A DNA stretch of 64,000 nucleotides, taken from contig JAIYCT010000003.1 in the NCBI GenBank assembly GCA_027487865.1, positions 186,001 through 250,000 on the forward strand. The letters are read 5' to 3'. This DNA is from Microbacteriaceae bacterium. GTDB taxonomy: Bacteria > Actinomycetota > Actinomycetes > Actinomycetales > Microbacteriaceae. The notes under the pieces are model-generated. The model ran no database searches and was not told the DNA's origin. It saw only the letters and a list, made by a program, of their open reading frames with translations. The position numbers and the translations under genes are program-made. This document shows, piece by piece, positions 1 to 64,000 of this stretch; positions within the stretch are counted from its first letter, which is position 1; every line of letters starts with the position of its first letter.

Positions 1-609
1 CTCAGCGGTTGGGACATCGAGCTCCAGGAACGGAGTGCCGGTGGCAAGGATTCGTGCGTAGACCTCTCGCAGCACATCTACCGAGTGCTGACTCCAGGTG
101 CCAACCACAATGCGGTCAGGCTTTAGTGAGTCCTCTAGGGCGGTGCCTTCCCTTAGGAACTCCGGGTTCCAAGCCAGGTGAACATCAAAGCCGGCAATCT
201 CAGTCATCGCAGTCTTGAGCGTTGCAGCGGTTCCAACCGGAACGGTGGACTTTCCTGCAACCACCGCGGTTGGCTTGATCCATCTCGCAAGCTCTTTGGC
301 TGCGGCAATTACATAAGTGGTGTCGGCAGCATCGCTACCTTTGGTTTGCGGAGTGCCAACGCAGATGAAGTGGAGGTCGGCGCTCGCTGAATTCTCATTG
401 TGCTCGTGCTGGAATGTGAGTTTTCCACTCGAGATTGCCTTTGGCAAAGCAGCATCTAGGCCTGGCTCGTGGAATGGCAATATGCCGGCTGCGAGCGATT
501 CAAGTTTCTTGGAATCTGGCTCAATACCTATGACTTCGTGGCCCAATTCAGCCATGGCAACAGCGTGTGTTGCACCCAGATATCCAAGACCAATAACAGT
601 TACCTTCAC
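1..609 (-). CDS. ugd: UDP-glucose 6-dehydrogenase, partial (3' end outside window)
   Basis: The N-terminal 203 codons read in from the minus strand. The enzyme oxidises UDP-glucose to UDP-glucuronate with two NAD+ and feeds surface polysaccharide synthesis. The translation opens VKVTVIGLGYLG, the Rossmann GxGxxG nucleotide-binding motif, and continues with a CVGTPQ segment and NPEFLREG, both typical of the UDP-glucose/GDP-mannose dehydrogenase family. The GTG at 609-607 is chosen because it directly precedes the first beta strand. A TAAACT box lies 8 nt before it (618-623, minus strand), so the message may be nearly leaderless. The gene is divergent from the sigma factor gene and fits the envelope-sugar theme of the next 10 kb. 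The catalytic Cys lies beyond the window edge. Confidence 0.9.
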   Translation of the reverse strand, partial: MKVTVIGLGYLGATHAVAMAELGHEVIGIEPDSKKLESLAAGILPFHEPGLDAALPKAISSGKLTFQHEHNENSASADLHFICVGTPQTKGSDAADTTYVIAAAKELARWIKPTAVVAGKSTVPVGTAATLKTAMTEIAGFDVHLAWNPEFLREGTALEDSLKPDRIVVGTWSQHSVDVLREVYARILATGTPFLELDVPTAE

Positions 610-673
610 AAGCCCAGAGTTTATCTGTCAAACCTAAACTCGCTGGGACCGTAACGCCTATTGACAGCCTGCG

Positions 674-679
674 TATATT
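674..679 (+). promoter_or_regulatory. Candidate -10 box for the sigma-factor gene (leaderless layout)
   Basis: TATATT is followed by exactly 7 nt and then ATG at 687, the spacing expected if transcription starts on or beside the start codon. A GGAGG at 680-684 is too close to this ATG to act as a normal ribosome binding site. No clear -35 box is seen at the usual distance. Confidence 0.45.
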
Positions 680-686
680 GGAGGTG

Positions 687-2153
687 ATGGCACACGAACC
701 GAACGAAGATCTTTATCAAGAAGATCCACTCGAGCAGCTCTTGGATCAAGAGACTGACGAGGAGTTTGGCCTGCCTGAATTTAAAGAGCACTTTGCTGAC
801 TCTTTGACCCCTGCCGTCCTAAAAGACTGGACCGCGCAAGACTTCGCGAGCATCTATGTTCGCTTCCGCCCACACCTTGAGCGTCACGCTCGTCGCTTCC
901 TAACCAACCGCTCCCAGGTTGAAGAGGTTGTCCAGGATGCCTTCCTATATCTAATGACCACGCTTCCGGAGCTGGACTCCGAGGTTGGCGTACTGCGCTT
1001 TTTGAAGTGGAAGACCAGGCTTCTGGCCCTGGACGTGATTCGTGCCAACTCCAGAGCTAGCTTTGCTCCTATTGATGACCAGCCAGAGTTTGCAGCGAAC
1101 CTGCCTGAGATGAGCGACTCGCTTCAGCAGGCAGACGATGCAGCCATCGTGAGCTTGGCACTTGCAAAGCTTCAACCGCGTCAGCGCGAAGCCTTGATTG
1201 CCACCTTGTATGAGGAGAAGAGCGCTGAGGTTGTAGCCGCTCAGATGAACCTCTCCGACAACGCCTTCCGTCAGCTGTTGTTCCGCGCTCGATCTGCCTT
1301 CAAGAAGGCTTTGGTCGGAGAAGCGGAAACCGCAGGCAAGACGGTTTCACAGATTCTTTCCATCGCAGCCCGCAAGGCAGCTGCCGAAAGCGGCAAGTAC
1401 ATCTCGGCTGCCGGTGCATTCCTACTAGTTCTAGCAATCGCGATTGGCGTGGTTCCGAACCTCTCCAACGATGTTGTGAGCGAACAGGTTGCTCTGCCAG
1501 AACCAACCATCACCTCACCTGAAAACCCTGTGGCTGAGACCGAGACCGGAGTTCTACCAACTGAAGAGCCAGGTCCAGGTGCTGAGGTAGTCGAGACTCA
1601 AGATCTCGCAGTGGCGACAAACACTCAGTTGAATATCGCTCCTGCAAGCAACATCACTCCAAAGCCAAGACCTGCGCCAACCGCCGAAGCGGTTGCTCAG
1701 AAGCAGGCTGAGAATGCAATGCGCAACGCATTGAGCGTGACCACTGTGAAGATGCTTAGCCGCGAAGGTCAGGTAAGTGCTGACGCAACAGTCAGCAACG
1801 CGAACCAGGGAACCGTCACGCTGGCTGGCTCAAACGGCCTGAAGGCAATCATTTCCTACGACCTAGCCAGCACCCGCGGTGTTAGCGGTGCTTGGATCTC
1901 ATTTGATGTTTCTGGAACCACCTTCGTGGCTGGTACCAAGGTGGATCACGCTGAGAAGACCGTGAACTCAGATGGCTCAGTAACCCTTACCTACCTCGCC
2001 ACCGACCTGTTGGTTGGCGACACTTCTGGAACCTACGGTTACCTAGCAATTGGCGACACCAAAGTCTCCTCAGCGGCCGTAAAAGTGGTTGTAACACTCA
2101 CTTCTGATGGCGCACTTCTCTCCTCAAGTCTGAATTTCATCCCTCGTAGCTAA
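687..2153 (+). CDS. Membrane-tethered ECF-like sigma factor with C-terminal extracytoplasmic domain
   Basis: 488 residues. Residues about 52-125 resemble sigma-70 region 2 (RFLTNRSQVEEVVQDAFLYL, then WKTRLLALDVIRANSRAS). Residues about 155-208 resemble region 4 (KLQPRQREALIATLYEE, then an HTH ending FRQLLFRARSAF). A hydrophobic helix follows at about 238-257, then a Pro/Thr/Glu-rich linker (about 265-345) and a beta-rich, Thr/Val/Ser-rich tail of about 140 residues outside the membrane. Sigma factors with fused C-terminal membrane segments are known in Actinobacteria; the target genes here are not known. The adjacent secreted paralogues are obvious candidates. ATG 687 is preferred over TTG 678 or GTG 684 because of the -10 spacing. 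No separate anti-sigma gene is seen next to it; the gene before it is ugd. Confidence 0.8.
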   Translation: MAHEPNEDLYQEDPLEQLLDQETDEEFGLPEFKEHFADSLTPAVLKDWTAQDFASIYVRFRPHLERHARRFLTNRSQVEEVVQDAFLYLMTTLPELDSEVGVLRFLKWKTRLLALDVIRANSRASFAPIDDQPEFAANLPEMSDSLQQADDAAIVSLALAKLQPRQREALIATLYEEKSAEVVAAQMNLSDNAFRQLLFRARSAFKKALVGEAETAGKTVSQILSIAARKAAAESGKYISAAGAFLLVLAIAIGVVPNLSNDVVSEQVALPEPTITSPENPVAETETGVLPTEEPGPGAEVVETQDLAVATNTQLNIAPASNITPKPRPAPTAEAVAQKQAENAMRNALSVTTVKMLSREGQVSADATVSNANQGTVTLAGSNGLKAIISYDLASTRGVSGAWISFDVSGTTFVAGTKVDHAEKTVNSDGSVTLTYLATDLLVGDTSGTYGYLAIGDTKVSSAAVKVVVTLTSDGALLSSSLNFIPRS

Positions 2154-2198
2154 AAACCTTCAAGTTCTTATTTAAAGAAACTTGCGTTTCGAGCGTAA

Positions 2199-2211
2199 TG
2201 TCTGGACAACA
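2199..2211. promoter_or_regulatory. Putative operator upstream of surface protein 1
   Basis: TGTCTGGACAACA contains the inverted repeat TGTC-TG-GACA and shares a GTC-YR-GACAACA core with the 18-bp palindrome at 5565-5582 upstream of the paralogue. Its position, 20-32 bp before the conserved leader, suits a transcription-factor site. The LuxR-type regulator between the paralogues is the natural candidate protein (inference). Confidence 0.45.
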
Positions 2212-2230
2212 AGTCCGTTACCCTTAACTA

Positions 2231-2301
2231 GAGAGTTTGTATCCTCCTGCTTGGTTGGTGGTTGCACGCTCTCAAACCAGGCGCTCCATATGGGTTCCTG
2301 G
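2231..2301 (+). ncRNA. Conserved structured 5' leader, copy 1
   Basis: Two potential stems. P1 pairs GAGAG (2231-2235) with CTCTC (2269-2273) around a 33-nt loop. P2 pairs CCAGG (2277-2281) with CCTGG (2297-2301). Copy 2 at 5654-5726 has the same layout, an equally long 33-nt loop with 26 of 28 bases identical over 2245-2272, and stems kept by compensating changes. The Shine-Dalgarno region (AAGAAAGAGA) follows P2. This fits a cis-acting RNA controlling translation or mRNA stability. The transcription start is unknown, so transcription of the 5' arm of P1 is not proven. Confidence 0.55.
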
Positions 2302-2323
2302 AAACCAAGAAGAAAGAGAACGA

Positions 2324-4717
2324 ATGTTCAAGAACACGACTCGTAGGGGTCTTGCGATTGGCGCGGCTATTGCCATTGCCTTCTCTGGTCTGGTGACTTC
2401 ACCAGCTCAGGCTGCAGGCGAGGTAGTACTAGCTCCATCTGCTGGAACCTCATACAACACGTTCGTGACTGAGGACTTCACACTGCAGGCATCTTTGGCC
2501 CCAGGCCAGAACTCCGCTCAGGCGCAGCAGTTGAAGTACAAGATCGACAAGGCAGCTGGAGCAACCGTTTCTTACGGTGTTTCAACTTCCGCATCAGTCA
2601 CCACTGCATCCGGCACCCTTAACGCTGCTTCTACCTCTGTGGTAGTTGCTGCTGACGGCGCTGGCCCTCTAACCCAGAACTTCGTGAAGCTAGCCGTAAC
2701 CGGCGCATCTTCCGCAAGCTCTTCGGTCACCGTTACCGTTACCGCGTTCGTTGACGCAAACAACAACAGCACCCTGGACACTGGCGAATTCGCTACTGCT
2801 CAGACTGTTAGCTTCAAGAAGTACTCTGAAGTTGCAGCCGTTGTTGCTTTGACCCAGCCGAACGAGGGTGACACCACCCTTAAGGGAACCGCTTCTCTAA
2901 CTGACATCAACACCAACCAGGTTCAGAAGACTGTTACCTTCGTTGCGTCAATTGGTGGAACTGCAACTAACTCCGCAACTCTTGCATCAGGCGTCTACAG
3001 CACCGCTGTTTCAGCACTTGCTGCTGCAGCGACTGTTTCTGCAGTTGTAAAGGTTGGCGTTGACCAGGTTGGTGCTGCTTCTGCGACACTAACCGTAACT
3101 GCTGCAGCCGTTAAGAACGTAACTGCTTCTGCAGTTGCTGGTGATAACGCACTTAACTCTGCTGCTGGTGCAGTTGACGCTCGTGTTGACAGCGCTTTCG
3201 TAGTCAAGGCAACCGCCCTAAACGGCCTAACCTCGACCGCATCTGGCGTTGCTGCTGCGGCTGTAACTGTGAAGGTAACCACCTCGGCTACCCTTACCTC
3301 GACTCAGTCGATCACCCTAAACGGAACCGTATACACCGACTCTGCCAAGCTACCTACTGCTCTTGCAGTAACTGCTGACGCTACCGGTGTTGCATCCGTA
3401 AACGTAGCTACCGCAGGTCTTGCTTCTGGCGCGACCGTTAACTTCAGCTTCGTTTCTCAGAACAAGACCGCAGACATGCTAGTGGCAACACTTAAGGCTG
3501 CTGCTTACACCGTCAAGTCTGTTGGAGTGAACAACTTCCGCACTGTCGCAACCTCGAGCGCATTCGCGATCGACTACACCGTTGCTGACCAGTTCAAGGT
3601 TGCTCTTCCTGCAGGTCACCGACTAGTAGTTGCTTACGACGGCACCACCAAGTACGTACCTGTAACTGGCGGAGCTGCTAAGGCTGAGTTCACCTCAACC
3701 GCTTCGGCGACTACCTTGAACGTAACCAACACTGACCTAGAGAAGCAGAACACCACGACCCTTAACTGGTCAACCGTGTCTGCAACCACTGCGTCTGCTG
3801 TTGCGGTCAAGTCGACCACCGTTGCAGCTAAGTTCGACACTGCACCTACCCACTCGACTCCTGTGATTGCACGCGCAACCACCAGCAACACTGCTGGTTA
3901 CACAAACAGTGTCACCATCAACGGTAAGGTCAACCACGCTGGTCAGTCTGTATCAGTTACCTCGACCGGAGTTCAGTTCTCAACTGCTGCTCAGGACGCG
4001 AAGGCTGTTGCAAACACCATCACTACTCTTGCTGATGGCGATGGCTGGTGGACTGTTTCTGCTTACGTAGTAAAGGCTGGCGCTGCCACCTTCACCTACG
4101 CAGCTGGAACTGCTACCGCTTCAACCACCGTGACTGCTGCTGCCGCTCTAGGTAACCAGGGAACCGTTCTAACTATCGTCTCTGTTGACACCATCTTGCC
4201 TGGCAAGACCTTGGTTGCAACCGTGAAGCTAGTTGACGAGCACGGTAACGCTGTTGCTGCAGACGATGATGCAACTGAGTCCTTCTCGGTAACCGTTACT
4301 GGTCTAGGTTTCGTTGGAGCAATTCCAACCAAGCTAAACGCCAGCGGTGAGGCTACCGTTGCTGTTCTACTAGGTTCTGCGGACGAGGGCAGCGTTGTTA
4401 TCACCGCTACCTACGACCAGGACGGCGCTGGAACTGCTAAGGCAGCTGTCACCACCACCAAGACCGTTGCAGTAGCTCCTGCTATTGCTTCTGAGGTCAA
4501 CGCAGTCGTTGGTTCATTCAACGGCCGTTGGGCAGTACGTGTTGAGAACGCTAAGGGCTCAGCTGTATCCATCAAGGTTGGTGGCAAGTGGTACAAGGCA
4601 ACTGCAACCAGCGACAACTACGTGTTCTCTCGTAAGAGCAAGGTTGGCGCTACCGTACTTGTAAAGGTATGGGTTGCAGGCGACCTACAGAACGAGCAGA
4701 CCATTACTGTTAAGTAA
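2324..4717 (+). CDS. Large secreted Ala/Thr/Val-rich surface protein, paralogue 1
   Basis: 797 residues. The start ATG 2324 is preceded by AAGAAAGAGA and gives a clean Sec signal peptide: MFKNTTRRGLAIG, a hydrophobic core, then an SPAQAA cleavage region. The mature part is beta-rich and almost free of Cys and His, with Ig-like stretches resembling bacterial adhesin or S-layer modules (DEHGNAVAADDD with SVTVTGLG; ATYDQDGAG). It ends in a Lys/Trp-rich module, about 74 residues from VGSFNGRWAVRVENAKGS, almost identical to paralogue 2. No LPXTG motif or C-terminal membrane helix is seen, so attachment may use the shared module (inference). Codon use is CTA/GTT/ACC-rich, as in the ribosomal genes, suggesting high expression. 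The function is structural or adhesive by inference only. Confidence 0.8.
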   Translation: MFKNTTRRGLAIGAAIAIAFSGLVTSPAQAAGEVVLAPSAGTSYNTFVTEDFTLQASLAPGQNSAQAQQLKYKIDKAAGATVSYGVSTSASVTTASGTLNAASTSVVVAADGAGPLTQNFVKLAVTGASSASSSVTVTVTAFVDANNNSTLDTGEFATAQTVSFKKYSEVAAVVALTQPNEGDTTLKGTASLTDINTNQVQKTVTFVASIGGTATNSATLASGVYSTAVSALAAAATVSAVVKVGVDQVGAASATLTVTAAAVKNVTASAVAGDNALNSAAGAVDARVDSAFVVKATALNGLTSTASGVAAAAVTVKVTTSATLTSTQSITLNGTVYTDSAKLPTALAVTADATGVASVNVATAGLASGATVNFSFVSQNKTADMLVATLKAAAYTVKSVGVNNFRTVATSSAFAIDYTVADQFKVALPAGHRLVVAYDGTTKYVPVTGGAAKAEFTSTASATTLNVTNTDLEKQNTTTLNWSTVSATTASAVAVKSTTVAAKFDTAPTHSTPVIARATTSNTAGYTNSVTINGKVNHAGQSVSVTSTGVQFSTAAQDAKAVANTITTLADGDGWWTVSAYVVKAGAATFTYAAGTATASTTVTAAAALGNQGTVLTIVSVDTILPGKTLVATVKLVDEHGNAVAADDDATESFSVTVTGLGFVGAIPTKLNASGEATVAVLLGSADEGSVVITATYDQDGAGTAKAAVTTTKTVAVAPAIASEVNAVVGSFNGRWAVRVENAKGSAVSIKVGGKWYKATATSDNYVFSRKSKVGATVLVKVWVAGDLQNEQTITVK

Positions 4718-4730
4718 TAATCTGTAAACC
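4505..4730 (+). repeat. Near-identical C-terminal module, copy 1 of 2
   Basis: These 226 bp align without gaps to 8067-8292, with about 13 differences counted by eye, while the rest of the two proteins is strongly diverged. The identity covers the last 70 or so codons, the TAATAA stop pair and the first bases of the 3' untranslated region. Confidence 0.85.
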
Positions 4731-4760
4731 AAGAACCCCCTGGCTTGCCAGGGGGTTCTT
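4731..4760 (+). terminator. Intrinsic terminator after surface protein 1
   Basis: A 13-bp stem, AAGAACCCCCTGG (4731-4743) with CCAGGGGGTTCTT (4748-4760), closes on the loop CTTG. The same stem core and loop recur after paralogue 2. The 3' T-tract is short, and the A-rich left flank may let it also work for the convergent LuxR gene. Confidence 0.85.
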
Positions 4761-4776
4761 CATTTAAGTTTTCTAC

Positions 4777-5481
4777 TTAGATCGCTAGTCGATCAATGAT
4801 TCCGAGATGCTTTGCCCGTTTTCCAGCTTCACTTCTGGCGTGAACTCCTAATGCGCGATAGATCTTCACCGTCTCTTGTCGGATAGTGGATTCGGAGAGA
4901 ATCAGATCCTGGGCAATTTGACTATTGGTTTTGCCTTCAGCCATGAGTCTTAGGACATTCAGTTGCCTCTCGGTGAGGCTCTCCGGACTAGGCGCAGCTG
5001 TGCCTGCTGAACCACTTTTGCCGATCGAACCTGAATTGACTCCGAGAGAATCTAGCCAGATACCGGTCACTTTTGAAACCACCGACAGCGCCTGGGGAGA
5101 CAATGCATCCATTTGAGCACCAGCCGAGAGTGTTAGACAAAGAATCCCAATTGGATCCGAGCCCTTGGTGAGCGGAATGCAGTATGCCTCTACATCAGAT
5201 CCATCTATGGCTCGTGCGGCTGTGTTGTGCAATTTGCCTGACCTTGCCGCTGTGCCAAATGGGTGCTCATCCCATACCGAAACGCCGCTCACCGGAAGTC
5301 CCTTGCCGTAGCTACCGACCAGTTGGAAATGCGCCTGTTGGTCGATAGAGAAGATACTTGCACCAGTTGTTGACTCGTTGGTCAGATCCGAATGCACAAG
5401 TTTTCGACAGAGGTCTGTGGCTGATGAGGCGCTAGCCAAAAGGCTGCTCAACTCATCTATGAAAAGCACATCTTGTTTCAT
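4777..5481 (-). CDS. LuxR-type regulator with N-terminal GAF-like sensor domain
   Basis: 234 residues. The C-terminus has the LuxR/FixJ helix-turn-helix: SLTERQLNVLRLMAEGKTN, SQIAQDLILSESTI and RQETVKIYRALGVH. The N-terminal 160 residues have the alternating strand and helix layout of a GAF-like domain (VEAYCIPLTKGSDPIGILCLTL); the ligand is unknown. ATG 5481 follows a strong purine tract (GGGGGGAA, minus strand), so the upstream in-frame start at 5541 is not used here. The gene sits between the two surface paralogues, converging on paralogue 1 and diverging from paralogue 2. Shared palindromes at 2199 and 5565 make it a candidate regulator of both and of itself. No receiver domain is present. 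Confidence 0.85.
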   Translation of the reverse strand: MKQDVLFIDELSSLLASASSATDLCRKLVHSDLTNESTTGASIFSIDQQAHFQLVGSYGKGLPVSGVSVWDEHPFGTAARSGKLHNTAARAIDGSDVEAYCIPLTKGSDPIGILCLTLSAGAQMDALSPQALSVVSKVTGIWLDSLGVNSGSIGKSGSAGTAAPSPESLTERQLNVLRLMAEGKTNSQIAQDLILSESTIRQETVKIYRALGVHARSEAGKRAKHLGIIDRLAI

Positions 5482-5564
5482 GATTCCCCCCGGAACTCTT
5501 CGAACATGTTCTACCTTTGCACGGACATTAGTAACGTGCACACAGAGGAATGTCCCCCCTATAG

Positions 5565-5582
5565 GTGTTGTCCAGACAACAC
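5565..5582. promoter_or_regulatory. 18-bp palindromic operator between luxR-type gene and surface protein 2
   Basis: Perfect inverted repeat with arms GTGTTGTC and GACAACAC around CA. It lies in the divergent intergenic region, 83 bp from the regulator's start, and shares its core with 2199-2211. It suits a dimeric HTH protein. Confidence 0.6.
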
Positions 5583-5653
5583 TTTCGCATGTCCGGTTTG
5601 ACTGCCTGTGCCCTTAGTAACGAGACGACCACCCCTCTGGTTACCTAACTATG

Positions 5654-5726
5654 TAAGAGTGGGATATCTCCTGCTTGGTTGGTGGTAACACGCTCTTACA
5701 ACCCCTTTGGACCAATGTTTTTAGGG
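5654..5726 (+). ncRNA. Conserved structured 5' leader, copy 2
   Basis: P1 pairs TAAGAG (5654-5659) with CTCTTA (5693-5698). P2 pairs CCCT (5703-5706) with AGGG (5723-5726). Compared with copy 1, the outer P1 pair changes from G-C to A-T on both sides and is extended by one pair, and P2 is rebuilt with different bases, so pairing rather than sequence is conserved. The loop block 5669-5696 is nearly invariant. The bases before it (GTTACC, then TAACTA, 5640-5651) also match copy 1 (2217-2230). Confidence 0.55.
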
Positions 5727-5750
5727 AAAACCAAGAAAGAAAGAAAACTC

Positions 5751-8279
5751 ATGCAAAGAAATTCAAACCGCAAAGGTTTGGCTCTAGGCGCGGCTTTATC
5801 GCTTCTGGTCTCTTTGTTTGCAACCGTTCCTGCAGCTAACGCTGCAACTGACGGCGCGAACATCGGTGCTTACCCAGTAGCGGGAACCACGTTTGCAGGA
5901 ACTGTTGTAGAAGACTTCCCAGTCTTCGTGCAGCTAAAACCTGGCCAGACCAACGCAGCCTTCGACTCAAACAACCTTGTTTTCAAGGTTGAGAAGACTG
6001 CTGGCACCAACATGGACGTCCGCGTTAGCGCAAGCGGAACTGCTGTAAACGCAGCAACCTGGACCTCCGTATCTCCAACCGTGGGGGCCACTGAGCCTCT
6101 AATTCAGGCTGGGTCTGCTAGCGCAACCGTCAGCGGTGTCGTGAATGCTTCGGGTGTTGCACACCTGAACTTCAAGGCTTCCTCCGCATCTGGCGTTGCT
6201 AGCTGGAGCGCAGTTACTTTGAAGGTGACCGCATGGATTGACAACCAGGGTGGCGTAAAGAATGACGCCGTCGACTCTGACGAGTGGTTCACCACTTTCA
6301 GCGTTACTCTGGCAACTCCGGCCGGGATCACTTCAACCCTTACTGCAACTGAGCCTTCTGAGGGTGGTCGTTACTACACCGTCAGCGGTACCGTAACTGG
6401 CCTGAACCTAGAGAACCTAGACGGAAAATTCTTCCTGGCAGCGTCCTCGTCTGCGGCTCTTTACGACACCAATGCAAACAGCCTTTCTGACTCCTCAGTT
6501 GTTACTTCGAGTGCATTGACTGGAACCGCTGTGGCTCTAAGGGCGGGCGTTGTTTCAACTTCGTTCAACGTTTACTCGGTTCCAGCTAAGGCATCATTCA
6601 GTGCTGCTCTTCGCTACCAGCCAACTGGCAACACTGACACCATTTACGCCGGTTACCTACTGGGTTCTGTTGTGACTGCTGGTGCAAGTGCTGCTACCAT
6701 CACGACTTTGGTTACCACCGTCGTGAAGTCAGACCACGCAACTTCGTCCAACCAGACTGTTCCAGTTCGTCCAAACCAGACTTACACCGTAAGGGTGCAT
6801 GCTGCAACGAACTCGACCAGCGTGAGCGGTGTAGTTGTGACTGTTGCTCTCTCTGGAGCTACTTTGGATTCAGTGAACAAGCTGATTAGCGTAAATGGCG
6901 GAGCTGCAACTTCCAGCTACCCAACCAAGCTTTCAGTCACCACTGGAACTGATGGCTACGCAAGCTTCACCGTTGCTACCACCGGATTCGCTGCAAACGA
7001 CACCCTTGTCGTTAACGCGTCTTCTGGTAACACAGCTGCTAGCGCTCTAACTATGACTGCTACTGCCGTAACCTACGCGATCTCAAACGACTACTCGGTC
7101 TACGCAACCGCACCTGGTGCTGCTGTTAAGATCGGATACGCCGTGAAGGACCAGTGGGGCGTTGCTCTTGCAGCTACCAACTACCGTATTCAGGTAACTC
7201 GCGGAGGAACTGGCTTTGCTTACGCAACTACAGTTTCTGAGGTTGCTGTTGCAGCCGGTGTAGCGACTTTCGAATTCACTCCTTCACCTGCAACCAAGAC
7301 TGGTTCTGCAGTTGTATCGGCAGTGCTTCAGAAGTCCGACTCCGCGTTGAACTCATGGGTATCTGGTGGTTCTGCAGCAGGTGACGTCACCGTAACAGTG
7401 ACTGACGTTACCTCTGTGTTTAGCGTTTCACCTGCGGCAAGCGTGGCAGCTAGCGTTAGCTACTTCCCAAGCACTGTTAGCTGGAAGACCGTGACTGGTA
7501 CCGTAAAGAACGTTGGTGCCATGATCGATATTTCCGGTGATGGACTTGTGTTCCGCGCTGCTTCTGGCAAGTCAACCGCTTCGGGCAAGCTAACCGTTGG
7601 TTCAGCTGCAGATGGCACCTACACCTTCGATGTTGCATCCTTGAAGGTTGGAAAGTACACCATCAGCCAGAAGGTTGGCGCAACCACTGCTAACACCATC
7701 CTTGTTGTTGACCCGGTTGCTGCTGACTCTGGAAAGTCGATTACATTCGACAAAACGGCTCTTGTTGCCGGTGAGACTGCAAAGATCACTGGAACCCTAG
7801 TTGACTCAAACGGCAACGGTGTTAACACCTCTGGTTCAGCAGACGTTGTTGTTTCATGGGCTGGCTTGGGTCTTCCATTCGGCACCGGAACTCTAGAGAC
7901 TGACGCAGATGGTAAGTTCTCCATCAACGTTTTGGTTCTAGCAACCGAGGTTGGAACCGGAACCATTACCGCTACCTACCGTCCAGCTGGTGACGCTGCT
8001 TCAACCAAGAACGTGACCGTAGCTCAGGTGCTGAACATTGGCACCCCTGCTGCTGAAGTTAACGTTGTCGTTGGTTCATTCAACGGCCGTTGGGCAGTAC
8101 GTGTTGAGAACGCTAAGGGCTCAGCCGTAACCGTCAAGGTTGGTGGCAAGTGGTACAAGACAACTGCATCAGGTGACAACTTTGTGTTCTCTCGTAAGAG
8201 CAAGGTTGGCGCTAACGTACTTGTAAAGGTATGGGTTGCAGGCGACCTACAGAACGAGCAGACCGTTACTGTTAAGTAA
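5751..8279 (+). CDS. Large secreted Ala/Thr/Val-rich surface protein, paralogue 2
   Basis: 842 residues. ATG 5751 follows AAGAAAGAAAG and starts a Sec signal peptide (MQRNSNRKGLALGAALSLL, then VPAANA). The mature chain is beta-rich with Thr/Ser/Val repeats and two recognisable Ig-like stretches near the C-terminus (SGKSITFDKTALVAGETAKI; AGLGLPFGTGTLETDADGKF). It ends in the same module as paralogue 1. Similarity to paralogue 1 is clear in overall plan and at both ends but weak in the middle, so this is an old duplication with conserved ends. No catalytic motif or anchor helix is seen. Neighbouring GDP-sugar genes would fit a glycosylated surface layer, but that is inference. Confidence 0.8.
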   Translation: MQRNSNRKGLALGAALSLLVSLFATVPAANAATDGANIGAYPVAGTTFAGTVVEDFPVFVQLKPGQTNAAFDSNNLVFKVEKTAGTNMDVRVSASGTAVNAATWTSVSPTVGATEPLIQAGSASATVSGVVNASGVAHLNFKASSASGVASWSAVTLKVTAWIDNQGGVKNDAVDSDEWFTTFSVTLATPAGITSTLTATEPSEGGRYYTVSGTVTGLNLENLDGKFFLAASSSAALYDTNANSLSDSSVVTSSALTGTAVALRAGVVSTSFNVYSVPAKASFSAALRYQPTGNTDTIYAGYLLGSVVTAGASAATITTLVTTVVKSDHATSSNQTVPVRPNQTYTVRVHAATNSTSVSGVVVTVALSGATLDSVNKLISVNGGAATSSYPTKLSVTTGTDGYASFTVATTGFAANDTLVVNASSGNTAASALTMTATAVTYAISNDYSVYATAPGAAVKIGYAVKDQWGVALAATNYRIQVTRGGTGFAYATTVSEVAVAAGVATFEFTPSPATKTGSAVVSAVLQKSDSALNSWVSGGSAAGDVTVTVTDVTSVFSVSPAASVAASVSYFPSTVSWKTVTGTVKNVGAMIDISGDGLVFRAASGKSTASGKLTVGSAADGTYTFDVASLKVGKYTISQKVGATTANTILVVDPVAADSGKSITFDKTALVAGETAKITGTLVDSNGNGVNTSGSADVVVSWAGLGLPFGTGTLETDADGKFSINVLVLATEVGTGTITATYRPAGDAASTKNVTVAQVLNIGTPAAEVNVVVGSFNGRWAVRVENAKGSAVTVKVGGKWYKTTASGDNFVFSRKSKVGANVLVKVWVAGDLQNEQTVTVK

Positions 8280-8292
8280 TAAGCTGTAAACC
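8067..8292 (+). repeat. Near-identical C-terminal module, copy 2 of 2
   Basis: Gap-free match to 4505-4730 at a constant offset of 3562 bp. The few differences include both silent and replacement changes. Confidence 0.85.
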
Positions 8293-8324
8293 GAAATCCC
8301 CCCTGGCTTGCCAGGGGGGATTTC
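8293..8324 (+). terminator. Intrinsic terminator after surface protein 2
   Basis: A 14-bp stem, GAAATCCCCCCTGG (8293-8306) with CCAGGGGGGATTTC (8311-8324), closes on CTTG, the same loop as the terminator at 4731-4760. Confidence 0.85.
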
Positions 8325-8379
8325 CATTTAAGTAGAGGCCCATTCTTGTAGGCTTGGGGCGTATGGAAAGAGGTCATCC

Positions 8380-9393
8380 TTGAAGAAAGCACTCATCATT
8401 GGCATTACCGGCCAGGACGGCTCATATCTCGCTGAGTTGCTACTTGAAAAGGGATATGAAGTACACGGGCTAATTAGACGTGCTTCTACTTTCAACACCT
8501 CAAGAATCGATCACTTATACCGAGACCGCCATGAGGCTGGAAAAAACCTGACGTTGCACTACGGCGACCTTTCCGATGGGTCTCGCTTGGTCTCGCTTAT
8601 TGCCGAACTAAGGCCTCATGAGATTTATAACCTGGGCGCGCAGTCGCATGTTCGAGTCTCGTTCGACGAACCTGAGTACACGGGTGACATTACGGGTGTC
8701 GGCACTACTCGAGTGTTGGAAGCTGTGCGCTTGGTTTCGCCTGAGTCCCGCTTTTACCAAGCGTCGTCTTCGGAGATGTTTGGAGCGACTCCACCCCCAC
8801 AAAATGAAGACACTCCGTTCTACCCTCGATCTCCTTACGGTGCAGCGAAGGTCTACTCGTATTGGATGACTAAGAACTACCGCGAGGCGTATGACCTTTT
8901 TGCGGTCAATGGCATTCTCTTCAATCATGAATCTCCAAGACGTGGCGAGACTTTTGTTACTAGAAAAATCACTCGTGCTGCAGCGCGTATCAAGGCAGGG
9001 CAGCAGAGCAAGCTCTACCTGGGTAACTTGGACTCGGTGCGCGACTGGGGATATACCCCCGAATACGTCGAGGGGATGTGGCGAATGCTTCAGCATGACA
9101 AGCCAATGGATTACGTCCTTGCAACAGGCTATGCAGCCACGATCCGCGACTTCTTGACGCACTCCTTTGAGGCATTAGATCTCAACTGGGAAGAGTTTGT
9201 TGAATTCGACCCTAGGTACTTGCGACCTACTGAAGTTGATGCGCTAATTGGTGATGCCTCTCTGGCAGAGCGAGAGCTTGGCTGGAAAGCCAAGACCACG
9301 ACTCCGGATTTGGCAAGAATCATGGTTGAGGCAGATGTCAAAGCCCTGCACCATGAGGGCAGCCACTGGATCGATACACCTAAGTTTGTCTAA
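8380..9393 (+). CDS. gmd: GDP-mannose 4,6-dehydratase
   Basis: 337 residues, usual length. Converts GDP-mannose to GDP-4-keto-6-deoxymannose, the first step to GDP-fucose or GDP-rhamnose. The NADP-binding [12 protein letters not shown] is at residues 8-19. The SDR catalytic Tyr and Lys are in SPYGAAK, and [16 protein letters not shown] is a hallmark of the family. TTG 8380 is used, with AAAGAGG about 7 nt upstream. The stop overlaps the start of the next gene by one base (TAATG), so the two are translationally coupled. A TAGGCT at 8349-8354 is a possible -10 box. Confidence 0.95.
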
Positions 9394-10334
9394 TGGCACT
9401 ATTTGATCTAGACCGCGCCGCGCCTTTCTATGTTGCCGGCCATAGGGGGATGGTTGGGTCAGCAATCTTCCGACACCTCGAGGCAAAAGGCTTCACGAAT
9501 GTTTTCGGTCGGACCTCAAGTGAGCTTGACCTTCGGGACCGCTCTGCTGTCTTTGCCTTTTTTGCAGAGACAAAGCCAAAGAATGTTGTTTTAGCAGCCG
9601 CCAAGGTTGGTGGGATTCTTGCCAATGACACCTACCCTGCCGACTTCCTAAGCGAGAATCTGCAAATACAGGTCAATGTCATGGACGCAGCTCTTGAGCA
9701 AGACGTAGAGCGCTTACTGTTTATGGGGTCAAGTTGCATTTATCCCAAATTTGCACCGCAGCCCATTCGAGAAGATTCATTGATGACCGGGCATCTCGAG
9801 TCCACAAATGATGCATACGCCGTCGCAAAAATCGCAGGCATAACGCAGGTGCAGGCGATTAGACGTCAGCACAACAAAAAATGGATCTCCGCGATGCCCA
9901 CCAATCTTTATGGCCCAGGAGACAATTACTCCGAAAAAGGATCGCATGTATTGCCAGCAATGATCCGCAGGTATGAAACTGCGCGACTTGAAGGACAAGA
10001 GGAGATCATCAACTGGGGTTCGGGTCAGCCATTGCGCGAATTCCTCTACGTCGACGATCTTGCCGAAGCAAGCCTGTTCCTATTGGAAAACTACGATGGC
10101 CCGAGCCAAGTGAACGTAGGCGTTGGTGAAGATCTGACAATCAAAGAACTTGCCCAGATCGTTGCTGAAGAAGTTGGTTACCAGGGAACAACCGAATGGG
10201 ACACTTCAAAGCCCGATGGCACACCTCGCAAGCTGCTCGATGTGAGCTTGATCAATGACCTTGGCTGGAAGGCCAAGACTTCGCTGCGCGAAGGAATCCT
10301 TCTGGCGATAGCCGACTTTAGAAGCAGAAGCTAG
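9393..10334 (+). CDS. fcl: GDP-L-fucose synthase (4-keto-6-deoxymannose epimerase/reductase)
   Basis: 313 residues. Second half of the GDP-fucose route: epimerises and reduces the Gmd product with NADPH. The N-terminal [10 protein letters not shown] is the nucleotide-binding loop. SSCIYP and YAVAK supply the catalytic Ser, Tyr and Lys, and the [10 protein letters not shown] segment is typical. It is coupled to gmd by TAATG. The stop codon shares the four bases CTAG with the stop of the convergent upp gene, leaving no room for a separate terminator. Confidence 0.94.
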
Positions 10335-10981
10335 TTAGCTGCGGTTCCGTACAGGCGATCGCCAGCATCACCAAGACCTGGAACGATGTAGCCGATCTCG
10401 TTTAGCTTCTCATCGAGGGCGCCGAGAACGACATGTACGTTGCGGCCAGGCCACTTGTTGCCTAGATGCTGCTTTACGTTCTCGACTCCCTCAGGAGCCC
10501 CAATGAGGCATACACAGGTGACGCTCGATGCTCCGCGCTCGAATACGTAGTCAATGGAATCGTTTAGCGTTCCACCGGTGGCAAGCATTGGGTCAATGAT
10601 GTAGACCTGTCGATCTGCCAAGTCGTCCGGCAGACGGTTTGCGTAGGTGTATGGCTGGAGAGTTTCTTCATCACGCTTGATCCCTAGGAAGCCAACCTCT
10701 GCACTTGGCAGTAGCTTGGTCATGCCCTCGAGCATGCCTAGACCTGCTCGCAATACAGGCACGATTAGAGGTCTCGGCTTGGAGAGCTTCTCGCCCTCGG
10801 TGATTGCCAGTGGAGTCTTGATCTTCACCTTGGTGATGCGCACATCTCTAGTGGCCTCATAGGCCAAGAGTGTGACCAGCTCTTCAACGAGCAAGCGGAA
10901 GATTGGGCTTGGGGTTGATTCATCCCTGAGGATGCTGATCTTGTGCTTAATCAAAGGGTGGTCGGCTACAGACAATCGCAT
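10331..10981 (-). CDS. upp: Uracil phosphoribosyltransferase
   Basis: 216 residues. Salvages uracil to UMP using PRPP. The PRPP-binding signature [12 protein letters not shown] is present, and the family's [11 protein letters not shown] and the C-terminal [12 protein letters not shown] are intact. ATG 10981 matches the family start ([14 protein letters not shown]). Longer in-frame extensions run antisense into tadA and are rejected. On the minus strand a TAGGCT box (10994-10989) lies 7 nt before the ATG, giving a leaderless layout. The start faces tadA across only 12 bp. Confidence 0.95.
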
Positions 10982-10996
10982 AAGCTCAAGCCTATG
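10979..10996. promoter_or_regulatory. Interlocked divergent leaderless promoters of upp and tadA
   Basis: On the plus strand TAAGCT (10981-10986), 7 nt, then ATG of tadA at 10994. On the minus strand TAGGCT (10994-10989), 7 nt, then ATG of upp at 10981. Each -10 box therefore overlaps the other gene's start codon by one base, and the two -10 boxes are separated by 2 bp. Confidence 0.5.
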
Positions 10997-11440
10997 GATT
11001 TCGAGCACTTTATGCACATCGCCCTGCAGACTGCATCGCAGTCTGGCGATGAGGTGCCGGTAGGCGCTGTATTGGTTAGTGCTACTGGTGAAGTCCTTGC
11101 GACCGCACACAACCTGCGTGAAGCGAAGTCTGATCCAACCTCCCATGCCGAGATTGAGGTCATTCGCAAGGCGGCTTCGGATTTGAGCGATTGGCGTTTA
11201 GAGAACACCACACTGTTTGTGACCCTGGAGCCATGTGTGATGTGTGCTGGTGCGATTGTTGCTGCTCGAATTCCACGAGTGGTCTTTGGTGCTTGGGATG
11301 AGCGCGTTGGTGCTGCAGGCTCGATCTATGACGTGCTGAGAGACTCCAGATTGGGTAAGCCGGTAGAGGTTATTCCTGGAGTCTTGGAGGAAGAGTGCTC
11401 GGCTTTGTTGAAGTCGTTCTTTGAGGCCAAACGTTCGTAG
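10994..11440 (+). CDS. tadA: tRNA-specific adenosine deaminase (A34 to I34)
   Basis: 148 residues. Deaminates the wobble adenosine of tRNA-Arg(ACG). The zinc site is complete: His51 and catalytic Glu53 in HAEIEVI, then Cys81 and Cys84 in [13 protein letters not shown] near residue 21 and [14 protein letters not shown] match the TadA substrate loop. ATG 10994 gives the normal length; the upstream extension from 10943 is rejected. It lies between upp (divergent) and tRNA-Ser. Confidence 0.93.
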
Positions 11441-11476
11441 TGTGCGACAAGGGCCCTGTTTGCTAAGCTATCGGGC

Positions 11477-11566
11477 GGTGACGTGTCCGAGCGGCCGAAG
11501 GTGCAACTCTCGAAAAGTTGTGTGGGTGAAAGTCCACCGTGGGTTCAAATCCCACCGTCACCGCCA
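11477..11566 (+). tRNA. tRNA-Ser, anticodon CGA
   Basis: 90 nt including an encoded CCA end. The acceptor arms are GGTGACG (11477-11483) and CGTCACC (11556-11562), with discriminator G. The anticodon stem CAACT/AGTTG encloses loop CTCGAAA, giving anticodon CGA. A long class II variable arm (GTGGGTGAAAGTCCAC) and the T-arm GTGGG-TTCAAAT-CCCAC are present. Confidence 0.97.
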
Positions 11567-11568
11567 TT

Positions 11569-11600
11569 GGTGAGAGCAATAGCTTTCACCTTTTTATTTT
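11569..11600 (+). terminator. Intrinsic terminator of tRNA-Ser
   Basis: A 9-bp stem with one G-T pair (11569-11577 with 11582-11590), a 4-nt loop AATA, then TTTTTATTTT. It ends 14 bp before the prfB start. Confidence 0.88.
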
Positions 11601-11614
11601 CAGAATCGAATGTG

Positions 11615-12721
11615 ATGGCAGAGCTCGATCTCTCTAGCGAACTAGCAGGACTTGAAGAAGTTCTAGCCTCGGTTCTTGCTGTCACTCGTCCGGCCGAAGT
11701 TGCTGCCGAGATCGCCTCCTTGGAGAAAGAAGCTGCCAACCCAGATATCTGGAATGACCAGGAGACCGCGCAGCGCGTAACCAGCCAGCTCTCTCGCTTG
11801 AAATCCAAAAAGCAAAAACTAGACGATGTTGCAGCTCGTCTTGATGACCTCAAAGTTTTGATTGAAATGGCAAATACCGAAGACGATGCGGGAACCAAGC
11901 TGGAAGCTAGGGGAGAGCTCAAGGCGATCGCCACCATGGTGGACTCGCTAGAGGTTGAGACGCTTCTAAATGGTGAGTACGACCCTCGCGGAGCCATTGT
12001 GACTATTCGATCGGGTGCCGGTGGCGATGATGCCACCGACTTTGCCGAGATGCTGATGCGCATGTATTTGCGCTACTGCGAGAAGCAGCAATACAAGACC
12101 ACGGTTTTGGATATTTCTTACGCCGAAGGTGCTGGAATCAAGAGTGCCGTTTTTGAGGTCGATGCTCCATTTGCCTACGGGCAGCTTTCGGTGGAGTCCG
12201 GCACACATCGCCTGGTTCGCATGAGCCCTTTTAACGCAGCCGGTAAAAGGCAGACTTCTTTTGCAGCTGTTGAAGTAGTTCCCTTGATTGAGACAACAGA
12301 CGTGGTGGATATTCCAGAGAATGACATTCGCATCGATGTCTTTAGGTCATCTGGACCCGGTGGCCAGTCGGTGAACACCACCGACTCGGCAGTAAGAATC
12401 ACACACCTTCCGTCCGGCATTGTGGTTTCTTGTCAGAACGAAAAGAGCCAGCTGCAAAACAAGGCGGCAGCGCTGAGGGTTTTGCAATCTCGCCTGCTAC
12501 TTGTGAAGAAGCAAGAAGAAGATGCCAAGAAGAAAGAGCTTGCCGGAGATGTGAAAGCAAGCTGGGGTGAGCAGATGCGCTCGTATGTTCTAGCCCCATA
12601 TCAGATGGTGAAGGACCTTAGAAATAACTACGAGGTCAATAACCCGGATGCTGTTTTTGATGGCGAGATCGAAGGCTTTATCTCTGCCGGTCTTCGCTGG
12701 CGAGCGAATCCAGACAAATAG
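11615..12721 (+). CDS. prfB: Peptide chain release factor 2
   Basis: 368 residues. Reads UGA and UAA stops and triggers peptide release. The stop-recognition tripeptide SPF is at 204-206 (RF2 type), the catalytic GGQ at 249-251. The frame is open from the ATG, so the autoregulatory frameshift found in many bacterial prfB genes is absent. ATG 11615 gives [10 protein letters not shown], a normal N-terminus; the longer frame from 11483 runs through the tRNA gene and is rejected. No good Shine-Dalgarno is seen just upstream. ftsE follows after 58 bp, as in other actinobacteria. Confidence 0.95.
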
Positions 12722-12779
12722 CCATTTCCAGTCGTGGCAGGCTGGCACATGTCTTAGCTCGGCTTAGGCTTTGAGGGAC

Positions 12780-13529
12780 ATGATCCGCTTAGAAAATGCA
12801 ACCAAGACCTATAAGGGCGCAGACGCTCCTGCGCTGGATTCGGTGTCGCTGGATATCCAGCGCGGTGAATTTGTCTTTTTGGTTGGGACCTCAGGTTCTG
12901 GTAAATCCACAATGCTTCGATTGATGCTTCGCGAAGAGCGCGTTGATCAGGGTGAGGTGCTTGTCCTGGGAGAAAACCTAAACCAGCTCTCTGCAAGCAA
13001 GGTCGCCCAGTTTCGCCGCAAGCTAGGCGTGGTGTTTCAAGACTTCAGACTTTTGCCAAACAAGACTGTTTATCAGAACGTCGCTTTCGCATTGCAGGTA
13101 ATTGGCAGACCAAAAGCATTTATTGAGACCGCGGTGCCAGATGTATTGGAGCTGGTTGGCCTTAGCCAAAAAGCAGACCGACTGCCCTCTGCGCTCTCCG
13201 GTGGCGAGCAGCAGCGAGTTGCGATTGCCAGGGCACTGGTAAACCGCCCAGAGGTATTGCTGGCCGATGAGCCAACCGGAAACTTAGACCCTGCAACCTC
13301 CAATGAGATCATGACGCTGCTTGATCGCATCAACCTCTCTGGCACCACAGTGGTCATGGCAACCCACGATCGCGGGATTGTGGACCGCATGCAAAAGCGT
13401 GTGGTTGAAATCAAAGCCGGTCACATCATTCGCGATGCAAAGACTGCTTCCTATAGAGAAATCCCATCGGATTCGATGCCGATCATCCCGGATAGCCCTG
13501 CGGATATTGACTTTGGCGGCCAGGCATGA
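12780..13529 (+). CDS. ftsE: Cell division ATP-binding protein FtsE
   Basis: 249 residues. ABC ATPase that with FtsX activates cell-wall hydrolases at division. Walker [10 protein letters not shown] is at 36-44, signature LSGGEQQ at 139-145, Walker B VLLADEP at 159-165, with the H-loop in MATHD. A C-terminal extension of about 25 residues ends [11 protein letters not shown] 12780 gives the usual [11 protein letters not shown] start; TTG 12771 is an alternative. TAGGCT at 12765-12770 could be a -10 box. The stop overlaps ftsX by 4 nt (ATGA). Confidence 0.95.
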
Positions 13530-14440
13530 AGTTAGGTTTCATCCTCTCCGAAATGTGGGCGGGTATTCGCAGCAACATCTCGATGATCGTCTCGATCATT
13601 TTGGTTTCTTTTGTGTCTCTCACCTTCGTTGCCGTCACTCTTTTGCTGCAGCTGCAAGTTGGCGAGATGAAAACCTATTGGTATGACAGAGCACAGGTGG
13701 CGATCTACCTCTGCAGCGATTACTCACCAGAGGAAGCCTGTCCAGCCGGTGGCGCGACAGACGCTCAAAAGGCAGCGATTGAAGAGCAGCTAGCGGGCGA
13801 GACTCTGACCCCTTATGTCGATACCTACTATTTCGAGAACCAAGATGCCGCTTACGAGAAATTCGTGGAGCAGTTCGCAGACTCACAAGCCGCGCAATAC
13901 ATCACGGCAGATCAGCTAAATGAAGCTTTCTGGGTAAACCTCAAAGACCCGACCCAGTCAGAACTGATCCTGGAGAGTTTCTCCGGCCTGGATGGTGTTG
14001 AGGAAATCAAGGACCAGCGCAGCTACCTCGATGAGATCTTCAACTTCCTAAACGCCGGTAGCTTGCTAGCCGCCGGAGTTGCGTCGGTGATGCTTCTTAG
14101 CGCAACACTTTTGATTGCCACCACTATCCGTCTGAGTGCTCACTCCAGAAGACGCGAGATCTCGATCATGAGATTGGTTGGAGCATCGCGCTTTTCGATT
14201 CAGCTGCCGTTTGTGCTGGAGGGTTTGCTAGCTGCGGTTTTGGGTGCGCTACTTGCGACTTCGGTCACAGTGGCCATCACGCACTACTTTGTGACCGGCT
14301 ACCTAGCTAAGCAGCTGGCATTTACGTCCTTCTTTACTGTGGCGGATTCGCTTATGATTACTCCCTACCTACTAGGTATCGGCGCCACTCTTGCGATCAT
14401 CTCTTCAAGTGTGTCTATCCACCGTTACCTCAAGGCCTAA
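13526..14440 (+). CDS. ftsX: Cell division protein FtsX
   Basis: 304 residues. Membrane partner of FtsE. One membrane helix near residues 20-45, an extracytoplasmic domain of about 130 residues with two Cys ([12 protein letters not shown]), then three helices in the C-terminal half with the conserved [20 protein letters not shown] loop. The N-terminal [19 protein letters not shown] is typical of actinobacterial FtsX. Coupled to ftsE by a 4-nt overlap. Confidence 0.95.
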
Positions 14441-14454
14441 TCAAGGGAAACACC

Positions 14455-14931
14455 ATGCCAAGGGAACGTGGGCAAAAAGTTATTGCTCAGAACCGTAAGG
14501 CCCGACACGATTACCACATCGAGGACGTGTACGAGGCCGGCATTGTGCTAACCGGAACCGAAGTCAAATCCCTGAGAGCAGGCAGAGCCTCGCTAATTGA
14601 CGGCTTTGCCTCGGTGGAGCGTGGCGAGGTCTGGCTTGAGAATGTGCATATCCCTGAGTTCTTCGAGGGATCTTGGACGAATCACTTCACCAGGCGTAAG
14701 CGCAAGCTGCTGCTCAACCGTCAGGAAATCGGCAAGCTTGCCGGCAAGGTTCGCGAGTCCGGTTACACGCTGGTGCCTCTGAGCATGTACTTCAAAGATG
14801 GTTACGCCAAGGTCGAAATCGCACTGGCTAAGGGTAAAAAGGACTACGACAAGCGCCAGACTCTCAAAGAGCACGACGCCAAGCGCGAGATGAACCAAGC
14901 GGTTCGAGAGCAAAAGACCCGAAACTTTTAG
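14455..14931 (+). CDS. smpB: SsrA-binding protein SmpB
   Basis: 158 residues. Binds tmRNA and delivers it to stalled ribosomes. The family motifs [20 protein letters not shown] and [10 protein letters not shown] at the start and the basic tail [16 protein letters not shown] are all present. It follows ftsX after 14 bp, the usual actinobacterial order. No ssrA gene is recognised within the window. Confidence 0.95.
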
Positions 14932-14939
14932 AGCTTGAT

Positions 14940-14961
14940 TTGTAAGGAATATTCCTTACAA
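14940..14961. promoter_or_regulatory. 22-bp perfect palindrome, operator of the prlF-yhaV pair
   Basis: Arms TTGTAAGGAAT and ATTCCTTACAA meet without a spacer. It covers the spacer and most of a candidate -10 box, TACAAT (14957-14962), which lies 6 nt before the ATG at 14969. TTGATT (14935-14940) is a candidate -35 box at 16 bp. This fits autorepression by the antitoxin or the complex. Confidence 0.75.
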
Positions 14962-14968
14962 TTGAGTA

Positions 14969-15286
14969 ATGGCAAACATCGAATCCAAGGCAAAGCTGAC
15001 CAGCAAGGGCCAGGTAACAATTCCAATCGCAGCGCGTAAAGCGCTGGATTTGCAAGAAGGCGATTCCATTGCTTTCCGAGTGCTCGATGGTGGCAAGGTC
15101 GAGATGTTCAAAGAGACCTCCGTTTCTTCTGACGATGCAGTGGTTGCTGCCTACCTAACCTTCTTAGAGCAAGACCTCATCGCTAACCCTGGAAAGCTTG
15201 CTCCTTTTGTCAGACCTTCCGGTGTAGACGCGCTGGTTGCTGGAGTTGACCTTGAGGGCTGGTTCGATTCGGAAACCAAGGCTTGA
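14969..15286 (+). CDS. prlF: AbrB-type antitoxin, PrlF-like
   Basis: 105 residues. The N-terminal 45 residues are an AbrB/MazE swapped-hairpin DNA-binding domain (KAKLTSKGQVTIPIAARKAL, then LQEGDSIAFRVLDGG). The C-terminus probably binds and blocks the toxin. In the known PrlF-YhaV pair the antitoxin also represses its own promoter, which fits the palindrome just upstream. The stop overlaps the toxin's TTG start by 4 bases. The symbol rests on the toxin partner and the domain; sequence identity was not computed. Confidence 0.82.
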   Translation: MANIESKAKLTSKGQVTIPIAARKALDLQEGDSIAFRVLDGGKVEMFKETSVSSDDAVVAAYLTFLEQDLIANPGKLAPFVRPSGVDALVAGVDLEGWFDSETKA

Positions 15287-15729
15287 AGCTTGGCGAGTAT
15301 CACGGCTGGTTGGTTCTAGCGCATCCCCACTTCGAGGATCAATACTCAAAGTGGTACAACCAAGTTGTCGAGCTCAAGCGCAGGAATCCTGAGGGCTACC
15401 TCCAGGCCGAGCAAACAAAACGCTTTGCAGCCTTGGACAGGCTGGCCTTTGAGCTGATTCCCTTGAATCCAAATGACTCCAAGTATCTTTTGGGAAATAC
15501 CTTGGGGGCAGCTAATCGAAGTTGGCGACGGGCCAAATTTGGTGGGCAATACCGGTTATTTTTCCGATTTGACTCGGTCAACAAGATCATCATCTTGGGC
15601 TGGGTGAACTTCTCGGACAGCTTGCGGGCCTATGGGGCTAAGGACGATGCGTATTTGGTGTTCTCCAAGCTCTTGGCCAAAGGTTCGCCCCCTAAGAATT
15701 GGGACCAGCTTTTGGAGCAGAGTCTTTAG
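15283..15729 (+). CDS. yhaV: YhaV-type toxin (ribosome-associated RNase)
   Basis: 148 residues, close to the family length of about 154. Type II toxin; E. coli YhaV is an mRNA interferase of the RelE superfamily. Diagnostic stretches are NGWLVLAHP-like GYHGWLVLAHPHFEDQY, the LGNTLGAANRSWRRAKFGGQ block and YRLFFRFDS. TTG 15283 gives translational coupling to prlF. The HGW and RLFFR patterns match YhaV from memory of the family; no alignment was run. Confidence 0.82.
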   Translation: MKLGEYHGWLVLAHPHFEDQYSKWYNQVVELKRRNPEGYLQAEQTKRFAALDRLAFELIPLNPNDSKYLLGNTLGAANRSWRRAKFGGQYRLFFRFDSVNKIIILGWVNFSDSLRAYGAKDDAYLVFSKLLAKGSPPKNWDQLLEQSL

Positions 15730-15765
15730 AGTCACATTTTCGTAAAGTTTCTGCGCAAATTTAAG

Positions 15766-15795
15766 TTGCGGTGCATAATTCGCACCCCTTAGGAT
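15766..15795 (+). promoter_or_regulatory. Candidate rpoBC promoter
   Basis: TTGCGG (15766-15771), an 18-bp spacer and TAGGAT (15790-15795). The -10 context CCCCTTAGGAT resembles the infA and rplM promoters. About 120 nt of leader follow before rpoB. Confidence 0.55.
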
Positions 15796-15818
15796 AGAGG
15801 TTTGCATCCCTAACCTCT
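15796..15818 (+). promoter_or_regulatory. Hairpin at the start of the rpoB leader
   Basis: A 7-bp perfect stem, AGAGGTT (15796-15802) with AACCTCT (15812-15818), and a 9-nt loop. It begins directly after the candidate -10 box, so it would form at or near the 5' end of the mRNA. It may affect transcript stability (inference). Confidence 0.4.
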
Positions 15819-15924
15819 GCCGAACCTCATATTGTGGTTGTTTGGCGCGTAGCAAATTGTGGCTCGCTGTGTCTAGGAACGTGAATTTCCCGCCTACAAC
15901 ATCAATTCCCTAGGGGTTATTACT

Positions 15925-18900
15925 TTGGCTGCTGCGAAAAACGCTAAGAACCTAAAGTCCGCAAAGAACTCTCGCTCCGCACTAAGACCAACTTTTGCGA
16001 AGCACCCAGACCCGATCGAGATCCCAGATCTACTCTCACTTCAGACAGAGAGCTTTGACTGGTTGGTTGGCGCACCTGCATGGCGTGAAATCGCCGGAGC
16101 AGATGCTCGCACCGGTCTAGACGAGGTCTTCGAGGAGATCAGCCCAATCGAGGACAGCTCGAACGCTGCCCAGGATGCCAAGATGGGCCTATCTTTCTCC
16201 GAGCCAATGTTGTTCGACCCGCCTTACACCCCAGACGAGTGCAAGGAAAAGGGCAAGAGCTTTACCCAGCCGCTATACATCAAGGCTGAGTTCACCAACT
16301 ACCTAACCGGTGAGATCAAGAGCCAGACCGTCTTCATGGGTGACTTCCCTGTGATGACCGGCAAGGGCACCTTCATCATCAACGGAACCGAGCGTGTTGT
16401 GGTTTCACAGCTAGTTCGCTCCCCAGGTGTTTACTTCTCGGTGTCCACCAACACCACCGGTAACTTGGACGTCAAGAACAACAAGGCTCAGATCATCCCG
16501 AGCCGTGGTTCTTACCTAGAGTTCCTAACCGAGTGGGTAAAGGACGAGCGTAAGCCGGCCGCCCGCTTCGGCCAGCCAATTTTGCAGGTCCAGGTTGACC
16601 GCAAGACCAAGGTCTCCGCAACCATCTTCCTAAAGGCACTTGGTATGTCTAAGGAAGAGATCCGCGCAGAGTTCTCTGACCTAAAGTCTTCGGTTGAGGC
16701 CAGCCCACTAAACCTACGTTTCGATGAGGACATCATCGAGCGCACCTTGGAGTATGACGAGTCCAAGGTTTTCGCATCCCCAATCCTGTCCAAGGAAGAC
16801 GCGCTTCGCGAGGTCTACCGCAAGGTTCGCGGCGAGACCGCAGGTAGCGAAGTTGCAGAGGCTTGGTTGCGTTCCACCTACTTCGAGCACAAGCGTTACA
16901 ACCTGGCTCGCGTTGGCCGTCACAAGCTAAACCGCAAGCTCACCATCGAGCAGGGTGCAGACATCACCACCTTGACCCTGGCTGACATCGTGGCGACCTT
17001 GAAGTACCTGTTGCTATTCGACATCACCTTGGCAAACGGCGTGCAGGCAACTGCTCAGACCGTTGAGTTCGGTATCAAGATGAACGGCAAGAAGGTCAAC
17101 CTTATTGTCCGTCCAGACGACATCGATGACTTCTCTAACCGTCGTATCCGCTCGGTAGGCGAGCTAATTCAGAACCAGGTTCGAATTGGTCTTTCCCGTA
17201 TGGAGCGCGTGGTTCGCGAGCGTATGTCGACTCAGGACATTGAGGCAATCACTCCTCAGACCCTGATCAACCTGCGTCCGGTTGTTTCTGCCATCAAGGA
17301 ATTCTTCGGTGCAAGCCAGCTTTCCCAGTTCATGGACCAGAACAACCCGCTCGCAGGACTTGCTCACAAGCGTCGTCTATCCGCACTTGGACCTGGCGGT
17401 ATCGCTCGTGAGCGTGCCCAGATGGAGGTACGTGACGTACACCCATCGCATTACGGCCGCATGTGTCCGGTTGAGACTCCAGAAGGCCCGAACATTGGTC
17501 TAATTGGATCGCTAACCGCATTCAGCCGAATCAACACCTTTGGTTTCATCGAGACCCCTTACCGCATCGTTAAGGGCGGCAAGGTCACCTCGAAGATTGA
17601 GTACCTAGACGCAGCAAGCGAAGACGGCAAGGTCATCGCAGCGGCTGAGACTCCTTTGAAGGAAGACGGTTCGCTAGTTGGTCCTCGTGCATTCGTTCGC
17701 TTCCGCGGCGACATGGTTGAGGTTCCAGCCGAGGATGTTGACTACATCGACATTTCCCCTCGTCAGCTAGCTTCGGTTTCCACCTCGCTAATTCCATTCC
17801 TTGAGCACGACGACTCGTCTCGTGCACTTATGGGTGCAAACATGCAGCGTCAGGCAGTTCCACTGCTACGCGCTCAGAGCCCATATGTTGGAACCGGTAT
17901 GGAGCGCATCGCGGCTATCGACTCCGGTGCTGTGGTAATCGCAGACAACGCCGGTGTAATCGAGGAGATCGACGCAGACACCATCACCGTGATGAACGAT
18001 GACGGCACTCGCTCTTCCTACTTCCTACGCAAGTTCGACCGCTCTAACCAGGGCACCGCAATCAACCAGCGTGCAATCGTTGAGGTTGGTCAGCGCGTTG
18101 AGCTTGGTGAGGTGCTAGCCGATGGTCCTTCGACCGAGAACGGTGAGCTAGCGCTTGGTAAGAACCTGTTGGTTGCATTCATGCCTTGGGAGGGTTACAA
18201 CTTCGAGGACGCAATCATTCTTTCTCAGGAGATCGTGAAGCACGATGTGCTTTCTTCGATCCACATCGAGGAGTATGAGGTTGACGCTCGCGACACCAAG
18301 CTAGGTGCCGAAGAGATCACCGCCGACCTACCGAATGTTTCTCCAGAGGCGATTGCTCAGCTAGACGAGAGCGGAATCATCCGCATCGGTGCTGAGGTTC
18401 GCCCGGGAGACATCTTGGTTGGAAAGGTTACCCCTAAGGGTGAGACCGAGCTTTCTGCAGAAGAGCGTCTACTGCGCGCAATCTTCAACGAGAAGAGCCG
18501 CGAAGTTCGCGACACCTCTTTGAAGGTGCCACACGGTGAGCAGGGAACCATCATTGGCGTCAAGGTATTTGACTCCGAAGCTGGCGACGAGCTAGGTGCT
18601 GGCGTCAACAAGCGCGTAGTTGTCTACATCGCTCAGAAGCGCAAGATTACCGAGGGTGACAAGCTTGCTGGTCGCCACGGTAACAAGGGTGTTATCGCCA
18701 AGATCCTGCCGGTTGAGGACATGCCATTCATGGAGGACGGAACTCCAGTTGACATCGTGCTGAACCCGCTAGGTATCCCGGGTCGTATGAACTTCGGTCA
18801 GGTACTTGAGTCTCACCTAGGTTGGGCTTGCCGCCAGGGTTGGGATGTCAAGGGCGTTGCCAAGTGGGCAGACAACATGGCCAAGGAGCTTTACGCAGCT

Positions 18901-19548
18901 GAGCCAGGAACCAAGGTTGCTACCCCGGTATTCGACGGTGCTACCAAGGACCAGGTTGCTGGCATCTTGGACCACACCACTCCAGGAGCAAATGGCAAGC
19001 GTCTAATCGACCGCTCCGGTAAGGCCCGTCTATTCGACGGCCGTTCCGGTGAGCCATATCCTGAGCCAATCGCAGTCGGTGTGAAGTACATGCTGAAGCT
19101 GCACCACCTTGTTGATGACAAGATTCACGCCCGTTCCACCGGCCCTTACTCCATGATTACTCAGCAGCCACTTGGTGGTAAGGCTCAGTTCGGTGGACAG
19201 CGCTTTGGTGAGATGGAGGTGTGGGCACTTCAGGCTTATGGAGCAGCACACACCCTGCAGGAATTGCTAACCATCAAGTCTGACGACATTGCTGGCCGCG
19301 TTCGCACCTACGAGGCAATCGTTAAGGGTGAGAACATTCAGGCTCCTGGTATTCCAGAGTCCTTCCGCGTGCTAGCCAAGGAAATGCAGTCCCTTGGTCT
19401 AAACGTCGAGGTTCTAGATGGCGAGGGTCGCGTAGTTGTTCTAAAGGACGAAGAGTTCGAGAACGACCGTGCCGCTGAGGAGCTGGGCATCAACCTGTCT
19501 CGCAACGAGAACTCCGCAGCCGATATCGACTACAACACTTTCCAGTAA
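15925..19548 (+). CDS. rpoB: DNA-directed RNA polymerase subunit beta
   Basis: 1207 residues. Forms the catalytic core with RpoC. The rifampicin-pocket region reads [17 protein letters not shown], then [12 protein letters not shown], with the key Asp, His and Ser residues present; a Ser common in other bacteria after NNPL is Ala here. The C-terminal [10 protein letters not shown] region is complete. TTG 15925 starts [11 protein letters not shown]. rpoC follows 33 bp downstream. Leu-CTA is very frequent. Confidence 0.97.
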
Positions 19549-19581
19549 CCGCTCAAGAATTCTGAATAAGGAACTAACGAA

Positions 19582-22500
19582 ATGTCAGTAAAAGTAGAGA
19601 ACTTTAGTGCCCTTCGCGTGGGTCTTGCGACCAGCGAGGACATCCGTTCGTGGTCATCTGGTGAGGTAAAGAAGCCGGAGACCATCAACTACCGCACCCT
19701 AAAGCCAGAGAAGGACGGCCTCTTCTGCGAGAAGATCTTCGGTCCTACCAAGGACTGGGAGTGCTCTTGTGGAAAGTACAAGCGCGTCCGCTTCAAGGGA
19801 ATCGTCTGTGAGCGCTGTGGCGTTGAGGTGACCAAGTCATCTGTTCGTCGTGAGCGCATGGGTCACGTTGAGCTTGCCGCTCCTGTTACTCACATCTGGT
19901 ACTTCAAGGGTGTTCCTTCTCGCCTGGGCTACTTGCTCAACATGGCCCCAAAGGACCTAGAGAAGATCATTTACTTTGCCGCTTACCGCGTCATGGAGAT
20001 TGACCACGAGCTAAAGACTGCAGAGTACGACCTAGTTCGCGAGGAGTACGTATCTCGTATTCGTTCGCTAGTTGATGGTCGCGACGAGGAGTTCGAGGCT
20101 GCCGCAGGTAGCGAGCTTGCAGAACTTCGCGAGCTTGGCCTAGAGCTTCAGGTTTCCAACAAGTTCTGGGAGACCCCACGCTGGGTTGAGAAGCAGTTCG
20201 CTAAGAGTGTTGAGCAGCTAATCATCACCGAGGAGAAGGACGCTGAAGCGTTCTGGTCTGCTCGTGCCCTAGGTGCTGAGACCGACGAGGAGCAGGACGA
20301 CGCAGTTGTTCGCACCTCTGACGAGACCAAGAAGATCAAGAAGCTCATGGCGGACTTCAAGAAGAAGACCGACAAGATCGTTCGTGAGTACGCTCGCCTG
20401 GAGCGCCCATCCAACCTCCACAAGGAGCAGTTGGCATGGCGGATGTTCCTCAAGGCTGAGGTTGGCCAGCTACTTCCTAACGACGTAGTGTTTGACCACT
20501 TCGACTACTACTTCTCGGACTACATCATCACCGAGATCGGTGCCGAGGCTGTGCTTCAGGTGCTTGCAGCATTCGACCTAGAGTCTGCAGCTGCAGAACT
20601 ACGTGCGGAGATTGCAACCACAAAGGGCTCAAAGCAGACTCAGGCAATCAAGCGCCTAAAGGTTGTAAACAGCTTCCTATCCTCAGGAACTCCTCCAACC
20701 TCGATGGTGCTTTCGGTGCTTCCAGTATTGCCTCCGGAGATCCGCCCAATGGTTCAACTAGACGGTGGTCGCTTTGCAACCTCCGACCTAAACGACCTTT
20801 ACCGCAGGGTGATCAACCGCAACAACCGTCTAAAGCGATTTGTTGACCTGGGCGCTGTTCCTAAGACCATTTTGAACAACGAGAAGCGCATGCTTCAGGA
20901 GGCTGTTGACGCACTGTTTGACAACGGTCGCCGTGGTCGTGCGGTAACCGGTACCGGTAACCGTGCACTGAAGTCACTCTCTGACCTACTAAAGGGTAAG
21001 CAGGGTCGTTTCCGCCAGAACCTATTGGGTAAGCGCGTTGACTACTCGGGTCGTTCTGTAATCGTGGTTGGTCCTCAGCTGAAGCTGCACCAGACCGGTC
21101 TGCCTAAGCTGATGGCACTTGAGCTATTCAAGCCATTTGTTATGAAGCGCCTGGTTGACCTAGGTCTTGCTCAGAACATCAAGAGCGCTAAGCGCATGGT
21201 TGAGCGTTCTCGCCCACAGGTTTGGGGTGTTCTAGAAGAAGTTATCCGTGAGCGTCCGGTGCTACTAAACCGTGCACCTACCCTGCACCGTCTAGGAATC
21301 CAGGCATTCGAGCCGGTACTGGTTGAGGGCAAGGCCATTCAGCTTCACCCACTTGTATGTACTGCGTTCAACGCCGACTTCGACGGTGACCAAATGGCTG
21401 TTCACCTTCCGCTATCGGTAGAGGCTCAGGCTGAGGCTCGAATCTTGATGCTGGCTTCTAACAACATTCTGAAGCCATCGGACGGTCGTCCGGTTGCTAC
21501 TCCTACCCAGGACATGATCATTGGTCTATTCCACCTAACCGCTTTGGTTGAGGGTGGAATTGGTGAGGGCCGCGCCTTCACCTCGATGGCTGAGGCTCAG
21601 ATGGCGTTTGACCTACACCAGCTAGATCTAGGTGCCAAGGTTCGTATCCGCCTCGAGGGTGAACTAAAGGAGACCACTTTCGGTCGCGCTCTGTTCAACG
21701 AGACCCTGCCGGCTGCCTACCCATACGTGGAGCAGCAGGTTGGTAAGAAGCAGTTGGGCCAGATCGTTTCCGACATGGTTGAGCTGTTCTCTCGCACCGA
21801 GGTCGCTCAGGCACTGGACAAGCTAAAGGATGCCGGTTTCTACTGGGCAACCCGCTCCGGTGTATCGATGGCAATCTCGGATGCAAACTTCGACCCTAAG
21901 GGTGAGTTTGACAAGGAGCGCGCATCTCGAATCCTCAAGGCCGAGAAGCTACACACCAAGATTCAGGAAGCGTTTGACAACGGTCTAAAGACCGACCTTG
22001 AGCGTCGTGACGAACTAGGTGCTTTGTGGTTCAAGGAGACCAACGAGATGCAGGAGCTACTGCAGAAGGCAATCCCTACCGACAACGCCATCTACAAGAT
22101 GGTTACCTCGGGAGCTCGTGGTAACTGGCTGCAGATTCGTTCGATCATGGGTATGCGTGGACCGGTTGCAACATCCTCCGGTGACTTCGCTCCGATGCCG
22201 GTAAAGGGTAACTACCTACTGGGTCTAACCCCGCACGAGTACTTCATTAACGCCACCGGTGCCCGTAAGGGTAACGCTGACACCGCGATGAAGACCGCTG
22301 CTGCTGGTTACCTAACCCGCCGCCTAGTTGACGTCGCTCAGGATGTCATCATCCAGATCGATGACTGTGGCACCAGCCGCGGTCTAGACAAGGACCTGCT
22401 AGACGACGACCAGGTAGAGCTGTCTATCGTGGGCCGTACCAACTTGGTTGACGTAAAGGTTGGCAAGGACGTACTGGTCAAGGCCGGCGTGAACATCGAC

Positions 22501-23769
22501 CACTCAACTGCTCGCAGACTAAAGGAAGCTGGCGTTGAGACCATCACCGTTCGCTCCGTACTTACCTGTGAGGCTGAGGCCGGTATCTGTGCTCAGTGCT
22601 ACGGAGTATCGCTTGCTACCAACCAGAAGGTAACTGTCGGTGAGGCTATCGGTATCATCGCGGCACAGTCGATTGGTGAGCCTGGAACTCAGCTGACCAT
22701 GCGTACCTTCCACACCGGTGGTGCAGCATCGAACGCTAAGAAGCAGACCATTTTGAAGTCGATCGGTGGACAGAAGGTTCGTGTAGAGCGTCTGATCTCC
22801 TACGACATCACCCAGGGTCTAAACGGTGTTACTGACCTGCTTGAGGCCCGCGTTGGTTGGCGTCAGGCTGGCAAGGTTGCCGTTATGGCCTTCTGGAACG
22901 GCCAAGTTGACATCGTAGAGAAGGTATCGGCTACCGGTGCTAAGAGCTACGAAGTTTACGTTCGTCCACAGGGTGAGGCAGCGGAGAAGGAAGCAGAGTC
23001 ATTGGCTCTGCAGTACAGCTTCTCTCGCACCGCATCGAAGACCTTCAAGAAGCTAAGCCCATACCTACCTATCACCACCGTCAGCAACATCGGCGACCTA
23101 GTGGTCGAAAAGGGACAGGTCGTTGAGGCCGGAGACTACATCGTGGACGGAACTCCAATTCCTCACGAGGTGCTAATGATCAAGGGTGCCCGTGAGGCAG
23201 CTGCCGAGATCATTCGCGGTGTTCAGGCCATCTACGGCTCACAGGGTGTGCCACTGCACGACAAGCACCTTGAGGTGATTGTTCGTCAGATGCTGAACAA
23301 GGTAACCGTTATCGACTCTGGTGACACCGAAATGTTGCCGGGTGAGGTAATCGACCGTCAGCGCTTTGCAGCTCAGAACCGCGCAGCAGTTGCCCAGGGT
23401 CTACGCCCAGCATCTGCTCGTCAGGAAGTTATGGGTATGACCCGTGCATCACTTGCTGCTCAGTCATGGCTGTCGGCTGCATCGTTCCAGGAAACCACCC
23501 GAGTGCTAACTCAGGCGGCCCTAGATCGTCGCGAAGACCGCCTTGTTGGTCTAAAGGAGAACGTCATCATCGGAAAGCTGATCCCAGCTGGTACCGGTCT
23601 AAACGCTCACCGCGACTTCGAGGTAGACGGAACCGAAGAGGCAAAGGCCGAGCGTTACCCAAACCGCATCTGGTCAGATGCTTCGTTTGATGACGCAGAT
23701 CTAGGCTCTCAGGAGCTCAGCCTCTCGCTAGCAGACCCTTTCTCACTGGATGAGAACAACCACAACTAA
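19582..23769 (+). CDS. rpoC: DNA-directed RNA polymerase subunit beta'
   Basis: 1395 residues. The N-terminal zinc ribbon has [20 protein letters not shown]. The catalytic metal site [12 protein letters not shown] is intact, and the second zinc site [13 protein letters not shown] is present. A spacer of about 50 residues rich in Asp, Glu and Lys (around 215-265) is inserted in the clamp region, typical of high-GC Gram-positives in position. The start ATG follows AAGGAACTAACGAA. Confidence 0.97.
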
Positions 23770-23777
23770 AAAACCAT

Positions 23778-23807
23778 TTGACCCGCCTCGGCGACTATGA
23801 GTATGCT
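23778..23807 (+). promoter_or_regulatory. Candidate promoter of rpsL-rpsG-fusA
   Basis: TTGACC (23778-23783), 18-bp spacer, TATGCT (23802-23807). The following leader of about 120 nt can form CTTCGG/CCGAAG (23875-23880 with 23903-23908), with an inner GCGG/CCGC helix, and ends shortly before the ribosome binding site. Confidence 0.65.
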
Positions 23808-23930
23808 TGGCAAGGTTCGTGAGAAGTCACGAATCAGGCCCAGAACCTCGTGTGATTGAGGCGGGGTCAAAAATCTTCGGAAACAGTGCGGAATCCCGCG
23901 CGCCGAAGAAAGCCTAAATAAGGAGAAATA

Positions 23931-24302
23931 GTGCCAACAATTCAGCAGTTGGTCCGCAAGGGTAGGAGCCCGAAGGTCACTAAGACCAAGGCACCTGCAT
24001 TGAAGGCAAACCCGCAGCAGCGCGGTGTGTGCACCCGTGTGTACACCACCACCCCTAAGAAGCCAAACTCTGCGCTTCGTAAGGTAGCTCGTGTGAAGCT
24101 TTCTAACGGCACCGAAGTGACCGCCTACATCCCAGGCGAGGGTCACAACCTACAGGAGCACTCGATGGTGCTCGTGCGCGGTGGCCGTGTTAAGGACTTG
24201 CCAGGTGTTCGCTACAAGATCATTCGTGGCGCACTAGACACCCAGGCAGTAAAGAACCGTAAGCAGGCTCGTAGCCAATACGGTGCAAAGAAGGGTAAGT
24301 AA
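23931..24302 (+). CDS. rpsL: 30S ribosomal protein S12
   Basis: 123 residues. Decoding-centre protein. [11 protein letters not shown] and [15 protein letters not shown] hold the streptomycin-related Lys positions in the wild-type state. GTG start after AAGGAGAAATA. rpsG follows after 5 bp. Confidence 0.97.
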
Positions 24303-24307
24303 TCTAA

Positions 24308-24778
24308 ATGCCACGTAAAGGCCCAGTCTCTAAGCGTCCAGTCGTATCTGACCCGGTTTACGGCTCCCCAGTTGTATCGCAGCTGGTAAACAAGATTTTG
24401 CTACACGGCAAGAAGTCTCTTGCCGAGTCGATCGTTTACGGTGCTCTTGAGGGCACCAACCGCAAGACCGGTGACGACCCAGTAGTAATCCTTAAGAAGG
24501 CTCTGGACAACATCCGTCCAACCGTTGAGGTTCGCTCCCGCCGTGTTGGTGGTTCGACCTACCAGGTTCCAGTTGAGGTAAAGAGCCACCGCGCTAACAC
24601 CTTGGCTATGCGCTGGTTGGTTAGCTACGCAAAGTCACGTCGCGAGAAGACCATGACCGAGCGTCTAATGAACGAGCTTCTTGATGCTTCCAACGGCCTA
24701 GGTGCTGCTGTGAAGCGTCGTGAGGACACTCACAAGATGGCAGAGTCCAACAAGGCATTCGCACACTACCGCTGGTAA
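24308..24778 (+). CDS. rpsG: 30S ribosomal protein S7
   Basis: 156 residues. Primary 16S rRNA-binding protein that nucleates the 30S head. [11 protein letters not shown] and the C-terminal [21 protein letters not shown] match the family closely. It lies between rpsL and fusA as in most bacteria. Confidence 0.97.
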
Positions 24779-24786
24779 GCCAGCAA

Positions 24787-24829
24787 ACATCCGCCAGAGC
24801 TGTTTACCCAGCGTTTTTTTGGCGGATGT
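24787..24829 (+). promoter_or_regulatory. Long inverted repeat between rpsG and fusA
   Basis: ACATCCGCCA (24787-24796) pairs perfectly with TGGCGGATGT (24820-24829) around a 23-nt loop ending in seven Ts. The T-run lies inside the loop rather than after the stem, so it does not look like a normal terminator on the plus strand. An RNA-processing or attenuation element is possible. Confidence 0.6.
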
Positions 24830-24871
24830 ACTCATTAACCAGATAAATCAACTCAAACTTCGGAGGCAACC

Positions 24872-26974
<2,103 letters not shown>

Positions 26975-26994
26975 TCATTACTCGCAACTTTCAC

Positions 26995-27000
26995 TAAGAT
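26995..27000 (+). promoter_or_regulatory. Candidate -10 box for tuf
   Basis: TAAGAT lies in the 102-bp gap between fusA and tuf. The -35 region (GTAGTC at 18 bp) is poor, so this is a weak call. If real, tuf has its own promoter and a leader of about 70 nt. Confidence 0.35.
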
Positions 27001-27018
27001 AGAAAGTCTGTAAACCCC

Positions 27019-27049
27019 AAATCAGAGTCGACCTGGTGGTCGATGATTT
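27019..27049 (+). promoter_or_regulatory. Bulged hairpin in the tuf leader
   Basis: AAATCA (27019-27024) with TGATTT (27044-27049) and TCGACC (27028-27033) with GGTCGA (27038-27043) stack into 12 pairs interrupted by a one-sided 3-nt bulge GAG, capped by TGGT. It ends 27 nt before the start codon and lacks a T-tract, so it is not a terminator. Confidence 0.6.
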
Positions 27050-27076
27050 ACTACGGATCCATCAGGAGGACCCAAA

Positions 27077-28267
27077 ATGGCTAAGGCGAAATTCGAGCGC
27101 ACCAAGCCGCACGTCAACATCGGAACCATTGGTCACGTTGACCACGGTAAGACGACTCTGACTGCGGCTATCACCAAAGTACTTCACGACAAGTACCCAA
27201 CCCTGAACGCTTCTTACGCGTTCGACCAGATTGACAACTCCCCAGAGGAGAAGCAGCGCGGTATTACCATCAACATCTCTCACGTTGAGTACCAGACTGA
27301 GAAGCGCCACTACGCACACGTAGACGCTCCAGGTCACGCTGACTACATCAAGAACATGATCACCGGTGCGGCACAGATGGACGGTGCGATCCTTGTGGTT
27401 GCAGCGACCGACGGCCCAATGCCTCAGACCAAGGAGCACGTGCTTCTTGCTCGCCAGGTTGGCGTTCCTTACATCGTTGTGGCTCTAAACAAGTCCGACA
27501 TGGTTGACGACGCTGAGATCCTTGAGCTAGTAGAGGTTGAGGTTCGCGAACTTCTATCCATGTACGAGTTCGACGGCGACAACGCACCTGTTGTTCAGGT
27601 TTCCGCACTAAAGGCACTTGAGGGTGACGCTAAGTGGGGCGAGACTGTTCTAGCTCTTATGGATGCAGTTGACAACAACGTTCCTGAGCCTGTTCGTGAC
27701 ACCGATAAGGCATTCCTTATGCCTGTTGAAGACGTTTTCACCATCACTGGTCGTGGAACCGTTATCACCGGCAAGATCGAGCGTGGCCAGATCAAGGTGA
27801 ACGAAGAAGTTGAGATCGTTGGAATCCGCGACAAGCAGAAGACCACCGTTACCGGTATCGAGATGTTCCGCAAGCTTTTGGACTACGCAGAAGCCGGTGA
27901 GAACGTAGGTCTACTACTACGTGGAACCAAGCGTGAAGACGTAGAGCGCGGCCAGGTTGTTGTAAAGCCTGGTTCGGTTACTCCTCACACCAACTTTGAC
28001 GCCAACGTCTACATCCTTTCCAAGGATGAGGGTGGCCGTCACAACCCGTTCTACGCAAACTACCGTCCACAGTTCTACATCCGTACCACTGACGTAACCG
28101 GTGTTATCACCCTGCCAGCTGGTACCGAGATGGTTATGCCTGGTGACACCACCAACATGACCGTTGACCTAATTCAGCCGATTGCGCTTGAAGAGGGACA
28201 GCGTTTCGCTATCCGTGAGGGTGGCCGCACTGTAGGTGCTGGTACCGTCACCAAGATCAACAAGTAA
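27077..28267 (+). CDS. tuf: Elongation factor Tu
   Basis: 396 residues. Delivers aminoacyl-tRNA to the ribosome. [10 protein letters not shown] (G1), DAPGHADY (G3) and NKSD (G4) are intact, as is the C-terminal domain. Strong ribosome binding site AGGAGGA before ATG 27077. Hand count of its 25 Leu codons: 12 CTT, 9 CTA, 3 CTG, 1 TTG. Confidence 0.98.
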
Positions 28268-28285
28268 TTCTGTAAAGAATTAGTC

Positions 28286-28315
28286 AAAACCCCCTCGGTT
28301 CTCCGAGGGGGTTTT
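28286..28315 (+). terminator. Intrinsic terminator after tuf
   Basis: 13-bp perfect stem AAAACCCCCTCGG (28286-28298) with CCGAGGGGGTTTT (28303-28315), loop TTCT. Confidence 0.95.
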
Positions 28316-28350
28316 GCTTTGCCTGTTTGAGCGAAAGACCTGCCAAAAGA

Positions 28351-28386
28351 ATCAGCCCCACCCAAATTGCTTTGAGTGGGGCTGAT
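28351..28386 (-). terminator. Terminator of the permease gene
   Basis: 11-bp stem ATCAGCCCCAC/GTGGGGCTGAT (28351-28361 with 28376-28386). On the minus strand it is followed by TCTTTT. It lies 14 bp after the permease stop. Confidence 0.75.
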
Positions 28387-28399
28387 AGCAGTGCTGCTA

Positions 28400-29905
28400 T
28401 TAGGAGAGCATGTCCTTGGTTAGTTCGTTCTTCTCGCTCTTGTTGATTAGAGCCCATACATAACCGATTACTCCGGCGATGAAAGGTAGTAGAACAAGGA
28501 ACCAGCCAAGACCGTTGAGCTGCCATGCGCTCTCAGGCAGGGATGGGTCAACACCCTCTGGCGCGGTGCCAGCGAGCAGGTTGAAGCGGCTCATCAATAG
28601 GTAGAGCGCTAGTAGCAACAGAATTGCCGAGGCTACAGGTGCGATGGTTGACTTCCAAAGGTTCTCGCCACCGTTCTGCTTGAAGAAGCGCACAACTGCC
28701 ACGGAGACCAGGACCTCAACAATCAAAAGGCTGATAACCGTAACTGCGCTCATCCAGAAGAACAAGTTGAGAACTGGGTCCAGACCGGCAATTGCGAAGA
28801 TGATCATGACAGCTGCGGCGAGAACCGAGGTTGCAATTACACCATTCGATGGAGCACCAGCAGCGTTGGTCTTTCCGAAGCTAGCCGGTAGAACACCGCC
28901 ACGACCCATTGCAAAGAAGTAGCGAGCGCTGGCGTTCTGGAATGCCAATAGACCGGCAAACAAGCTGGTGATTACCAACCAACCCATAACAGTGGTCATC
29001 CATGGGCCAACGTATTGGTTAGCCAGCGAGAAGAGCACAGCGGCTGGGTCGGCTAGTGGGACGCCATCGATTGCTGAACGAGCAATAACCTCATCAAAAA
29101 TCTTGGAGGCTCCCATACCGGTGACCATCGCGAATGAGGTGAATGCGAATACCACGGTGATTAGTCCGATAGCCCAGTAGGTTGCCTTAGGCACTGAGCG
29201 CTTAGGGTCAATCGACTCTTCACCGTAGATTGCGGTTGCCTCAAAACCAATGTATGAAGCAACAGCAAAGGCTAAAGCGATACCGGCACCACCGGCAAAG
29301 CCACCAGCGAGAATCTGATCAGGTGAGAAGGAAGCTCCGAAGTTTAGGCCCTCTGGTCCGCCATCAATCAAAATCACGGCTGCGGTAATCAGTAGTGCAG
29401 TCAGCTCGATTACAAGCAAGACTCCAAGAACCTTGGCGCCGATGTCGACACTGAGTAGTGAAAGTCCAGTTACTAGCGCCCAGGCAATCAAAGACCATAC
29501 ATACCAGGGAAGTTCAATCCCCATGGCACCCATTTGGCCAGCCAGTACGCCACCGAAGAAGCCATAGATAGCCAGCTGAATGGTTATGTACGAGACGATG
29601 GATACAAAGGCGGAGGCAACACCTGCGTTAGCACCAAGACCTCTGCCCACGTAGGCGAAGAAGGCGCCTGTATTTGTGACCCGACTGCTCATGGCGGCGT
29701 AGCCGACACTGAACAACATCAGGATTAAGCCAACTGCTAGGTAAGCACCTGGAGCAGCAGCTCCGTTGCCTGCGAGCATTGCCACTGGAACCGCACCGGT
29801 CATTCCCACAAGAGGGGCGGAGGCGGCTACTACGAAGAAGACAATACCTAAAACACCAAGTTTTCCGGATTTAAGTGACCCGGCCGATCCGTTTTTCTGC
29901 GACAT
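28400..29905 (-). CDS. APC-superfamily amino acid/amine permease
   Basis: 501 residues with about 12 hydrophobic helices. The first helix has the APC hallmark GVLGIVFFVVAASAPL, and FEATAIYGEES in the middle marks the substrate-binding helix 6 region. Cation-coupled uptake of an amino acid or amine is expected. ATG 29905 is preceded by GAGGAG. Divergent from the ADC-like gene, with a perfect TCGTTT-N6-AAACGA palindrome upstream, placing it in the same putative regulon as the glutamine synthetase-like gene. The substrate cannot be read from the sequence; an aromatic amine or amino acid is inferred from context. Confidence 0.88.
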   Translation of the reverse strand: MSQKNGSAGSLKSGKLGVLGIVFFVVAASAPLVGMTGAVPVAMLAGNGAAAPGAYLAVGLILMLFSVGYAAMSSRVTNTGAFFAYVGRGLGANAGVASAFVSIVSYITIQLAIYGFFGGVLAGQMGAMGIELPWYVWSLIAWALVTGLSLLSVDIGAKVLGVLLVIELTALLITAAVILIDGGPEGLNFGASFSPDQILAGGFAGGAGIALAFAVASYIGFEATAIYGEESIDPKRSVPKATYWAIGLITVVFAFTSFAMVTGMGASKIFDEVIARSAIDGVPLADPAAVLFSLANQYVGPWMTTVMGWLVITSLFAGLLAFQNASARYFFAMGRGGVLPASFGKTNAAGAPSNGVIATSVLAAAVMIIFAIAGLDPVLNLFFWMSAVTVISLLIVEVLVSVAVVRFFKQNGGENLWKSTIAPVASAILLLLALYLLMSRFNLLAGTAPEGVDPSLPESAWQLNGLGWFLVLLPFIAGVIGYVWALINKSEKNELTKDMLS

Positions 29906-29925
29906 AAATTCTCCTCATTGAGTTT

Positions 29926-29949
29926 TAGTCGTTTTGACACAAACGACTA
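29926..29949. promoter_or_regulatory. Island operator site 1
   Basis: Perfect 9-bp arms TAGTCGTTT (29926-29934) and AAACGACTA (29941-29949), 6-bp spacer. It lies 21-44 bp upstream of the permease start. Confidence 0.7.
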
Positions 29950-30043
29950 CGTTCTACATTGGCGCAAATCAAGCCGAATGTGTGAAGGATTTAGGCACTT
30001 GAGAAAGTTCTAAATCAAATCGTTATAAAGCGATGAATAGGAA

Positions 30044-30065
30044 AATCGTTTGAAAGCAAATGATT
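30044..30065. promoter_or_regulatory. Island operator site 2
   Basis: AATCGTTT (30044-30051), 6-bp spacer, AAATGATT (30058-30065): 7 of 8 pairs match. It ends just before TATTCT (30068-30073), the candidate -10 box of the ADC-like gene, so a bound protein would block the -35 region. Confidence 0.6.
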
Positions 30066-30080
30066 GCTATTCTTGACTAC

Positions 30081-30893
30081 ATGACCGAACTAAGTGGGTT
30101 TCTCGCCCCAAAGACGCCTTCAGGCAAAAGTGCAATTATTCCTCACATGCCGTGGTTCTACTCTGGAACCCTGCTGACCGTTGAGTATTTGACAGATCCT
30201 AAGAATGTCCGAGCAATCCTCCCCCCAGAGCTTGAGTTGGCAGAGGAAGAGCCAGGAGCAGTCGCATTGATTTGGGCGGATTGGCAGTCATGCAGCACCG
30301 ATAAGGAAGAGCTACTCGATCCAGTGAGATCACAGTACATGGAAGCCTTCGTGGTTGTTCGGTGCAAGTTCGAAGGGGTCACCTACTCAAGGTGTGTGGC
30401 GATCTGGGTTTCTAAGGACTTCGCAATTGCCAGAGGTTGGTTCCAGGGTTACCCAAAGAAGTTGGGTTCAATTCACGCGACTCGCGTTTACAACCGTGGG
30501 CAAGCGACCCCGAGGCTAGAAGCCGGGGCCAAGTTTGGAGCAAGCATCGCAGCCAACGACCACAGATTGGCAGAGGCAGTGGTCACACTTCGTGCGAAGT
30601 CGGAGCACAACGGATTTGTAAATGGACACAAGATGCTGCACAGTCGTTGGATGCCGTCAATCACACCTGGACTGGGAAACTCCATGGATCAGCTGATCAC
30701 CATGGGTGGCGTCGACGCTGATCTGGGAACTCCTTGGGTTGGCGATGCAGAGCTCAATCTTTTCGATTCACGTTGGGACGAGCTCGGTTCGATTCTTCCG
30801 GTTCAGGAAATTCTCGGGGGCTATTTCCGTGAGGTTGGAGTGACCTTCAACGGCGGCACCCTAGTCAAGGACTTCTCGAACCCCAACATCTAA
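30081..30893 (+). CDS. Acetoacetate decarboxylase family protein
   Basis: 270 residues. The GYPKKLGS motif carries the Schiff-base Lys pair of the acetoacetate decarboxylase superfamily, and the length fits. Superfamily members also include other Schiff-base lyases and hydratase-aldolases, so acetoacetate itself need not be the substrate. ATG 30081 is chosen because TATTCT lies exactly 7 nt upstream, a leaderless layout; ATG 30060 lies inside the operator region. In this island it may act on a 2-oxo or enol intermediate of the ring-cleavage route (inference). No signal peptide or membrane segment. Confidence 0.75.
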   Translation: MTELSGFLAPKTPSGKSAIIPHMPWFYSGTLLTVEYLTDPKNVRAILPPELELAEEEPGAVALIWADWQSCSTDKEELLDPVRSQYMEAFVVVRCKFEGVTYSRCVAIWVSKDFAIARGWFQGYPKKLGSIHATRVYNRGQATPRLEAGAKFGASIAANDHRLAEAVVTLRAKSEHNGFVNGHKMLHSRWMPSITPGLGNSMDQLITMGGVDADLGTPWVGDAELNLFDSRWDELGSILPVQEILGGYFREVGVTFNGGTLVKDFSNPNI

Positions 30894-30901
30894 ATCCAAC
30901 T

Positions 30902-30925
30902 GACCTTAGCCCTCAAGGTCTGAGG
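30902..30925. terminator. Weak hairpin between convergent genes
   Basis: GACCTT/AAGGTC (30902-30907 with 30915-30920) overlaps an alternative CCTCA/TGAGG pairing. Neither has a clear T-tract. Confidence 0.35.
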
Positions 30926-30939
30926 ACGGTGACTTTGGT

Positions 30940-32292
30940 TTAGAAGTCCTCCATGTATTCGCGGATTTCCCATTCGCTCACGGTGCGACCGTGGAGTTGT
31001 CCGACTTCTGAGTTGTAGCGTTCGAGCTCATCTCGCTTCAGGGTCAGGAAAATCTCAATAAGGCTGTCCGAAATCAGACCGCGAAGTTCGTTGTCTTGTT
31101 CAAGTGCCTCTAACGCATCGGTAAAGGTGGTTGGCAGCACCGGAGCACCTTCGTTTTCGTAAGCCATTCCCTCTGCAGGCTCTGGGCACTCAAGCTTGTT
31201 GAGAATACCCAGTAGTCCAGCACCCAGAATTCCAGCGATCATTAGATACGGATTAGCTGCGCCGTCTCCAACGCGCACCTCAAGGCGCGTTCCACTGCCA
31301 CGCTCAGGAGGTATTCTCACCATGCAGCTGCGGTTGTCATAACCCCAGTTGGCGCGGAATGGAGCCAGGGTGTCCGGTCCGAGACGCTTGAAGGCGTTGA
31401 TCGATGGGTTGGTCAAAGCGGTTAGGCCGGAAGCGTGCGCGGTGATACCGGCGATTAGGCGCTGGGCCACCTCAGAGAGCTCACCACTGCCGTTATCCAT
31501 CAAGTTCTTGCCGTTGGCGTCAACCACCGAGAAGTGAAGGTGGAAACCACTACCGCCCTCATCGCTCCATGGCTTACCCATAAAGGTGGCGTGCTGACCG
31601 GTGCGGTGCACGATGTCTTTGATTGCGGCCTTGAACATCAAGGTACGGTCTGCAGCGTCTAGCGCGTCAGAGTGCCAAATGTTGATTTCGTACTGACCTG
31701 GGCTGAATTCGTGGTTACCGGCGTAAACACCAATATCCATCTGGTCCAGCATTCGCATCAGGTGAAGGAATGTGCCGTGAGGGTCCACCAGCGATCCGGT
31801 GGTGTAAGCCCTGCCGGTGCGGTCCAGCGATCGCTTGAAACCACCTTCCGGGGTTCGATCAGCGATGTAGAACTCGAGCTCGGGGCCAACAATCGGGCGC
31901 AAACCCAGCTCTTGGTATTTGGCGATAATCAACTGTAGAGCTGTGCGCGGTGAGAAGAGGTTCGGGTTACCGTTTGGTTCGCGTGCGTCCATAATGACGT
32001 AGGCCACCCCCGGCTCCCAGGGCATGGGCGTGATGGTCTCGGGTTCGATACGCCCGACTAGGTCCTGAAGTCCGTCGCTGAGGATGTTTGCTGCATCCAG
32101 CACACCACCCTGAGTATTGGTGTTCCAAATTCCCTGACAAAACGTCGGTCCACCATGGGCGGAACGATCTATGTTGCTTACCAGCAGGTCTTTGGAGCGA
32201 GGGATTCCCAGCACGTCCGAATACATAACTCGCAGAACGTCGATGCCGCGCTGGCGTAGGGACTCTTTCAGTGCGCCTAAGTCGAGAGCCAA
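30940..32292 (-). CDS. Glutamine synthetase-like gamma-glutamyl-amine ligase
   Basis: 450 residues. Glutamine synthetase fold: VGPELEFYI and NHEFSPGQYEINI hold metal-binding Glu residues, and GSGFHLHFS holds the active-site His. The closest type by layout is the PuuA/GlnA3/GlnA4 group, which joins glutamate to polyamines or ethanolamine, rather than housekeeping GlnA. TTG 32292 is chosen because AAAGGAG lies 5 nt upstream on the minus strand; the frame is open further up through the operator but without a good start. Its divergent partner is a class I amidotransferase. The acceptor amine is unknown. Confidence 0.85.
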   Translation of the reverse strand: MALDLGALKESLRQRGIDVLRVMYSDVLGIPRSKDLLVSNIDRSAHGGPTFCQGIWNTNTQGGVLDAANILSDGLQDLVGRIEPETITPMPWEPGVAYVIMDAREPNGNPNLFSPRTALQLIIAKYQELGLRPIVGPELEFYIADRTPEGGFKRSLDRTGRAYTTGSLVDPHGTFLHLMRMLDQMDIGVYAGNHEFSPGQYEINIWHSDALDAADRTLMFKAAIKDIVHRTGQHATFMGKPWSDEGGSGFHLHFSVVDANGKNLMDNGSGELSEVAQRLIAGITAHASGLTALTNPSINAFKRLGPDTLAPFRANWGYDNRSCMVRIPPERGSGTRLEVRVGDGAANPYLMIAGILGAGLLGILNKLECPEPAEGMAYENEGAPVLPTTFTDALEALEQDNELRGLISDSLIEIFLTLKRDELERYNSEVGQLHGRTVSEWEIREYMEDF

Positions 32293-32326
32293 TGTAACTC
32301 CTTTGTCACTTTTTGGACCAACCAAA

Positions 32327-32350
32327 CTGTCGTTTGGGAACAAACGACAG
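32327..32350. promoter_or_regulatory. Island operator site 3
   Basis: Perfect inverted repeat: CTGTCGTTTG (32327-32336) and CAAACGACAG (32341-32350). The TCGTTT/AAACGA core has the same 6-bp spacing as sites 1 and 2. It lies between the divergent synthetase-like and amidotransferase genes. Confidence 0.75.
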
Positions 32351-32422
32351 AATAGTATCTGAATCTACCCAATTGCAGATTAGAGCGCAAAAGTTATCTT
32401 TGCGTGATTTAGGAGGAGTTCC

Positions 32423-33133
32423 ATGAGGGCACTGTTTATTCAGCATGACCATGTGAGCCCAACTGGCCCGGTTTCTCAGCGCTTGCGCCACCATGGATTT
32501 GAGATTGAAGAGCGAACTGTTGTGCCTGAGCAGCTGTTCAGCACGCCAAACCAGGCCAGCTTTCAGTTCCCTGACCTTGATGATTACGACCTCATCATCC
32601 CACTGGGTGCTCCCTGGGGCGCCTGGGACGATGCCTGCATCGGAAACTGGCTGCAGCCGGAGCTCGACTGGGTTCGCACTGCTGTAACGCAAAACAAGCC
32701 GGTGTTGGGCATTTGCTTTGGCGGCCAGCTAATAGCTAGGTCAATGGGGGGTAGCGTTGCGCGCGGCCCACAGTGTGAGATTGGGTGGAAGACGATCTGG
32801 AGCGAGGCTCCGGAAATTGTGTCTAATGGTCCATGGTTCCAATTTCACTACGACCGCTGGCAGCTGCCCGAAGGTGCAGTTGAAATCGCTAGGAATCCGA
32901 TTGCCTCACAGGCCTTTGTCATCAACAAATCCCTAGCGATACAGTTTCACCCTGAGATTAACGCAGCGGGCCTGCAGGACTGGTTGGCCTGGGGCGGGGA
33001 TAAGAAGGTGGTTGAGGATGGACAAGATCCGGATATCATGATGCGTCAAACTTTGGCCGAAGAGGCCGAGGCCGAAAAGCGCACCTTCGCGTTGGTCGAC
33101 GGATTCCTAAAGCACGTCGCCAAACTAATTTAG
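32423..33133 (+). CDS. Class I glutamine amidotransferase-like hydrolase
   Basis: 236 residues. The nucleophile elbow GICFGGQ and the HPEI motif supply the Cys-His-Glu triad of class I amidotransferases. A free-standing domain beside a glutamine synthetase-like gene recalls the aniline pathway pair (AtdA1/AtdA2) and the Puu hydrolase, where the amidotransferase-like partner handles a gamma-glutamyl amide. Ribosome binding site AGGAGGA before ATG 32423. Its stop overlaps the convergent P450 stop by 4 bp. Function is inferred from context. Confidence 0.8.
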   Translation: MRALFIQHDHVSPTGPVSQRLRHHGFEIEERTVVPEQLFSTPNQASFQFPDLDDYDLIIPLGAPWGAWDDACIGNWLQPELDWVRTAVTQNKPVLGICFGGQLIARSMGGSVARGPQCEIGWKTIWSEAPEIVSNGPWFQFHYDRWQLPEGAVEIARNPIASQAFVINKSLAIQFHPEINAAGLQDWLAWGGDKKVVEDGQDPDIMMRQTLAEEAEAEKRTFALVDGFLKHVAKLI

Positions 33134-34377
33134 CGAGAACTAATCTCGACCTGCATGCGCTTGATTCCATGCACAAAATTTGACCTCAAGAAGTCGATTT
33201 CGCCGACCCGCTTGGCAGAGGAAATTCGGCCAATTAGATCTTCAAACATGACCCTTAGTTCAATTCTTGCTAGCGCATTGCCGAGGCACATGTGAGGGCC
33301 ACCGCGACCAAAGGTCATGTGCTCGTTTGGATTTCTGAGCACATCCATCACATCTGCATTGTCAAAGACAGCTGCGTCTCGGTTTCCGGATGCGAACCAC
33401 GTAACGACCTTGTCGCCAGCTTTAATCAATTGACCATTGAGCTCAACGTCCTTGGTCGCGGTCCTTCTGAAGTGATAGACCGGGCTGGCAAAGCGTAAGA
33501 ATTCCTCCACTGCCCAAGGGATTAGCTCTGGGTTCTCCTGGAGCAACTCAAGTTGCGATGGGTTTTGCAGCAGGTTGTTGAAGGTGTGGCTGATGGTGTG
33601 ACGAGTGGTCTCGTTACCGGCAACCACCAGCAGCAAGAAATTGGTGTGGAAGTCGCGCTCAGTCAACGGCACGCCATCACTCATCGGGTTGTTTACCAGC
33701 ACCGAAACTAGATCCGTGCCATCTTTACCTGCGCGTTCCCGCGCCAATTCATCGCCATACGCGAATAGCTCAAGAGCTGCCGGTGAGCGGAAGGGAATCA
33801 GGCGGTACTGTTCGCTGTCCGGATCGCTTATCAAGACATCCGCGTGCTCTGGGTCGTCGAAACCAATCATGCGGTTTCCCCAGTCAATTAGCTTGCCGGT
33901 ATCAGACTCTGGAACATCGAGCAGCTTCGCCAGCACCTGAATTGGGAAGTCCGCCGCCACTTCGGTAACAAAATCGAAAGTGCCCTTGGCCAGAGCATTG
34001 TCTAGGGTGGTGGCCGTCAAGCCCCTAAGGAAGGTCTCGTAAACCGACACCGCCTGCGGAGTGAACTGTCCTTGCAGCAGTCTTCGAAGCGCACGGTGCC
34101 GAGAACCATCAGTCTCCAACAGTGAGCGTCGGGCTTGCTCTTGCTCAGCATCTACTTCCTCAAGATTTGTGAATCGCTCAGAAGTGAAGGTCTCGGAGTC
34201 TCGCAGGACTTTGACGATGTCGTGGTACCTGGTTACCGCCCAAAAGCCACTGTTGGGCGCTTCTTCCTCACACCAGTGAATCGGGGATTTCTCCCGAAGC
34301 TCTCTAAAGGCTGCCCAGGGTGCGCCCTGGGAAAAAAGGTCTAGATCTGCGAGGTTGATACTCGACGCTGAGCTCAT
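33130..34377 (-). CDS. Cytochrome P450 monooxygenase
   Basis: 415 residues, soluble bacterial class I P450. The I-helix AGNETTRH holds the oxygen-activating Thr, the ExxR is in EEFLRF, and the haem-Cys loop is FGRGGPHMCLGNALAR near the C-terminus. The partner ferredoxin and reductase are encoded at 39011-40402 in the same island. ATG 34377 has AAGGA about 6 nt upstream. Likely substrate: an aromatic or amine intermediate, perhaps ring hydroxylation toward a catechol for the HpaD-type enzyme (inference). Confidence 0.92.
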   Translation of the reverse strand: MSSASSINLADLDLFSQGAPWAAFRELREKSPIHWCEEEAPNSGFWAVTRYHDIVKVLRDSETFTSERFTNLEEVDAEQEQARRSLLETDGSRHRALRRLLQGQFTPQAVSVYETFLRGLTATTLDNALAKGTFDFVTEVAADFPIQVLAKLLDVPESDTGKLIDWGNRMIGFDDPEHADVLISDPDSEQYRLIPFRSPAALELFAYGDELARERAGKDGTDLVSVLVNNPMSDGVPLTERDFHTNFLLLVVAGNETTRHTISHTFNNLLQNPSQLELLQENPELIPWAVEEFLRFASPVYHFRRTATKDVELNGQLIKAGDKVVTWFASGNRDAAVFDNADVMDVLRNPNEHMTFGRGGPHMCLGNALARIELRVMFEDLIGRISSAKRVGEIDFLRSNFVHGIKRMQVEISSR

Positions 34378-34390
34378 CAGGAATCCTTAG

Positions 34391-34410
34391 GTCGTTTGGA
34401 TGCTAACAAT
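34391..34410. promoter_or_regulatory. Island operator site 4 (degenerate)
   Basis: GTCGTTT (34391-34397), 6-bp spacer, then TAACAAT (34404-34410). One half-site is intact, the other keeps 4 of 6 core bases. It lies between the P450 and the MarR gene, where autoregulation would act. Confidence 0.4.
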
Positions 34411-34487
34411 AATGACTCTAGCTAACTTAAGGTGCTTGGGGCTAGCGGCTTTACAATAGTGATACAAACTTTGAGAATTTAGGGGCC

Positions 34488-34985
34488 ATGGCCGGGATTC
34501 ACACCATCGCAGAAACCGAGCGCCAAGTCAGCCTCGTGTTGGGCTCTAAAGCCCTCGATTTCGAATCAATGGCGGTAGTGGCGAACATTTTCCGTGCCTC
34601 GAATAATCTTCGCAACCACCTAGAGCGCTCGGTGCTGCAGGCACACAATCTTTCTTGGACTGGCTTTGTGGTGCTTTGGGTGGTTTGGATCTGGGGGCCG
34701 GTTGAGACTCGTGAGGTTGCGCGCGAAAGCGGCATTTCGAAGGGAACGCTAACCGGCGTCATGAAGACTTTAGAAGGTAGGGGTTACCTGGTGCGAGACC
34801 GCGGAAAAACCGACGGTCGCTTGGTCGATGTCAGCCTGACCAAAGCCGGCAGTGCTCTCATGGATAGCCTGTTTCCGCAGTTCAACCAAGAAGAAGCCCA
34901 GGTTGCCAGTGTGCTCAGTAGCCAGGAGAAGGCCGATATTTCAAGGCTGCTGCGACTGATCGCTAGCCACACCGCTAAAGCTTGA
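34488..34985 (+). CDS. MarR-family transcriptional regulator
   Basis: 165 residues. A winged helix: TREVARESGISKGTLTGVMK is the recognition region and LVRDRGKTDGRLVDVSLT the wing. Many MarR proteins repress aromatic catabolic genes and release DNA on binding the substrate; HpaR of the homoprotocatechuate pathway is one. It is the only dedicated regulator inside the island, so the candidate ligand of the TCRTTT-N6-AAAYGA palindromes. ATG 34488 after TTAGGGGCC; a TACAAT at 34452-34457 could be the -10 box. It converges with the PuuD-like gene (11-bp overlap). Confidence 0.9.
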   Translation: MAGIHTIAETERQVSLVLGSKALDFESMAVVANIFRASNNLRNHLERSVLQAHNLSWTGFVVLWVVWIWGPVETREVARESGISKGTLTGVMKTLEGRGYLVRDRGKTDGRLVDVSLTKAGSALMDSLFPQFNQEEAQVASVLSSQEKADISRLLRLIASHTAKA

Positions 34986-35670
34986 AAGTACTCGCTTCGT
35001 GGACGAAGCGCTTGAGCATCCCTAGCTGCCCCGCCTCGGAATCGTAGTTGTCCTCTGGGTGCCACTGCACCCCGTAAGCCCAACCCGCAGATGGGTATCG
35101 AACCGCCTCTAAGTAGCCGTCGGTGGACTTGCCGAGCACCTCAATACCATCCCCTAGGCGAGCAATAGCTTGGTGGTGATAACACGAAGTCTTTAGCGGA
35201 CCTGGCTCTAGGCCAAGCTGCACCACTGATTCATCGAAGTTGATTTCTGAGATGTGGTGCCGGTGGTGCTTGGTCATGTCTTGAATCAGCGAGCCACCTA
35301 AGGCAACGTTGGTCACCTGAAAGCCCCGGCAGATAGCGAAATAGGGCATGGCCTTTTCTAGCGCGAAACGAGCGAGTGAAAAGTCCACTTCGTCTTGAAG
35401 TTCATCAATGCCGTAGAGCTCATCGTTGTTTGGCTCTTCGCCATAACGCAACGGATTGATATCTGAACCCCCTGGCATCAGCACTCCGGAGAAACCAGCT
35501 AGGACCGTGCTCCAGTCGGAATCCTTGGTCGGCAACAGTGTGATGGGTTCGCCGCCAGCGGCGTGAACCGCTTCGAGAAGTCTTCGAGCATTCACCAAGC
35601 CTGCGTAGCGGGTGACTGACGTCGACTCGGCAAATCGGCCAAGAATTGCGATCCGGGGTCTGAAATCCAT
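34975..35670 (-). CDS. Gamma-glutamyl-amine hydrolase, PuuD-like (peptidase C26)
   Basis: 231 residues. MPGGSDINP, the nucleophile motif AICRGFQ, YHHQ and GVQWHPE define the C26 class I amidotransferase hydrolases such as PuuD, which cleaves gamma-glutamyl-GABA. ATG 35670 (MDFRPRIAIL) has AGGAAG upstream; the longer frame from 35700 is not needed. Divergent from an aldehyde dehydrogenase across site 5. With the ligase at 30940 it would complete a protect and release cycle for an amine. Confidence 0.85.
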   Translation of the reverse strand: MDFRPRIAILGRFAESTSVTRYAGLVNARRLLEAVHAAGGEPITLLPTKDSDWSTVLAGFSGVLMPGGSDINPLRYGEEPNNDELYGIDELQDEVDFSLARFALEKAMPYFAICRGFQVTNVALGGSLIQDMTKHHRHHISEINFDESVVQLGLEPGPLKTSCYHHQAIARLGDGIEVLGKSTDGYLEAVRYPSAGWAYGVQWHPEDNYDSEAGQLGMLKRFVHEASTFKL

Positions 35671-35728
35671 CGTTCTTCCTAAATTGTTATAAAGATTCAC
35701 GGGGCCTGGCCAATTGGATGTTCTAGTC

Positions 35729-35754
35729 TAAATCATTAGTGTCCAAATGATTTA
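35729..35754. promoter_or_regulatory. Island operator site 5
   Basis: Perfect 9-bp arms TAAATCATT (35729-35737) and AATGATTTA (35746-35754). In register with sites 1-3 it reads TCATTA-N6-AAATGA. It ends 11 bp before the GTG of the aldehyde dehydrogenase. Confidence 0.65.
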
Positions 35755-35765
35755 AGGGAGACCCC

Positions 35766-37229
35766 GTGAGTAAAGCTCATGTTTTCGGTGTTGACATTGA
35801 TACGAGACACTTTATTGGTGGAAATCGCATTGCGTCCGCAGAAACCTACACCGACCTTTCACCGATTGATATGTCGGAATTGGGGCAAATCTCTCGAGGC
35901 GGAAAGCAAGAGATCGACCTAGCGGTGCAGGCAGCAAAAGCCGCCTTCCCAGCATGGGCAGCGCTCGGCCCGGAGGGCAGAGGCAAACTGCTGTTCAGAC
36001 TTGCGGACCTAATTGAAGAAAATGTCGAGCTTTTGGCCAACGTCGAGACGTTAGACAATGGCTCGCTGCTTCGGTCTCATCGCCGAGGAGTCATGCCTAG
36101 AGCTGCCATGAACATTCGCTTCTTTGCCGACTGGGCAATGAATCAGCTCAGCCACCCCGACTTCGAGACCCGCGGCCACACCAACAAGATTTCTTGGGAC
36201 CCTTCGGGAGTTGCGGCACTGATTACCCCGTGGAACGCCCCGCTGATGCTGGCGACTTGGAAGATCGGACCTGCTTTGGCTGCAGGAGACACCGTGGTGC
36301 TAAAACCGGCTGAGTGGACTCCGCTCAGCGCCAGCTTGTTCGCCGACCTCACAATCGAAGCTGGAATCCCTGCTGGAGTATTTAACGTGGTCTTTGGTTT
36401 TGGCAGCGAGGCAGGCGCAGCTCTCACAGCTCACAAGGACATCGCACGAATCTCATTCACCGGATCTGTGCCGACAGCAAAAATCATCGCCCACGCTGCT
36501 GCCGATAACCTCACCCCGGTGAGTTTTGAGCTCGGCGGAAAGAGCCCACTGCTGGTTTTCGAAGACGCCGACTTGGAGCTTGCAGCTCAGCTAGCAGTTG
36601 AACAGTATGACAATGCCGGTCAGGTTTGCCTCTCGGGAACGCGCATCCTGGTGCACGAGTCGGTGGCTGCTCCGTTCGCCGAGAAGTTCAAGGAACGCGC
36701 GCTAAAGATTAAGCAGGGTGACCCTCGTGATGAAGACACCGACATCGGACCACAAATTCACCCCGTTCACTTCGATCGAATCAAGGGCTTTGTGAACCGG
36801 GCAAAAGAATCTGGAGCTTCCATCGTGATGGGAGGCTCGGAAAACCAGGAGCTGGGTGGTTTGTATTTCAAGCCGACTTTGGTTATGAATCCTGATCCGT
36901 TAAGTGAAATTGTGACCAGCGAAGTCTTTGGTCCGGTGCTTTGCATGCAGACTTTCTCCACTGACCAGGAGGCTTTGGCAATGGCTAATGGCACCGAGTT
37001 TGGGCTTGCCGCCGTTGTGGTCTCGGGCAATCGGGAGCACGCCGAACAAATCACCAAGAACCTGGTGGCTGGAACAATTTGGGTTAACTGCTTCTTTGTT
37101 CGAGACCTACGCGCGCCATTTGGCGGCTCGAAGAAGTCTGGAATCGGTCGCGATGGCGGAACCTGGTCATTCGACTTTTACGCTGATGTGAAGAACACTG
37201 TTTACTCACCAAATGGATGGAAGGAATAG
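35766..37229 (+). CDS. hpaE: Aldehyde dehydrogenase, HpaE-type (CHM semialdehyde dehydrogenase)
   Basis: 487 residues. The NAD-dependent aldehyde dehydrogenase core is complete: ITPWNAPLM, FTGS, ELGGKSPLLVFEDAD, catalytic Cys in NAGQVCLSG, and EVFGPVL. The C-terminal VRDLRAPFGGSKKSGIGRDGG followed by SFDFYADVKN is characteristic of 5-carboxymethyl-2-hydroxymuconate semialdehyde dehydrogenases. That is the step after HpaD ring cleavage, and an HpaD-type gene follows directly. GTG 35766 has AAGGGAG upstream. Confidence 0.85.
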   Translation: MSKAHVFGVDIDTRHFIGGNRIASAETYTDLSPIDMSELGQISRGGKQEIDLAVQAAKAAFPAWAALGPEGRGKLLFRLADLIEENVELLANVETLDNGSLLRSHRRGVMPRAAMNIRFFADWAMNQLSHPDFETRGHTNKISWDPSGVAALITPWNAPLMLATWKIGPALAAGDTVVLKPAEWTPLSASLFADLTIEAGIPAGVFNVVFGFGSEAGAALTAHKDIARISFTGSVPTAKIIAHAAADNLTPVSFELGGKSPLLVFEDADLELAAQLAVEQYDNAGQVCLSGTRILVHESVAAPFAEKFKERALKIKQGDPRDEDTDIGPQIHPVHFDRIKGFVNRAKESGASIVMGGSENQELGGLYFKPTLVMNPDPLSEIVTSEVFGPVLCMQTFSTDQEALAMANGTEFGLAAVVVSGNREHAEQITKNLVAGTIWVNCFFVRDLRAPFGGSKKSGIGRDGGTWSFDFYADVKNTVYSPNGWKE

Positions 37230-37231
37230 AA

Positions 37232-38143
37232 ATGGGTCAAGTACTTGGCGCAGGCCTACTCGCGCACGTGCCCACGATTATGCTCCCCGAGGCGGTTCGA
37301 AAAGACCTGAACGAGGGCAAGGAGCTAAGTCTGGTTCCGGGGCTAAAGCAGCTTCGTAAAGACGTCTTTGAGACTCTCGACTACGACACGGTGATTGTTC
37401 TGGATAGCCACTGGGCCACAACTGTCGAGTTCGTTGTCACCTCAGCCGCTGAGCGCTCAGGACTATTTACCTCCGAAGAGCTACCCAGAGGCATGACGCA
37501 GGTCCCCTACTCATTCAAGGGAGATCCGGAGCTGGCTCAGTTGATCGCCGGCAAGGCAGAGAAGAACGGAACCTGGATTACTCCAATTTCGGATCCGCAC
37601 CTTCCAATCTTCTACGCCACTATCAACCTCTGGCACTACCTTGGTCGCGGCCTAGATGACAAGCGCTGGATCAGTGTTTCGGTCTGCCAGACCGGAACCT
37701 CGGAAGACTTCCTTCGGGCCGGCCGCGCCATTGGTGAGGCTATTGCGGAGTCCGACCGAAAGGTCCTGATTCTTGCGTCAGGTGCGCTATCCCACACCTT
37801 CCACAAGCTGCGCGATTTGCGCAAGCACGAAGCCAGTGATCCAAAGCACATCTACACCCCAGAGGCTTATGCGTATGACCTGCAGGTGCTCGATTGGATG
37901 AAGGCTGGAAACCACGGCGCAATTTTGGATGACTTCGGTACCTTCAAGAAGTACAAGCCAGAGGCAGGCTTCTTCCACTACCTTGCAATGGCCGGAGCGC
38001 TAGGGGAAGAGGAGCTGACCGCCAAGGGTGTCATGTACAGCGAGTACGAAAACTCGATTGGCACGGGCCAGGTTCACGTCTGGTTCCCCCAGCCCGAAGC
38101 CGGTTTCCCAAGCGCTAAAAATTTGGTGCTATCTCGTGATTGA
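37232..38143 (+). CDS. hpaD: 3,4-dihydroxyphenylacetate 2,3-dioxygenase, LigB/HpaD type
   Basis: 303 residues. Class III extradiol dioxygenase. LLAHVPTIML, VIVLDSHW, TSEELP, YSFKGDPELAQLIAG, LASGALSHTF and SIGTGQVHVWFP match the E. coli HpaD pattern recalled from the family, including the His residues that bind Fe(II). ATG 37232 has AAGGA 6 nt upstream and gives MGQVLGAGLLAHVP; the upstream ATG at 37217 overlaps hpaE and has no clear ribosome binding site. The stop overlaps the next gene by 8 bp. Confidence 0.88.
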   Translation: MGQVLGAGLLAHVPTIMLPEAVRKDLNEGKELSLVPGLKQLRKDVFETLDYDTVIVLDSHWATTVEFVVTSAAERSGLFTSEELPRGMTQVPYSFKGDPELAQLIAGKAEKNGTWITPISDPHLPIFYATINLWHYLGRGLDDKRWISVSVCQTGTSEDFLRAGRAIGEAIAESDRKVLILASGALSHTFHKLRDLRKHEASDPKHIYTPEAYAYDLQVLDWMKAGNHGAILDDFGTFKKYKPEAGFFHYLAMAGALGEEELTAKGVMYSEYENSIGTGQVHVWFPQPEAGFPSAKNLVLSRD

Positions 38144-39014
38144 AACTAGAAGAATCCTGCTGGATGGCTTTCCCGTCGAAGTTCTGCGACAGGGTGAAGA
38201 ACTGATTGCGCCGGACGGTCGATCCGTCGCGATTGAGGACGCGATTCATCTCGCTCCCGCAGAGCCAACAAAAATCATTGCGGTGCATCTCAACTACGAT
38301 TCCCGAACCCAAGAGTTCATGACCAAGTTGCCTTCTGCTCCAACCTATTTCCACAAGCCAATCACCGCGCTGAACTCACACCAAGGTGCAGTAGTCCGCC
38401 CGGAGGGATGTAAGTGGTTGAACTACGAGGGTGAAATCGTGATTGTGATCGGAAAAACCTGTCGCAACATTTCACCAGCCGAAGCTGGCGAATACATCGC
38501 GGGCTACACCGTTGGCAATGACTATGGGCTGCACGACTTCCGCGACACGGATGCCGGCTCAATGCTCCGCGTCAAGGGCTCGGACACTTTGGCGCCGGTT
38601 GGCCCAGGCTTGGTTCGGGATTGGGACTTCCGCAATAAGTACATCCGAACCTATGTCAACGGTGTTCTGAAGCAGGACGACAACACCGACAACATGGAGT
38701 GGGATATGCACTACCTGGTTGCCGACATTGCCAGAACCATCACCTTGGTTCCAGGCGACATGCTTTTCAGCGGCACCCCCGCCAACTCCAGACCGGTTCA
38801 ACCGGGTGATGTTGTTGAGGTCGAAGTAGAGGGACTCGGCCGACTTACAAACCACATCGTTGTTGGTCCAACGCCAATCAGGACCGACGTCGGAGCGCAG
38901 CCCACCGAGAGCGAAGAGGTTATCTCCACAGCCATGGGTGGGGACTGGGAGTTCAGAGGAATTAGAACCCCTTCCAAAGACCTTTATCCATCGACCGTCG
39001 AGGAGAAAAAATGA
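38136..39014 (+). CDS. hpaG: Fumarylacetoacetate hydrolase family protein, HpaG-type
   Basis: 292 residues. The FAH fold metal-binding region is seen in NYEGEIVIVIGK, GYTVGNDYGLHDFRDTDAGS and KGSDTLAPVGP; VPGDMLFSGTPANSRPVQPGD resembles the HpaG isomerase/decarboxylase. Likely role: decarboxylation or isomerisation of the opened ring product in the homoprotocatechuate route. GTG 38136 overlaps the hpaD stop; the frame is open upstream but only as antiframe of hpaD. A C-terminal tail of about 45 residues extends past the usual end. It couples to the ferredoxin through ATGA. Confidence 0.83.
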   Translation: MIETRRILLDGFPVEVLRQGEELIAPDGRSVAIEDAIHLAPAEPTKIIAVHLNYDSRTQEFMTKLPSAPTYFHKPITALNSHQGAVVRPEGCKWLNYEGEIVIVIGKTCRNISPAEAGEYIAGYTVGNDYGLHDFRDTDAGSMLRVKGSDTLAPVGPGLVRDWDFRNKYIRTYVNGVLKQDDNTDNMEWDMHYLVADIARTITLVPGDMLFSGTPANSRPVQPGDVVEVEVEGLGRLTNHIVVGPTPIRTDVGAQPTESEEVISTAMGGDWEFRGIRTPSKDLYPSTVEEKK

Positions 39015-39202
39015 TCAAAATCAACGTGGACATGAATAAGTGCCAGCACTATGGACAGTGTGTTTTTGAGGCACCGAACATTTTCAAGCTGAACGAAGAC
39101 GACAAGCTTGAGTACGTTGCAACGGCAGACGATTCTGAGTTGGGAAACATCGAAGCAGCAATTGATGTTTGCCCAATGCAGGCGATCTTCATCGTCGATT
39201 AG
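39011..39202 (+). CDS. [3Fe-4S]-type ferredoxin, P450 partner
   Basis: 63 residues. Spacing C-x5-C (KCQHYGQC) plus a distant CP (VCPMQ) gives the three-Cys pattern of 3Fe-4S ferredoxins that serve actinobacterial P450s, with His in the place of the missing cluster ligand. It begins in a 4-nt overlap with the previous gene and is followed by its reductase after 9 bp. Confidence 0.9.
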   Translation: MIKINVDMNKCQHYGQCVFEAPNIFKLNEDDKLEYVATADDSELGNIEAAIDVCPMQAIFIVD

Positions 39203-39211
39203 TTCACGACC

Positions 39212-40402
39212 GTGTCCGAAGGAGTAGTCGTCGTTGGTGCCTCTATGGGTGGCCTGCGATTGGCAGAAAGCCTGCGGCGATTCGGATATACGGGACCAGT
39301 AAGAATCTTCGGCAACGAGGGCCATCCACCATATAACAGACCTCCGCTTTCCAAAGATCTGCTCTCAGCCGCGGAGATTGACTTTGCTGAGGTGGCATTT
39401 CCGCAACGTTCAGCTACCGCTGATGTTGAGTGGAACCTATCTGCTGAGGTAGTTGCGGCTGACCTAACCAGCCAACACATCACCATCAGCGGGGGAAAGC
39501 AAGTTTCCTTCGAACACCTCATTATTGCGACCGGGCTAAGGTCTAAACGACTGGGATTTGAATCCTTCCCAGGCGATCGTCATGCATTGCGCAGCTTCGA
39601 GGATGCCAAGGCATTGCGCTCAAAGCTTGGAGTTGGAAGAAAGATTGTGATTATCGGGTCTGGCTTTATTGCCTGTGAGGTGGCTGCTACCGCAACCAAG
39701 TTAGGCTGCGAAGTCCACATAGTTTCGCCTTCAAAATCCCCAATGGATCGAGCACTCGGAGAAAAGCTTTCAGCAGTCGTCAAACTCAGGCTAGAAGCAC
39801 AAGGGATTACTTTCCACATGCAGGCAACCGTTATAGAACTAATTGGCTCAAATCGGCTTGAAGCTGTGGCCTTGAGTGATGGCAGCACTGTCCGCTGCGA
39901 CACCTTGGTCGAAGCAATTGGCTCAGAGGCAAACTGCGAGTGGCTGGCCGGCAACGACCTTGACATAACAGATGGCCTGCTTTGCGACGGGTCCCTGCGA
40001 GCAGTTCGGGCCTCCGGCGGATCATGGCCAAATGTTTTTGGCGTTGGGGATGTGGCTAGATTTCCAAATCCGATCTTTGACGCAACTCCGCGCCGCATTG
40101 AGCACTGGAATATCCCAACCGAGTCAGCCAAATTTGTTGGACAGCAAATTGCCGCTAGCTATAACTCGATCGAAGCGACTGTCGAAGTCTTCCGACCACT
40201 GCCCTCTTTTTGGAGCGATCAGTTTGACATGCACATTTTCGGACTGGGCATGTCATACCTTGCCGACGCATCTAAGTTGGTGCACGGAGACATTTCAGGG
40301 GACTGCGTTTTTGAATTCACCCGAGAAGGTGTTTTAGTTGGAGTTGTCGGTATTGGACATCGATCCGTGGTCCAAAATTACAGATCAGCACTGGAAAGGT
40401 AG
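39212..40402 (+). CDS. FAD-dependent ferredoxin reductase
   Basis: 396 residues. N-terminal FAD motif VVVVGASMGGLRLAESLR, a second nucleotide-binding motif IVIIGSGFIACEVA for NAD(P)H, and VFGVGDVARF for the FAD ribityl contact. It belongs to the putidaredoxin reductase/BphA4-like group that passes electrons to small ferredoxins. With the ferredoxin and the P450 at 33130 it forms a full three-part monooxygenase. GTG start. Confidence 0.9.
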   Translation: MSEGVVVVGASMGGLRLAESLRRFGYTGPVRIFGNEGHPPYNRPPLSKDLLSAAEIDFAEVAFPQRSATADVEWNLSAEVVAADLTSQHITISGGKQVSFEHLIIATGLRSKRLGFESFPGDRHALRSFEDAKALRSKLGVGRKIVIIGSGFIACEVAATATKLGCEVHIVSPSKSPMDRALGEKLSAVVKLRLEAQGITFHMQATVIELIGSNRLEAVALSDGSTVRCDTLVEAIGSEANCEWLAGNDLDITDGLLCDGSLRAVRASGGSWPNVFGVGDVARFPNPIFDATPRRIEHWNIPTESAKFVGQQIAASYNSIEATVEVFRPLPSFWSDQFDMHIFGLGMSYLADASKLVHGDISGDCVFEFTREGVLVGVVGIGHRSVVQNYRSALER

Positions 40403-40408
40403 AGCCAC

Positions 40409-40675
40409 ATGAGCAACTCATTTTTTGATCTAGACATTTCTTTTGAGGACGACCCAGCACCGGACCTGTCGAAGATTCCGGTCGCAAAGCTGCGAGCTGC
40501 AATCGAAGAGTTGCCGGAAGCTCTCAAGGTTGTGGCGCAGGGAATCTTGCTCGAGAAGCGCACCATGTCAGATGTCTCCCAAGCGCTTGGCATTCGTCAG
40601 GGTGAACTGGTGACCCGGCTACACAGGGCACAGCTTGCCATCGGCATGGCACTGATGAATTCGCCGAGAGGATAA
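40409..40675 (+). CDS. Small stand-alone sigma region 4-like HTH protein
   Basis: 88 residues. The C-terminal 55 residues (ELPEALKVVAQGILLEKRTM, then SDVSQALGIRQGELVTRLHRAQ) have the layout of sigma-70 region 4. There is no region 2, and the first 25 residues are acidic. It is embedded between the reductase and an aldehyde dehydrogenase with gaps of 6 and 4 bp, so it is co-expressed with catabolic enzymes. It may be a DNA-binding or polymerase-binding regulator of the operon; the function is not known. Confidence 0.7.
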   Translation: MSNSFFDLDISFEDDPAPDLSKIPVAKLRAAIEELPEALKVVAQGILLEKRTMSDVSQALGIRQGELVTRLHRAQLAIGMALMNSPRG

Positions 40676-40679
40676 GTTA

Positions 40680-42107
40680 GTGACCATTCTGCAGAACTTC
40701 GTGGATGGCGAATATGTGCAGTCACACGCGGCTGAGGCTTTGGACGTCGTTGAACCGGCAACCGGCATTACATATGCCCAAGCTCCAATTTCTACCGCTG
40801 CCGAAGTACATGCGGCCTTTAAGAGCGCAGCGCGCGCCTTTGAGGTCTGGGGACAATCCACTCCAGGTGAGCGTCAGCTTGCACTGCTAAAAATCGCAGA
40901 TGCCATTGAGGCTAGATCGGAAGAGATTGTTTCGGTTGAGTCGCGCGACACCGGAAAGCCTCTTGCGGCAGTCAGGGGCGAAACCCGTGCAATTCTGAAT
41001 CAGATCAGATTCTTCGCTGGAGCAGCCAGGAGCCTAGAGGGCAGAGCTGCCGGTGAGTATCTTCGGAATCACACCTCTTTTATTCGCAGGGAGCCAATTG
41101 GCGTAATCGGCCAAATCGCGCCTTGGAACTACCCGCTGGTAATGGCAACCTGGAAGTTCGCACCGGCACTCGCGGCTGGAAACACGGTTGTTCTCAAGCC
41201 CAGCGATACCACCCCCGCCGTGACATTGCTACTTGCAGAAATCGCCGCTGAGTTTCTGCCGACCGGCACTTTCAATGTTGTTTTGGGAGACCGCTCCACT
41301 GGCCAAGCCTTGGTGGAGGATGCCATCCCACAGATGATTGCTATTACTGGTTCGGTCGGTGCGGGAATGCAGGTTGCCAAGACCGCTGCCTTGGACCTCA
41401 AGCGAGTTCACTTGGAACTCGGCGGTAAAGCCCCGGTAGTCATTTTTGAAGATGCCGACTTGGAGAAAGCGGCAAACTCTCTGGTTGAAGCCGCTTTCTA
41501 CAACGGTGGGCAAGACTGCACAGCGGCAACACGGTTCTTGGTGCATGAGTCGGTGGTTGCAGATTTCACTGAGTTGTTTAAGTTGGCCATCAAGAAATCC
41601 GCCAAGGTCGGAACACCTGAGCAAGACGGCATTCTTTTCGGTGCGATCAACAACGCGGCCCAACTCGAAAGAGTCAGAGGTTTTGTCAACCGGCTCCCCG
41701 ATCATGCTCGCTTGGAACTTGGCGGAGACGATCCAATTCGAAATGGCGGTTACTTCCACTCCGCCACCCTGCTCACCGGCCTGCGACAGACCGACGAACA
41801 TATTCAAGATGAAATCTTTGGCCCAGTCGTTACCGTGCAGTCCTTCAAGGATGAGGCTCAAGCCCTGACCTTTGCCAATGATGTGAAGTACGGATTGGCC
41901 GCTTCGGTTTGGACCAAGGATCACGCTAGGGCGATGAGAATGTCAAAGCACTTGAGTTTTGGAGCGGTTTGGATCAACACCCATGGACCGCTGACCCCGG
42001 AGATGCCGCACGGTGGCTATCGTCACTCCGGCTACGGCAAGGACCTGTCAATTTACGGCTTTGAGGATTACACCCGAATCAAGCACGTCATGTCCGCTAT
42101 AGATTGA
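40680..42107 (+). CDS. Aldehyde dehydrogenase, aminobutyraldehyde/betaine-aldehyde type
   Basis: 475 residues. Complete aldehyde dehydrogenase core: APWNYPLVMATWKFAPALAA, ELGGKAPVVIFEDAD, catalytic Cys in GGQDCTAATR, and EIFGPVV. The C-terminal YRHSGYGKDLSIYGFEDYTR followed by IKHVM is typical of gamma-aminobutyraldehyde dehydrogenases. It may oxidise the aldehyde left after amine removal. GTG start. It converges with the decarboxylase gene (11-bp overlap). Confidence 0.85.
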   Translation: MTILQNFVDGEYVQSHAAEALDVVEPATGITYAQAPISTAAEVHAAFKSAARAFEVWGQSTPGERQLALLKIADAIEARSEEIVSVESRDTGKPLAAVRGETRAILNQIRFFAGAARSLEGRAAGEYLRNHTSFIRREPIGVIGQIAPWNYPLVMATWKFAPALAAGNTVVLKPSDTTPAVTLLLAEIAAEFLPTGTFNVVLGDRSTGQALVEDAIPQMIAITGSVGAGMQVAKTAALDLKRVHLELGGKAPVVIFEDADLEKAANSLVEAAFYNGGQDCTAATRFLVHESVVADFTELFKLAIKKSAKVGTPEQDGILFGAINNAAQLERVRGFVNRLPDHARLELGGDDPIRNGGYFHSATLLTGLRQTDEHIQDEIFGPVVTVQSFKDEAQALTFANDVKYGLAASVWTKDHARAMRMSKHLSFGAVWINTHGPLTPEMPHGGYRHSGYGKDLSIYGFEDYTRIKHVMSAID

Positions 42108-43503
42108 TGCTCTTCGCAACCTCTTCAAGCACTTCGAATAAATCGTCGACATCTTCACGTGTGGTGCGGAAGTTTGTGAAGCAGGGTCTCAACCAGGTTT
42201 CGCCATCGATTTGCGCCTCCGACAGGAAGAAGCGCCCGTCTTGAACTACGGCTTCGGTGAGCAACTGATTCAGTTTTGAAGTTTTTGCTGAATCTGCATG
42301 CTGTAGTTGGATTGGCACCACCGAGAGCTGTGGTCGGTTATCCAGCACTCTAAAGTTTCCCCTGCTGGATGCAATCGAGTAGCAGTACTGAGCTAGATCA
42401 AGGTTGCTCTCCAGTGCAGCCCTGAAGCCTTCTGCCCCAAAGGCGGCAAGCGCCATCCAAAGTTTTAGTGCACGCAAGGGTCGTGAATACTCCAGGGTGA
42501 GATCGACAGGATTTGCGGCCTGGGTGTCGTGCGGCATGTATGCCTCATCGTGACCAAACGTGCTCTGCAGGACTGAGAGGTCTTGTACTAAAAGCACGCT
42601 GCAAGCCTTGGGCACAAACATCCACTTGTGGGCATCGATGGTTACCGAGTGCGCTCGGTCGATTCCGGCAAACAGCGCTGCTCCGGTCAGGGTTCCAGCT
42701 GCCGGTGCACCATAGGCACCGTCCACGTGCAGCCAAACTCCAAACTCGTCTGCCAAGTCTGCAATCTGACTCATTGGATCGACCGCACCAGTCAACGTGG
42801 TGCCGGCGGTGGCGATGATTGCCATTGGCGTGAAGCCGTCTGCTAAGTCTTGCTGGATTTGAGCCCGCAGTAAGTCAGTTCTCATCCTTCTGTTGCCATC
42901 GACTCCAATGGCTCGCATCGAGTTTGAGCCAAGCCCTAAAAGCTCAACAGCCCTAGTGTTGGAGTAGTGGGACTCCACCGAGCAATACACAGTCAACTTC
43001 TTGGAGTTACCTAGCTTGCGGGCATCGGGATCAACTCGCTGTCTAGCGGCCGCAAGTGCGGTCAGGTTGCTAACGGTTCCGCCGCTGGTAAAGAGCCCTT
43101 CGGCGTTATGAAAACCAACGAATTGCCCCAGCCAGCGAGCGGTTTGCTGCTCTAGCAGCGAGGCTGCCTTGGAGTCGATGGCAAGGTTGAAGTCATAGGA
43201 AGCTGCCAGAAAATCGGCCACCGCTCCAATCTCCAAGCCCGAAGAGCCGATGTAGGCAAGGAAGCGCGGCCGGGACTGGGCAAGGGACTGGTCGAGAACC
43301 TTGGAGGCGACCTCCAGAGTGATTCTGTCTCCCCAACCGGTTTCGGGAAGCTGGGTGGATAACACCGATTTGGTTTCGGCTGTCAGTTCTGGCTCAGTTG
43401 GCCTAGGGTGATCAATTTCGGACCAGGTTTGGCTGATTCTGCGCTTGACATCATCTAGCAGTAACTCTCGAGCCCCATTGTTCAAGCGTTCTTCGAATCG
43501 CAT
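42097..43503 (-). CDS. PLP-dependent group II amino acid decarboxylase
   Basis: 468 residues. HVDGAYG holds the Asp that contacts the pyridine ring and SVTIDAHKWMFVP the Schiff-base Lys; LFTSGGTVSNLTAL binds phosphate. Family members include aromatic-L-amino-acid (tyrosine, DOPA), 2,4-diaminobutyrate and glutamate decarboxylases; the sequence alone does not separate them here. Together with the HpaD-type route, an aromatic amino acid is plausible (inference). ATG 43503 lies 7 nt after TAGACT (43516-43511, minus strand), a leaderless layout. Confidence 0.82.
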   Translation of the reverse strand: MRFEERLNNGARELLLDDVKRRISQTWSEIDHPRPTEPELTAETKSVLSTQLPETGWGDRITLEVASKVLDQSLAQSRPRFLAYIGSSGLEIGAVADFLAASYDFNLAIDSKAASLLEQQTARWLGQFVGFHNAEGLFTSGGTVSNLTALAAARQRVDPDARKLGNSKKLTVYCSVESHYSNTRAVELLGLGSNSMRAIGVDGNRRMRTDLLRAQIQQDLADGFTPMAIIATAGTTLTGAVDPMSQIADLADEFGVWLHVDGAYGAPAAGTLTGAALFAGIDRAHSVTIDAHKWMFVPKACSVLLVQDLSVLQSTFGHDEAYMPHDTQAANPVDLTLEYSRPLRALKLWMALAAFGAEGFRAALESNLDLAQYCYSIASSRGNFRVLDNRPQLSVVPIQLQHADSAKTSKLNQLLTEAVVQDGRFFLSEAQIDGETWLRPCFTNFRTTREDVDDLFEVLEEVAKSINL

Positions 43504-43571
43504 ATTTGGAAGTCTATGTGAAGCCGACCAAACACCGACCTATTCGACTCGGTGCCAAGCACGAGAAGCTG

Positions 43572-44837
43572 TCAGAAGTTCTCGGCGGTGCGAGGAAGGC
43601 TAATAGTAACGCGTGCTCCACCAAGGTCAGATGCCCCAAGTGCGACACTTCCGCGGTGGTTTTCTACCACCTCGTAAATCATCGATAGCCCCAAGCCAGT
43701 GCTACCGGTCTTCTGGCTATCTCCCTTTCGAAAGCGAACCGGCTTGGCATCGTCGCCGAGGATTCCCTCTGGGAAACCCGAGCCACCATCTTCAAAGGAC
43801 AACTGGACAGTTGCTGCTTCCTGATACAGGCGAACCGAAACTTTTGAGCCAGTTGGGACATGGGCCTGAATGTTCCCGATCAGATTCGAAATCAGTCGCT
43901 CGATTTGCTCGGGGTTGCCCTGAATTAAAACCGACTCTGGAATGTCAATCTCCAGGACGTGACCAGAATCCAGGTTGGCTAGGTCCTCTAGCGCTTCTTT
44001 GACCAAAACTGCTAGATCGATTGGGGTATCGAGCCTTGCCTCGCTACCCCTGATCTCCGCTAGCTGCAGCAGGTCGTCGATGATCCTCTGCATTCTTATC
44101 GACTGCTTGAGGGCTTTTTCTGCGCTCAGTCTTACGTCCTCAGAGACATTAGGCTGAGACAGAATGTCTAGGTAACCGCGAACCACTGTCAAAGGGGTTT
44201 TGAGCTCGTGGGAGGCATCGGAGAGGAACTTCTGTAGCGCCTTCTCGTTGCCATCGAGCGATTGAATCATTTTGGATAGCGAGTCGGTAAGGGTGTGGAC
44301 CTCCCAACTGCCCTGCGGATCCTTTAGCTTTCGCTCACCACCGAGTGCGATTGTCTTTGCCTGACGAATGATTTGGTTCAGCGATGAGATGTCCCGCTTG
44401 AGGATCAGGTGGGTAACCAAGGTCGCAAGCAGGATTACGAGCAGAGTAATAAGGGCCAGTGGGGCGATTGTGGCTTGGGCTCCGGCGTAGGCGGCGTCGG
44501 TGGAGACTGCCAGAGTGATTGATTCGCTTTCTGCAAGAACCAGCTCTTGGGTCACCTGATTACCAGCACCTATTAGGCCGGCATTCTCCTGGAGGTAGGT
44601 CTCAATGCCAAACCCATCTGTGTAGAGCGCAGTCAGTTCGCGAGTTGAGCCCTCAAAGAGCGCAGTGGAGACCGGGTCTTCGGAATCCAAAATCAATTGA
44701 GCAAGTTGGTCAAGACTCTGCTCGCTCTGCCTGATGTTTTGATCCAGGCTCATTAGTACCGAAACGCTGGAGACTGAAACTGAAGCTAGTCCGATCAGGA
44801 TTCCAACCGAAGCCGTGACCTTGGTTTGTAGTTTCAC
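43572..44837 (-). CDS. Sensor histidine kinase
   Basis: 421 residues. Two membrane helices (about 10-32 and 125-150) flank a periplasmic domain of about 90 residues. The phospho-acceptor is in SDASHELKTPLT, followed by an ATPase domain with N-box NLIGNIQAH (a His-Ala core variant), FEDGGSGFP and STGLGLSMIYEVV. Overlaps the response regulator by 4 nt in the order regulator then kinase. The signal is unknown. Confidence 0.92.
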   Translation of the reverse strand: MKLQTKVTASVGILIGLASVSVSSVSVLMSLDQNIRQSEQSLDQLAQLILDSEDPVSTALFEGSTRELTALYTDGFGIETYLQENAGLIGAGNQVTQELVLAESESITLAVSTDAAYAGAQATIAPLALITLLVILLATLVTHLILKRDISSLNQIIRQAKTIALGGERKLKDPQGSWEVHTLTDSLSKMIQSLDGNEKALQKFLSDASHELKTPLTVVRGYLDILSQPNVSEDVRLSAEKALKQSIRMQRIIDDLLQLAEIRGSEARLDTPIDLAVLVKEALEDLANLDSGHVLEIDIPESVLIQGNPEQIERLISNLIGNIQAHVPTGSKVSVRLYQEAATVQLSFEDGGSGFPEGILGDDAKPVRFRKGDSQKTGSTGLGLSMIYEVVENHRGSVALGASDLGGARVTISLPRTAENF

Positions 44838-45517
44838 TTTGCATCTTCAATCTTGAAGCCAAAGCCTCGAACGGTCTTGATGCCTTGGAATGATTCGGTG
44901 TGCAGCTTTTTTCTCAGGTATGAGATGTAGGTGTCGACCACATTGGTTTGATCCGCAAATCCCATGCTCCAGATATCCTCCAGCAACTGCTGCTTTGAAA
45001 GCACATGTCCCTTGGATTCCATAAGGGCGACTAGGAGTTTGAATTCGGTTGGAGAGAGAGTGACTTCTTTGCCATCGAGCTTCACAACAAACTCGTTGAC
45101 CTCAACCTCAATTGGACCAACAGTTAGAGTTTTGCCCTCTGGCTTGTGCCCACTTGCCCGGCGCAGGATGGCTGCGACCCTGAGGGCTAATTCCTCAATA
45201 CCAAATGGCTTGGCTATGAAGTCATCTGCACCCAAGCGAAACCCGGTGCTTAGGTGAGGGCGGTCTTTGCTCGCGGTTAGCAATACAAAGGGAGTGCTGT
45301 CGCCTTTGAGGCGCAAGCTCTCAAGTAGTTGAAAGCCATCGAGTTTTGGCATGTTGATATCCGAAACAATTAGGTCCACCGAATTGGAGCGAAGCAGATT
45401 TATGGCTTCCAGGCCATCACTTGCGGAAAGCGTTCGGTAGCCGGCCAGCGATAGGGCATCACCGATCATCTCCCGAACCGGAGCTTCGTCATCTACAACA
45501 AGAATCAAACTGGACAC
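44834..45517 (-). CDS. OmpR/PhoB-family response regulator
   Basis: 227 residues. Receiver domain with acidic pocket VVDDE, phospho-Asp in IVSDINMPKLDG and LTASKDR, then a winged-helix output domain (LSPTEFKLLVALMESKGHVL, TYISYLRKKL, IKTVRGFGFKI). GTG 45517 lies 6 nt after TAACAT (45529-45524, minus strand). It diverges from the small secreted protein, a likely target. Confidence 0.93.
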   Translation of the reverse strand: MSSLILVVDDEAPVREMIGDALSLAGYRTLSASDGLEAINLLRSNSVDLIVSDINMPKLDGFQLLESLRLKGDSTPFVLLTASKDRPHLSTGFRLGADDFIAKPFGIEELALRVAAILRRASGHKPEGKTLTVGPIEVEVNEFVVKLDGKEVTLSPTEFKLLVALMESKGHVLSKQQLLEDIWSMGFADQTNVVDTYISYLRKKLHTESFQGIKTVRGFGFKIEDAK

Positions 45518-45639
45518 AGCTTCATGTTAGAGCGGCTTTGGACTCGGTTGGAATTCCACTAGCAACCCAAGTGAATCTCACATGAAGTTCACACAATCGC
45601 TATCGAGACTTATCTCACTGGCTTAGAGAGAGATAGCAA

Positions 45640-46203
45640 ATGAAAGCAACAAACGCCAAGCAGGTCATAGTTCTTCTGACCGCTTTGACCCTCGGATTCG
45701 TTGGAGCACCAGCTCAGGCTGCTGAACCAACCGTCACCGAAGCTGCTGGAGGCGCCGCAGCTGGCAACTCCTCCAGTAGCAGCAGCACCGTCGCACCTCG
45801 CGACGCCGCAGCTATTGCCGCATTCAGAGCCTCGATGGTTGACTTTAGGGCCGCCATGGTTACCTACCGCTCGTCGATGGAAAACTTCAAGGTCCAGATC
45901 GAGGCTTATAAGCTCGCAATGGAAGAGATCAAGCCTGCACTTGTGGCATACAACACCGCAAGGAAAACCATCGGACAGACCTTTGCCGCTTCGATGACCG
46001 TCTCTGCCACCGCCTACAAGGCTGTGCGCAGTAACCCAAGTGCCAGCCCTGAGGCCAAGCTTGCGGCAAAAACCACCTTTGAGGCAGCCAAGACTGCAGC
46101 TGTTACTGCCCGCCAGGCAGCAATCACTGCCCTCGGTGCCGCCCCTGTAAAGCCAGCGAAGCCGGAGAAACCAACTATGCCAGTCAGGCCGGTTCGCCCA
46201 TAA
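45640..46203 (+). CDS. Small secreted protein with helical core and Pro-rich tail
   Basis: 187 residues. A Sec signal peptide (MKATNAKQVIVLLTALTLGF, cleavage after APAQAA), a Gly/Ser linker with a run of six Ser, a long Ala-rich amphipathic helical part (about 55-160) and a KPAKPEKPTMPVRPVRP tail. No known domain is recognised. GAGAGAGATAG precedes the ATG. The large antisense frame here (45610-46278) is rejected. Divergent placement from the two-component genes suggests that it is their target or sensor accessory. Confidence 0.75.
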   Translation: MKATNAKQVIVLLTALTLGFVGAPAQAAEPTVTEAAGGAAAGNSSSSSSTVAPRDAAAIAAFRASMVDFRAAMVTYRSSMENFKVQIEAYKLAMEEIKPALVAYNTARKTIGQTFAASMTVSATAYKAVRSNPSASPEAKLAAKTTFEAAKTAAVTARQAAITALGAAPVKPAKPEKPTMPVRPVRP

Positions 46204-46225
46204 CCCTTCCTCCTTTTGGGTTAGG

Positions 46226-46260
46226 AAAGATCCCCCGTGTGATGCGGGGGATCTTTTTTT
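46226..46260 (+). terminator. Intrinsic terminator after the small secreted protein
   Basis: 12-bp stem AAAGATCCCCCG (46226-46237) with CGGGGGATCTTT (46245-46256), loop TGTGATG, then further Ts to 46260. Confidence 0.93.
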
Positions 46261-46607
46261 GCCACTTTTAACTTGCACTCACCCTTTGCAATGTGGCAGA
46301 CTTGCGGGGTTCATGAGTATTCATGCCTTTTTGGTGTGAACCACTGTTGGCAATGTGCACAGGAAACTGGGCCGGCCGCAGCTAATGACAAAAAACTTAT
46401 CTGAGATCTTTTCTCTGGTAATCGCGAGTTCATTCTTGCGACACGCCCGAGTCAAGGTGTCGGACCGGGTCCTAGAAATAGGGCGTTGACAGAAGAACAG
46501 TGCATCAGCATCACGGCAGTCAATAAGGTTCGCAATCTTGCGAATTGAATTGGCTCCAAAAACATGTGGCTCGAAAGAGACACCTGACCCAATGGAAGGC
46601 AGTCATT
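46261..46607 (+). promoter_or_regulatory. Upstream region of the S10 operon, no gene seen
   Basis: 347 bp without a convincing coding frame. It holds a repeated GCAATGTG (46288-46295, 46350-46357), an inverted repeat GGTTCA/TGAACC (46308 and 46337 regions), a CCTAGAAATAGG element (46471-46482) that resembles the -10 context of the infA and rplM promoters, and TTGACA at 46486-46491 without a good partner box. A leader of over 100 nt before rpsJ is likely. The promoter itself cannot be fixed by eye. Confidence 0.4.
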
Positions 46608-46916
46608 ATGGCGGCTAACAAGATTCGCATTCGACTGAAGTCGTATGATCACGAGATCATCGACTCCTCGGCGAGCAAGATCGTCGACACAGTCACCCGC
46701 GCCGGTGCCAAGGTAGTAGGCCCAGTTCCACTACCGACCGAGAAGAACATTGTGACGGTTATTCGTTCGCCACATAAGTACAAGGACAGCCGTGAGCACT
46801 TTGAGATGCGTACCCACAAGCGTCTCATTGACATCATCGACCCGACTCCAAAGGCCGTTGATTCGCTGATGCGCCTGGACCTACCAGCAGATGTCAACAT
46901 CGAGATCAAGCTTTAA
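46608..46916 (+). CDS. rpsJ: 30S ribosomal protein S10
   Basis: 102 residues. [19 protein letters not shown] and the [20 protein letters not shown] block are canonical. S10 also serves as NusE in antitermination. ATG 46608 gives the normal length; the upstream in-frame start at 46545 is rejected. First gene of the S10 operon. Confidence 0.97.
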
Positions 46917-46926
46917 GGATTTAGAA

Positions 46927-47583
46927 ATGACTACAGAGACTAGGACCGTAAAGGGTCTGCTGGGCACCAAGCTTGGTATGACTCAAGCATGGGATGCGAA
47001 CAACAAGCTTGTTCCCATCACCGTTGTTGAGGCTGGCGAAAACGTCATCACTCAAATCAAGAATTTAGACGCCGACGGCTACGAAGCAATTCAGATTGCA
47101 TACGGCGCGATCGACCCACGTAAGACCGACAAGCCAACCACAGGCCACTTCGCCAAGGCTGGTTCTACCCCACGTCGCTTCCTTGCAGAAATCCGCACCG
47201 CAGACACCACTAACTATGCAGTTGGTCAGGCTATCGGCGTGGACATCTTCGAGGTAGGCACCAAGGTTGACGTTGTTGGAACTTCAAAGGGTAAGGGCTT
47301 TGCCGGTGTTATGAAGCGCCACGGCTTCTCCGGTATTCACTCTTCCCACGGTGCTCACAAGAACCACCGTAAGCCTGGTTCCATCGGTGCCGGTACTACC
47401 CCTGCAAAGGTCATCAAGGGCAAGAAGATGCCTGGCCGCATGGGACACGACCGCGTAACCACCCTGAACCTCACCCTGCACGGAGTTGACCTTGAGCGCG
47501 GCTTGCTGCTTATCAAGGGTGCCGTGCCTGGTCCCAAGGGCCAGTTGGTGTTCGTTCGTAACGCCGTGAAGGAGAGCAACTAA
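46927..47583 (+). CDS. rplC: 50S ribosomal protein L3
   Basis: 218 residues. [14 protein letters not shown] at the N-terminus and [15 protein letters not shown], then [20 protein letters not shown] in the extended loop are typical. AAGGATTTAGAA precedes ATG 46927. The stop overlaps rplD by one base (TAATG). Confidence 0.97.
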
Positions 47584-48230
47584 TGTCTACCGTTGACGTA
47601 ATTGACGTTAAGGGCAAGAAGTCTGGCTCTGTCGACCTGCCTGGTGCACTGTTCGATGTTCAGACCAATGTTCCGCTAATCCACCAGGTTGTAGTTGCTC
47701 AGTTGGCAGCTGCTCGGCAGGGAACCCAGTCTGCGCTTCGCCGCGGCGAGGTATCTGGTTCTGGCAAGAAGCCTTTCAAGCAGAAGGGTACCGGCCGCGC
47801 CCGTCAGGGTTCGGTTCGTATGCCTCAGCACCGCGGTGGTGGCGTGATCCACGCTCCAAAGCCTCGTGACTACTCACAGCGCACCCCAAAGAAGATGATT
47901 GTTGCCGCACTTCGCGGAGCACTATCTGACCGCGCTCGCAATGGCCGCGTTCACGTTATTGACCAGTTTGCTCTTGGAGAGCAGCCATCGACCAAGGCAG
48001 CTGCAAGCTTCTTGGCTCAGGTTGCAACCAGCAAGAACATCTTGGTTGTGCTGGACCGCTCAGACGAGTTGTCCTACAAGTCGCTGCGTAACCTGCAGAC
48101 CGTCCACGTGCTAGCTGTTGACCAGCTAAACGCTTACGACGTGCTGCACTCAGACGACATCATTTTCACCGCCAGCGCCCTAACTCAGTTCGTTGAGGCT
48201 GCTGCAGGAAGCCAGGAGGCTAGCGAATGA
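47583..48230 (+). CDS. rplD: 50S ribosomal protein L4
   Basis: 215 residues. The extended loop [20 protein letters not shown], which lines the exit tunnel, and the start of the globular domain are intact. One-base coupling with rplC and a 4-base overlap with rplW. Confidence 0.97.
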
Positions 48231-48526
48231 GCACCCTAAACAAGGACCCACGCGACGTCATCATCAAGCCAATCATCTCTGAGAAGAGCTATTCGCTGAT
48301 TGACCAGGGCAAGTACACCTTCGAGGTGGACCCTCGCTCGAACAAGACCGAGATCAAGCAGGCTGTTGAGCACATTTTCAATGTGAAGGTTGACACCATC
48401 AACACTCTGAACCGCCAGGGCAAGACCCGCAAAACCCGCTTCGGACTAGGTAAGCGCAAGGACACCAAGCGTGCCATTGTGACCCTGAAGTCGGGCTCCA
48501 TCGACATCTTTACCTACATCGGCTAA
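48227..48526 (+). CDS. rplW: 50S ribosomal protein L23
   Basis: 99 residues. Exit-tunnel rim protein that contacts trigger factor and [20 protein letters not shown] and [16 protein letters not shown] are canonical. Starts in a 4-base overlap with rplD. Confidence 0.97.
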
Positions 48527-48537
48527 GGGAGAGACAA

Positions 48538-49371
48538 ATGGCAATCCGTAAATACAAGCCAACGACTCCAGGTCGTCGTGGTTCATCTGTTGCAGACTTT
48601 GCAGAGATCACCCGCTCGACTCCTGAGAAGTCGTTGCTAAAGCCGCTACCTAAGACTGGTGGACGTAACGCAGCTGGCCGCATAACCACCCGTCACATCG
48701 GTGGTGGCCACAAGCGTCAGTACCGCGTGATCGACTTCCGTCGTCACGACAAGGATGGTGTACCTGCAAAGGTTGCACACATCGAGTACGACCCAAACCG
48801 TACCGCTCGCATCGCACTGATTCACTACATCGATGGCACCAAGCGCTACATCATCGCCCCTAACAAGCTAAAGCAGGGCGACGCTATCGAGCAGGGACCA
48901 AACGCAGACATCAAGCCAGGTAACAACCTGCCGCTTCGCAACATCCCAGTGGGTACCGTTATCCACGCGATTGAGTTGAAGCCAGGCGGCGGTGCCAAGA
49001 TGGCTCGATCTGCTGGTGCTTCAGTTCGTCTAGTTGCTAAGGACGGCCCTAACGCTCAGCTTCGTCTACCTTCCGGTGAAATCCGCAACGTAGATGCAAA
49101 CTGCCGCGCAACCATCGGTGAAGTTGGAAACGCAGAGCAGTCCAACATCAACTGGGGTAAGGCTGGCCGCATGCGCTGGAAGGGCGTTCGCCCAACCGTC
49201 CGTGGTGTTGTTATGAACCCGGTTGACCACCCACACGGTGGTGGTGAGGGTAAGACCTCCGGTGGTCGTCACCCAGTTACCCCTTGGGGTCAGAAGGAAG
49301 GCCGCACTCGTAAGCCAAACCTTCCATCTGACAAGCAAATCGTTCGTCGTCGTTACGTCGGCAAGAAGTAG
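48538..49371 (+). CDS. rplB: 50S ribosomal protein L2
   Basis: 277 residues. Peptidyl-transferase-centre protein. [20 protein letters not shown] and the C-terminal [20 protein letters not shown], which carries the essential His, are intact. Confidence 0.97.
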
Positions 49372-49382
49372 GAGATCTCTAT

Positions 49383-49664
49383 ATGCCACGCAGTTTGAAG
49401 AAGGGCCCCTTCGTCGACGAGCACCTAATGAAGAAGGTGCGCGTACAGAACGAGGCCAGTACCAAGAACGTGATCAAGACCTGGTCTCGCCGCTCGATGA
49501 TTGTTCCAGCCATGCTGGGGCACACCATCGCGGTGCACGACGGTCGCAAGCACATTCCAGTTTTCGTCACCGAGACCATGGTTGGTCACAAGCTTGGCGA
49601 ATTCGCACCTACCCGCACCTTCCGTGGACACGTGAAGGACGACAAGAAGGGTCGCCGCGGCTAA
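49383..49664 (+). CDS. rpsS: 30S ribosomal protein S19
   Basis: 93 residues. [19 protein letters not shown] and the C-terminal [20 protein letters not shown] match the family. Binds 16S rRNA in the head with S13. Confidence 0.97.
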
Positions 49665-49696
49665 GCCGGGGCGCCTAGAGAGTAAAGGAGAAAACG

Positions 49697-50071
49697 ATGG
49701 AAGCAATCGCCAAAGTGCGTAACATCCGCGTGACCCCAATGAAGGCTCGCCGTGTCGTCAACTTGATCCGCGGCAAGCAGGCCACTGAGGCCCTGGGTAT
49801 TTTGAAGTTTGCCCCACAGGCAGCATCCGAGCCGATTTACAAGCTCGTTGCAGCAGCGGTGGCTAACGCCAAGGTAAAGGGCGAGAAGGCCGGCACCATT
49901 GTGGACGAGGACGACCTAGTCGTTTCGGCAGCTTTCGTGGACGATGGCGTAACGCTAAAGCGTTTCCGCCCACGTGCACAGGGACGTGCATTCAAGATCA
50001 ACAAGAGAACCAGCCACATCACCGTGGTTGTTGCAACTCCTGACGAGCTGCAGAAGAAGGCAGGTAAGTAA
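49697..50071 (+). CDS. rplV: 50S ribosomal protein L22
   Basis: 124 residues. [20 protein letters not shown] and the tunnel loop [20 protein letters not shown] are typical. TAATG coupling with rpsC. Confidence 0.97.
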
Positions 50072-50820
50072 TGGGCCAGAAAGTCAATCCCTACGGCTTC
50101 CGCCTAGGAATCACCACCGAGCACCGCTCTCGCTGGTTCACTGACTCCACCAAGAAGGGTCAGCGCTACGCCGACTACGTGATCGAGGACACCAAGATCC
50201 GTGCTTTCTTGCAGGAGAAGCTGGACCGCGCAGGTATCTCTCGCATCGAGCTTGAGCGTACCCGTGACCGTGTTCGCGTTGACATCTTTGCCGCTCGCCC
50301 AGGTCTAGTTATCGGTCGCCGTGGCGCCGAGGCAGAGACTCTACGCAGCGACCTAGAGAAGCTAACCGGCAAGCAGGTGTTGCTAAACATCCTCGAGGTG
50401 AAGAACCCAGAGGCTGACTCACAGCTTGTTGCACAGGGTATTGCAGAGCAGCTTGCTGCTCGTGTGGCTTTCCGCCGCGCAATGCGTAAGGGCATCCAGG
50501 GTGCACTTAGAAGCGGTGCAAAGGGTATTCGTATCCAGTGCTCCGGCCGTCTAGGTGGCGCTGAAATGTCGCGCAGCGAGTTCTACCGTGAAGGCCGTGT
50601 GCCACTGCACACCCTTCGCTCGAACATCGACTACGGCTTCTACGAGGCTAAGACTACCTTTGGTCGCATCGGTGTGAAGGTTTGGATCTACAAGGGTGAC
50701 CTAACCGCTAGGGAGCTTGCAGCAGTGCAGGCAAACCAGCGCGGACCTCGCCCAGCGGGTGCTGGCCGTCGCGGCCCACGCCCTGACGCTGCACCAGTCG
50801 CAGCAGGAAGTGAAGGCTAA
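50071..50820 (+). CDS. rpsC: 30S ribosomal protein S3
   Basis: 249 residues. [14 protein letters not shown], the KH-domain loop [10 protein letters not shown] and a C-terminal Arg/Pro/Gly tail are seen. Lines the mRNA entry site. Confidence 0.97.
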
Positions 50821-50822
50821 TA

Positions 50823-51242
50823 ATGCTGATTCCTCGCAAAGTAAAGCACCGCAAGCAGCACAGCCCGAAGCGCTCCGGTCACGCGACCGGTGGCACCAAG
50901 GTGTCGTTCGGTGAGTACGGTATCCAGGCACTAACCCCTGCTTACCTGACCAACCGTCAGATCGAAGCTGCACGTATTGCTATGACTCGTCACATCAAGC
51001 GTGGTGGAAAGGTTTGGATCAACGTATTCCCAGACCGTTCTCTAACCAAGAAGCCAGCGGAAACCCGCATGGGTTCCGGTAAGGGTTCACCGGAGTGGTG
51101 GGTAGTAAACGTAAAGCCAGGCCGCGTGCTCTTTGAGCTAGCCGGCGTATCCGAGGAAATTGCTCGTGAAGCAATGACCCGTGCGATCCACAAGCTTCCG
51201 CTGAAGGCTCGCATCATCAAGCGTGAAGAAGGTGACGCATAA
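50823..51242 (+). CDS. rplP: 50S ribosomal protein L16
   Basis: 139 residues. [37 protein letters not shown] and the C-terminal [12 protein letters not shown] are canonical. TAATG coupling with rpmC. Confidence 0.97.
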
Positions 51243-51544
51243 TGATCGGTTCAAAGAACCTCACCCCTGAGGACCTAGACAAGGTCGAAGACTCCCTGCT
51301 AGTTGAGGAACTGCGCAAGGCGAAGGAAGAACTATTCAACCTACGCTTCCAGTCCGCAACCGGACAGCTGGATGCTCACGGTCGTCTAAAGGCCGTCAAG
51401 CGTGACATCGCACGTATTTACACCGTGCTGCGTGAGCGTGAGCTCGGCATTCGTGCCGTGCCAGTTGCTGCCCCAGCACCTAAGACCACTAAGAAGGCAG
51501 CGGCTGAGAAGCCAGTTGCTGAGAAGCCTGCCGAGGAGGCATAA
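51242..51544 (+). CDS. rpmC: 50S ribosomal protein L29 with Lys/Ala/Pro-rich tail
   Basis: 100 residues, longer than the usual 65-75. The core ([34 protein letters not shown]) is followed by a tail of about 30 residues ([20 protein letters not shown]). The next gene, rpsQ, begins with a similar extension. Confidence 0.93.
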
Positions 51545-51546
51545 AG

Positions 51547-51954
51547 ATGGCCGACGAGACCAAGCCAGCAGCTAAGGCTGCACCAAAGGCCGCTGCCAAG
51601 GCAGCTCCAAAAGCCGCTCCAAAGGCCGCCGCACCGAAGGCTGTAAAGCCAAAGGTTGCAAAGCCAAAGGTTGCAAAGGCTCCTAAGGAAATCAAGGAAG
51701 TCGAGCGCGGTTACCGCAAGTCACGTCGTGGCTATGTTGTCTCCGACAAGATGGACAAGACCATCGTTGTAATGGTTGAAGACCGCAAGAAGCACCCGCT
51801 ATACGGAAAAGTTATGCGCGTGTCGACCAAGGTCAAGGCTCACGACGAGAACAACACTGCAGGTATCGGCGACCTCGTGCTAATCAGCGAGACCCGTCCA
51901 CTATCTGCCACCAAGAACTGGCGCCTAGTCGAGATCCTCGAGAAGGCCAAGTAA
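51547..51954 (+). CDS. rpsQ: 30S ribosomal protein S17 with N-terminal AKP-rich extension
   Basis: 135 residues against about 85-95 usually. Residues 1-48 are a low-complexity run of Ala, Lys and Pro ([20 protein letters not shown]). The S17 core follows ([20 protein letters not shown], then [19 protein letters not shown], then [18 protein letters not shown]). The ATG has an AAAG close upstream; no good internal start shortens the protein except at MDK. Such tails may bind rRNA or be flexible (inference). Confidence 0.92.
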
Positions 51955-52009
51955 CAAAAACCCTAGGGCTAACGGTCGGAATCGTTATCCGTAAAACAAG
52001 GAGAAAAAA

Positions 52010-52378
52010 GTGCTTCAGCAAGAATCCAGACTCAAGGTTGCCGATAACACCGGCGCCAAAGAGCTGCTGACCATTCGCGTATTGGGCGGCTCACTCCGTC
52101 GCTACGCAGGTCTTGGTGACATCATCGTTGCCACTGTCAAGGACGCAATCCCAGGCGGAAACGTCAAGAAGGGTGATGTCGTAAAGGCAGTTGTCGTTCG
52201 TACCGTGAAGGAGACCCGTCGTGCAGATGGTTCCTACATCAAGTTCGACGAGAACGCAGCCGTAATCATCAAGAACGATGGCGAGCCACGCGGAACCCGT
52301 ATTTTCGGACCAATTGGTCGTGAGCTTCGCGAGAAGAAGTTCATGAAGATCATCTCGTTGGCACCGGAGGTTATTTAA
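52010..52378 (+). CDS. rplN: 50S ribosomal protein L14
   Basis: 122 residues. [20 protein letters not shown] and [21 protein letters not shown] are canonical. GTG start after AAGGAGAAAAAA. A 55-bp gap separates it from rpsQ. Confidence 0.97.
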
Positions 52379-52380
52379 TC

Positions 52381-52731
52381 ATGGCGAACATCAAAAAGGG
52401 CGACCTGGTTCAGGTCATCACCGGCAAGAAGCAGGACCGCGGCGGCGACCGTGGCAAGCAGGGCCACGTGCTATCGGTACTAGTTGAGCAGAATCGCGTA
52501 ATCGTCGAGGGCGTCAACGTAGTGACCAAGCACACCAAGGCTGGTCAGACCGACAAGGGTTCCAAGACCGGTGGCATCATCACCCAGGAATCTCCAATTC
52601 ACATTTCTAACGTTGCTCTAGTTGACCCAAGCACCAAGAAGCCAACCAAGGTTGGCTACAAGCTTGTAACTGCCAAGGATGGCAAGGTCACCAAGACTCG
52701 TGTTGCTCGCAAGACTGGGAAGGACATCTAA
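52381..52731 (+). CDS. rplX: 50S ribosomal protein L24
   Basis: 116 residues. The KOW motif [30 protein letters not shown] and [15 protein letters not shown] are seen. Assembly initiator protein. Its stop overlaps rplE by one base. Confidence 0.96.
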
Positions 52732-53312
52732 TGGCTACCGCAACCAAGAAGGCTGCTGCCGCAGGTAAGGCTCTTCCTCGCCTAAAGGCTCAGTACCGCA
52801 AGGAAATCATTCCTGCGCTAACCGCAGAGTTCAGCTTCCAGAACCCAATGCAGGTTCCAGGCCTCACCAAGATTGTTGTAAACATGGGTGTTGGTGCTGC
52901 TGCTAAGGACGGCAAGCTAATCGAAGGTGCAATCCGTGATTTGACCGCAATCACCGGTCAGAAGCCACAGGTTAACATCGCGAAGAAGTCAATCGCACAG
53001 TTCAAGTTGCGCGAGGGCCAGCCAATTGGTGCTCACGTTACCTTGCGCGGCGACAGAATGTGGGAGTTCCTAGACCGCCTACTATCGCTATCGCTTCCTC
53101 GTATCCGCGACTTCCGCGGTCTATCGGACAAGCAGTTCGATGGCCGTGGCAACTACACCTTTGGTCTATCCGAGCAGTCAATGTTCCACGAAATTGACCA
53201 GGACAAGATCGACCACGTTCGTGGTATGGACATCACTGTCGTTACCACCGCAAAGACCGACGATGAAGGCCGCGCACTGCTAAAGGCGCTCGGCTTCCCA
53301 TTCAAGGCATAA
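52731..53312 (+). CDS. rplE: 50S ribosomal protein L5
   Basis: 193 residues. [40 protein letters not shown] and [20 protein letters not shown] are typical. Binds 5S rRNA. A short Lys/Ala extension precedes the core. The next gene is rpsH, without the usual S14 gene between them. Confidence 0.97.
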
Positions 53313-53384
53313 TCCACCCCAATTGAGAAAGGTCCCCGAGCTTGTAAAGCGCTGGGAAACCACCTCGAGAAAGAAGACACATAA

Positions 53385-53783
53385 ATGACAATGACAGACC
53401 CGGTAGCAGATTTTCTGACCCGGCTGCGCAACGCGAACAACGCACACCACGATTCGCTGAGCCTCCCATATTCAAAGCTCAAGGGAAACATCGCCCAAAT
53501 CCTAAAGTCCGAGGGTTACATCGCGGACTACAAGGTTGAGGACGCCAAGGTCGGTAAGACCATGACTGTTGACCTAAAGTTCGGCCCAAACCGCGAGTCC
53601 AGCATCACCGGAATCAAGCGTGTTTCTAAGCCTGGTCTTCGCGTTTACGCAAAGTCCACCGAGCTACCAAGAGTCCTCGGCGGCCTAGGTATTGCAATCC
53701 TGTCCACTTCATCCGGTCTGCTAACTGACCGTCAGGCTGCAAAGAAGGGAGTAGGCGGAGAAGTCATCGCCTACGTCTGGTAA
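53385..53783 (+). CDS. rpsH: 30S ribosomal protein S8
   Basis: 132 residues. [20 protein letters not shown] and the C-terminal [20 protein letters not shown], then GGEVIAYVW are canonical. Confidence 0.97.
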
Positions 53784-53789
53784 TCACCT

Positions 53790-54326
53790 ATGTCACGTAT
53801 TGGAAAAATGCCAATCCCGCTTCCAGCGGGCGTAACCGTAACCATTAACGGTCAAGATGTCTTGGTAAAGGGACCTAAGGGTGAACTATCCCTAACCGTC
53901 GTCGAACCAATCAAGGTACTGCTTGAAGACAACACCGTAATCGTTTCCCGTCCAGACGATGAGGCTAAGTCCAAGTCACTGCACGGTCTAACCCGTACTT
54001 TGATCGCGAACGACGTTCACGGCGTTTCGACTGGATTCTCTAAGGCACTAGACATCGTTGGTACCGGTTACCGCGCTGCTGCTAAGGGTTCGAATATCGA
54101 ACTTGCTTTGGGATTCAGCCACCCGGTTGTCGTTACCCCACCGGCAGGTATCACCCTGACCGTTGAGGGAAACACCAAGATCATCGTCTCCGGAACCTCA
54201 AAGCAGGCAGTTGGAGAAGTTGCCGCAAACATTCGCAAGCTACGTAAGCCTGAGCCATACAAGGGCAAGGGTGTTCGCTACGAAGGCGAGAAGGTACGTC
54301 GCAAGGCTGGAAAGGCTGGTAAGTAA
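53790..54326 (+). CDS. rplF: 50S ribosomal protein L6
   Basis: 178 residues. [19 protein letters not shown] and the C-terminal [20 protein letters not shown] match the family. Contacts the factor-binding region. Confidence 0.97.
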
Positions 54327-54328
54327 GA

Positions 54329-54688
54329 ATGGCTATTAAGTCAAAGTCAGCTGCCCGTGACAAGCGTCACGGCCGCCTGCGCAAGAAGATTGAGGGCACT
54401 GAGTCTCGTCCTCGCCTGGTCGTAACTCGTTCGGCACGTCACGTGTTCGTCCAGGTTGTCGATGACTCCAAGGGCCACACCCTAGCTTCGGCTTCCACCA
54501 TGGAAGTTGAGCTACGTAAGGCTGACGGCACCAAGACCGACAAGGCGACTGAGGTTGGCAAGCTAATTGCTGAGCGCGCTAAGAAGGCCGGTGTCACCGA
54601 GGTGGTATTCGACCGTGGCGGTAACCGCTACGCAGGTCGCGTTGCAGCAATTGCTGCCGCAGCCCGCGAGTCAGGATTGACACTGTGA
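54329..54688 (+). CDS. rplR: 50S ribosomal protein L18
   Basis: 119 residues. [20 protein letters not shown] and [20 protein letters not shown] are typical. Binds 5S rRNA. Overlaps rpsE by 4 bases (GTGA). Confidence 0.97.
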
Positions 54689-55350
54689 GCGAAGAGAAGA
54701 AGGAAATGGACGTGGCAGAAGCTACCGTGGTCGTAGAGGCCACAACCGTTGATCCAAACGAGCGCGAGCAGCGTCGCGGTTCACGTGAGCGTGGACCAAA
54801 GACCGAGCGTCGTGACCGTGAGGACACCAAGAGCCCATTCTTGGAGCGTGTTGTAACCATCAACCGTGTATCCAAGGTGGTCAAGGGTGGTCGTCGCTTC
54901 GCATTCACCGCACTAGTTGTGGTTGGCGATGGCGAGGGTCTAGTTGGTGTTGGCTACGGCAAGGCTAAGGAAGTTCCTGCAGCTATTGCCAAGGGTGTTG
55001 AGGACGCGAAGAAGAACTTCTTCCGCATCCCACGCGCTGGCTCCACCATTCCTCACCCGGTTCAGGGCGAGGCAGCCGCAGGTGTAGTTCTACTTCGTCC
55101 AGCCGCTGAGGGTACCGGTGTTATCGCCGGTGGTCCAGTTCGTGCGGTTCTGGAGTGCGCCGGTGTTCACGACGTACTTTCCAAGTCATTGGGATCGTCA
55201 AACACCCTAAACATCGTTCACGCCACCGTGGCAGCACTAAAGCAGCTCGAAGAGCCGCAGGCAGTTGCTGACCGTCGTGGCAAGTCATTGGCAGAGGTAG
55301 CTCCGGCTCGCCTACTACCAGCTAAGACTGAGAAGGCAGGTGCCAAATAA
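54685..55350 (+). CDS. rpsE: 30S ribosomal protein S5 with charged N-terminal extension
   Basis: 221 residues. The first 45 residues are a charged extension ([20 protein letters not shown]). The core has [40 protein letters not shown] and [17 protein letters not shown] start overlapping rplR. Confidence 0.95.
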
Positions 55351-55535
55351 TGGCAAAGCGTCTGAAGGTTACCCAAGTAAAGAGTTCAAACGGTGGCAAG
55401 CAGAACCAGCGCGATTCACTTCGCACCCTGGGTCTGAAGCGCATCGGTGACATCATCGTGAAGGAAGACAACAAGTCTGTTCGCGGTCTGGTGATGACCG
55501 TTGCCCACCTCGTCAAGGTTGAGGAGATCGACTAA
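55350..55535 (+). CDS. rpmD: 50S ribosomal protein L30
   Basis: 61 residues. [20 protein letters not shown], then [20 protein letters not shown] is the complete family core. One-base couplings on both sides. Confidence 0.96.
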
Positions 55536-56224
55536 TGGCTGAAGAGAAGAAGCCAGCCGCTAAGGCTGCTGCAAAGCCTGCAGCGAAGACCACCGCAGCA
55601 AAGCCAGCCGCAGCAAAGGCAGCCCCTAAGGCTGCTGCTGCCAAAGCTCCAGCCGCTAAGGCCGCAGCCCCAAAGGCTGCAGCTCCTAAGGCTGCTGCTG
55701 AAAAGCCAGTTGCTGAGAAGGTTGCTGCCCCAAAGGCCGCAGCGAAGCCAGCTGCAAAGAAGACTGAGGAGAAGGCTGAGAGAAGCCAGATCCTGAAGCT
55801 TCACCACCTTCGCCCTGCAAAGGGTGCCAAGAAGGAGAAGACTCGTAAGGGTCTTGGTGAGGGTTCAAAGGGTAAGACCGCAGGTCGCGGTACCAAGGGA
55901 ACCGGTGCTCGCACCACTACCCGTTTGGGCTTCGAAGGTGGTGGCGTTAACCTCGTTATGCGCACCCCGAAGCTTCGCGGCTTCAAGAACCCATTCCGCG
56001 TTGAGTACCAGGTGGTAAACCTAGACAAGCTGTCTGAGCTTTACCCGAAGGGTGGCGCCGTGACCGTAACCGACCTAGTAGCTAAGGGTGCAGTCCGCAA
56101 GGGCGAGCCTGTAAAGGTGCTTGGAAACGGCGATGTCTCGGTTAAGCTTGTGGTCACTGTTGACAAGGTTTCTGCGTCAGCAAAGACCAAGATTGAAGCT
56201 GCCGGCGGCAGCATCAGCGCCTAA
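55535..56224 (+). CDS. rplO: 50S ribosomal protein L15 with long N-terminal AKP-rich extension
   Basis: 229 residues against about 145-150 usually. The first 82 residues are an Ala/Lys/Pro repeat ([20 protein letters not shown]). The core starts at [20 protein letters not shown] and runs through [20 protein letters not shown] and [20 protein letters not shown]. The ATG is coupled to rpmD, and no downstream start before the core is better placed, so the extension appears translated. Confidence 0.93.
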
Positions 56225-56249
56225 GAAGATTCGCTAGGAGAGGTTCACC

Positions 56250-57566
56250 ATGTTTCAGGCCATTGCACGCGCATTCCGCACCCCGGATTTGCGCAACAAG
56301 CTTGCATTTACCCTGGGCATGGTGGCCATCTTCCGCTTAGGTTCCTTCATCCCGGCACCAAACGTTGACTACACCAACGTCCAGCAGTGTTTGGCTCAGA
56401 GCCAGTCCACCTCAGGTCTTTACGAATTGGTAAACCTGTTCTCCGGTGGAGCGCTGCTACAGCTTTCGATCTTTGCACTCGGCATCATGCCTTACATCAC
56501 CGCATCGATCATCACCCAGTTGCTTCGCGTGGTAATTCCGCGCTTTGAGACCCTTTACAAAGAGGGTCCTCAGGGTCAGGCGAAGCTAACCCAGTACACC
56601 CGCTACCTAACCATCGCGCTTGGTCTATTGCAGGCCACCACCCTGATTGCGGTTGCCCGCCAGGGAGCGCTATTCGGTGCGGACTGTACGCTTCCGATTT
56701 TGGTAAACACCGATGCGCTTTCGATCACCCTGATGGTGATGGTTATGACCGCCGGTACCGGTTTGATCATGTGGATTGGTGAGCTAATCACCGAGCGCGG
56801 TGTCGGTAACGGTATGTCGCTCTTGATCTTCACCTCGATCGCATCGACCTTCCCTGCCAGCTTGCTTCAGATCCTGCAGACCCGCTCCATCGAAATCTTC
56901 GTGATTGTTATGGCGGTTGGTTTCGTAGTGGTCGCACTGGTTGTGCTAGTTGAGCAGTCCCAGCGTCGTATTCCGGTTCAGTACGCCAAGCGTATGGTTG
57001 GCCGCAAGGAATACGGTGGCCAGGCCACCTACATCCCGGTCAAGGTAAACACCGCCGGTGTTATCCCGGTTATCTTCGCTTCCTCAATGCTTTACCTACC
57101 GGCTCTGCTAGCTCAGTTCAGCCAGCCAGACCCAACCACCGGTCAGGTAGCTCCTTGGGTTACCTTCATCTCGACTTACCTAACCTCAGGTTCGAACCCG
57201 CTATACATGGCGGTCTACTTCGCGCTGATTGTTGGCTTTACCTACTTCTACGTAGCGATCACCCTGAACCCTGAGGAGATCAGCGACAACATGAAGAAGT
57301 ACGGTGGATTTATCCCTGGTATTCGTGCCGGTCGTCCGACCACCGAGTACCTCGAGTACGTAATCAGCCGCATCACCTTCCCGGGTGCTATATACCTAGG
57401 TTTGATCGCGTTGATTCCGCTAGTTGCGTTCACCGCAATTGGAACCAACCAGAACTTCCCATTCGGTGGTACCTCAATCTTGATCATCGTTGGTGTTGGT
57501 CTGGAAACCGTCAAGCAGATCAACGCTCAGATGCAGCAGCGTAACTACGAGGGTCTACTGAAGTGA
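56250..57566 (+). CDS. secY: Protein translocase subunit SecY
   Basis: 438 residues with about ten membrane helices. KLAFTLGMVAIFRLGSFIPA, the GGALLQLSIFALGIMPYITA plug region, and QTRSIE/RRIPVQYAKRMVGRKE loop 4 to 5 are seen. Central channel of the Sec translocon. Cotranscribed with rplO. The stop overlaps adk by 4 bases. Confidence 0.96.
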   Translation: MFQAIARAFRTPDLRNKLAFTLGMVAIFRLGSFIPAPNVDYTNVQQCLAQSQSTSGLYELVNLFSGGALLQLSIFALGIMPYITASIITQLLRVVIPRFETLYKEGPQGQAKLTQYTRYLTIALGLLQATTLIAVARQGALFGADCTLPILVNTDALSITLMVMVMTAGTGLIMWIGELITERGVGNGMSLLIFTSIASTFPASLLQILQTRSIEIFVIVMAVGFVVVALVVLVEQSQRRIPVQYAKRMVGRKEYGGQATYIPVKVNTAGVIPVIFASSMLYLPALLAQFSQPDPTTGQVAPWVTFISTYLTSGSNPLYMAVYFALIVGFTYFYVAITLNPEEISDNMKKYGGFIPGIRAGRPTTEYLEYVISRITFPGAIYLGLIALIPLVAFTAIGTNQNFPFGGTSILIIVGVGLETVKQINAQMQQRNYEGLLK

Positions 57567-58150
57567 CGCGTCTCCTACTAATCGGCCCCCCAGGTGCCGG
57601 TAAGGGAACCCAAGCCGCACTTTTGTCACAGCACTTTGGCATTCCCGCAATCTCAACCGGAGACATCTTTCGCTACAACGTGAAGAACCAGACTCCGCTT
57701 GGTGTTGAAGCCAAAGGATTTATGGACCGCGGCGAGTATGTGCCAGATTCACTGACCAACTCCTTGGTTCGCGATCGACTTTCGCACGATGATGCGCTCG
57801 GCGGTTTTTTGCTTGATGGCTACCCTCGCACCATTGACCAGGTTCACGAGCTAGACAGCATTCTCTCCGATGCCGGTAAGCGACTAGATGTTGTCGTGCA
57901 GCTAACCGCCGACAGCGAAGAGTTGGTTCGCCGCCTTGCTCACCGAGCTGAGGTTGAGGGCCGTGCAGATGACACCCCGGATGTTATTCGTCGTCGCCTT
58001 GAGGTTTACGAGTCTCAGACCGCACCACTTATCGATGTCTATGCCGCTCGCGGCCTGGTTGCCATGATCGATGGCCTAGGTGAGATTGCAGATGTAACCG
58101 CACGCATCGTTGAGGCACTTGATGCTCGCGGGCTAACCAAAGATGCGTAA
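57563..58150 (+). CDS. adk: Adenylate kinase (short form)
   Basis: 195 residues. P-loop GPPGAGKGTQ at residues 8-17, GFLLDGYPRT and the LID arginine region. The large LID insertion of the long form is absent, as usual in Actinobacteria. GTG start shared with the secY stop (GTGA). Overlaps map by 8 bases. Confidence 0.96.
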   Translation: MTRLLLIGPPGAGKGTQAALLSQHFGIPAISTGDIFRYNVKNQTPLGVEAKGFMDRGEYVPDSLTNSLVRDRLSHDDALGGFLLDGYPRTIDQVHELDSILSDAGKRLDVVVQLTADSEELVRRLAHRAEVEGRADDTPDVIRRRLEVYESQTAPLIDVYAARGLVAMIDGLGEIADVTARIVEALDARGLTKDA

Positions 58151-58967
58151 AAAGTACGAAATCAAAACCAATGATCAAATCCGCAAAATGCGGGTTGCTG
58201 GTCTATTGACGGCAAAGGCTTTAGAGAACGTTCGCGCTGCAATTCGCCCGGGTGTCACAACCTTGGAGCTTGATCAAATCGCGGAGAAAACGATTCGCGA
58301 TGGCGGTGGACGCCCTAATTTCCAATTGGTCCCCGGTTACCACCACACCATTTGCGCGAGCGTGAATTCTGAGGTTGTGCACGGAATTCCTTCCAACCGG
58401 GTTCTCGAAGCTGGAGACCTTGTCTCGATTGACTGCGGTGCTGAGGTTGATGGCTGGAATGGCGATAGCGCCTTCTCAATGGTGGTTCCAGGTTTGGACA
58501 GCGACCTAACCAAGCAGCGTCAGCTGCAGTCCGATGTCTGCGAAGGCTCCCTTTGGGCCGGTATCGCTGCACTGGCAGGGGCTAAGCGCCTCAATGAGGT
58601 TGGCGTTGCAATTGAGCATTACATCGCCCAGCGGGGCAAGTGGGGGATTCTAGAGCAGTACGTAGGTCACGGCATTGGTCGCTCAATGCACGAAGACCCA
58701 GCCGTTTTCAACTACGCGGTCCGCGATGCTGGCCCGAAGGTTGAACCTGGCCTATGTGTTGCCATCGAGCCAATGATCACCTCTGGAGATCAAAAGACCT
58801 TTATTCACGAGGACGACTGGACCGTAGTAACCAAAGACAGCGGTGATGGCGCGCACTGGGAGCACTCGATTGCGGTGCACTCGAAGGGTATTTGGGTGCT
58901 GACTGCACCCGATGGTGGTGTCGAGGGCCTTAAGAGCTTTGGGATTACGCCAATTTCTTTGGATTAG
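58143..58967 (+). CDS. map: Methionine aminopeptidase, type I
   Basis: 274 residues. Removes initiator Met. Metal ligands fall in SIDCGAEVDGWNGDSAF, YVGHGIGRSMHEDP, CVAIEPMI and GAHWEHSIAVH. VPGYHHTICASVNSEVVHGI is the family block. ATG 58143 lies inside the adk end. Confidence 0.96.
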   Translation: MRKKYEIKTNDQIRKMRVAGLLTAKALENVRAAIRPGVTTLELDQIAEKTIRDGGGRPNFQLVPGYHHTICASVNSEVVHGIPSNRVLEAGDLVSIDCGAEVDGWNGDSAFSMVVPGLDSDLTKQRQLQSDVCEGSLWAGIAALAGAKRLNEVGVAIEHYIAQRGKWGILEQYVGHGIGRSMHEDPAVFNYAVRDAGPKVEPGLCVAIEPMITSGDQKTFIHEDDWTVVTKDSGDGAHWEHSIAVHSKGIWVLTAPDGGVEGLKSFGITPISLD

Positions 58968-58994
58968 CCACTAGCATTCGCCCCAATTTCCCCC

Positions 58995-59000
58995 TAGGAT
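58995..59000 (+). promoter_or_regulatory. Candidate -10 box of the infA operon
   Basis: TAGGAT in the context CCCCCTAGGATTGGTCC. It resembles the rplM box (CCCCTAGAATTAGCCC) and the rpoB box. No -35 box stands out. Leader of about 90 nt to infA. Confidence 0.5.
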
Positions 59001-59092
59001 TGGTCCTCGGCGTTTCTAACGTGAAATCATTCTGAATTTTGAGCGGTTTTGCGTGTTTGTGACGCTACCAAAAGTAGTGAATAAGTGAGTGC

Positions 59093-59314
59093 ATGGCCAA
59101 CAAAGACGGCGTCATCGAGATCGAGGGATCGGTTGTTGAAGCTCTACCGAACGCAATGTTTCGTGTGGAGTTAACCAACGGACACATAGTCCTCGCCCAC
59201 ATCTCGGGCAAAATGCGTCAGCACTACATCCGCATTCTCCCCGGAGACCGCGTGATCGTAGAGCTGTCCACGTACGACCTGACTCGCGGCCGCATCATTT
59301 ACCGCTACAAGTAG
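59093..59314 (+). CDS. infA: Translation initiation factor IF-1
   Basis: 73 residues, a complete OB-fold. [39 protein letters not shown] and RGRIIYRYK are canonical. First gene after the map gap. Confidence 0.97.
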
Positions 59315-59325
59315 AAAGTAAGAGC

Positions 59326-59439
59326 ATGAAGGTTAACCCGAGCGTTAAGAAGATCTGCGACAAGTGCAAGGTGATTCGTCGTCACGGCAACGTGATGGTT
59401 ATTTGCGAAAACCCTCGTCACAAGCAGCGCCAGGGCTAA
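59326..59439 (+). CDS. rpmJ: 50S ribosomal protein L36
   Basis: 37 residues: [20 protein letters not shown] onward, ending [10 protein letters not shown]. The zinc ligands Cys11, Cys14, Cys27 and His32 are all present, so it is the zinc-binding form. ATG 59326 lies 11 bp after infA. Confidence 0.96.
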
Positions 59440-59470
59440 TTGCCCTAACCCACAACTAAATACTCAAGGA

Positions 59471-59538
59471 ATCACCAAGCGTAAAGCTAACCCCCGGAAA
59501 GAAGGCCGGGGCCCGATCCGCCAGATCGAGATGGTGAT
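59471..59538 (+). ncRNA. Three-way-junction leader upstream of rpsM
   Basis: P1 pairs ATCACCA (59471-59477) with TGGTGAT (59532-59538). Inside it P2 pairs CCCCGG (59492-59497) with CCGGGG (59506-59511), and P3 pairs CGATC (59514-59518) with GATCG (59524-59528). It lies 35 bp before rpsM. This is a natural site for ribosomal-protein feedback on the alpha operon (inference). Confidence 0.55.
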
Positions 59539-59573
59539 GCCGAAGACCTTCTTTCAAACAGGAGAAAATCCAA

Positions 59574-59951
59574 ATGGCACGTATTGCTGGAGTAGATATC
59601 CCTCGCGACAAGCGCGTGGTTATCTCCCTTACCTACATTTACGGCGTTGGCCGTACTCGCTCAAGCGAGATTCTAAAGACCACCAAGATCGACGAGTCGG
59701 TTCGCGTCAAGGACCTAACCGACGACCAGTTGATTGCACTTCGCGACGAGATCGAGAAGAACTACAAGGTTGAGGGTGACCTGCGACGCGACGTTGCAGC
59801 GGACATCCGCCGCAAGGTTGAAATCGGTTCCTATGAGGGAATTCGCCACCGCAAGGGACTTCCGGTCCGCGGACAGCGCACCAAGACAAACGCTCGTACT
59901 CGCAAGGGTCCAAAGCGTACTGTCGCCGGTAAGAAGAAGGCAGCCCGCTAA
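59574..59951 (+). CDS. rpsM: 30S ribosomal protein S13
   Basis: 125 residues. [20 protein letters not shown], the helix-hairpin-helix, and [20 protein letters not shown] are canonical. AGGAGAA precedes the ATG. Confidence 0.97.
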
Positions 59952-59980
59952 AAGCGGCCGAAGGATTTAGGAGATAAAAA

Positions 59981-60385
59981 ATGGCAGCACCTAAGGCATC
60001 CGCAGCGGCCCGCAAGCCACGTCGCAAGGATAAGAAGAACATCCCAACCGGTCAGGCGCACATCCGCTCGACCTTCAACAACACCATCATCACCATCACC
60101 GACCCAACCGGAGCAGTTATCTCTTGGTCGTCTTCTGGTGACGTGGGCTTCAAGGGTTCTCGTAAGTCAACCCCGTTCGCCGCACAGATGGCAGCCGAGT
60201 CTGCAGCCCGCAAGGCGCAGGAGCACGGTCTAAAGAAGGTTGACGTGTTCGTCAAGGGCCCAGGCTCTGGTCGTGAGACTGCAATTCGTTCGCTTCAGGC
60301 CGCAGGCCTAGAGGTTGGCTCAATTTCCGATGTGACCCCACAGGCTCACAACGGTTGCCGCCCTCCAAAGCGTCGTCGCGTCTAA
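59981..60385 (+). CDS. rpsK: 30S ribosomal protein S11
   Basis: 134 residues. [20 protein letters not shown], then [20 protein letters not shown] and the C-terminal [16 protein letters not shown] match the family. No rpsD lies between rpsK and rpoA. Confidence 0.97.
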
Positions 60386-60457
60386 CTAAAGCTTTTTCGG
60401 ATTCACCAGCACAACAAAAGACTCAAAGCATTCAGCTAAGCCACTGAGTGTAAAGAC

Positions 60458-60479
60458 GAGTATCAAATAGCGGATACTC
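60458..60479 (+). promoter_or_regulatory. Hairpin in the rpoA leader
   Basis: 7-bp perfect stem GAGTATC (60458-60464) with GATACTC (60473-60479), 8-nt loop. A second stem CATTCAG/CTGAGTG with one wobble pair lies just upstream (60429-60450). Both fall in the 113-bp gap between rpsK and rpoA and end about 20 nt before the start. Confidence 0.45.
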
Positions 60480-60498
60480 AGATGAAAGGAACCAAATA

Positions 60499-61488
60499 GT
60501 GCTAATTGCACAGCGTCCAACTCTTCACGAAGAAGTACTAGGTCCTAACCGTTCACGTTTCATCCTGGATCCATTGGAGCCAGGATTTGGTTACACACTT
60601 GGAAACTCACTACGCCGCACCCTGCTCTCTTCGATTCCAGGTGCAGCAGTGACCAACATCCGTATTCAGGGCGTTAGCCACGAGTTCTCCACCATCCCAG
60701 GTGTCAAGGAAGACGTTGTTGAGGTAATCCTCAACATCAAGAACCTTGTGGTTTCCTCCGAGCACGACGCTCCAGTTGTTGCTCACCTCACCAAGAGTGC
60801 TGCCGGTCCTGTTACCGCAGCTGACATCCAGGTTCCTGCTGGTGTTGAGGTGCACAACCCAGAGCTACTAATCGGAACCTTAAACGCCAAGGGCAAGCTA
60901 GAGATCGAGTTCGTTATCGAGCGCGGTCGTGGCTATGTTCAGGCTTCCCAGAACCGCAACGCAGATGCTGAGGCTGGCGTAATCCCAGTTGACTCCATCT
61001 ACAGCCCGGTTCTAAAGGTTTCCTACCGCGTTGAGGCAACTCGTGCGGGTGAGTTCACCAACTTCGACAAGCTAATTGTTGACGTTGAGACCAAGCCTTC
61101 GGTTGAGCCTCGCGATGCAGTTGCATCTGCTGGTTCCACCCTGGTTGAGCTATTTGGCCTAGCCAAGGAGCTAAACGCCGAGGCCGAGGGTATCGAGATT
61201 GGACCAGCACCGGTTGAGGTTGCAGCTTCTAACGAGCTATCAACTCCAATCGAGGACCTGGACCTAACCGTTCGTTCTTACAACTGCCTAAAGCGCGAGG
61301 GCATCAACACCGTTTCAGAGCTAATCGCTCTGAGCGAAGACCAGTTGATGAACATTCGCAACTTTGGTTCCAAGTCTGTTGACGAGGTTCGCGAGAAGCT
61401 TGCTTCTCTTGGCCTTCGCTTCAAGGACGCAGTTCCAGGATTCGACAGCGCCTACTTCGGTGGCGGCTTCGACGACGACCAGATCTAA
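60499..61488 (+). CDS. rpoA: DNA-directed RNA polymerase subunit alpha
   Basis: 329 residues. N-terminal dimerisation domain ([20 protein letters not shown]) and C-terminal domain ([20 protein letters not shown], then [16 protein letters not shown]). GTG start after GAAAGGAACC. Confidence 0.97.
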
Positions 61489-61514
61489 ACGCTTAGAAAC
61501 TCAAGGAGAAAGAA

Positions 61515-62183
61515 ATGCCAACCCCAACTAAGGGCCCACGCCTCGGAGGCGGTCCAGCCCACGAGCGTCTGATGCTCAACAACATGGCAACCTCGCTGTT
61601 CAAGCACAAGCGCATTGTGACAACTGAGACCAAGGCCAAGCGCCTTCGTCCAATTGCCGAGCGCCTAGTGTCTTTCGCCAAGCGCGGTGACCTACACGCC
61701 CGTCGCCGCGTAATGCAGCAGATCCTAGACAAGGGTGTCGTTCACGAGCTATTCGTTGAAATTGCACCGCTAGTGGCAGACCGCCAGGGCGGCTACACCC
61801 GCATCACCAAGCTTGGCTACCGTAAGGGCGACAACGCTCCTATGGCAGTTATTGAGCTAGTGCTAGAGGCTGTAAACCCAAAGCCAAAGTCCAACAAGGT
61901 CAAGCTAACTAACAACATCGTCACCACCGCAGCAGCAGCTGTTGTGGCAGACGAGGTTGTCGAGGAAGCTACAGCTGAGGCCGAGACCCCAGCCGTAGAG
62001 ACCGAGGCGCCAGCAGCCGTAGAGACCGAATCGGCTGCCGCAGAGGTAGTCGAAGAGGCCCCAGCAGAGGCAGAGGCTCCAGCCGCAGAGGTTGAAGCAC
62101 CTGCAGCAGAGGTAGTCGAAGAGGCCCCTGCAGCAGAGGCTGAGGCACCTGCCGCAGAGGCAGACGCAACCACCGCTGAATAA
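61515..62183 (+). CDS. rplQ: 50S ribosomal protein L17 with long acidic C-terminal tail
   Basis: 222 residues against about 120-130 in E. coli. The core ends near residue 125. The last 90 residues are a Glu/Ala/Val/Pro repeat ([20 protein letters not shown]). The tail is strongly acidic, unlike the basic tails of S17 and L15. The terminator for the operon lies downstream, inside truA. Confidence 0.94.
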
Positions 62184-62193
62184 GGAATTGCAA

Positions 62194-63057
62194 ATGAGTG
62201 AACCCGCTGGTCTTGCTAGCGGGTTTTCTCGTTTCCGGGTTGACTTCGCCTACGACGGCACTGACTTTAACGGTTGGGCAAAACAGCCAAGGCTTCGAAC
62301 CGTCCAGGGCGATTTGCTAAAGGTGCTGGAGCAGATTTTCGGTCCAACCGAAAACGATTTTGGGATGCGTATCGCAGGTCGCACCGATGCCGGTGTCCAC
62401 GCAGATCACCAGGTTTGCCACTTTGACCTCTCACCTGAGCAGAAAAAGCGCCTGGGAAGAACCCCGCTTAGCGCAAGAAGACTAAACAACCTGCTTCCAG
62501 CGGACATTGCGATTCACAGCATCGCGCCTGCTGCCGATGGCTTTGATGCAAGATTCTCGGCGATTGGTCGCAGCTACAAGTATTTGATTACCGACGGAGC
62601 TTGCAAGCCAAATCCAAAGCGCGCGAGATATGCCTTGAGCGTGAAAAAAGAGCTCGATGTCGATTTGATGCAGCAGGGCACCAAATTATTGTTAGGTCTT
62701 CGGGATTTTGGGGCCTTTTGCAAACCTCGCGAGGGTGCAACCACTATTCGAGACCTGCGAACCCTGAGTGTCACAAGACTTCCGGATAACGCTATCGAAG
62801 TCTTTTTGGAAGCGGATGCTTTCTGCCACAACATGGTCAGGGCCATCGTCGGATCCTTGATAGCAGTGGGGGAAAAGCGCCATAGCCTGGCTGATCTCAA
62901 AGCCATGCAGGAGTCCAAGGTTCGAGGGGCAAAAGTCAAGGTAATCGCCCCTAGGGGGCTAACTTTGGACGCAATTTCTTACCCAAGCGATGAGAAATTG
63001 GGCGAACAGGCTCAGCGCGCCAGAAGAAGGCGCACTGCAGAGGAAATATCTGTTTGA
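62194..63057 (+). CDS. truA: tRNA pseudouridine synthase A
   Basis: 287 residues. Modifies tRNA positions 38-40. Catalytic Asp in AGRTDAGVHADHQ, FDARFSAIGRSYKY and FCHNMVRAIVGSL are present. ATG 62194 after AAGGAATTGCAA. There is no start codon between it and FAYDGTDFNGW that could shorten the protein, so the first 18 codons overlap an intrinsic terminator hairpin. C-terminal Arg-rich tail. Confidence 0.95.
   Translation: MSEPAGLASGFSRFRVDFAYDGTDFNGWAKQPRLRTVQGDLLKVLEQIFGPTENDFGMRIAGRTDAGVHADHQVCHFDLSPEQKKRLGRTPLSARRLNNLLPADIAIHSIAPAADGFDARFSAIGRSYKYLITDGACKPNPKRARYALSVKKELDVDLMQQGTKLLLGLRDFGAFCKPREGATTIRDLRTLSVTRLPDNAIEVFLEADAFCHNMVRAIVGSLIAVGEKRHSLADLKAMQESKVRGAKVKVIAPRGLTLDAISYPSDEKLGEQAQRARRRRTAEEISV
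62201..62234 (+). terminator. Terminator-like hairpin inside the truA 5' coding region
   Basis: 8-bp perfect stem AACCCGCT (62201-62208) with AGCGGGTT (62218-62225), 9-nt loop, then TTCTCGTTT. It begins 17 bp after the rplQ stop. It looks like the end of the alpha operon placed within codons 3 to 14 of truA. Confidence 0.75.
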
Positions 63058-63083
63058 CCTAAGGCTAATTAGTCCCCTAGAAT
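63054..63083 (+). promoter_or_regulatory. Promoter of rplM-rpsI
   Basis: TTGACC (63054-63059, overlapping the truA stop), 18-bp spacer, TAGAAT (63078-63083). Leader of about 80 nt to rplM. Confidence 0.7.
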
Positions 63084-63169
63084 TAGCCCTTGGTTCGGCT
63101 CTGCCGAAAGGGTTTGAAACCGCGATACTGATGCGGAATCACACATAAGAAACTAAGAGGTAATTTAGC

Positions 63170-63613
63170 GTGCGTACTTATTCGCCAAAGGCCAGCGAGC
63201 TGTCCCACGAGTGGTTCATCATTGACGCCACAGACGTGGTTTTGGGTCGCCTAGCTTCTCACGCCGCAGTTTTGCTGCGCGGAAAGCACAAGCCAACCTT
63301 TGCTGCTCACATGGACAATGGTGACTTCGTCATCATCATCAACGCAGAGAAGGTTGCACTAACCGGTTCTAAGTTGGCCCAGAAGAAGGCTTACCGTCAC
63401 TCTGGTTACCCAGGTGGTCTAACCGCTACCACTTACTCTGAGCTTTTGGAGAAGAACCCAGAGCGCGCAGTTGAGAAGGCGATCCGCGGCATGTTGCCAA
63501 AGAACACCCTTGGCGACCAGCAGCTCTCCAAGCTAAAGGTTTATAAGGGCGCTGTCCACCCACACGTTGCACAGCAGCCAAAGCCATTCGTCATTGACCA
63601 GATTGCCCAGTAA
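63170..63613 (+). CDS. rplM: 50S ribosomal protein L13
   Basis: 147 residues. [38 protein letters not shown] and the [20 protein letters not shown] block are canonical. GTG start ([10 protein letters not shown]). Confidence 0.97.
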
Positions 63614-63623
63614 GGAATACCAA

Positions 63624-64000
63624 TTGGCTGAGAAGATCGTCGCAGAAGTTGCAGAAGAGGCAGTAGTAGAGACCTCTTACACCACCGAGAGTGCTCCTGA
63701 GAAGCCTGTGCGCTCTCGTGGCAACCTGACTCAGAATGGCGCTGGCACTGGCCGTCGCAAGGAGGCAGTTGCTCGCGTTCGCCTAATCCCAGGTACCGGC
63801 ACGATCACCGTAAACGGTCGCACCCTAGAGGACTACTTCCCAAACAAGCTGCACCAGCAGCTAATCACCGACCCATTCAAGGTGCTAGAGCTACAGGGCG
63901 CATACGACGTCATCTCTCGCATCGATGGTGGCGGTATTGCTGGTCAGGCTGGAGCCCTTCGTCTAGGCATCTCTCGTGCACTGAACGAGATTGACACCGA
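63624..64000 (+). CDS. rpsI: 30S ribosomal protein S9, partial (3' end outside window)
   Basis: First 125 codons. An acidic N-terminal extension of about 40 residues ([20 protein letters not shown]) precedes the core: [20 protein letters not shown], then NGRTLEDYF and [21 protein letters not shown] start after TAAGGAAT, 10 bp after rplM. Runs off the window edge. Confidence 0.95.

Follow-up and report, generated by a model that had tools for sequence, protein, structure and literature searches.

Several described pathways resemble parts of the locus presented here. With the 4-hydroxyphenylacetate (homoprotocatechuate) meta pathway, HpaG-E-D-F-H-I, the locus shares adjacent HpaE-, HpaD- and HpaG-like enzymes, an HpaR-like MarR regulator and a LigB fold that is nearest to DHPA 2,3-dioxygenase. 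With the Puu putrescine pathway, PuuA-B-C-D, it has in common a glutamine-synthetase (GS)-like ligase, an aldehyde dehydrogenase (ALDH) of the aminobutyraldehyde or PuuC type, a PuuD-like hydrolase and a permease. Mycobacterial P450 clusters for morpholine and piperidine combine a P450-ferredoxin pair with a GS-like gene, and the pairing with a ligase homologue recurs here; these clusters are not known to contain aromatic ring-cleavage genes. The acetoacetate-decarboxylase (ADC) superfamily contains the aldolase-dehydratases MppR (PDB 4jm3), 4zbo/6eej and 5upb, the last two of which we take to be Sbi00515 and Swit_4259. Lastly, in the systems of the aniline and 1-naphthylamine dioxygenases (AtdA, NpaA) and in isopropylamine degradation (ipu), a glutamate cap precedes oxygenation, and a ligase, a GATase and an oxygenase are combined (PMC11335346, in the part available).

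Gene Content and Conservation of the Island

The window, i.e. the whole stretch of 64,000 nucleotides that was analysed, contains a block of about 15 genes at positions 28400–43503. Profile searches of the island proteins recovered every module that a sequence-only reading had named, each where it had been placed: permease, GS-like ligase, PuuD-like protein, P450/ferredoxin/reductase, HpaE/HpaD/HpaG-like enzymes, ALDH and PLP decarboxylase. Four genes come in addition, encoding an ADC-superfamily enzyme, a class-I GATase, a MarR/HpaR-like regulator and an 88-aa sigma-region-4-like protein, and the island thus has two glutamyl-hydrolase-like proteins, the GATase and a Peptidase_C26. The same searches bore out that no amine oxidase, HpaF, HpaH or HpaI type is present in the island. 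Judged by the NCBIfam equivalog cut-offs, the HpaD-, HpaE-, HpaG-, PuuA- and PuuD-type proteins are best taken as relatives of these enzymes, membership not being proven; the second ALDH is the sole island enzyme above an NCBIfam cut-off.

Removal of duplicates by LigB sequence left 95 loci, and gene contexts were compared in the 73 whose flanks extend 7.8 kb or more upstream and 4 kb or more downstream; the set omits the window's own contig (L159) and loci shorter than 12 kb. The stretches end at about 10 kb, and a gene absent from a context may lie beyond it. Residue conservation is counted in loci, some of which are from the same contig taken twice. The island genes and their frequencies in these contexts are:

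28400–29905, minus strand: APC-family permease (AA_permease_2 80.7 bits; 54/73 contexts)
30060–30893, plus strand: ADC-superfamily enzyme, MppR-like, candidate hydratase-aldolase (PF06314 187 bits; 62/73)
30940–32343, minus strand: GS-like protein, candidate gamma-glutamylamide synthetase (PF00120 302 bits; 70/73)
32423–33133, plus strand: class-I GATase, candidate gamma-glutamylamide hydrolase, as guard or second hydrolase (PF00117 40.7 bits; 55/73)
33130–34377, minus strand: cytochrome P450, candidate ring ortho-hydroxylase (PF00067; 68/73)
34488–34985, plus strand: MarR-family regulator, HpaR-like (PF01047 41.3 bits; TIGR02337 HpaR 53.4, cut-off 121.2 bits; 65/73)
34975–35700, minus strand: Peptidase_C26 PuuD-like protein, candidate gamma-glutamyl hydrolase (PF07722 142 bits; 35/73)
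35766–37229, plus strand: HpaE-like ALDH, candidate for the ring-cleavage semialdehyde (TIGR02299 514.7, cut-off 638.35 bits; 73/73)
37217–38143, plus strand: LigB-type extradiol dioxygenase, HpaD-like (PF02900 92.5 bits)
38136–39014, plus strand: FAH-superfamily enzyme, HpaG C-terminal-like, candidate decarboxylase/isomerase (PF01557 181.5 bits; 67/73)
39011–39202, plus strand: ferredoxin, 63 aa, 3Fe-4S type by its sequence motif CxxYxxC...CP
39212–40402, plus strand: FAD-dependent ferredoxin reductase (Pyr_redox_2 182.9 bits; 59/73)
40409–40675, plus strand: stand-alone sigma-region-4-like protein, 88 aa (no Pfam match; 23/73)
40680–42107, plus strand: aminobutyraldehyde-dehydrogenase-type ALDH (ALDH2), candidate gamma-glutamyl-4-aminobutyraldehyde dehydrogenase (PRK13473 625.8, above the cut-off of 615 bits)
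42097–43503, minus strand: PLP-dependent amino-acid decarboxylase, candidate tyrosine or DOPA decarboxylase (PF00282 186 bits; homologue in 35/73)

The family sample comprised 249 genomes, among them the own genome. LigB was found in 28 of these (E 1e-20), the P450 in 30 (at least 65% identity) and the ligase in 28 (E 1e-100). All 28 LigB genomes carry the P450 and 26 carry the ligase above threshold; in the remaining two (G038, G112) the contig stops before or inside the ligase gene. The almost identical sets of 28–30 genomes are more than chance, on raw counts without correction for kinship, and all three genes are absent at the same thresholds from the four same-genus relatives in the sample. 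Gene order, with both strands interleaved, is near-constant across genera of the family, but not in Streptomyces or other classes. The near-identical genome sets and the shared context support the view of the island as one conserved unit, and on the strength of this conservation we reject a chance assembly. The P450 or the ligase is missing from six of the 73 contexts (L033, L039, L105, L107, L108, L112), and recurrent extra neighbours are few, lineage-specific and none of them unifying. The cluster also occurs in Streptomyces, Embleya, Blastococcus and other actinobacterial classes and on a Novosphingobium plasmid. Carriers from lakes and the sea include Rhodoluna, Aurantimicrobium, Salinibacterium and Microcella.

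Proposed Pathway

The data here cover gene content, conserved catalytic residues and conserved context. From homology, context and chemistry, we give an even chance to the island serving the catabolism of tyrosine/tyramine (or DOPA/dopamine) with glutamate kept on the amine until the ring is gone. The permease would take up the amine or amino acid, and the PLP decarboxylase would convert tyrosine to tyramine, which the GS-like ligase would turn into gamma-Glu-tyramine. The P450, with ferredoxin and reductase, would then hydroxylate the ring to gamma-Glu-dopamine, and extradiol cleavage by LigB would give a 5-substituted 2-hydroxymuconate semialdehyde, to be oxidized to the acid by the HpaE-like ALDH and isomerized/decarboxylated by the FAH enzyme. 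Hydration and retro-aldol cleavage via a Schiff base (Lys133) of the ADC-superfamily enzyme would release pyruvate and gamma-Glu-4-aminobutyraldehyde; this would take the place of the usual succinic semialdehyde, because the side chain CH2CH2NH-Glu replaces CH2COOH. ALDH2 would form gamma-Glu-GABA and the C26/GATase hydrolase would split it into GABA and glutamate, with GABA transaminase next. The glutamate cap would prevent cyclization of the amine with the aldehydes and an amine oxidase would not be needed. The own genome has four Amino_oxidase matches, the best of which is a phytoene desaturase, and none lies within the island.

Evidence for the Individual Steps

The ligase does not reach the model for gamma-Glu-putrescine synthetase (PuuA; 250.5, cut-off 650 bits) and scores higher on that for type III GS (271.2, cut-off 469.6 bits). 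GlnA4/PauA7-like gamma-glutamylamide synthetases keep the GS fold and metal ligands and have lost E327 and D50 (PMC6529630, in the part available). The metal ligands E142, E144, E199, E206, H255 and E342 are likewise retained in all aligned loci and the E327 equivalent is Leu in 88 of 90, whereas the D50 position is Asp in 58 of 91 loci and differs from GlnA4/PauA7. Of three comparison proteins taken from the own genome, the one in L002 proved to be no glutamine synthetase and was left out. A polyamine-only ligase is not favoured, since the PotABCD-like genes, aminobutyraldehyde dehydrogenase and GABA-T of the own genome lie elsewhere and ring-cleavage genes accompany the ligase. Both hydrolase candidates have conserved catalytic residues: Cys98 of the GATase is present in 78/78 loci and His176 and Glu178 in 79/79, and the Cys/His/Glu motifs of the C26 protein, as in PuuD, in 54/54, although it does not reach the gamma-Glu-GABA hydrolase model (70.1, cut-off 266 bits). 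ORFs of 240 aa that adjoin the ligase or decarboxylase in two loci of lineage f15 were tried as hydrolases and had no Pfam match. Lineages f15 and f16 belong to the same phylum as the window. Glutamate capping of an amine, as suggested earlier, is plausible, and so are P450 oxygenation and HpaD-type ring opening.

The P450 chain is complete. The heme Cys364 of the P450 is conserved in 93/93 loci and the acid-alcohol pair E/D256-T257 in 94/94, and Cys11, Cys17, Cys54 and Pro55 of the ferredoxin in 79/79; the reductase scores 22.5 bits for Reductase_C, under the cut-off of 25. The relatives of the P450 in the PDB, CYP125MRCA (8vxi and 8vxg being best), CYP268, CYP126 and CYP125, are uninformative on aromatic amines and were rejected as a clue to the substrate. 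Neither HpaB nor Rieske dioxygenase subunits were found among the island proteins. Two loci argue for the P450 as ring hydroxylase. Locus L112 has an HpaB homologue (363.5, cut-off 480.2 bits) directly before LigB, together with ALDH, ADC and FAH genes, and no P450 or ligase within 19 kb. The S. lunaelactis locus (28.9 kb read) lacks P450, ferredoxin and reductase and retains the ligase, hydrolase and ring-cleavage genes, which we also count in favour.

LigB does not reach the HpaD equivalog model (136.7, cut-off 315.95 bits), but H17, H65, H193 and E249 are present in 105/105 loci, and its AlphaFold model (pLDDT 90) is nearest to the DHPA 2,3-dioxygenase 8iq8 in the PDB (TM 0.82/0.89). The ORF of the FAH enzyme opens at 38028, with GTG at 38136 as the likely start; the protein obtains 199.2 bits on the HpaG C-terminal model (cut-off 276.4) and more on a generic FAH-family model (223 of 444), and HpaG (1gtt, E 5.5e-60) is its top PDB match. 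Lower-pathway genes were also searched genome-wide. HpaF (CHMI, PF02962) was found in none of eight cluster genomes, but also in none of the 14 of a control set. HpcH_HpaI was above cut-off in six of eight genomes and not in G067 and G131; the own genome has one HpcH/HpaI-type protein (79.8 bits), the matched part of which fits no NCBIfam model at 1e-20.

The ADC-superfamily enzyme may be the simplest filler of the missing HpaH/HpaI step. It obtains 178.8 bits on the MppR family model (cut-off 380) and is homologous to MppR (4jm3, E 3.3e-50) and, down to E 3.8e-19, to the other aldolase-dehydratases named above. K133 aligns with the Schiff-base Lys of MppR and is present in 81/81 loci. A hydratase-aldolase-like role was suggested for ADC proteins induced on phenol (PMC7820114, in the part available). 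In a Sphingobium locus (L317), the LigB of which is at 38%, both HpaH and HpaI are annotated and no ADC gene is listed. Among six genomes searched for FAH proteins, G059 and G229 have only the cluster's own and the window's genome has two further ones. The MppR homology, the invariant Lys, the suggestion for phenol, the Sphingobium locus and the two genomes without a second FAH protein together point to a hydratase-aldolase.

In the PDB, ALDH2 is best matched by 1wnb and by 6c43, an entry named gamma-aminobutyraldehyde dehydrogenase; succinic semialdehyde dehydrogenase (SSADH) models score about 300 bits lower, and ALDH2 is 68% identical to the ALDH of the PotABCD-like (potABCD)/aminotransferase/GABA-T locus of the own genome. 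It occurs in just 3/73 contexts and a PuuC-like ALDH in 17/73. Some other clusters encode an ALDH that fits PuuC best among the NCBIfam models (516–580 bits in four tested, under the cut-off of 850); its gene overlaps the C26 gene in two Streptomyces and, in six of the 19 family flanks read, is located past the permease. A PuuC-best ALDH is also found near the Ruegeria ligase-P450 pair (521 bits) and in L112 without a nearby ligase (590 bits), and PuuC-likeness is therefore weak evidence for a gamma-glutamyl aldehyde. In G083 a GABA transaminase (above cut-off) and a glutamate-dehydrogenase homologue (below cut-off) follow the cluster, with copies in G146 that are 97% and 94% identical. Only this linkage, in one lineage, counts: a GABA transaminase is present in 15/15 cluster genomes, but also in 15/15 cluster-less relatives (12 above cut-off), and was dropped as genome-wide evidence. 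In lineage f16, LigB is followed by an ALDH and an aminotransferase that reach no cut-off, and ORFs in L235 suspected as GABA-T turned out otherwise.

The PLP Lys of the decarboxylase is conserved in 41/41 loci. The diaminobutyrate decarboxylase model is best, far under its cut-off, for the window's protein and nine of ten others tested; the exception, from S. lunaelactis, scores highest with models for tyrosine decarboxylase (129 of 905 bits) and has a PDB match as well. The 88-aa protein has 15 invariant columns in 22 sequences, and its model resembles ECF sigma region 4 (SigR 5fgm, TMt 0.89, at an E of 0.04), with no structure matching at E 0.001.

Alternative Explanations

Deamination could come first. 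The P450 would then oxidize the carbon beside the nitrogen of the capped amine, the carbinolamide would yield glutamine and an arylacetaldehyde, an ALDH would form 3,4-dihydroxyphenylacetate, and a homoprotocatechuate-type pathway would end in pyruvate and succinic semialdehyde. This is the leading alternative, though rather unlikely in our view. Among Roseobacters, a ligase-GATase-P450 trio adjoins paaABCDE in Ruegeria TM1040 and occurs in Sagittula, and a P450-permease-ligase-C26 set occurs in Mesorhizobium, in each case without LigB. Two family genomes, G012 (82% complete) and G206 (77%), retain the ligase and the P450 together with ferredoxin, GATase, permease and MarR genes; G012 has the reductase too. 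Neither has a LigB anywhere (E 1e-20), nor an ADC, ALDH_E or FAH gene at the ligase-P450 locus. Moreover, LigB and its ALDH are nearest to HpaD and HpaE among named enzymes, and FAH to HpaG in the PDB. However, the island would be left without a ring hydroxylase, which only a substrate that is a catechol from the outset could do without, and L112 has the HpaB homologue in the slot before LigB. The S. lunaelactis locus retains the ligase without the P450, and ALDH2 is of the aminobutyraldehyde type, with lower scores for the SSADH models. The sequence-only reading had proposed use of tyrosine or tyramine by way of an arylacetate; the substrate type remains plausible, but arylacetate formation before ring opening is less likely. 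Glutamate retained through ring cleavage fits better with the aminobutyraldehyde-type/PuuC-like ALDH, the PuuD-like hydrolase and the linked transaminase and glutamate-dehydrogenase homologue of one lineage.

The same logic might apply to another amine, such as an aniline/benzylamine-type, octopamine-like, methoxylated or N-methylated phenethylamine compound, with release of an amine other than GABA, which we consider improbable. A known glutamylating enzyme accepts many aromatic amines (PMC11335346, in the part available), C1-folate genes (FolD-type, PurU, aminomethyltransferase family) lie beside the S. canus cluster, and the PLP decarboxylases are unlike between lineages, with none in 38/73 contexts. 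The aminobutyraldehyde-type ALDH, PuuD-like hydrolase and linked GABA transaminase suggest instead a four-carbon amine, i.e. a two-carbon side chain. Finally, the glutamylation and P450 genes could have a role in the turnover of polyamines or xenobiotics, or in detoxification, with the ring-cleavage genes as independent neighbours, which we consider very improbable. In G242, G082 and G145 the permease has a further ligase-hydrolase-ALDH module next to it, and ligase-P450 pairs also stand alone, but LigB, P450 and ligase coincide across the 249 genomes, their genes are interleaved in near-constant order and the own polyamine-type genes are located elsewhere.

Comparison with Known Systems

At slightly less than even confidence, we propose meta-cleavage of aromatic amines under a gamma-glutamyl cap, in which the tyrosine/tyramine ring would be converted to pyruvate and gamma-Glu-GABA with an ADC hydratase-aldolase and without amine oxidase, HpaH or HpaI, as a route widespread in streamlined aquatic Actinobacteria. 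No description of it was found among the matches listed in openly licensed PMC papers (titles and abstract starts), and a term search of the available part of the Luna-1 paper (PMC12422013) gave no mention of aromatic, P450, tyramine, polyamine or putrescine. If true, homoprotocatechuate meta-cleavage and Puu gamma-glutamyl chemistry would be joined in a new route from tyrosine-type amines to GABA; genes that otherwise seem scattered oddities in Rhodoluna, Aurantimicrobium, Salinibacterium and Microcella would have a joint use, and one clade of ADC-superfamily enzymes would be assigned a function.

The island differs from each of the systems that it resembles. Its enzymes are under the equivalog cut-offs of the homoprotocatechuate pathway, and it has a P450 and an ADC enzyme but no HpaB/C, HpaF, HpaH or HpaI. 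It lacks the PuuB-like flavin oxidase of the Puu pathway, in place of which it has the P450 and ring-cleavage genes, and these ring-cleavage genes also set it apart from the morpholine and piperidine clusters. Unlike the aldolase-dehydratases of the ADC superfamily, its enzyme sits in an aromatic catabolic operon. Compared with AtdA, NpaA and ipu, it has a P450 and no Rieske dioxygenase, and the ring would be opened with the amine still attached.

Gene Content and Conservation of the Cluster

In the window's genome (1.47 Mb, 99.1% complete) 15 cluster genes and a two-component system lie between tuf and rpsJ, and adjacent cluster genes overlap or are separated by at most 154 bp.

Features of the tuf-rpsJ region (strand in brackets)
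27077-28267: tuf
First half of the cluster, in order: APC permease (-), acetoacetate-decarboxylase-superfamily (ADC) enzyme (+), glutamine-synthetase-like ligase (-), class-I GATase (+), P450 (-), MarR (+), PuuD-like Peptidase_C26 protein, C26 (-)
Second half of the cluster, in order: HpaE-like aldehyde dehydrogenase, ALDH_E (+), LigB dioxygenase (+), FAH-superfamily enzyme, FAH (+), ferredoxin (+), FAD reductase (+), 88-aa protein (+), second aldehyde dehydrogenase, ALDH2 (+), PLP decarboxylase (-)
40409-40675 (+): 88-aa protein; no Pfam family, 15 invariant columns among 22 sequences
43572-45517: two-component system, between the decarboxylase and rpsJ
46545 onwards: rpsJ

The gene list of the sequence-only reading was correct and all modules that it named are present; it did not include the ADC enzyme, GATase, regulator or 88-aa protein. 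The island forms a single conserved system. Of 249 family genomes, the window's own among them, 28 contain LigB, with the P450 in 30/249 at ≥65% identity (one more match at 39% is left uncounted) and the ligase in 28/249 at E 1e-100. All 28 LigB genomes contain the P450 and 26 the ligase over threshold; LigB is lacking in two P450-positive genomes, G012 and G206. In the phylum sample, LigB was detected at E 1e-60 in 36 of 396 genomes. Named carriers include Rhodoluna, Aurantimicrobium, Microcella, Salinibacterium, Alpinimonas and Blastococcus, and further Streptomyces plasmids, Embleya and a Novosphingobium plasmid. Aurantimicrobium minutum MWH-Bo1 and Salinibacterium amurskyense are two such carriers; genome editing has been reported for Rhodoluna lacicola and Aurantimicrobium photophilum (PMC11577799). 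The LigB of a pond MAG, 'Microbacteriaceae bacterium isolate D4_MAG_00015', is 100% identical to that of the window, whose genome is accordingly Microbacteriaceae-like. The 73 non-redundant LigB contexts, where absence can mean a gene beyond the fetched stretch, contain ALDH_E (73), ligase (70), P450 (68), FAH (67), MarR (65), ADC (62), reductase (59), ferredoxin (58), GATase (55), permease (54), C26 (35), PLP decarboxylase (35), 88-aa protein (23), PuuC-like ALDH (17), ALDH2 (3) and GABA transaminase (3). Counting redundant loci, LigB His17, His65, His193 and Glu249 are kept in 105/105, ADC Lys133 in 81/81, the P450 heme Cys in 93/93, the PLP Lys in 41/41 and the C26 motifs in 54/54.

The tuf-rpsJ site resembles a hot spot of exchangeable DNA. 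The interval measures 18.3 kb in the window (28268-46544), about 370 bp in G207, a genome of the same genus without the cluster, and 1.5-2.9 kb in G013, G157, G095 and G010. The identical site in G204, of another genus, holds the same cluster; no homologue of the two-component system was seen there between the decarboxylase and rpsJ. Next to the permease end of the cluster, G184, G059 and G083 (loci L258, L261 and L262) carry further homologues of ligase, GATase, ALDH and alcohol dehydrogenase as a second set.

Family Assignments

None of the island proteins reached an Hpa or Puu equivalog cut-off, and the genes were therefore not filed as members of these pathways. The predicted LigB model (pLDDT 90) has DHPA 2,3-dioxygenase 8iq8 as its closest fold (TM 0.82/0.89). 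ALDH2 scored over the cut-off of the aminobutyraldehyde dehydrogenase subfamily, a gamma-aminobutyraldehyde dehydrogenase is among its best PDB matches, and it is 68% identical to an ALDH of a locus in its own genome with PotD-/PotA-like transport proteins, an aminotransferase and GABA-T. Homologues of the 88-aa protein occur in loci L037, L042 and L159-L217. Its model is similar to ECF sigma factor region 4 (SigR 5fgm, TMt 0.89, E 0.04) and the structure search gave no match at E 0.001; as modelled, it resembles a stand-alone sigma-4-like protein within a catabolic operon.

The PLP decarboxylases differ among lineages (28-62% identity to that of the window). The diaminobutyrate decarboxylase model was best, far under its cut-off, for nine of the ten that were profile-tested and likewise for that of the window, whose closest structure is 4obu, presumably a tryptophan decarboxylase. 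For the S. lunaelactis enzyme, tyrosine decarboxylase models were best (129 of 905 bits) and it matched PDB 5hsi, labelled 'putative decarboxylase', which we take to be a Lactobacillus tyrosine decarboxylase. These profile and PDB matches of unlike lineages thus suggest a candidate substrate for the decarboxylase.

Proposed Ring Cleavage With a Glutamate-Capped Side Chain

The homoprotocatechuate pathway converts a ring with a CH2COOH side chain to CO2, pyruvate and succinic semialdehyde. With CH2CH2NH-Glu as side chain, the same steps would yield gamma-Glu-4-aminobutyraldehyde. This is the substrate of PuuC, after which PuuD would free GABA. A glutamate-capped side chain passing through ring cleavage would thus explain the ligase, the ALDH and the PuuD-like hydrolase without an amine oxidase. 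The sequence-only reading had, as one possibility, an amine glutamylated and oxidized to an arylacetate, which the P450 hydroxylates before HpaD-type ring opening. The grouping of the genes as one island was confirmed, but this order of steps explains fewer of the parts and we regard it as less likely. Capped cleavage to gamma-Glu-GABA explains more of them, and we give this proposal an even chance.

Several gene contexts bear on this proposal. In S. lunaelactis and S. canus the C26 gene is overlapped by a few bases by an ALDH with PuuC as its best NCBIfam model. Past the permease, 6 of 19 family flanks carry a PuuC-like ALDH, and the one of these six that was profile-tested had PuuC as its best model (515.7 bits). 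As a limit on this evidence, ALDHs of this kind are also present beside ligase-P450 pairs that lack LigB, and beside LigB where no ligase is found. In G083, after the reductase and a PucR-type regulator, a GABA transaminase that passes its cut-off overlaps a glutamate-dehydrogenase homologue that stays under its own; both recur in G146 at 97% and 94% identity. The family has GABA transaminase generally, which limits its weight as context evidence. On the S. canus plasmid (locus L034, 24193-27053) the cluster is flanked by genes annotated as a FolD-type dehydrogenase/cyclohydrolase, PurU and a member of the aminomethyltransferase family, as would be expected if C1 units came from a demethylation step.

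Two sets of observations agree with the P450 as the catechol-forming enzyme. Locus L112 has an HpaB homologue (7833-9281; 363.5 of 480.2 bits) directly before LigB, together with ALDH_E, ADC, FAH and a PuuC-like ALDH, and no P450 or ligase was found in the 19 kb fetched; in S. lunaelactis no P450, ferredoxin or reductase was found in the 28.9 kb read. That the P450 removes the amine instead is kept alive by ligase-P450 pairs without ring-cleavage genes in G012, G206, Ruegeria TM1040, Sagittula and Mesorhizobium. G012 and G206 (incomplete genomes of genus g13; loci L255 and L256) kept the permease, ligase, GATase, P450, MarR and ferredoxin, with the reductase seen in L255, and LigB, ALDH_E and FAH were not found in their MarR-ferredoxin interval. 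In Roseobacters (L310, L314, L311) ligase, GATase and P450 form a trio, which adjoins paaABCDE in Ruegeria TM1040; this points to a related amine pathway with a P450 but no meta-cleavage.

The evidence supports, without proving, the ADC enzyme as hydratase-aldolase. Firstly, among solved structures it is closest to MppR and to other proteins of the ADC superfamily, and its gene is present in 62 of the 73 LigB contexts. Secondly, in Sphingobium a LigB cluster that is more distantly related carries genes annotated as HpaH and HpaI, with no ADC gene listed. Lastly, no FAH protein besides that of the cluster was found in G059 and G229, and no HpcH/HpaI match over cut-off in G067 and G131; the window's genome has two additional FAH proteins and one HpcH/HpaI-type protein. 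In a study of Saccharolobus on phenol, two ADC-superfamily proteins were induced 77- and 82-fold and suggested as possible meta-pathway aldolases, citing MppR chemistry (PMC7820114).

Comparison With Known Systems

The ligase keeps the metal-binding residues and has Leu at the E327 position in 88 of 90 loci. The amine ligases GlnA4 and PauA7 are also without the E327 residue, as described in PMC6529630. At the D50 position the ligase differs from those enzymes, retaining Asp in 58 of 91. We propose, with about equal credence for and against, that the system represents gamma-glutamyl-capped amine catabolism fused to meta-cleavage.
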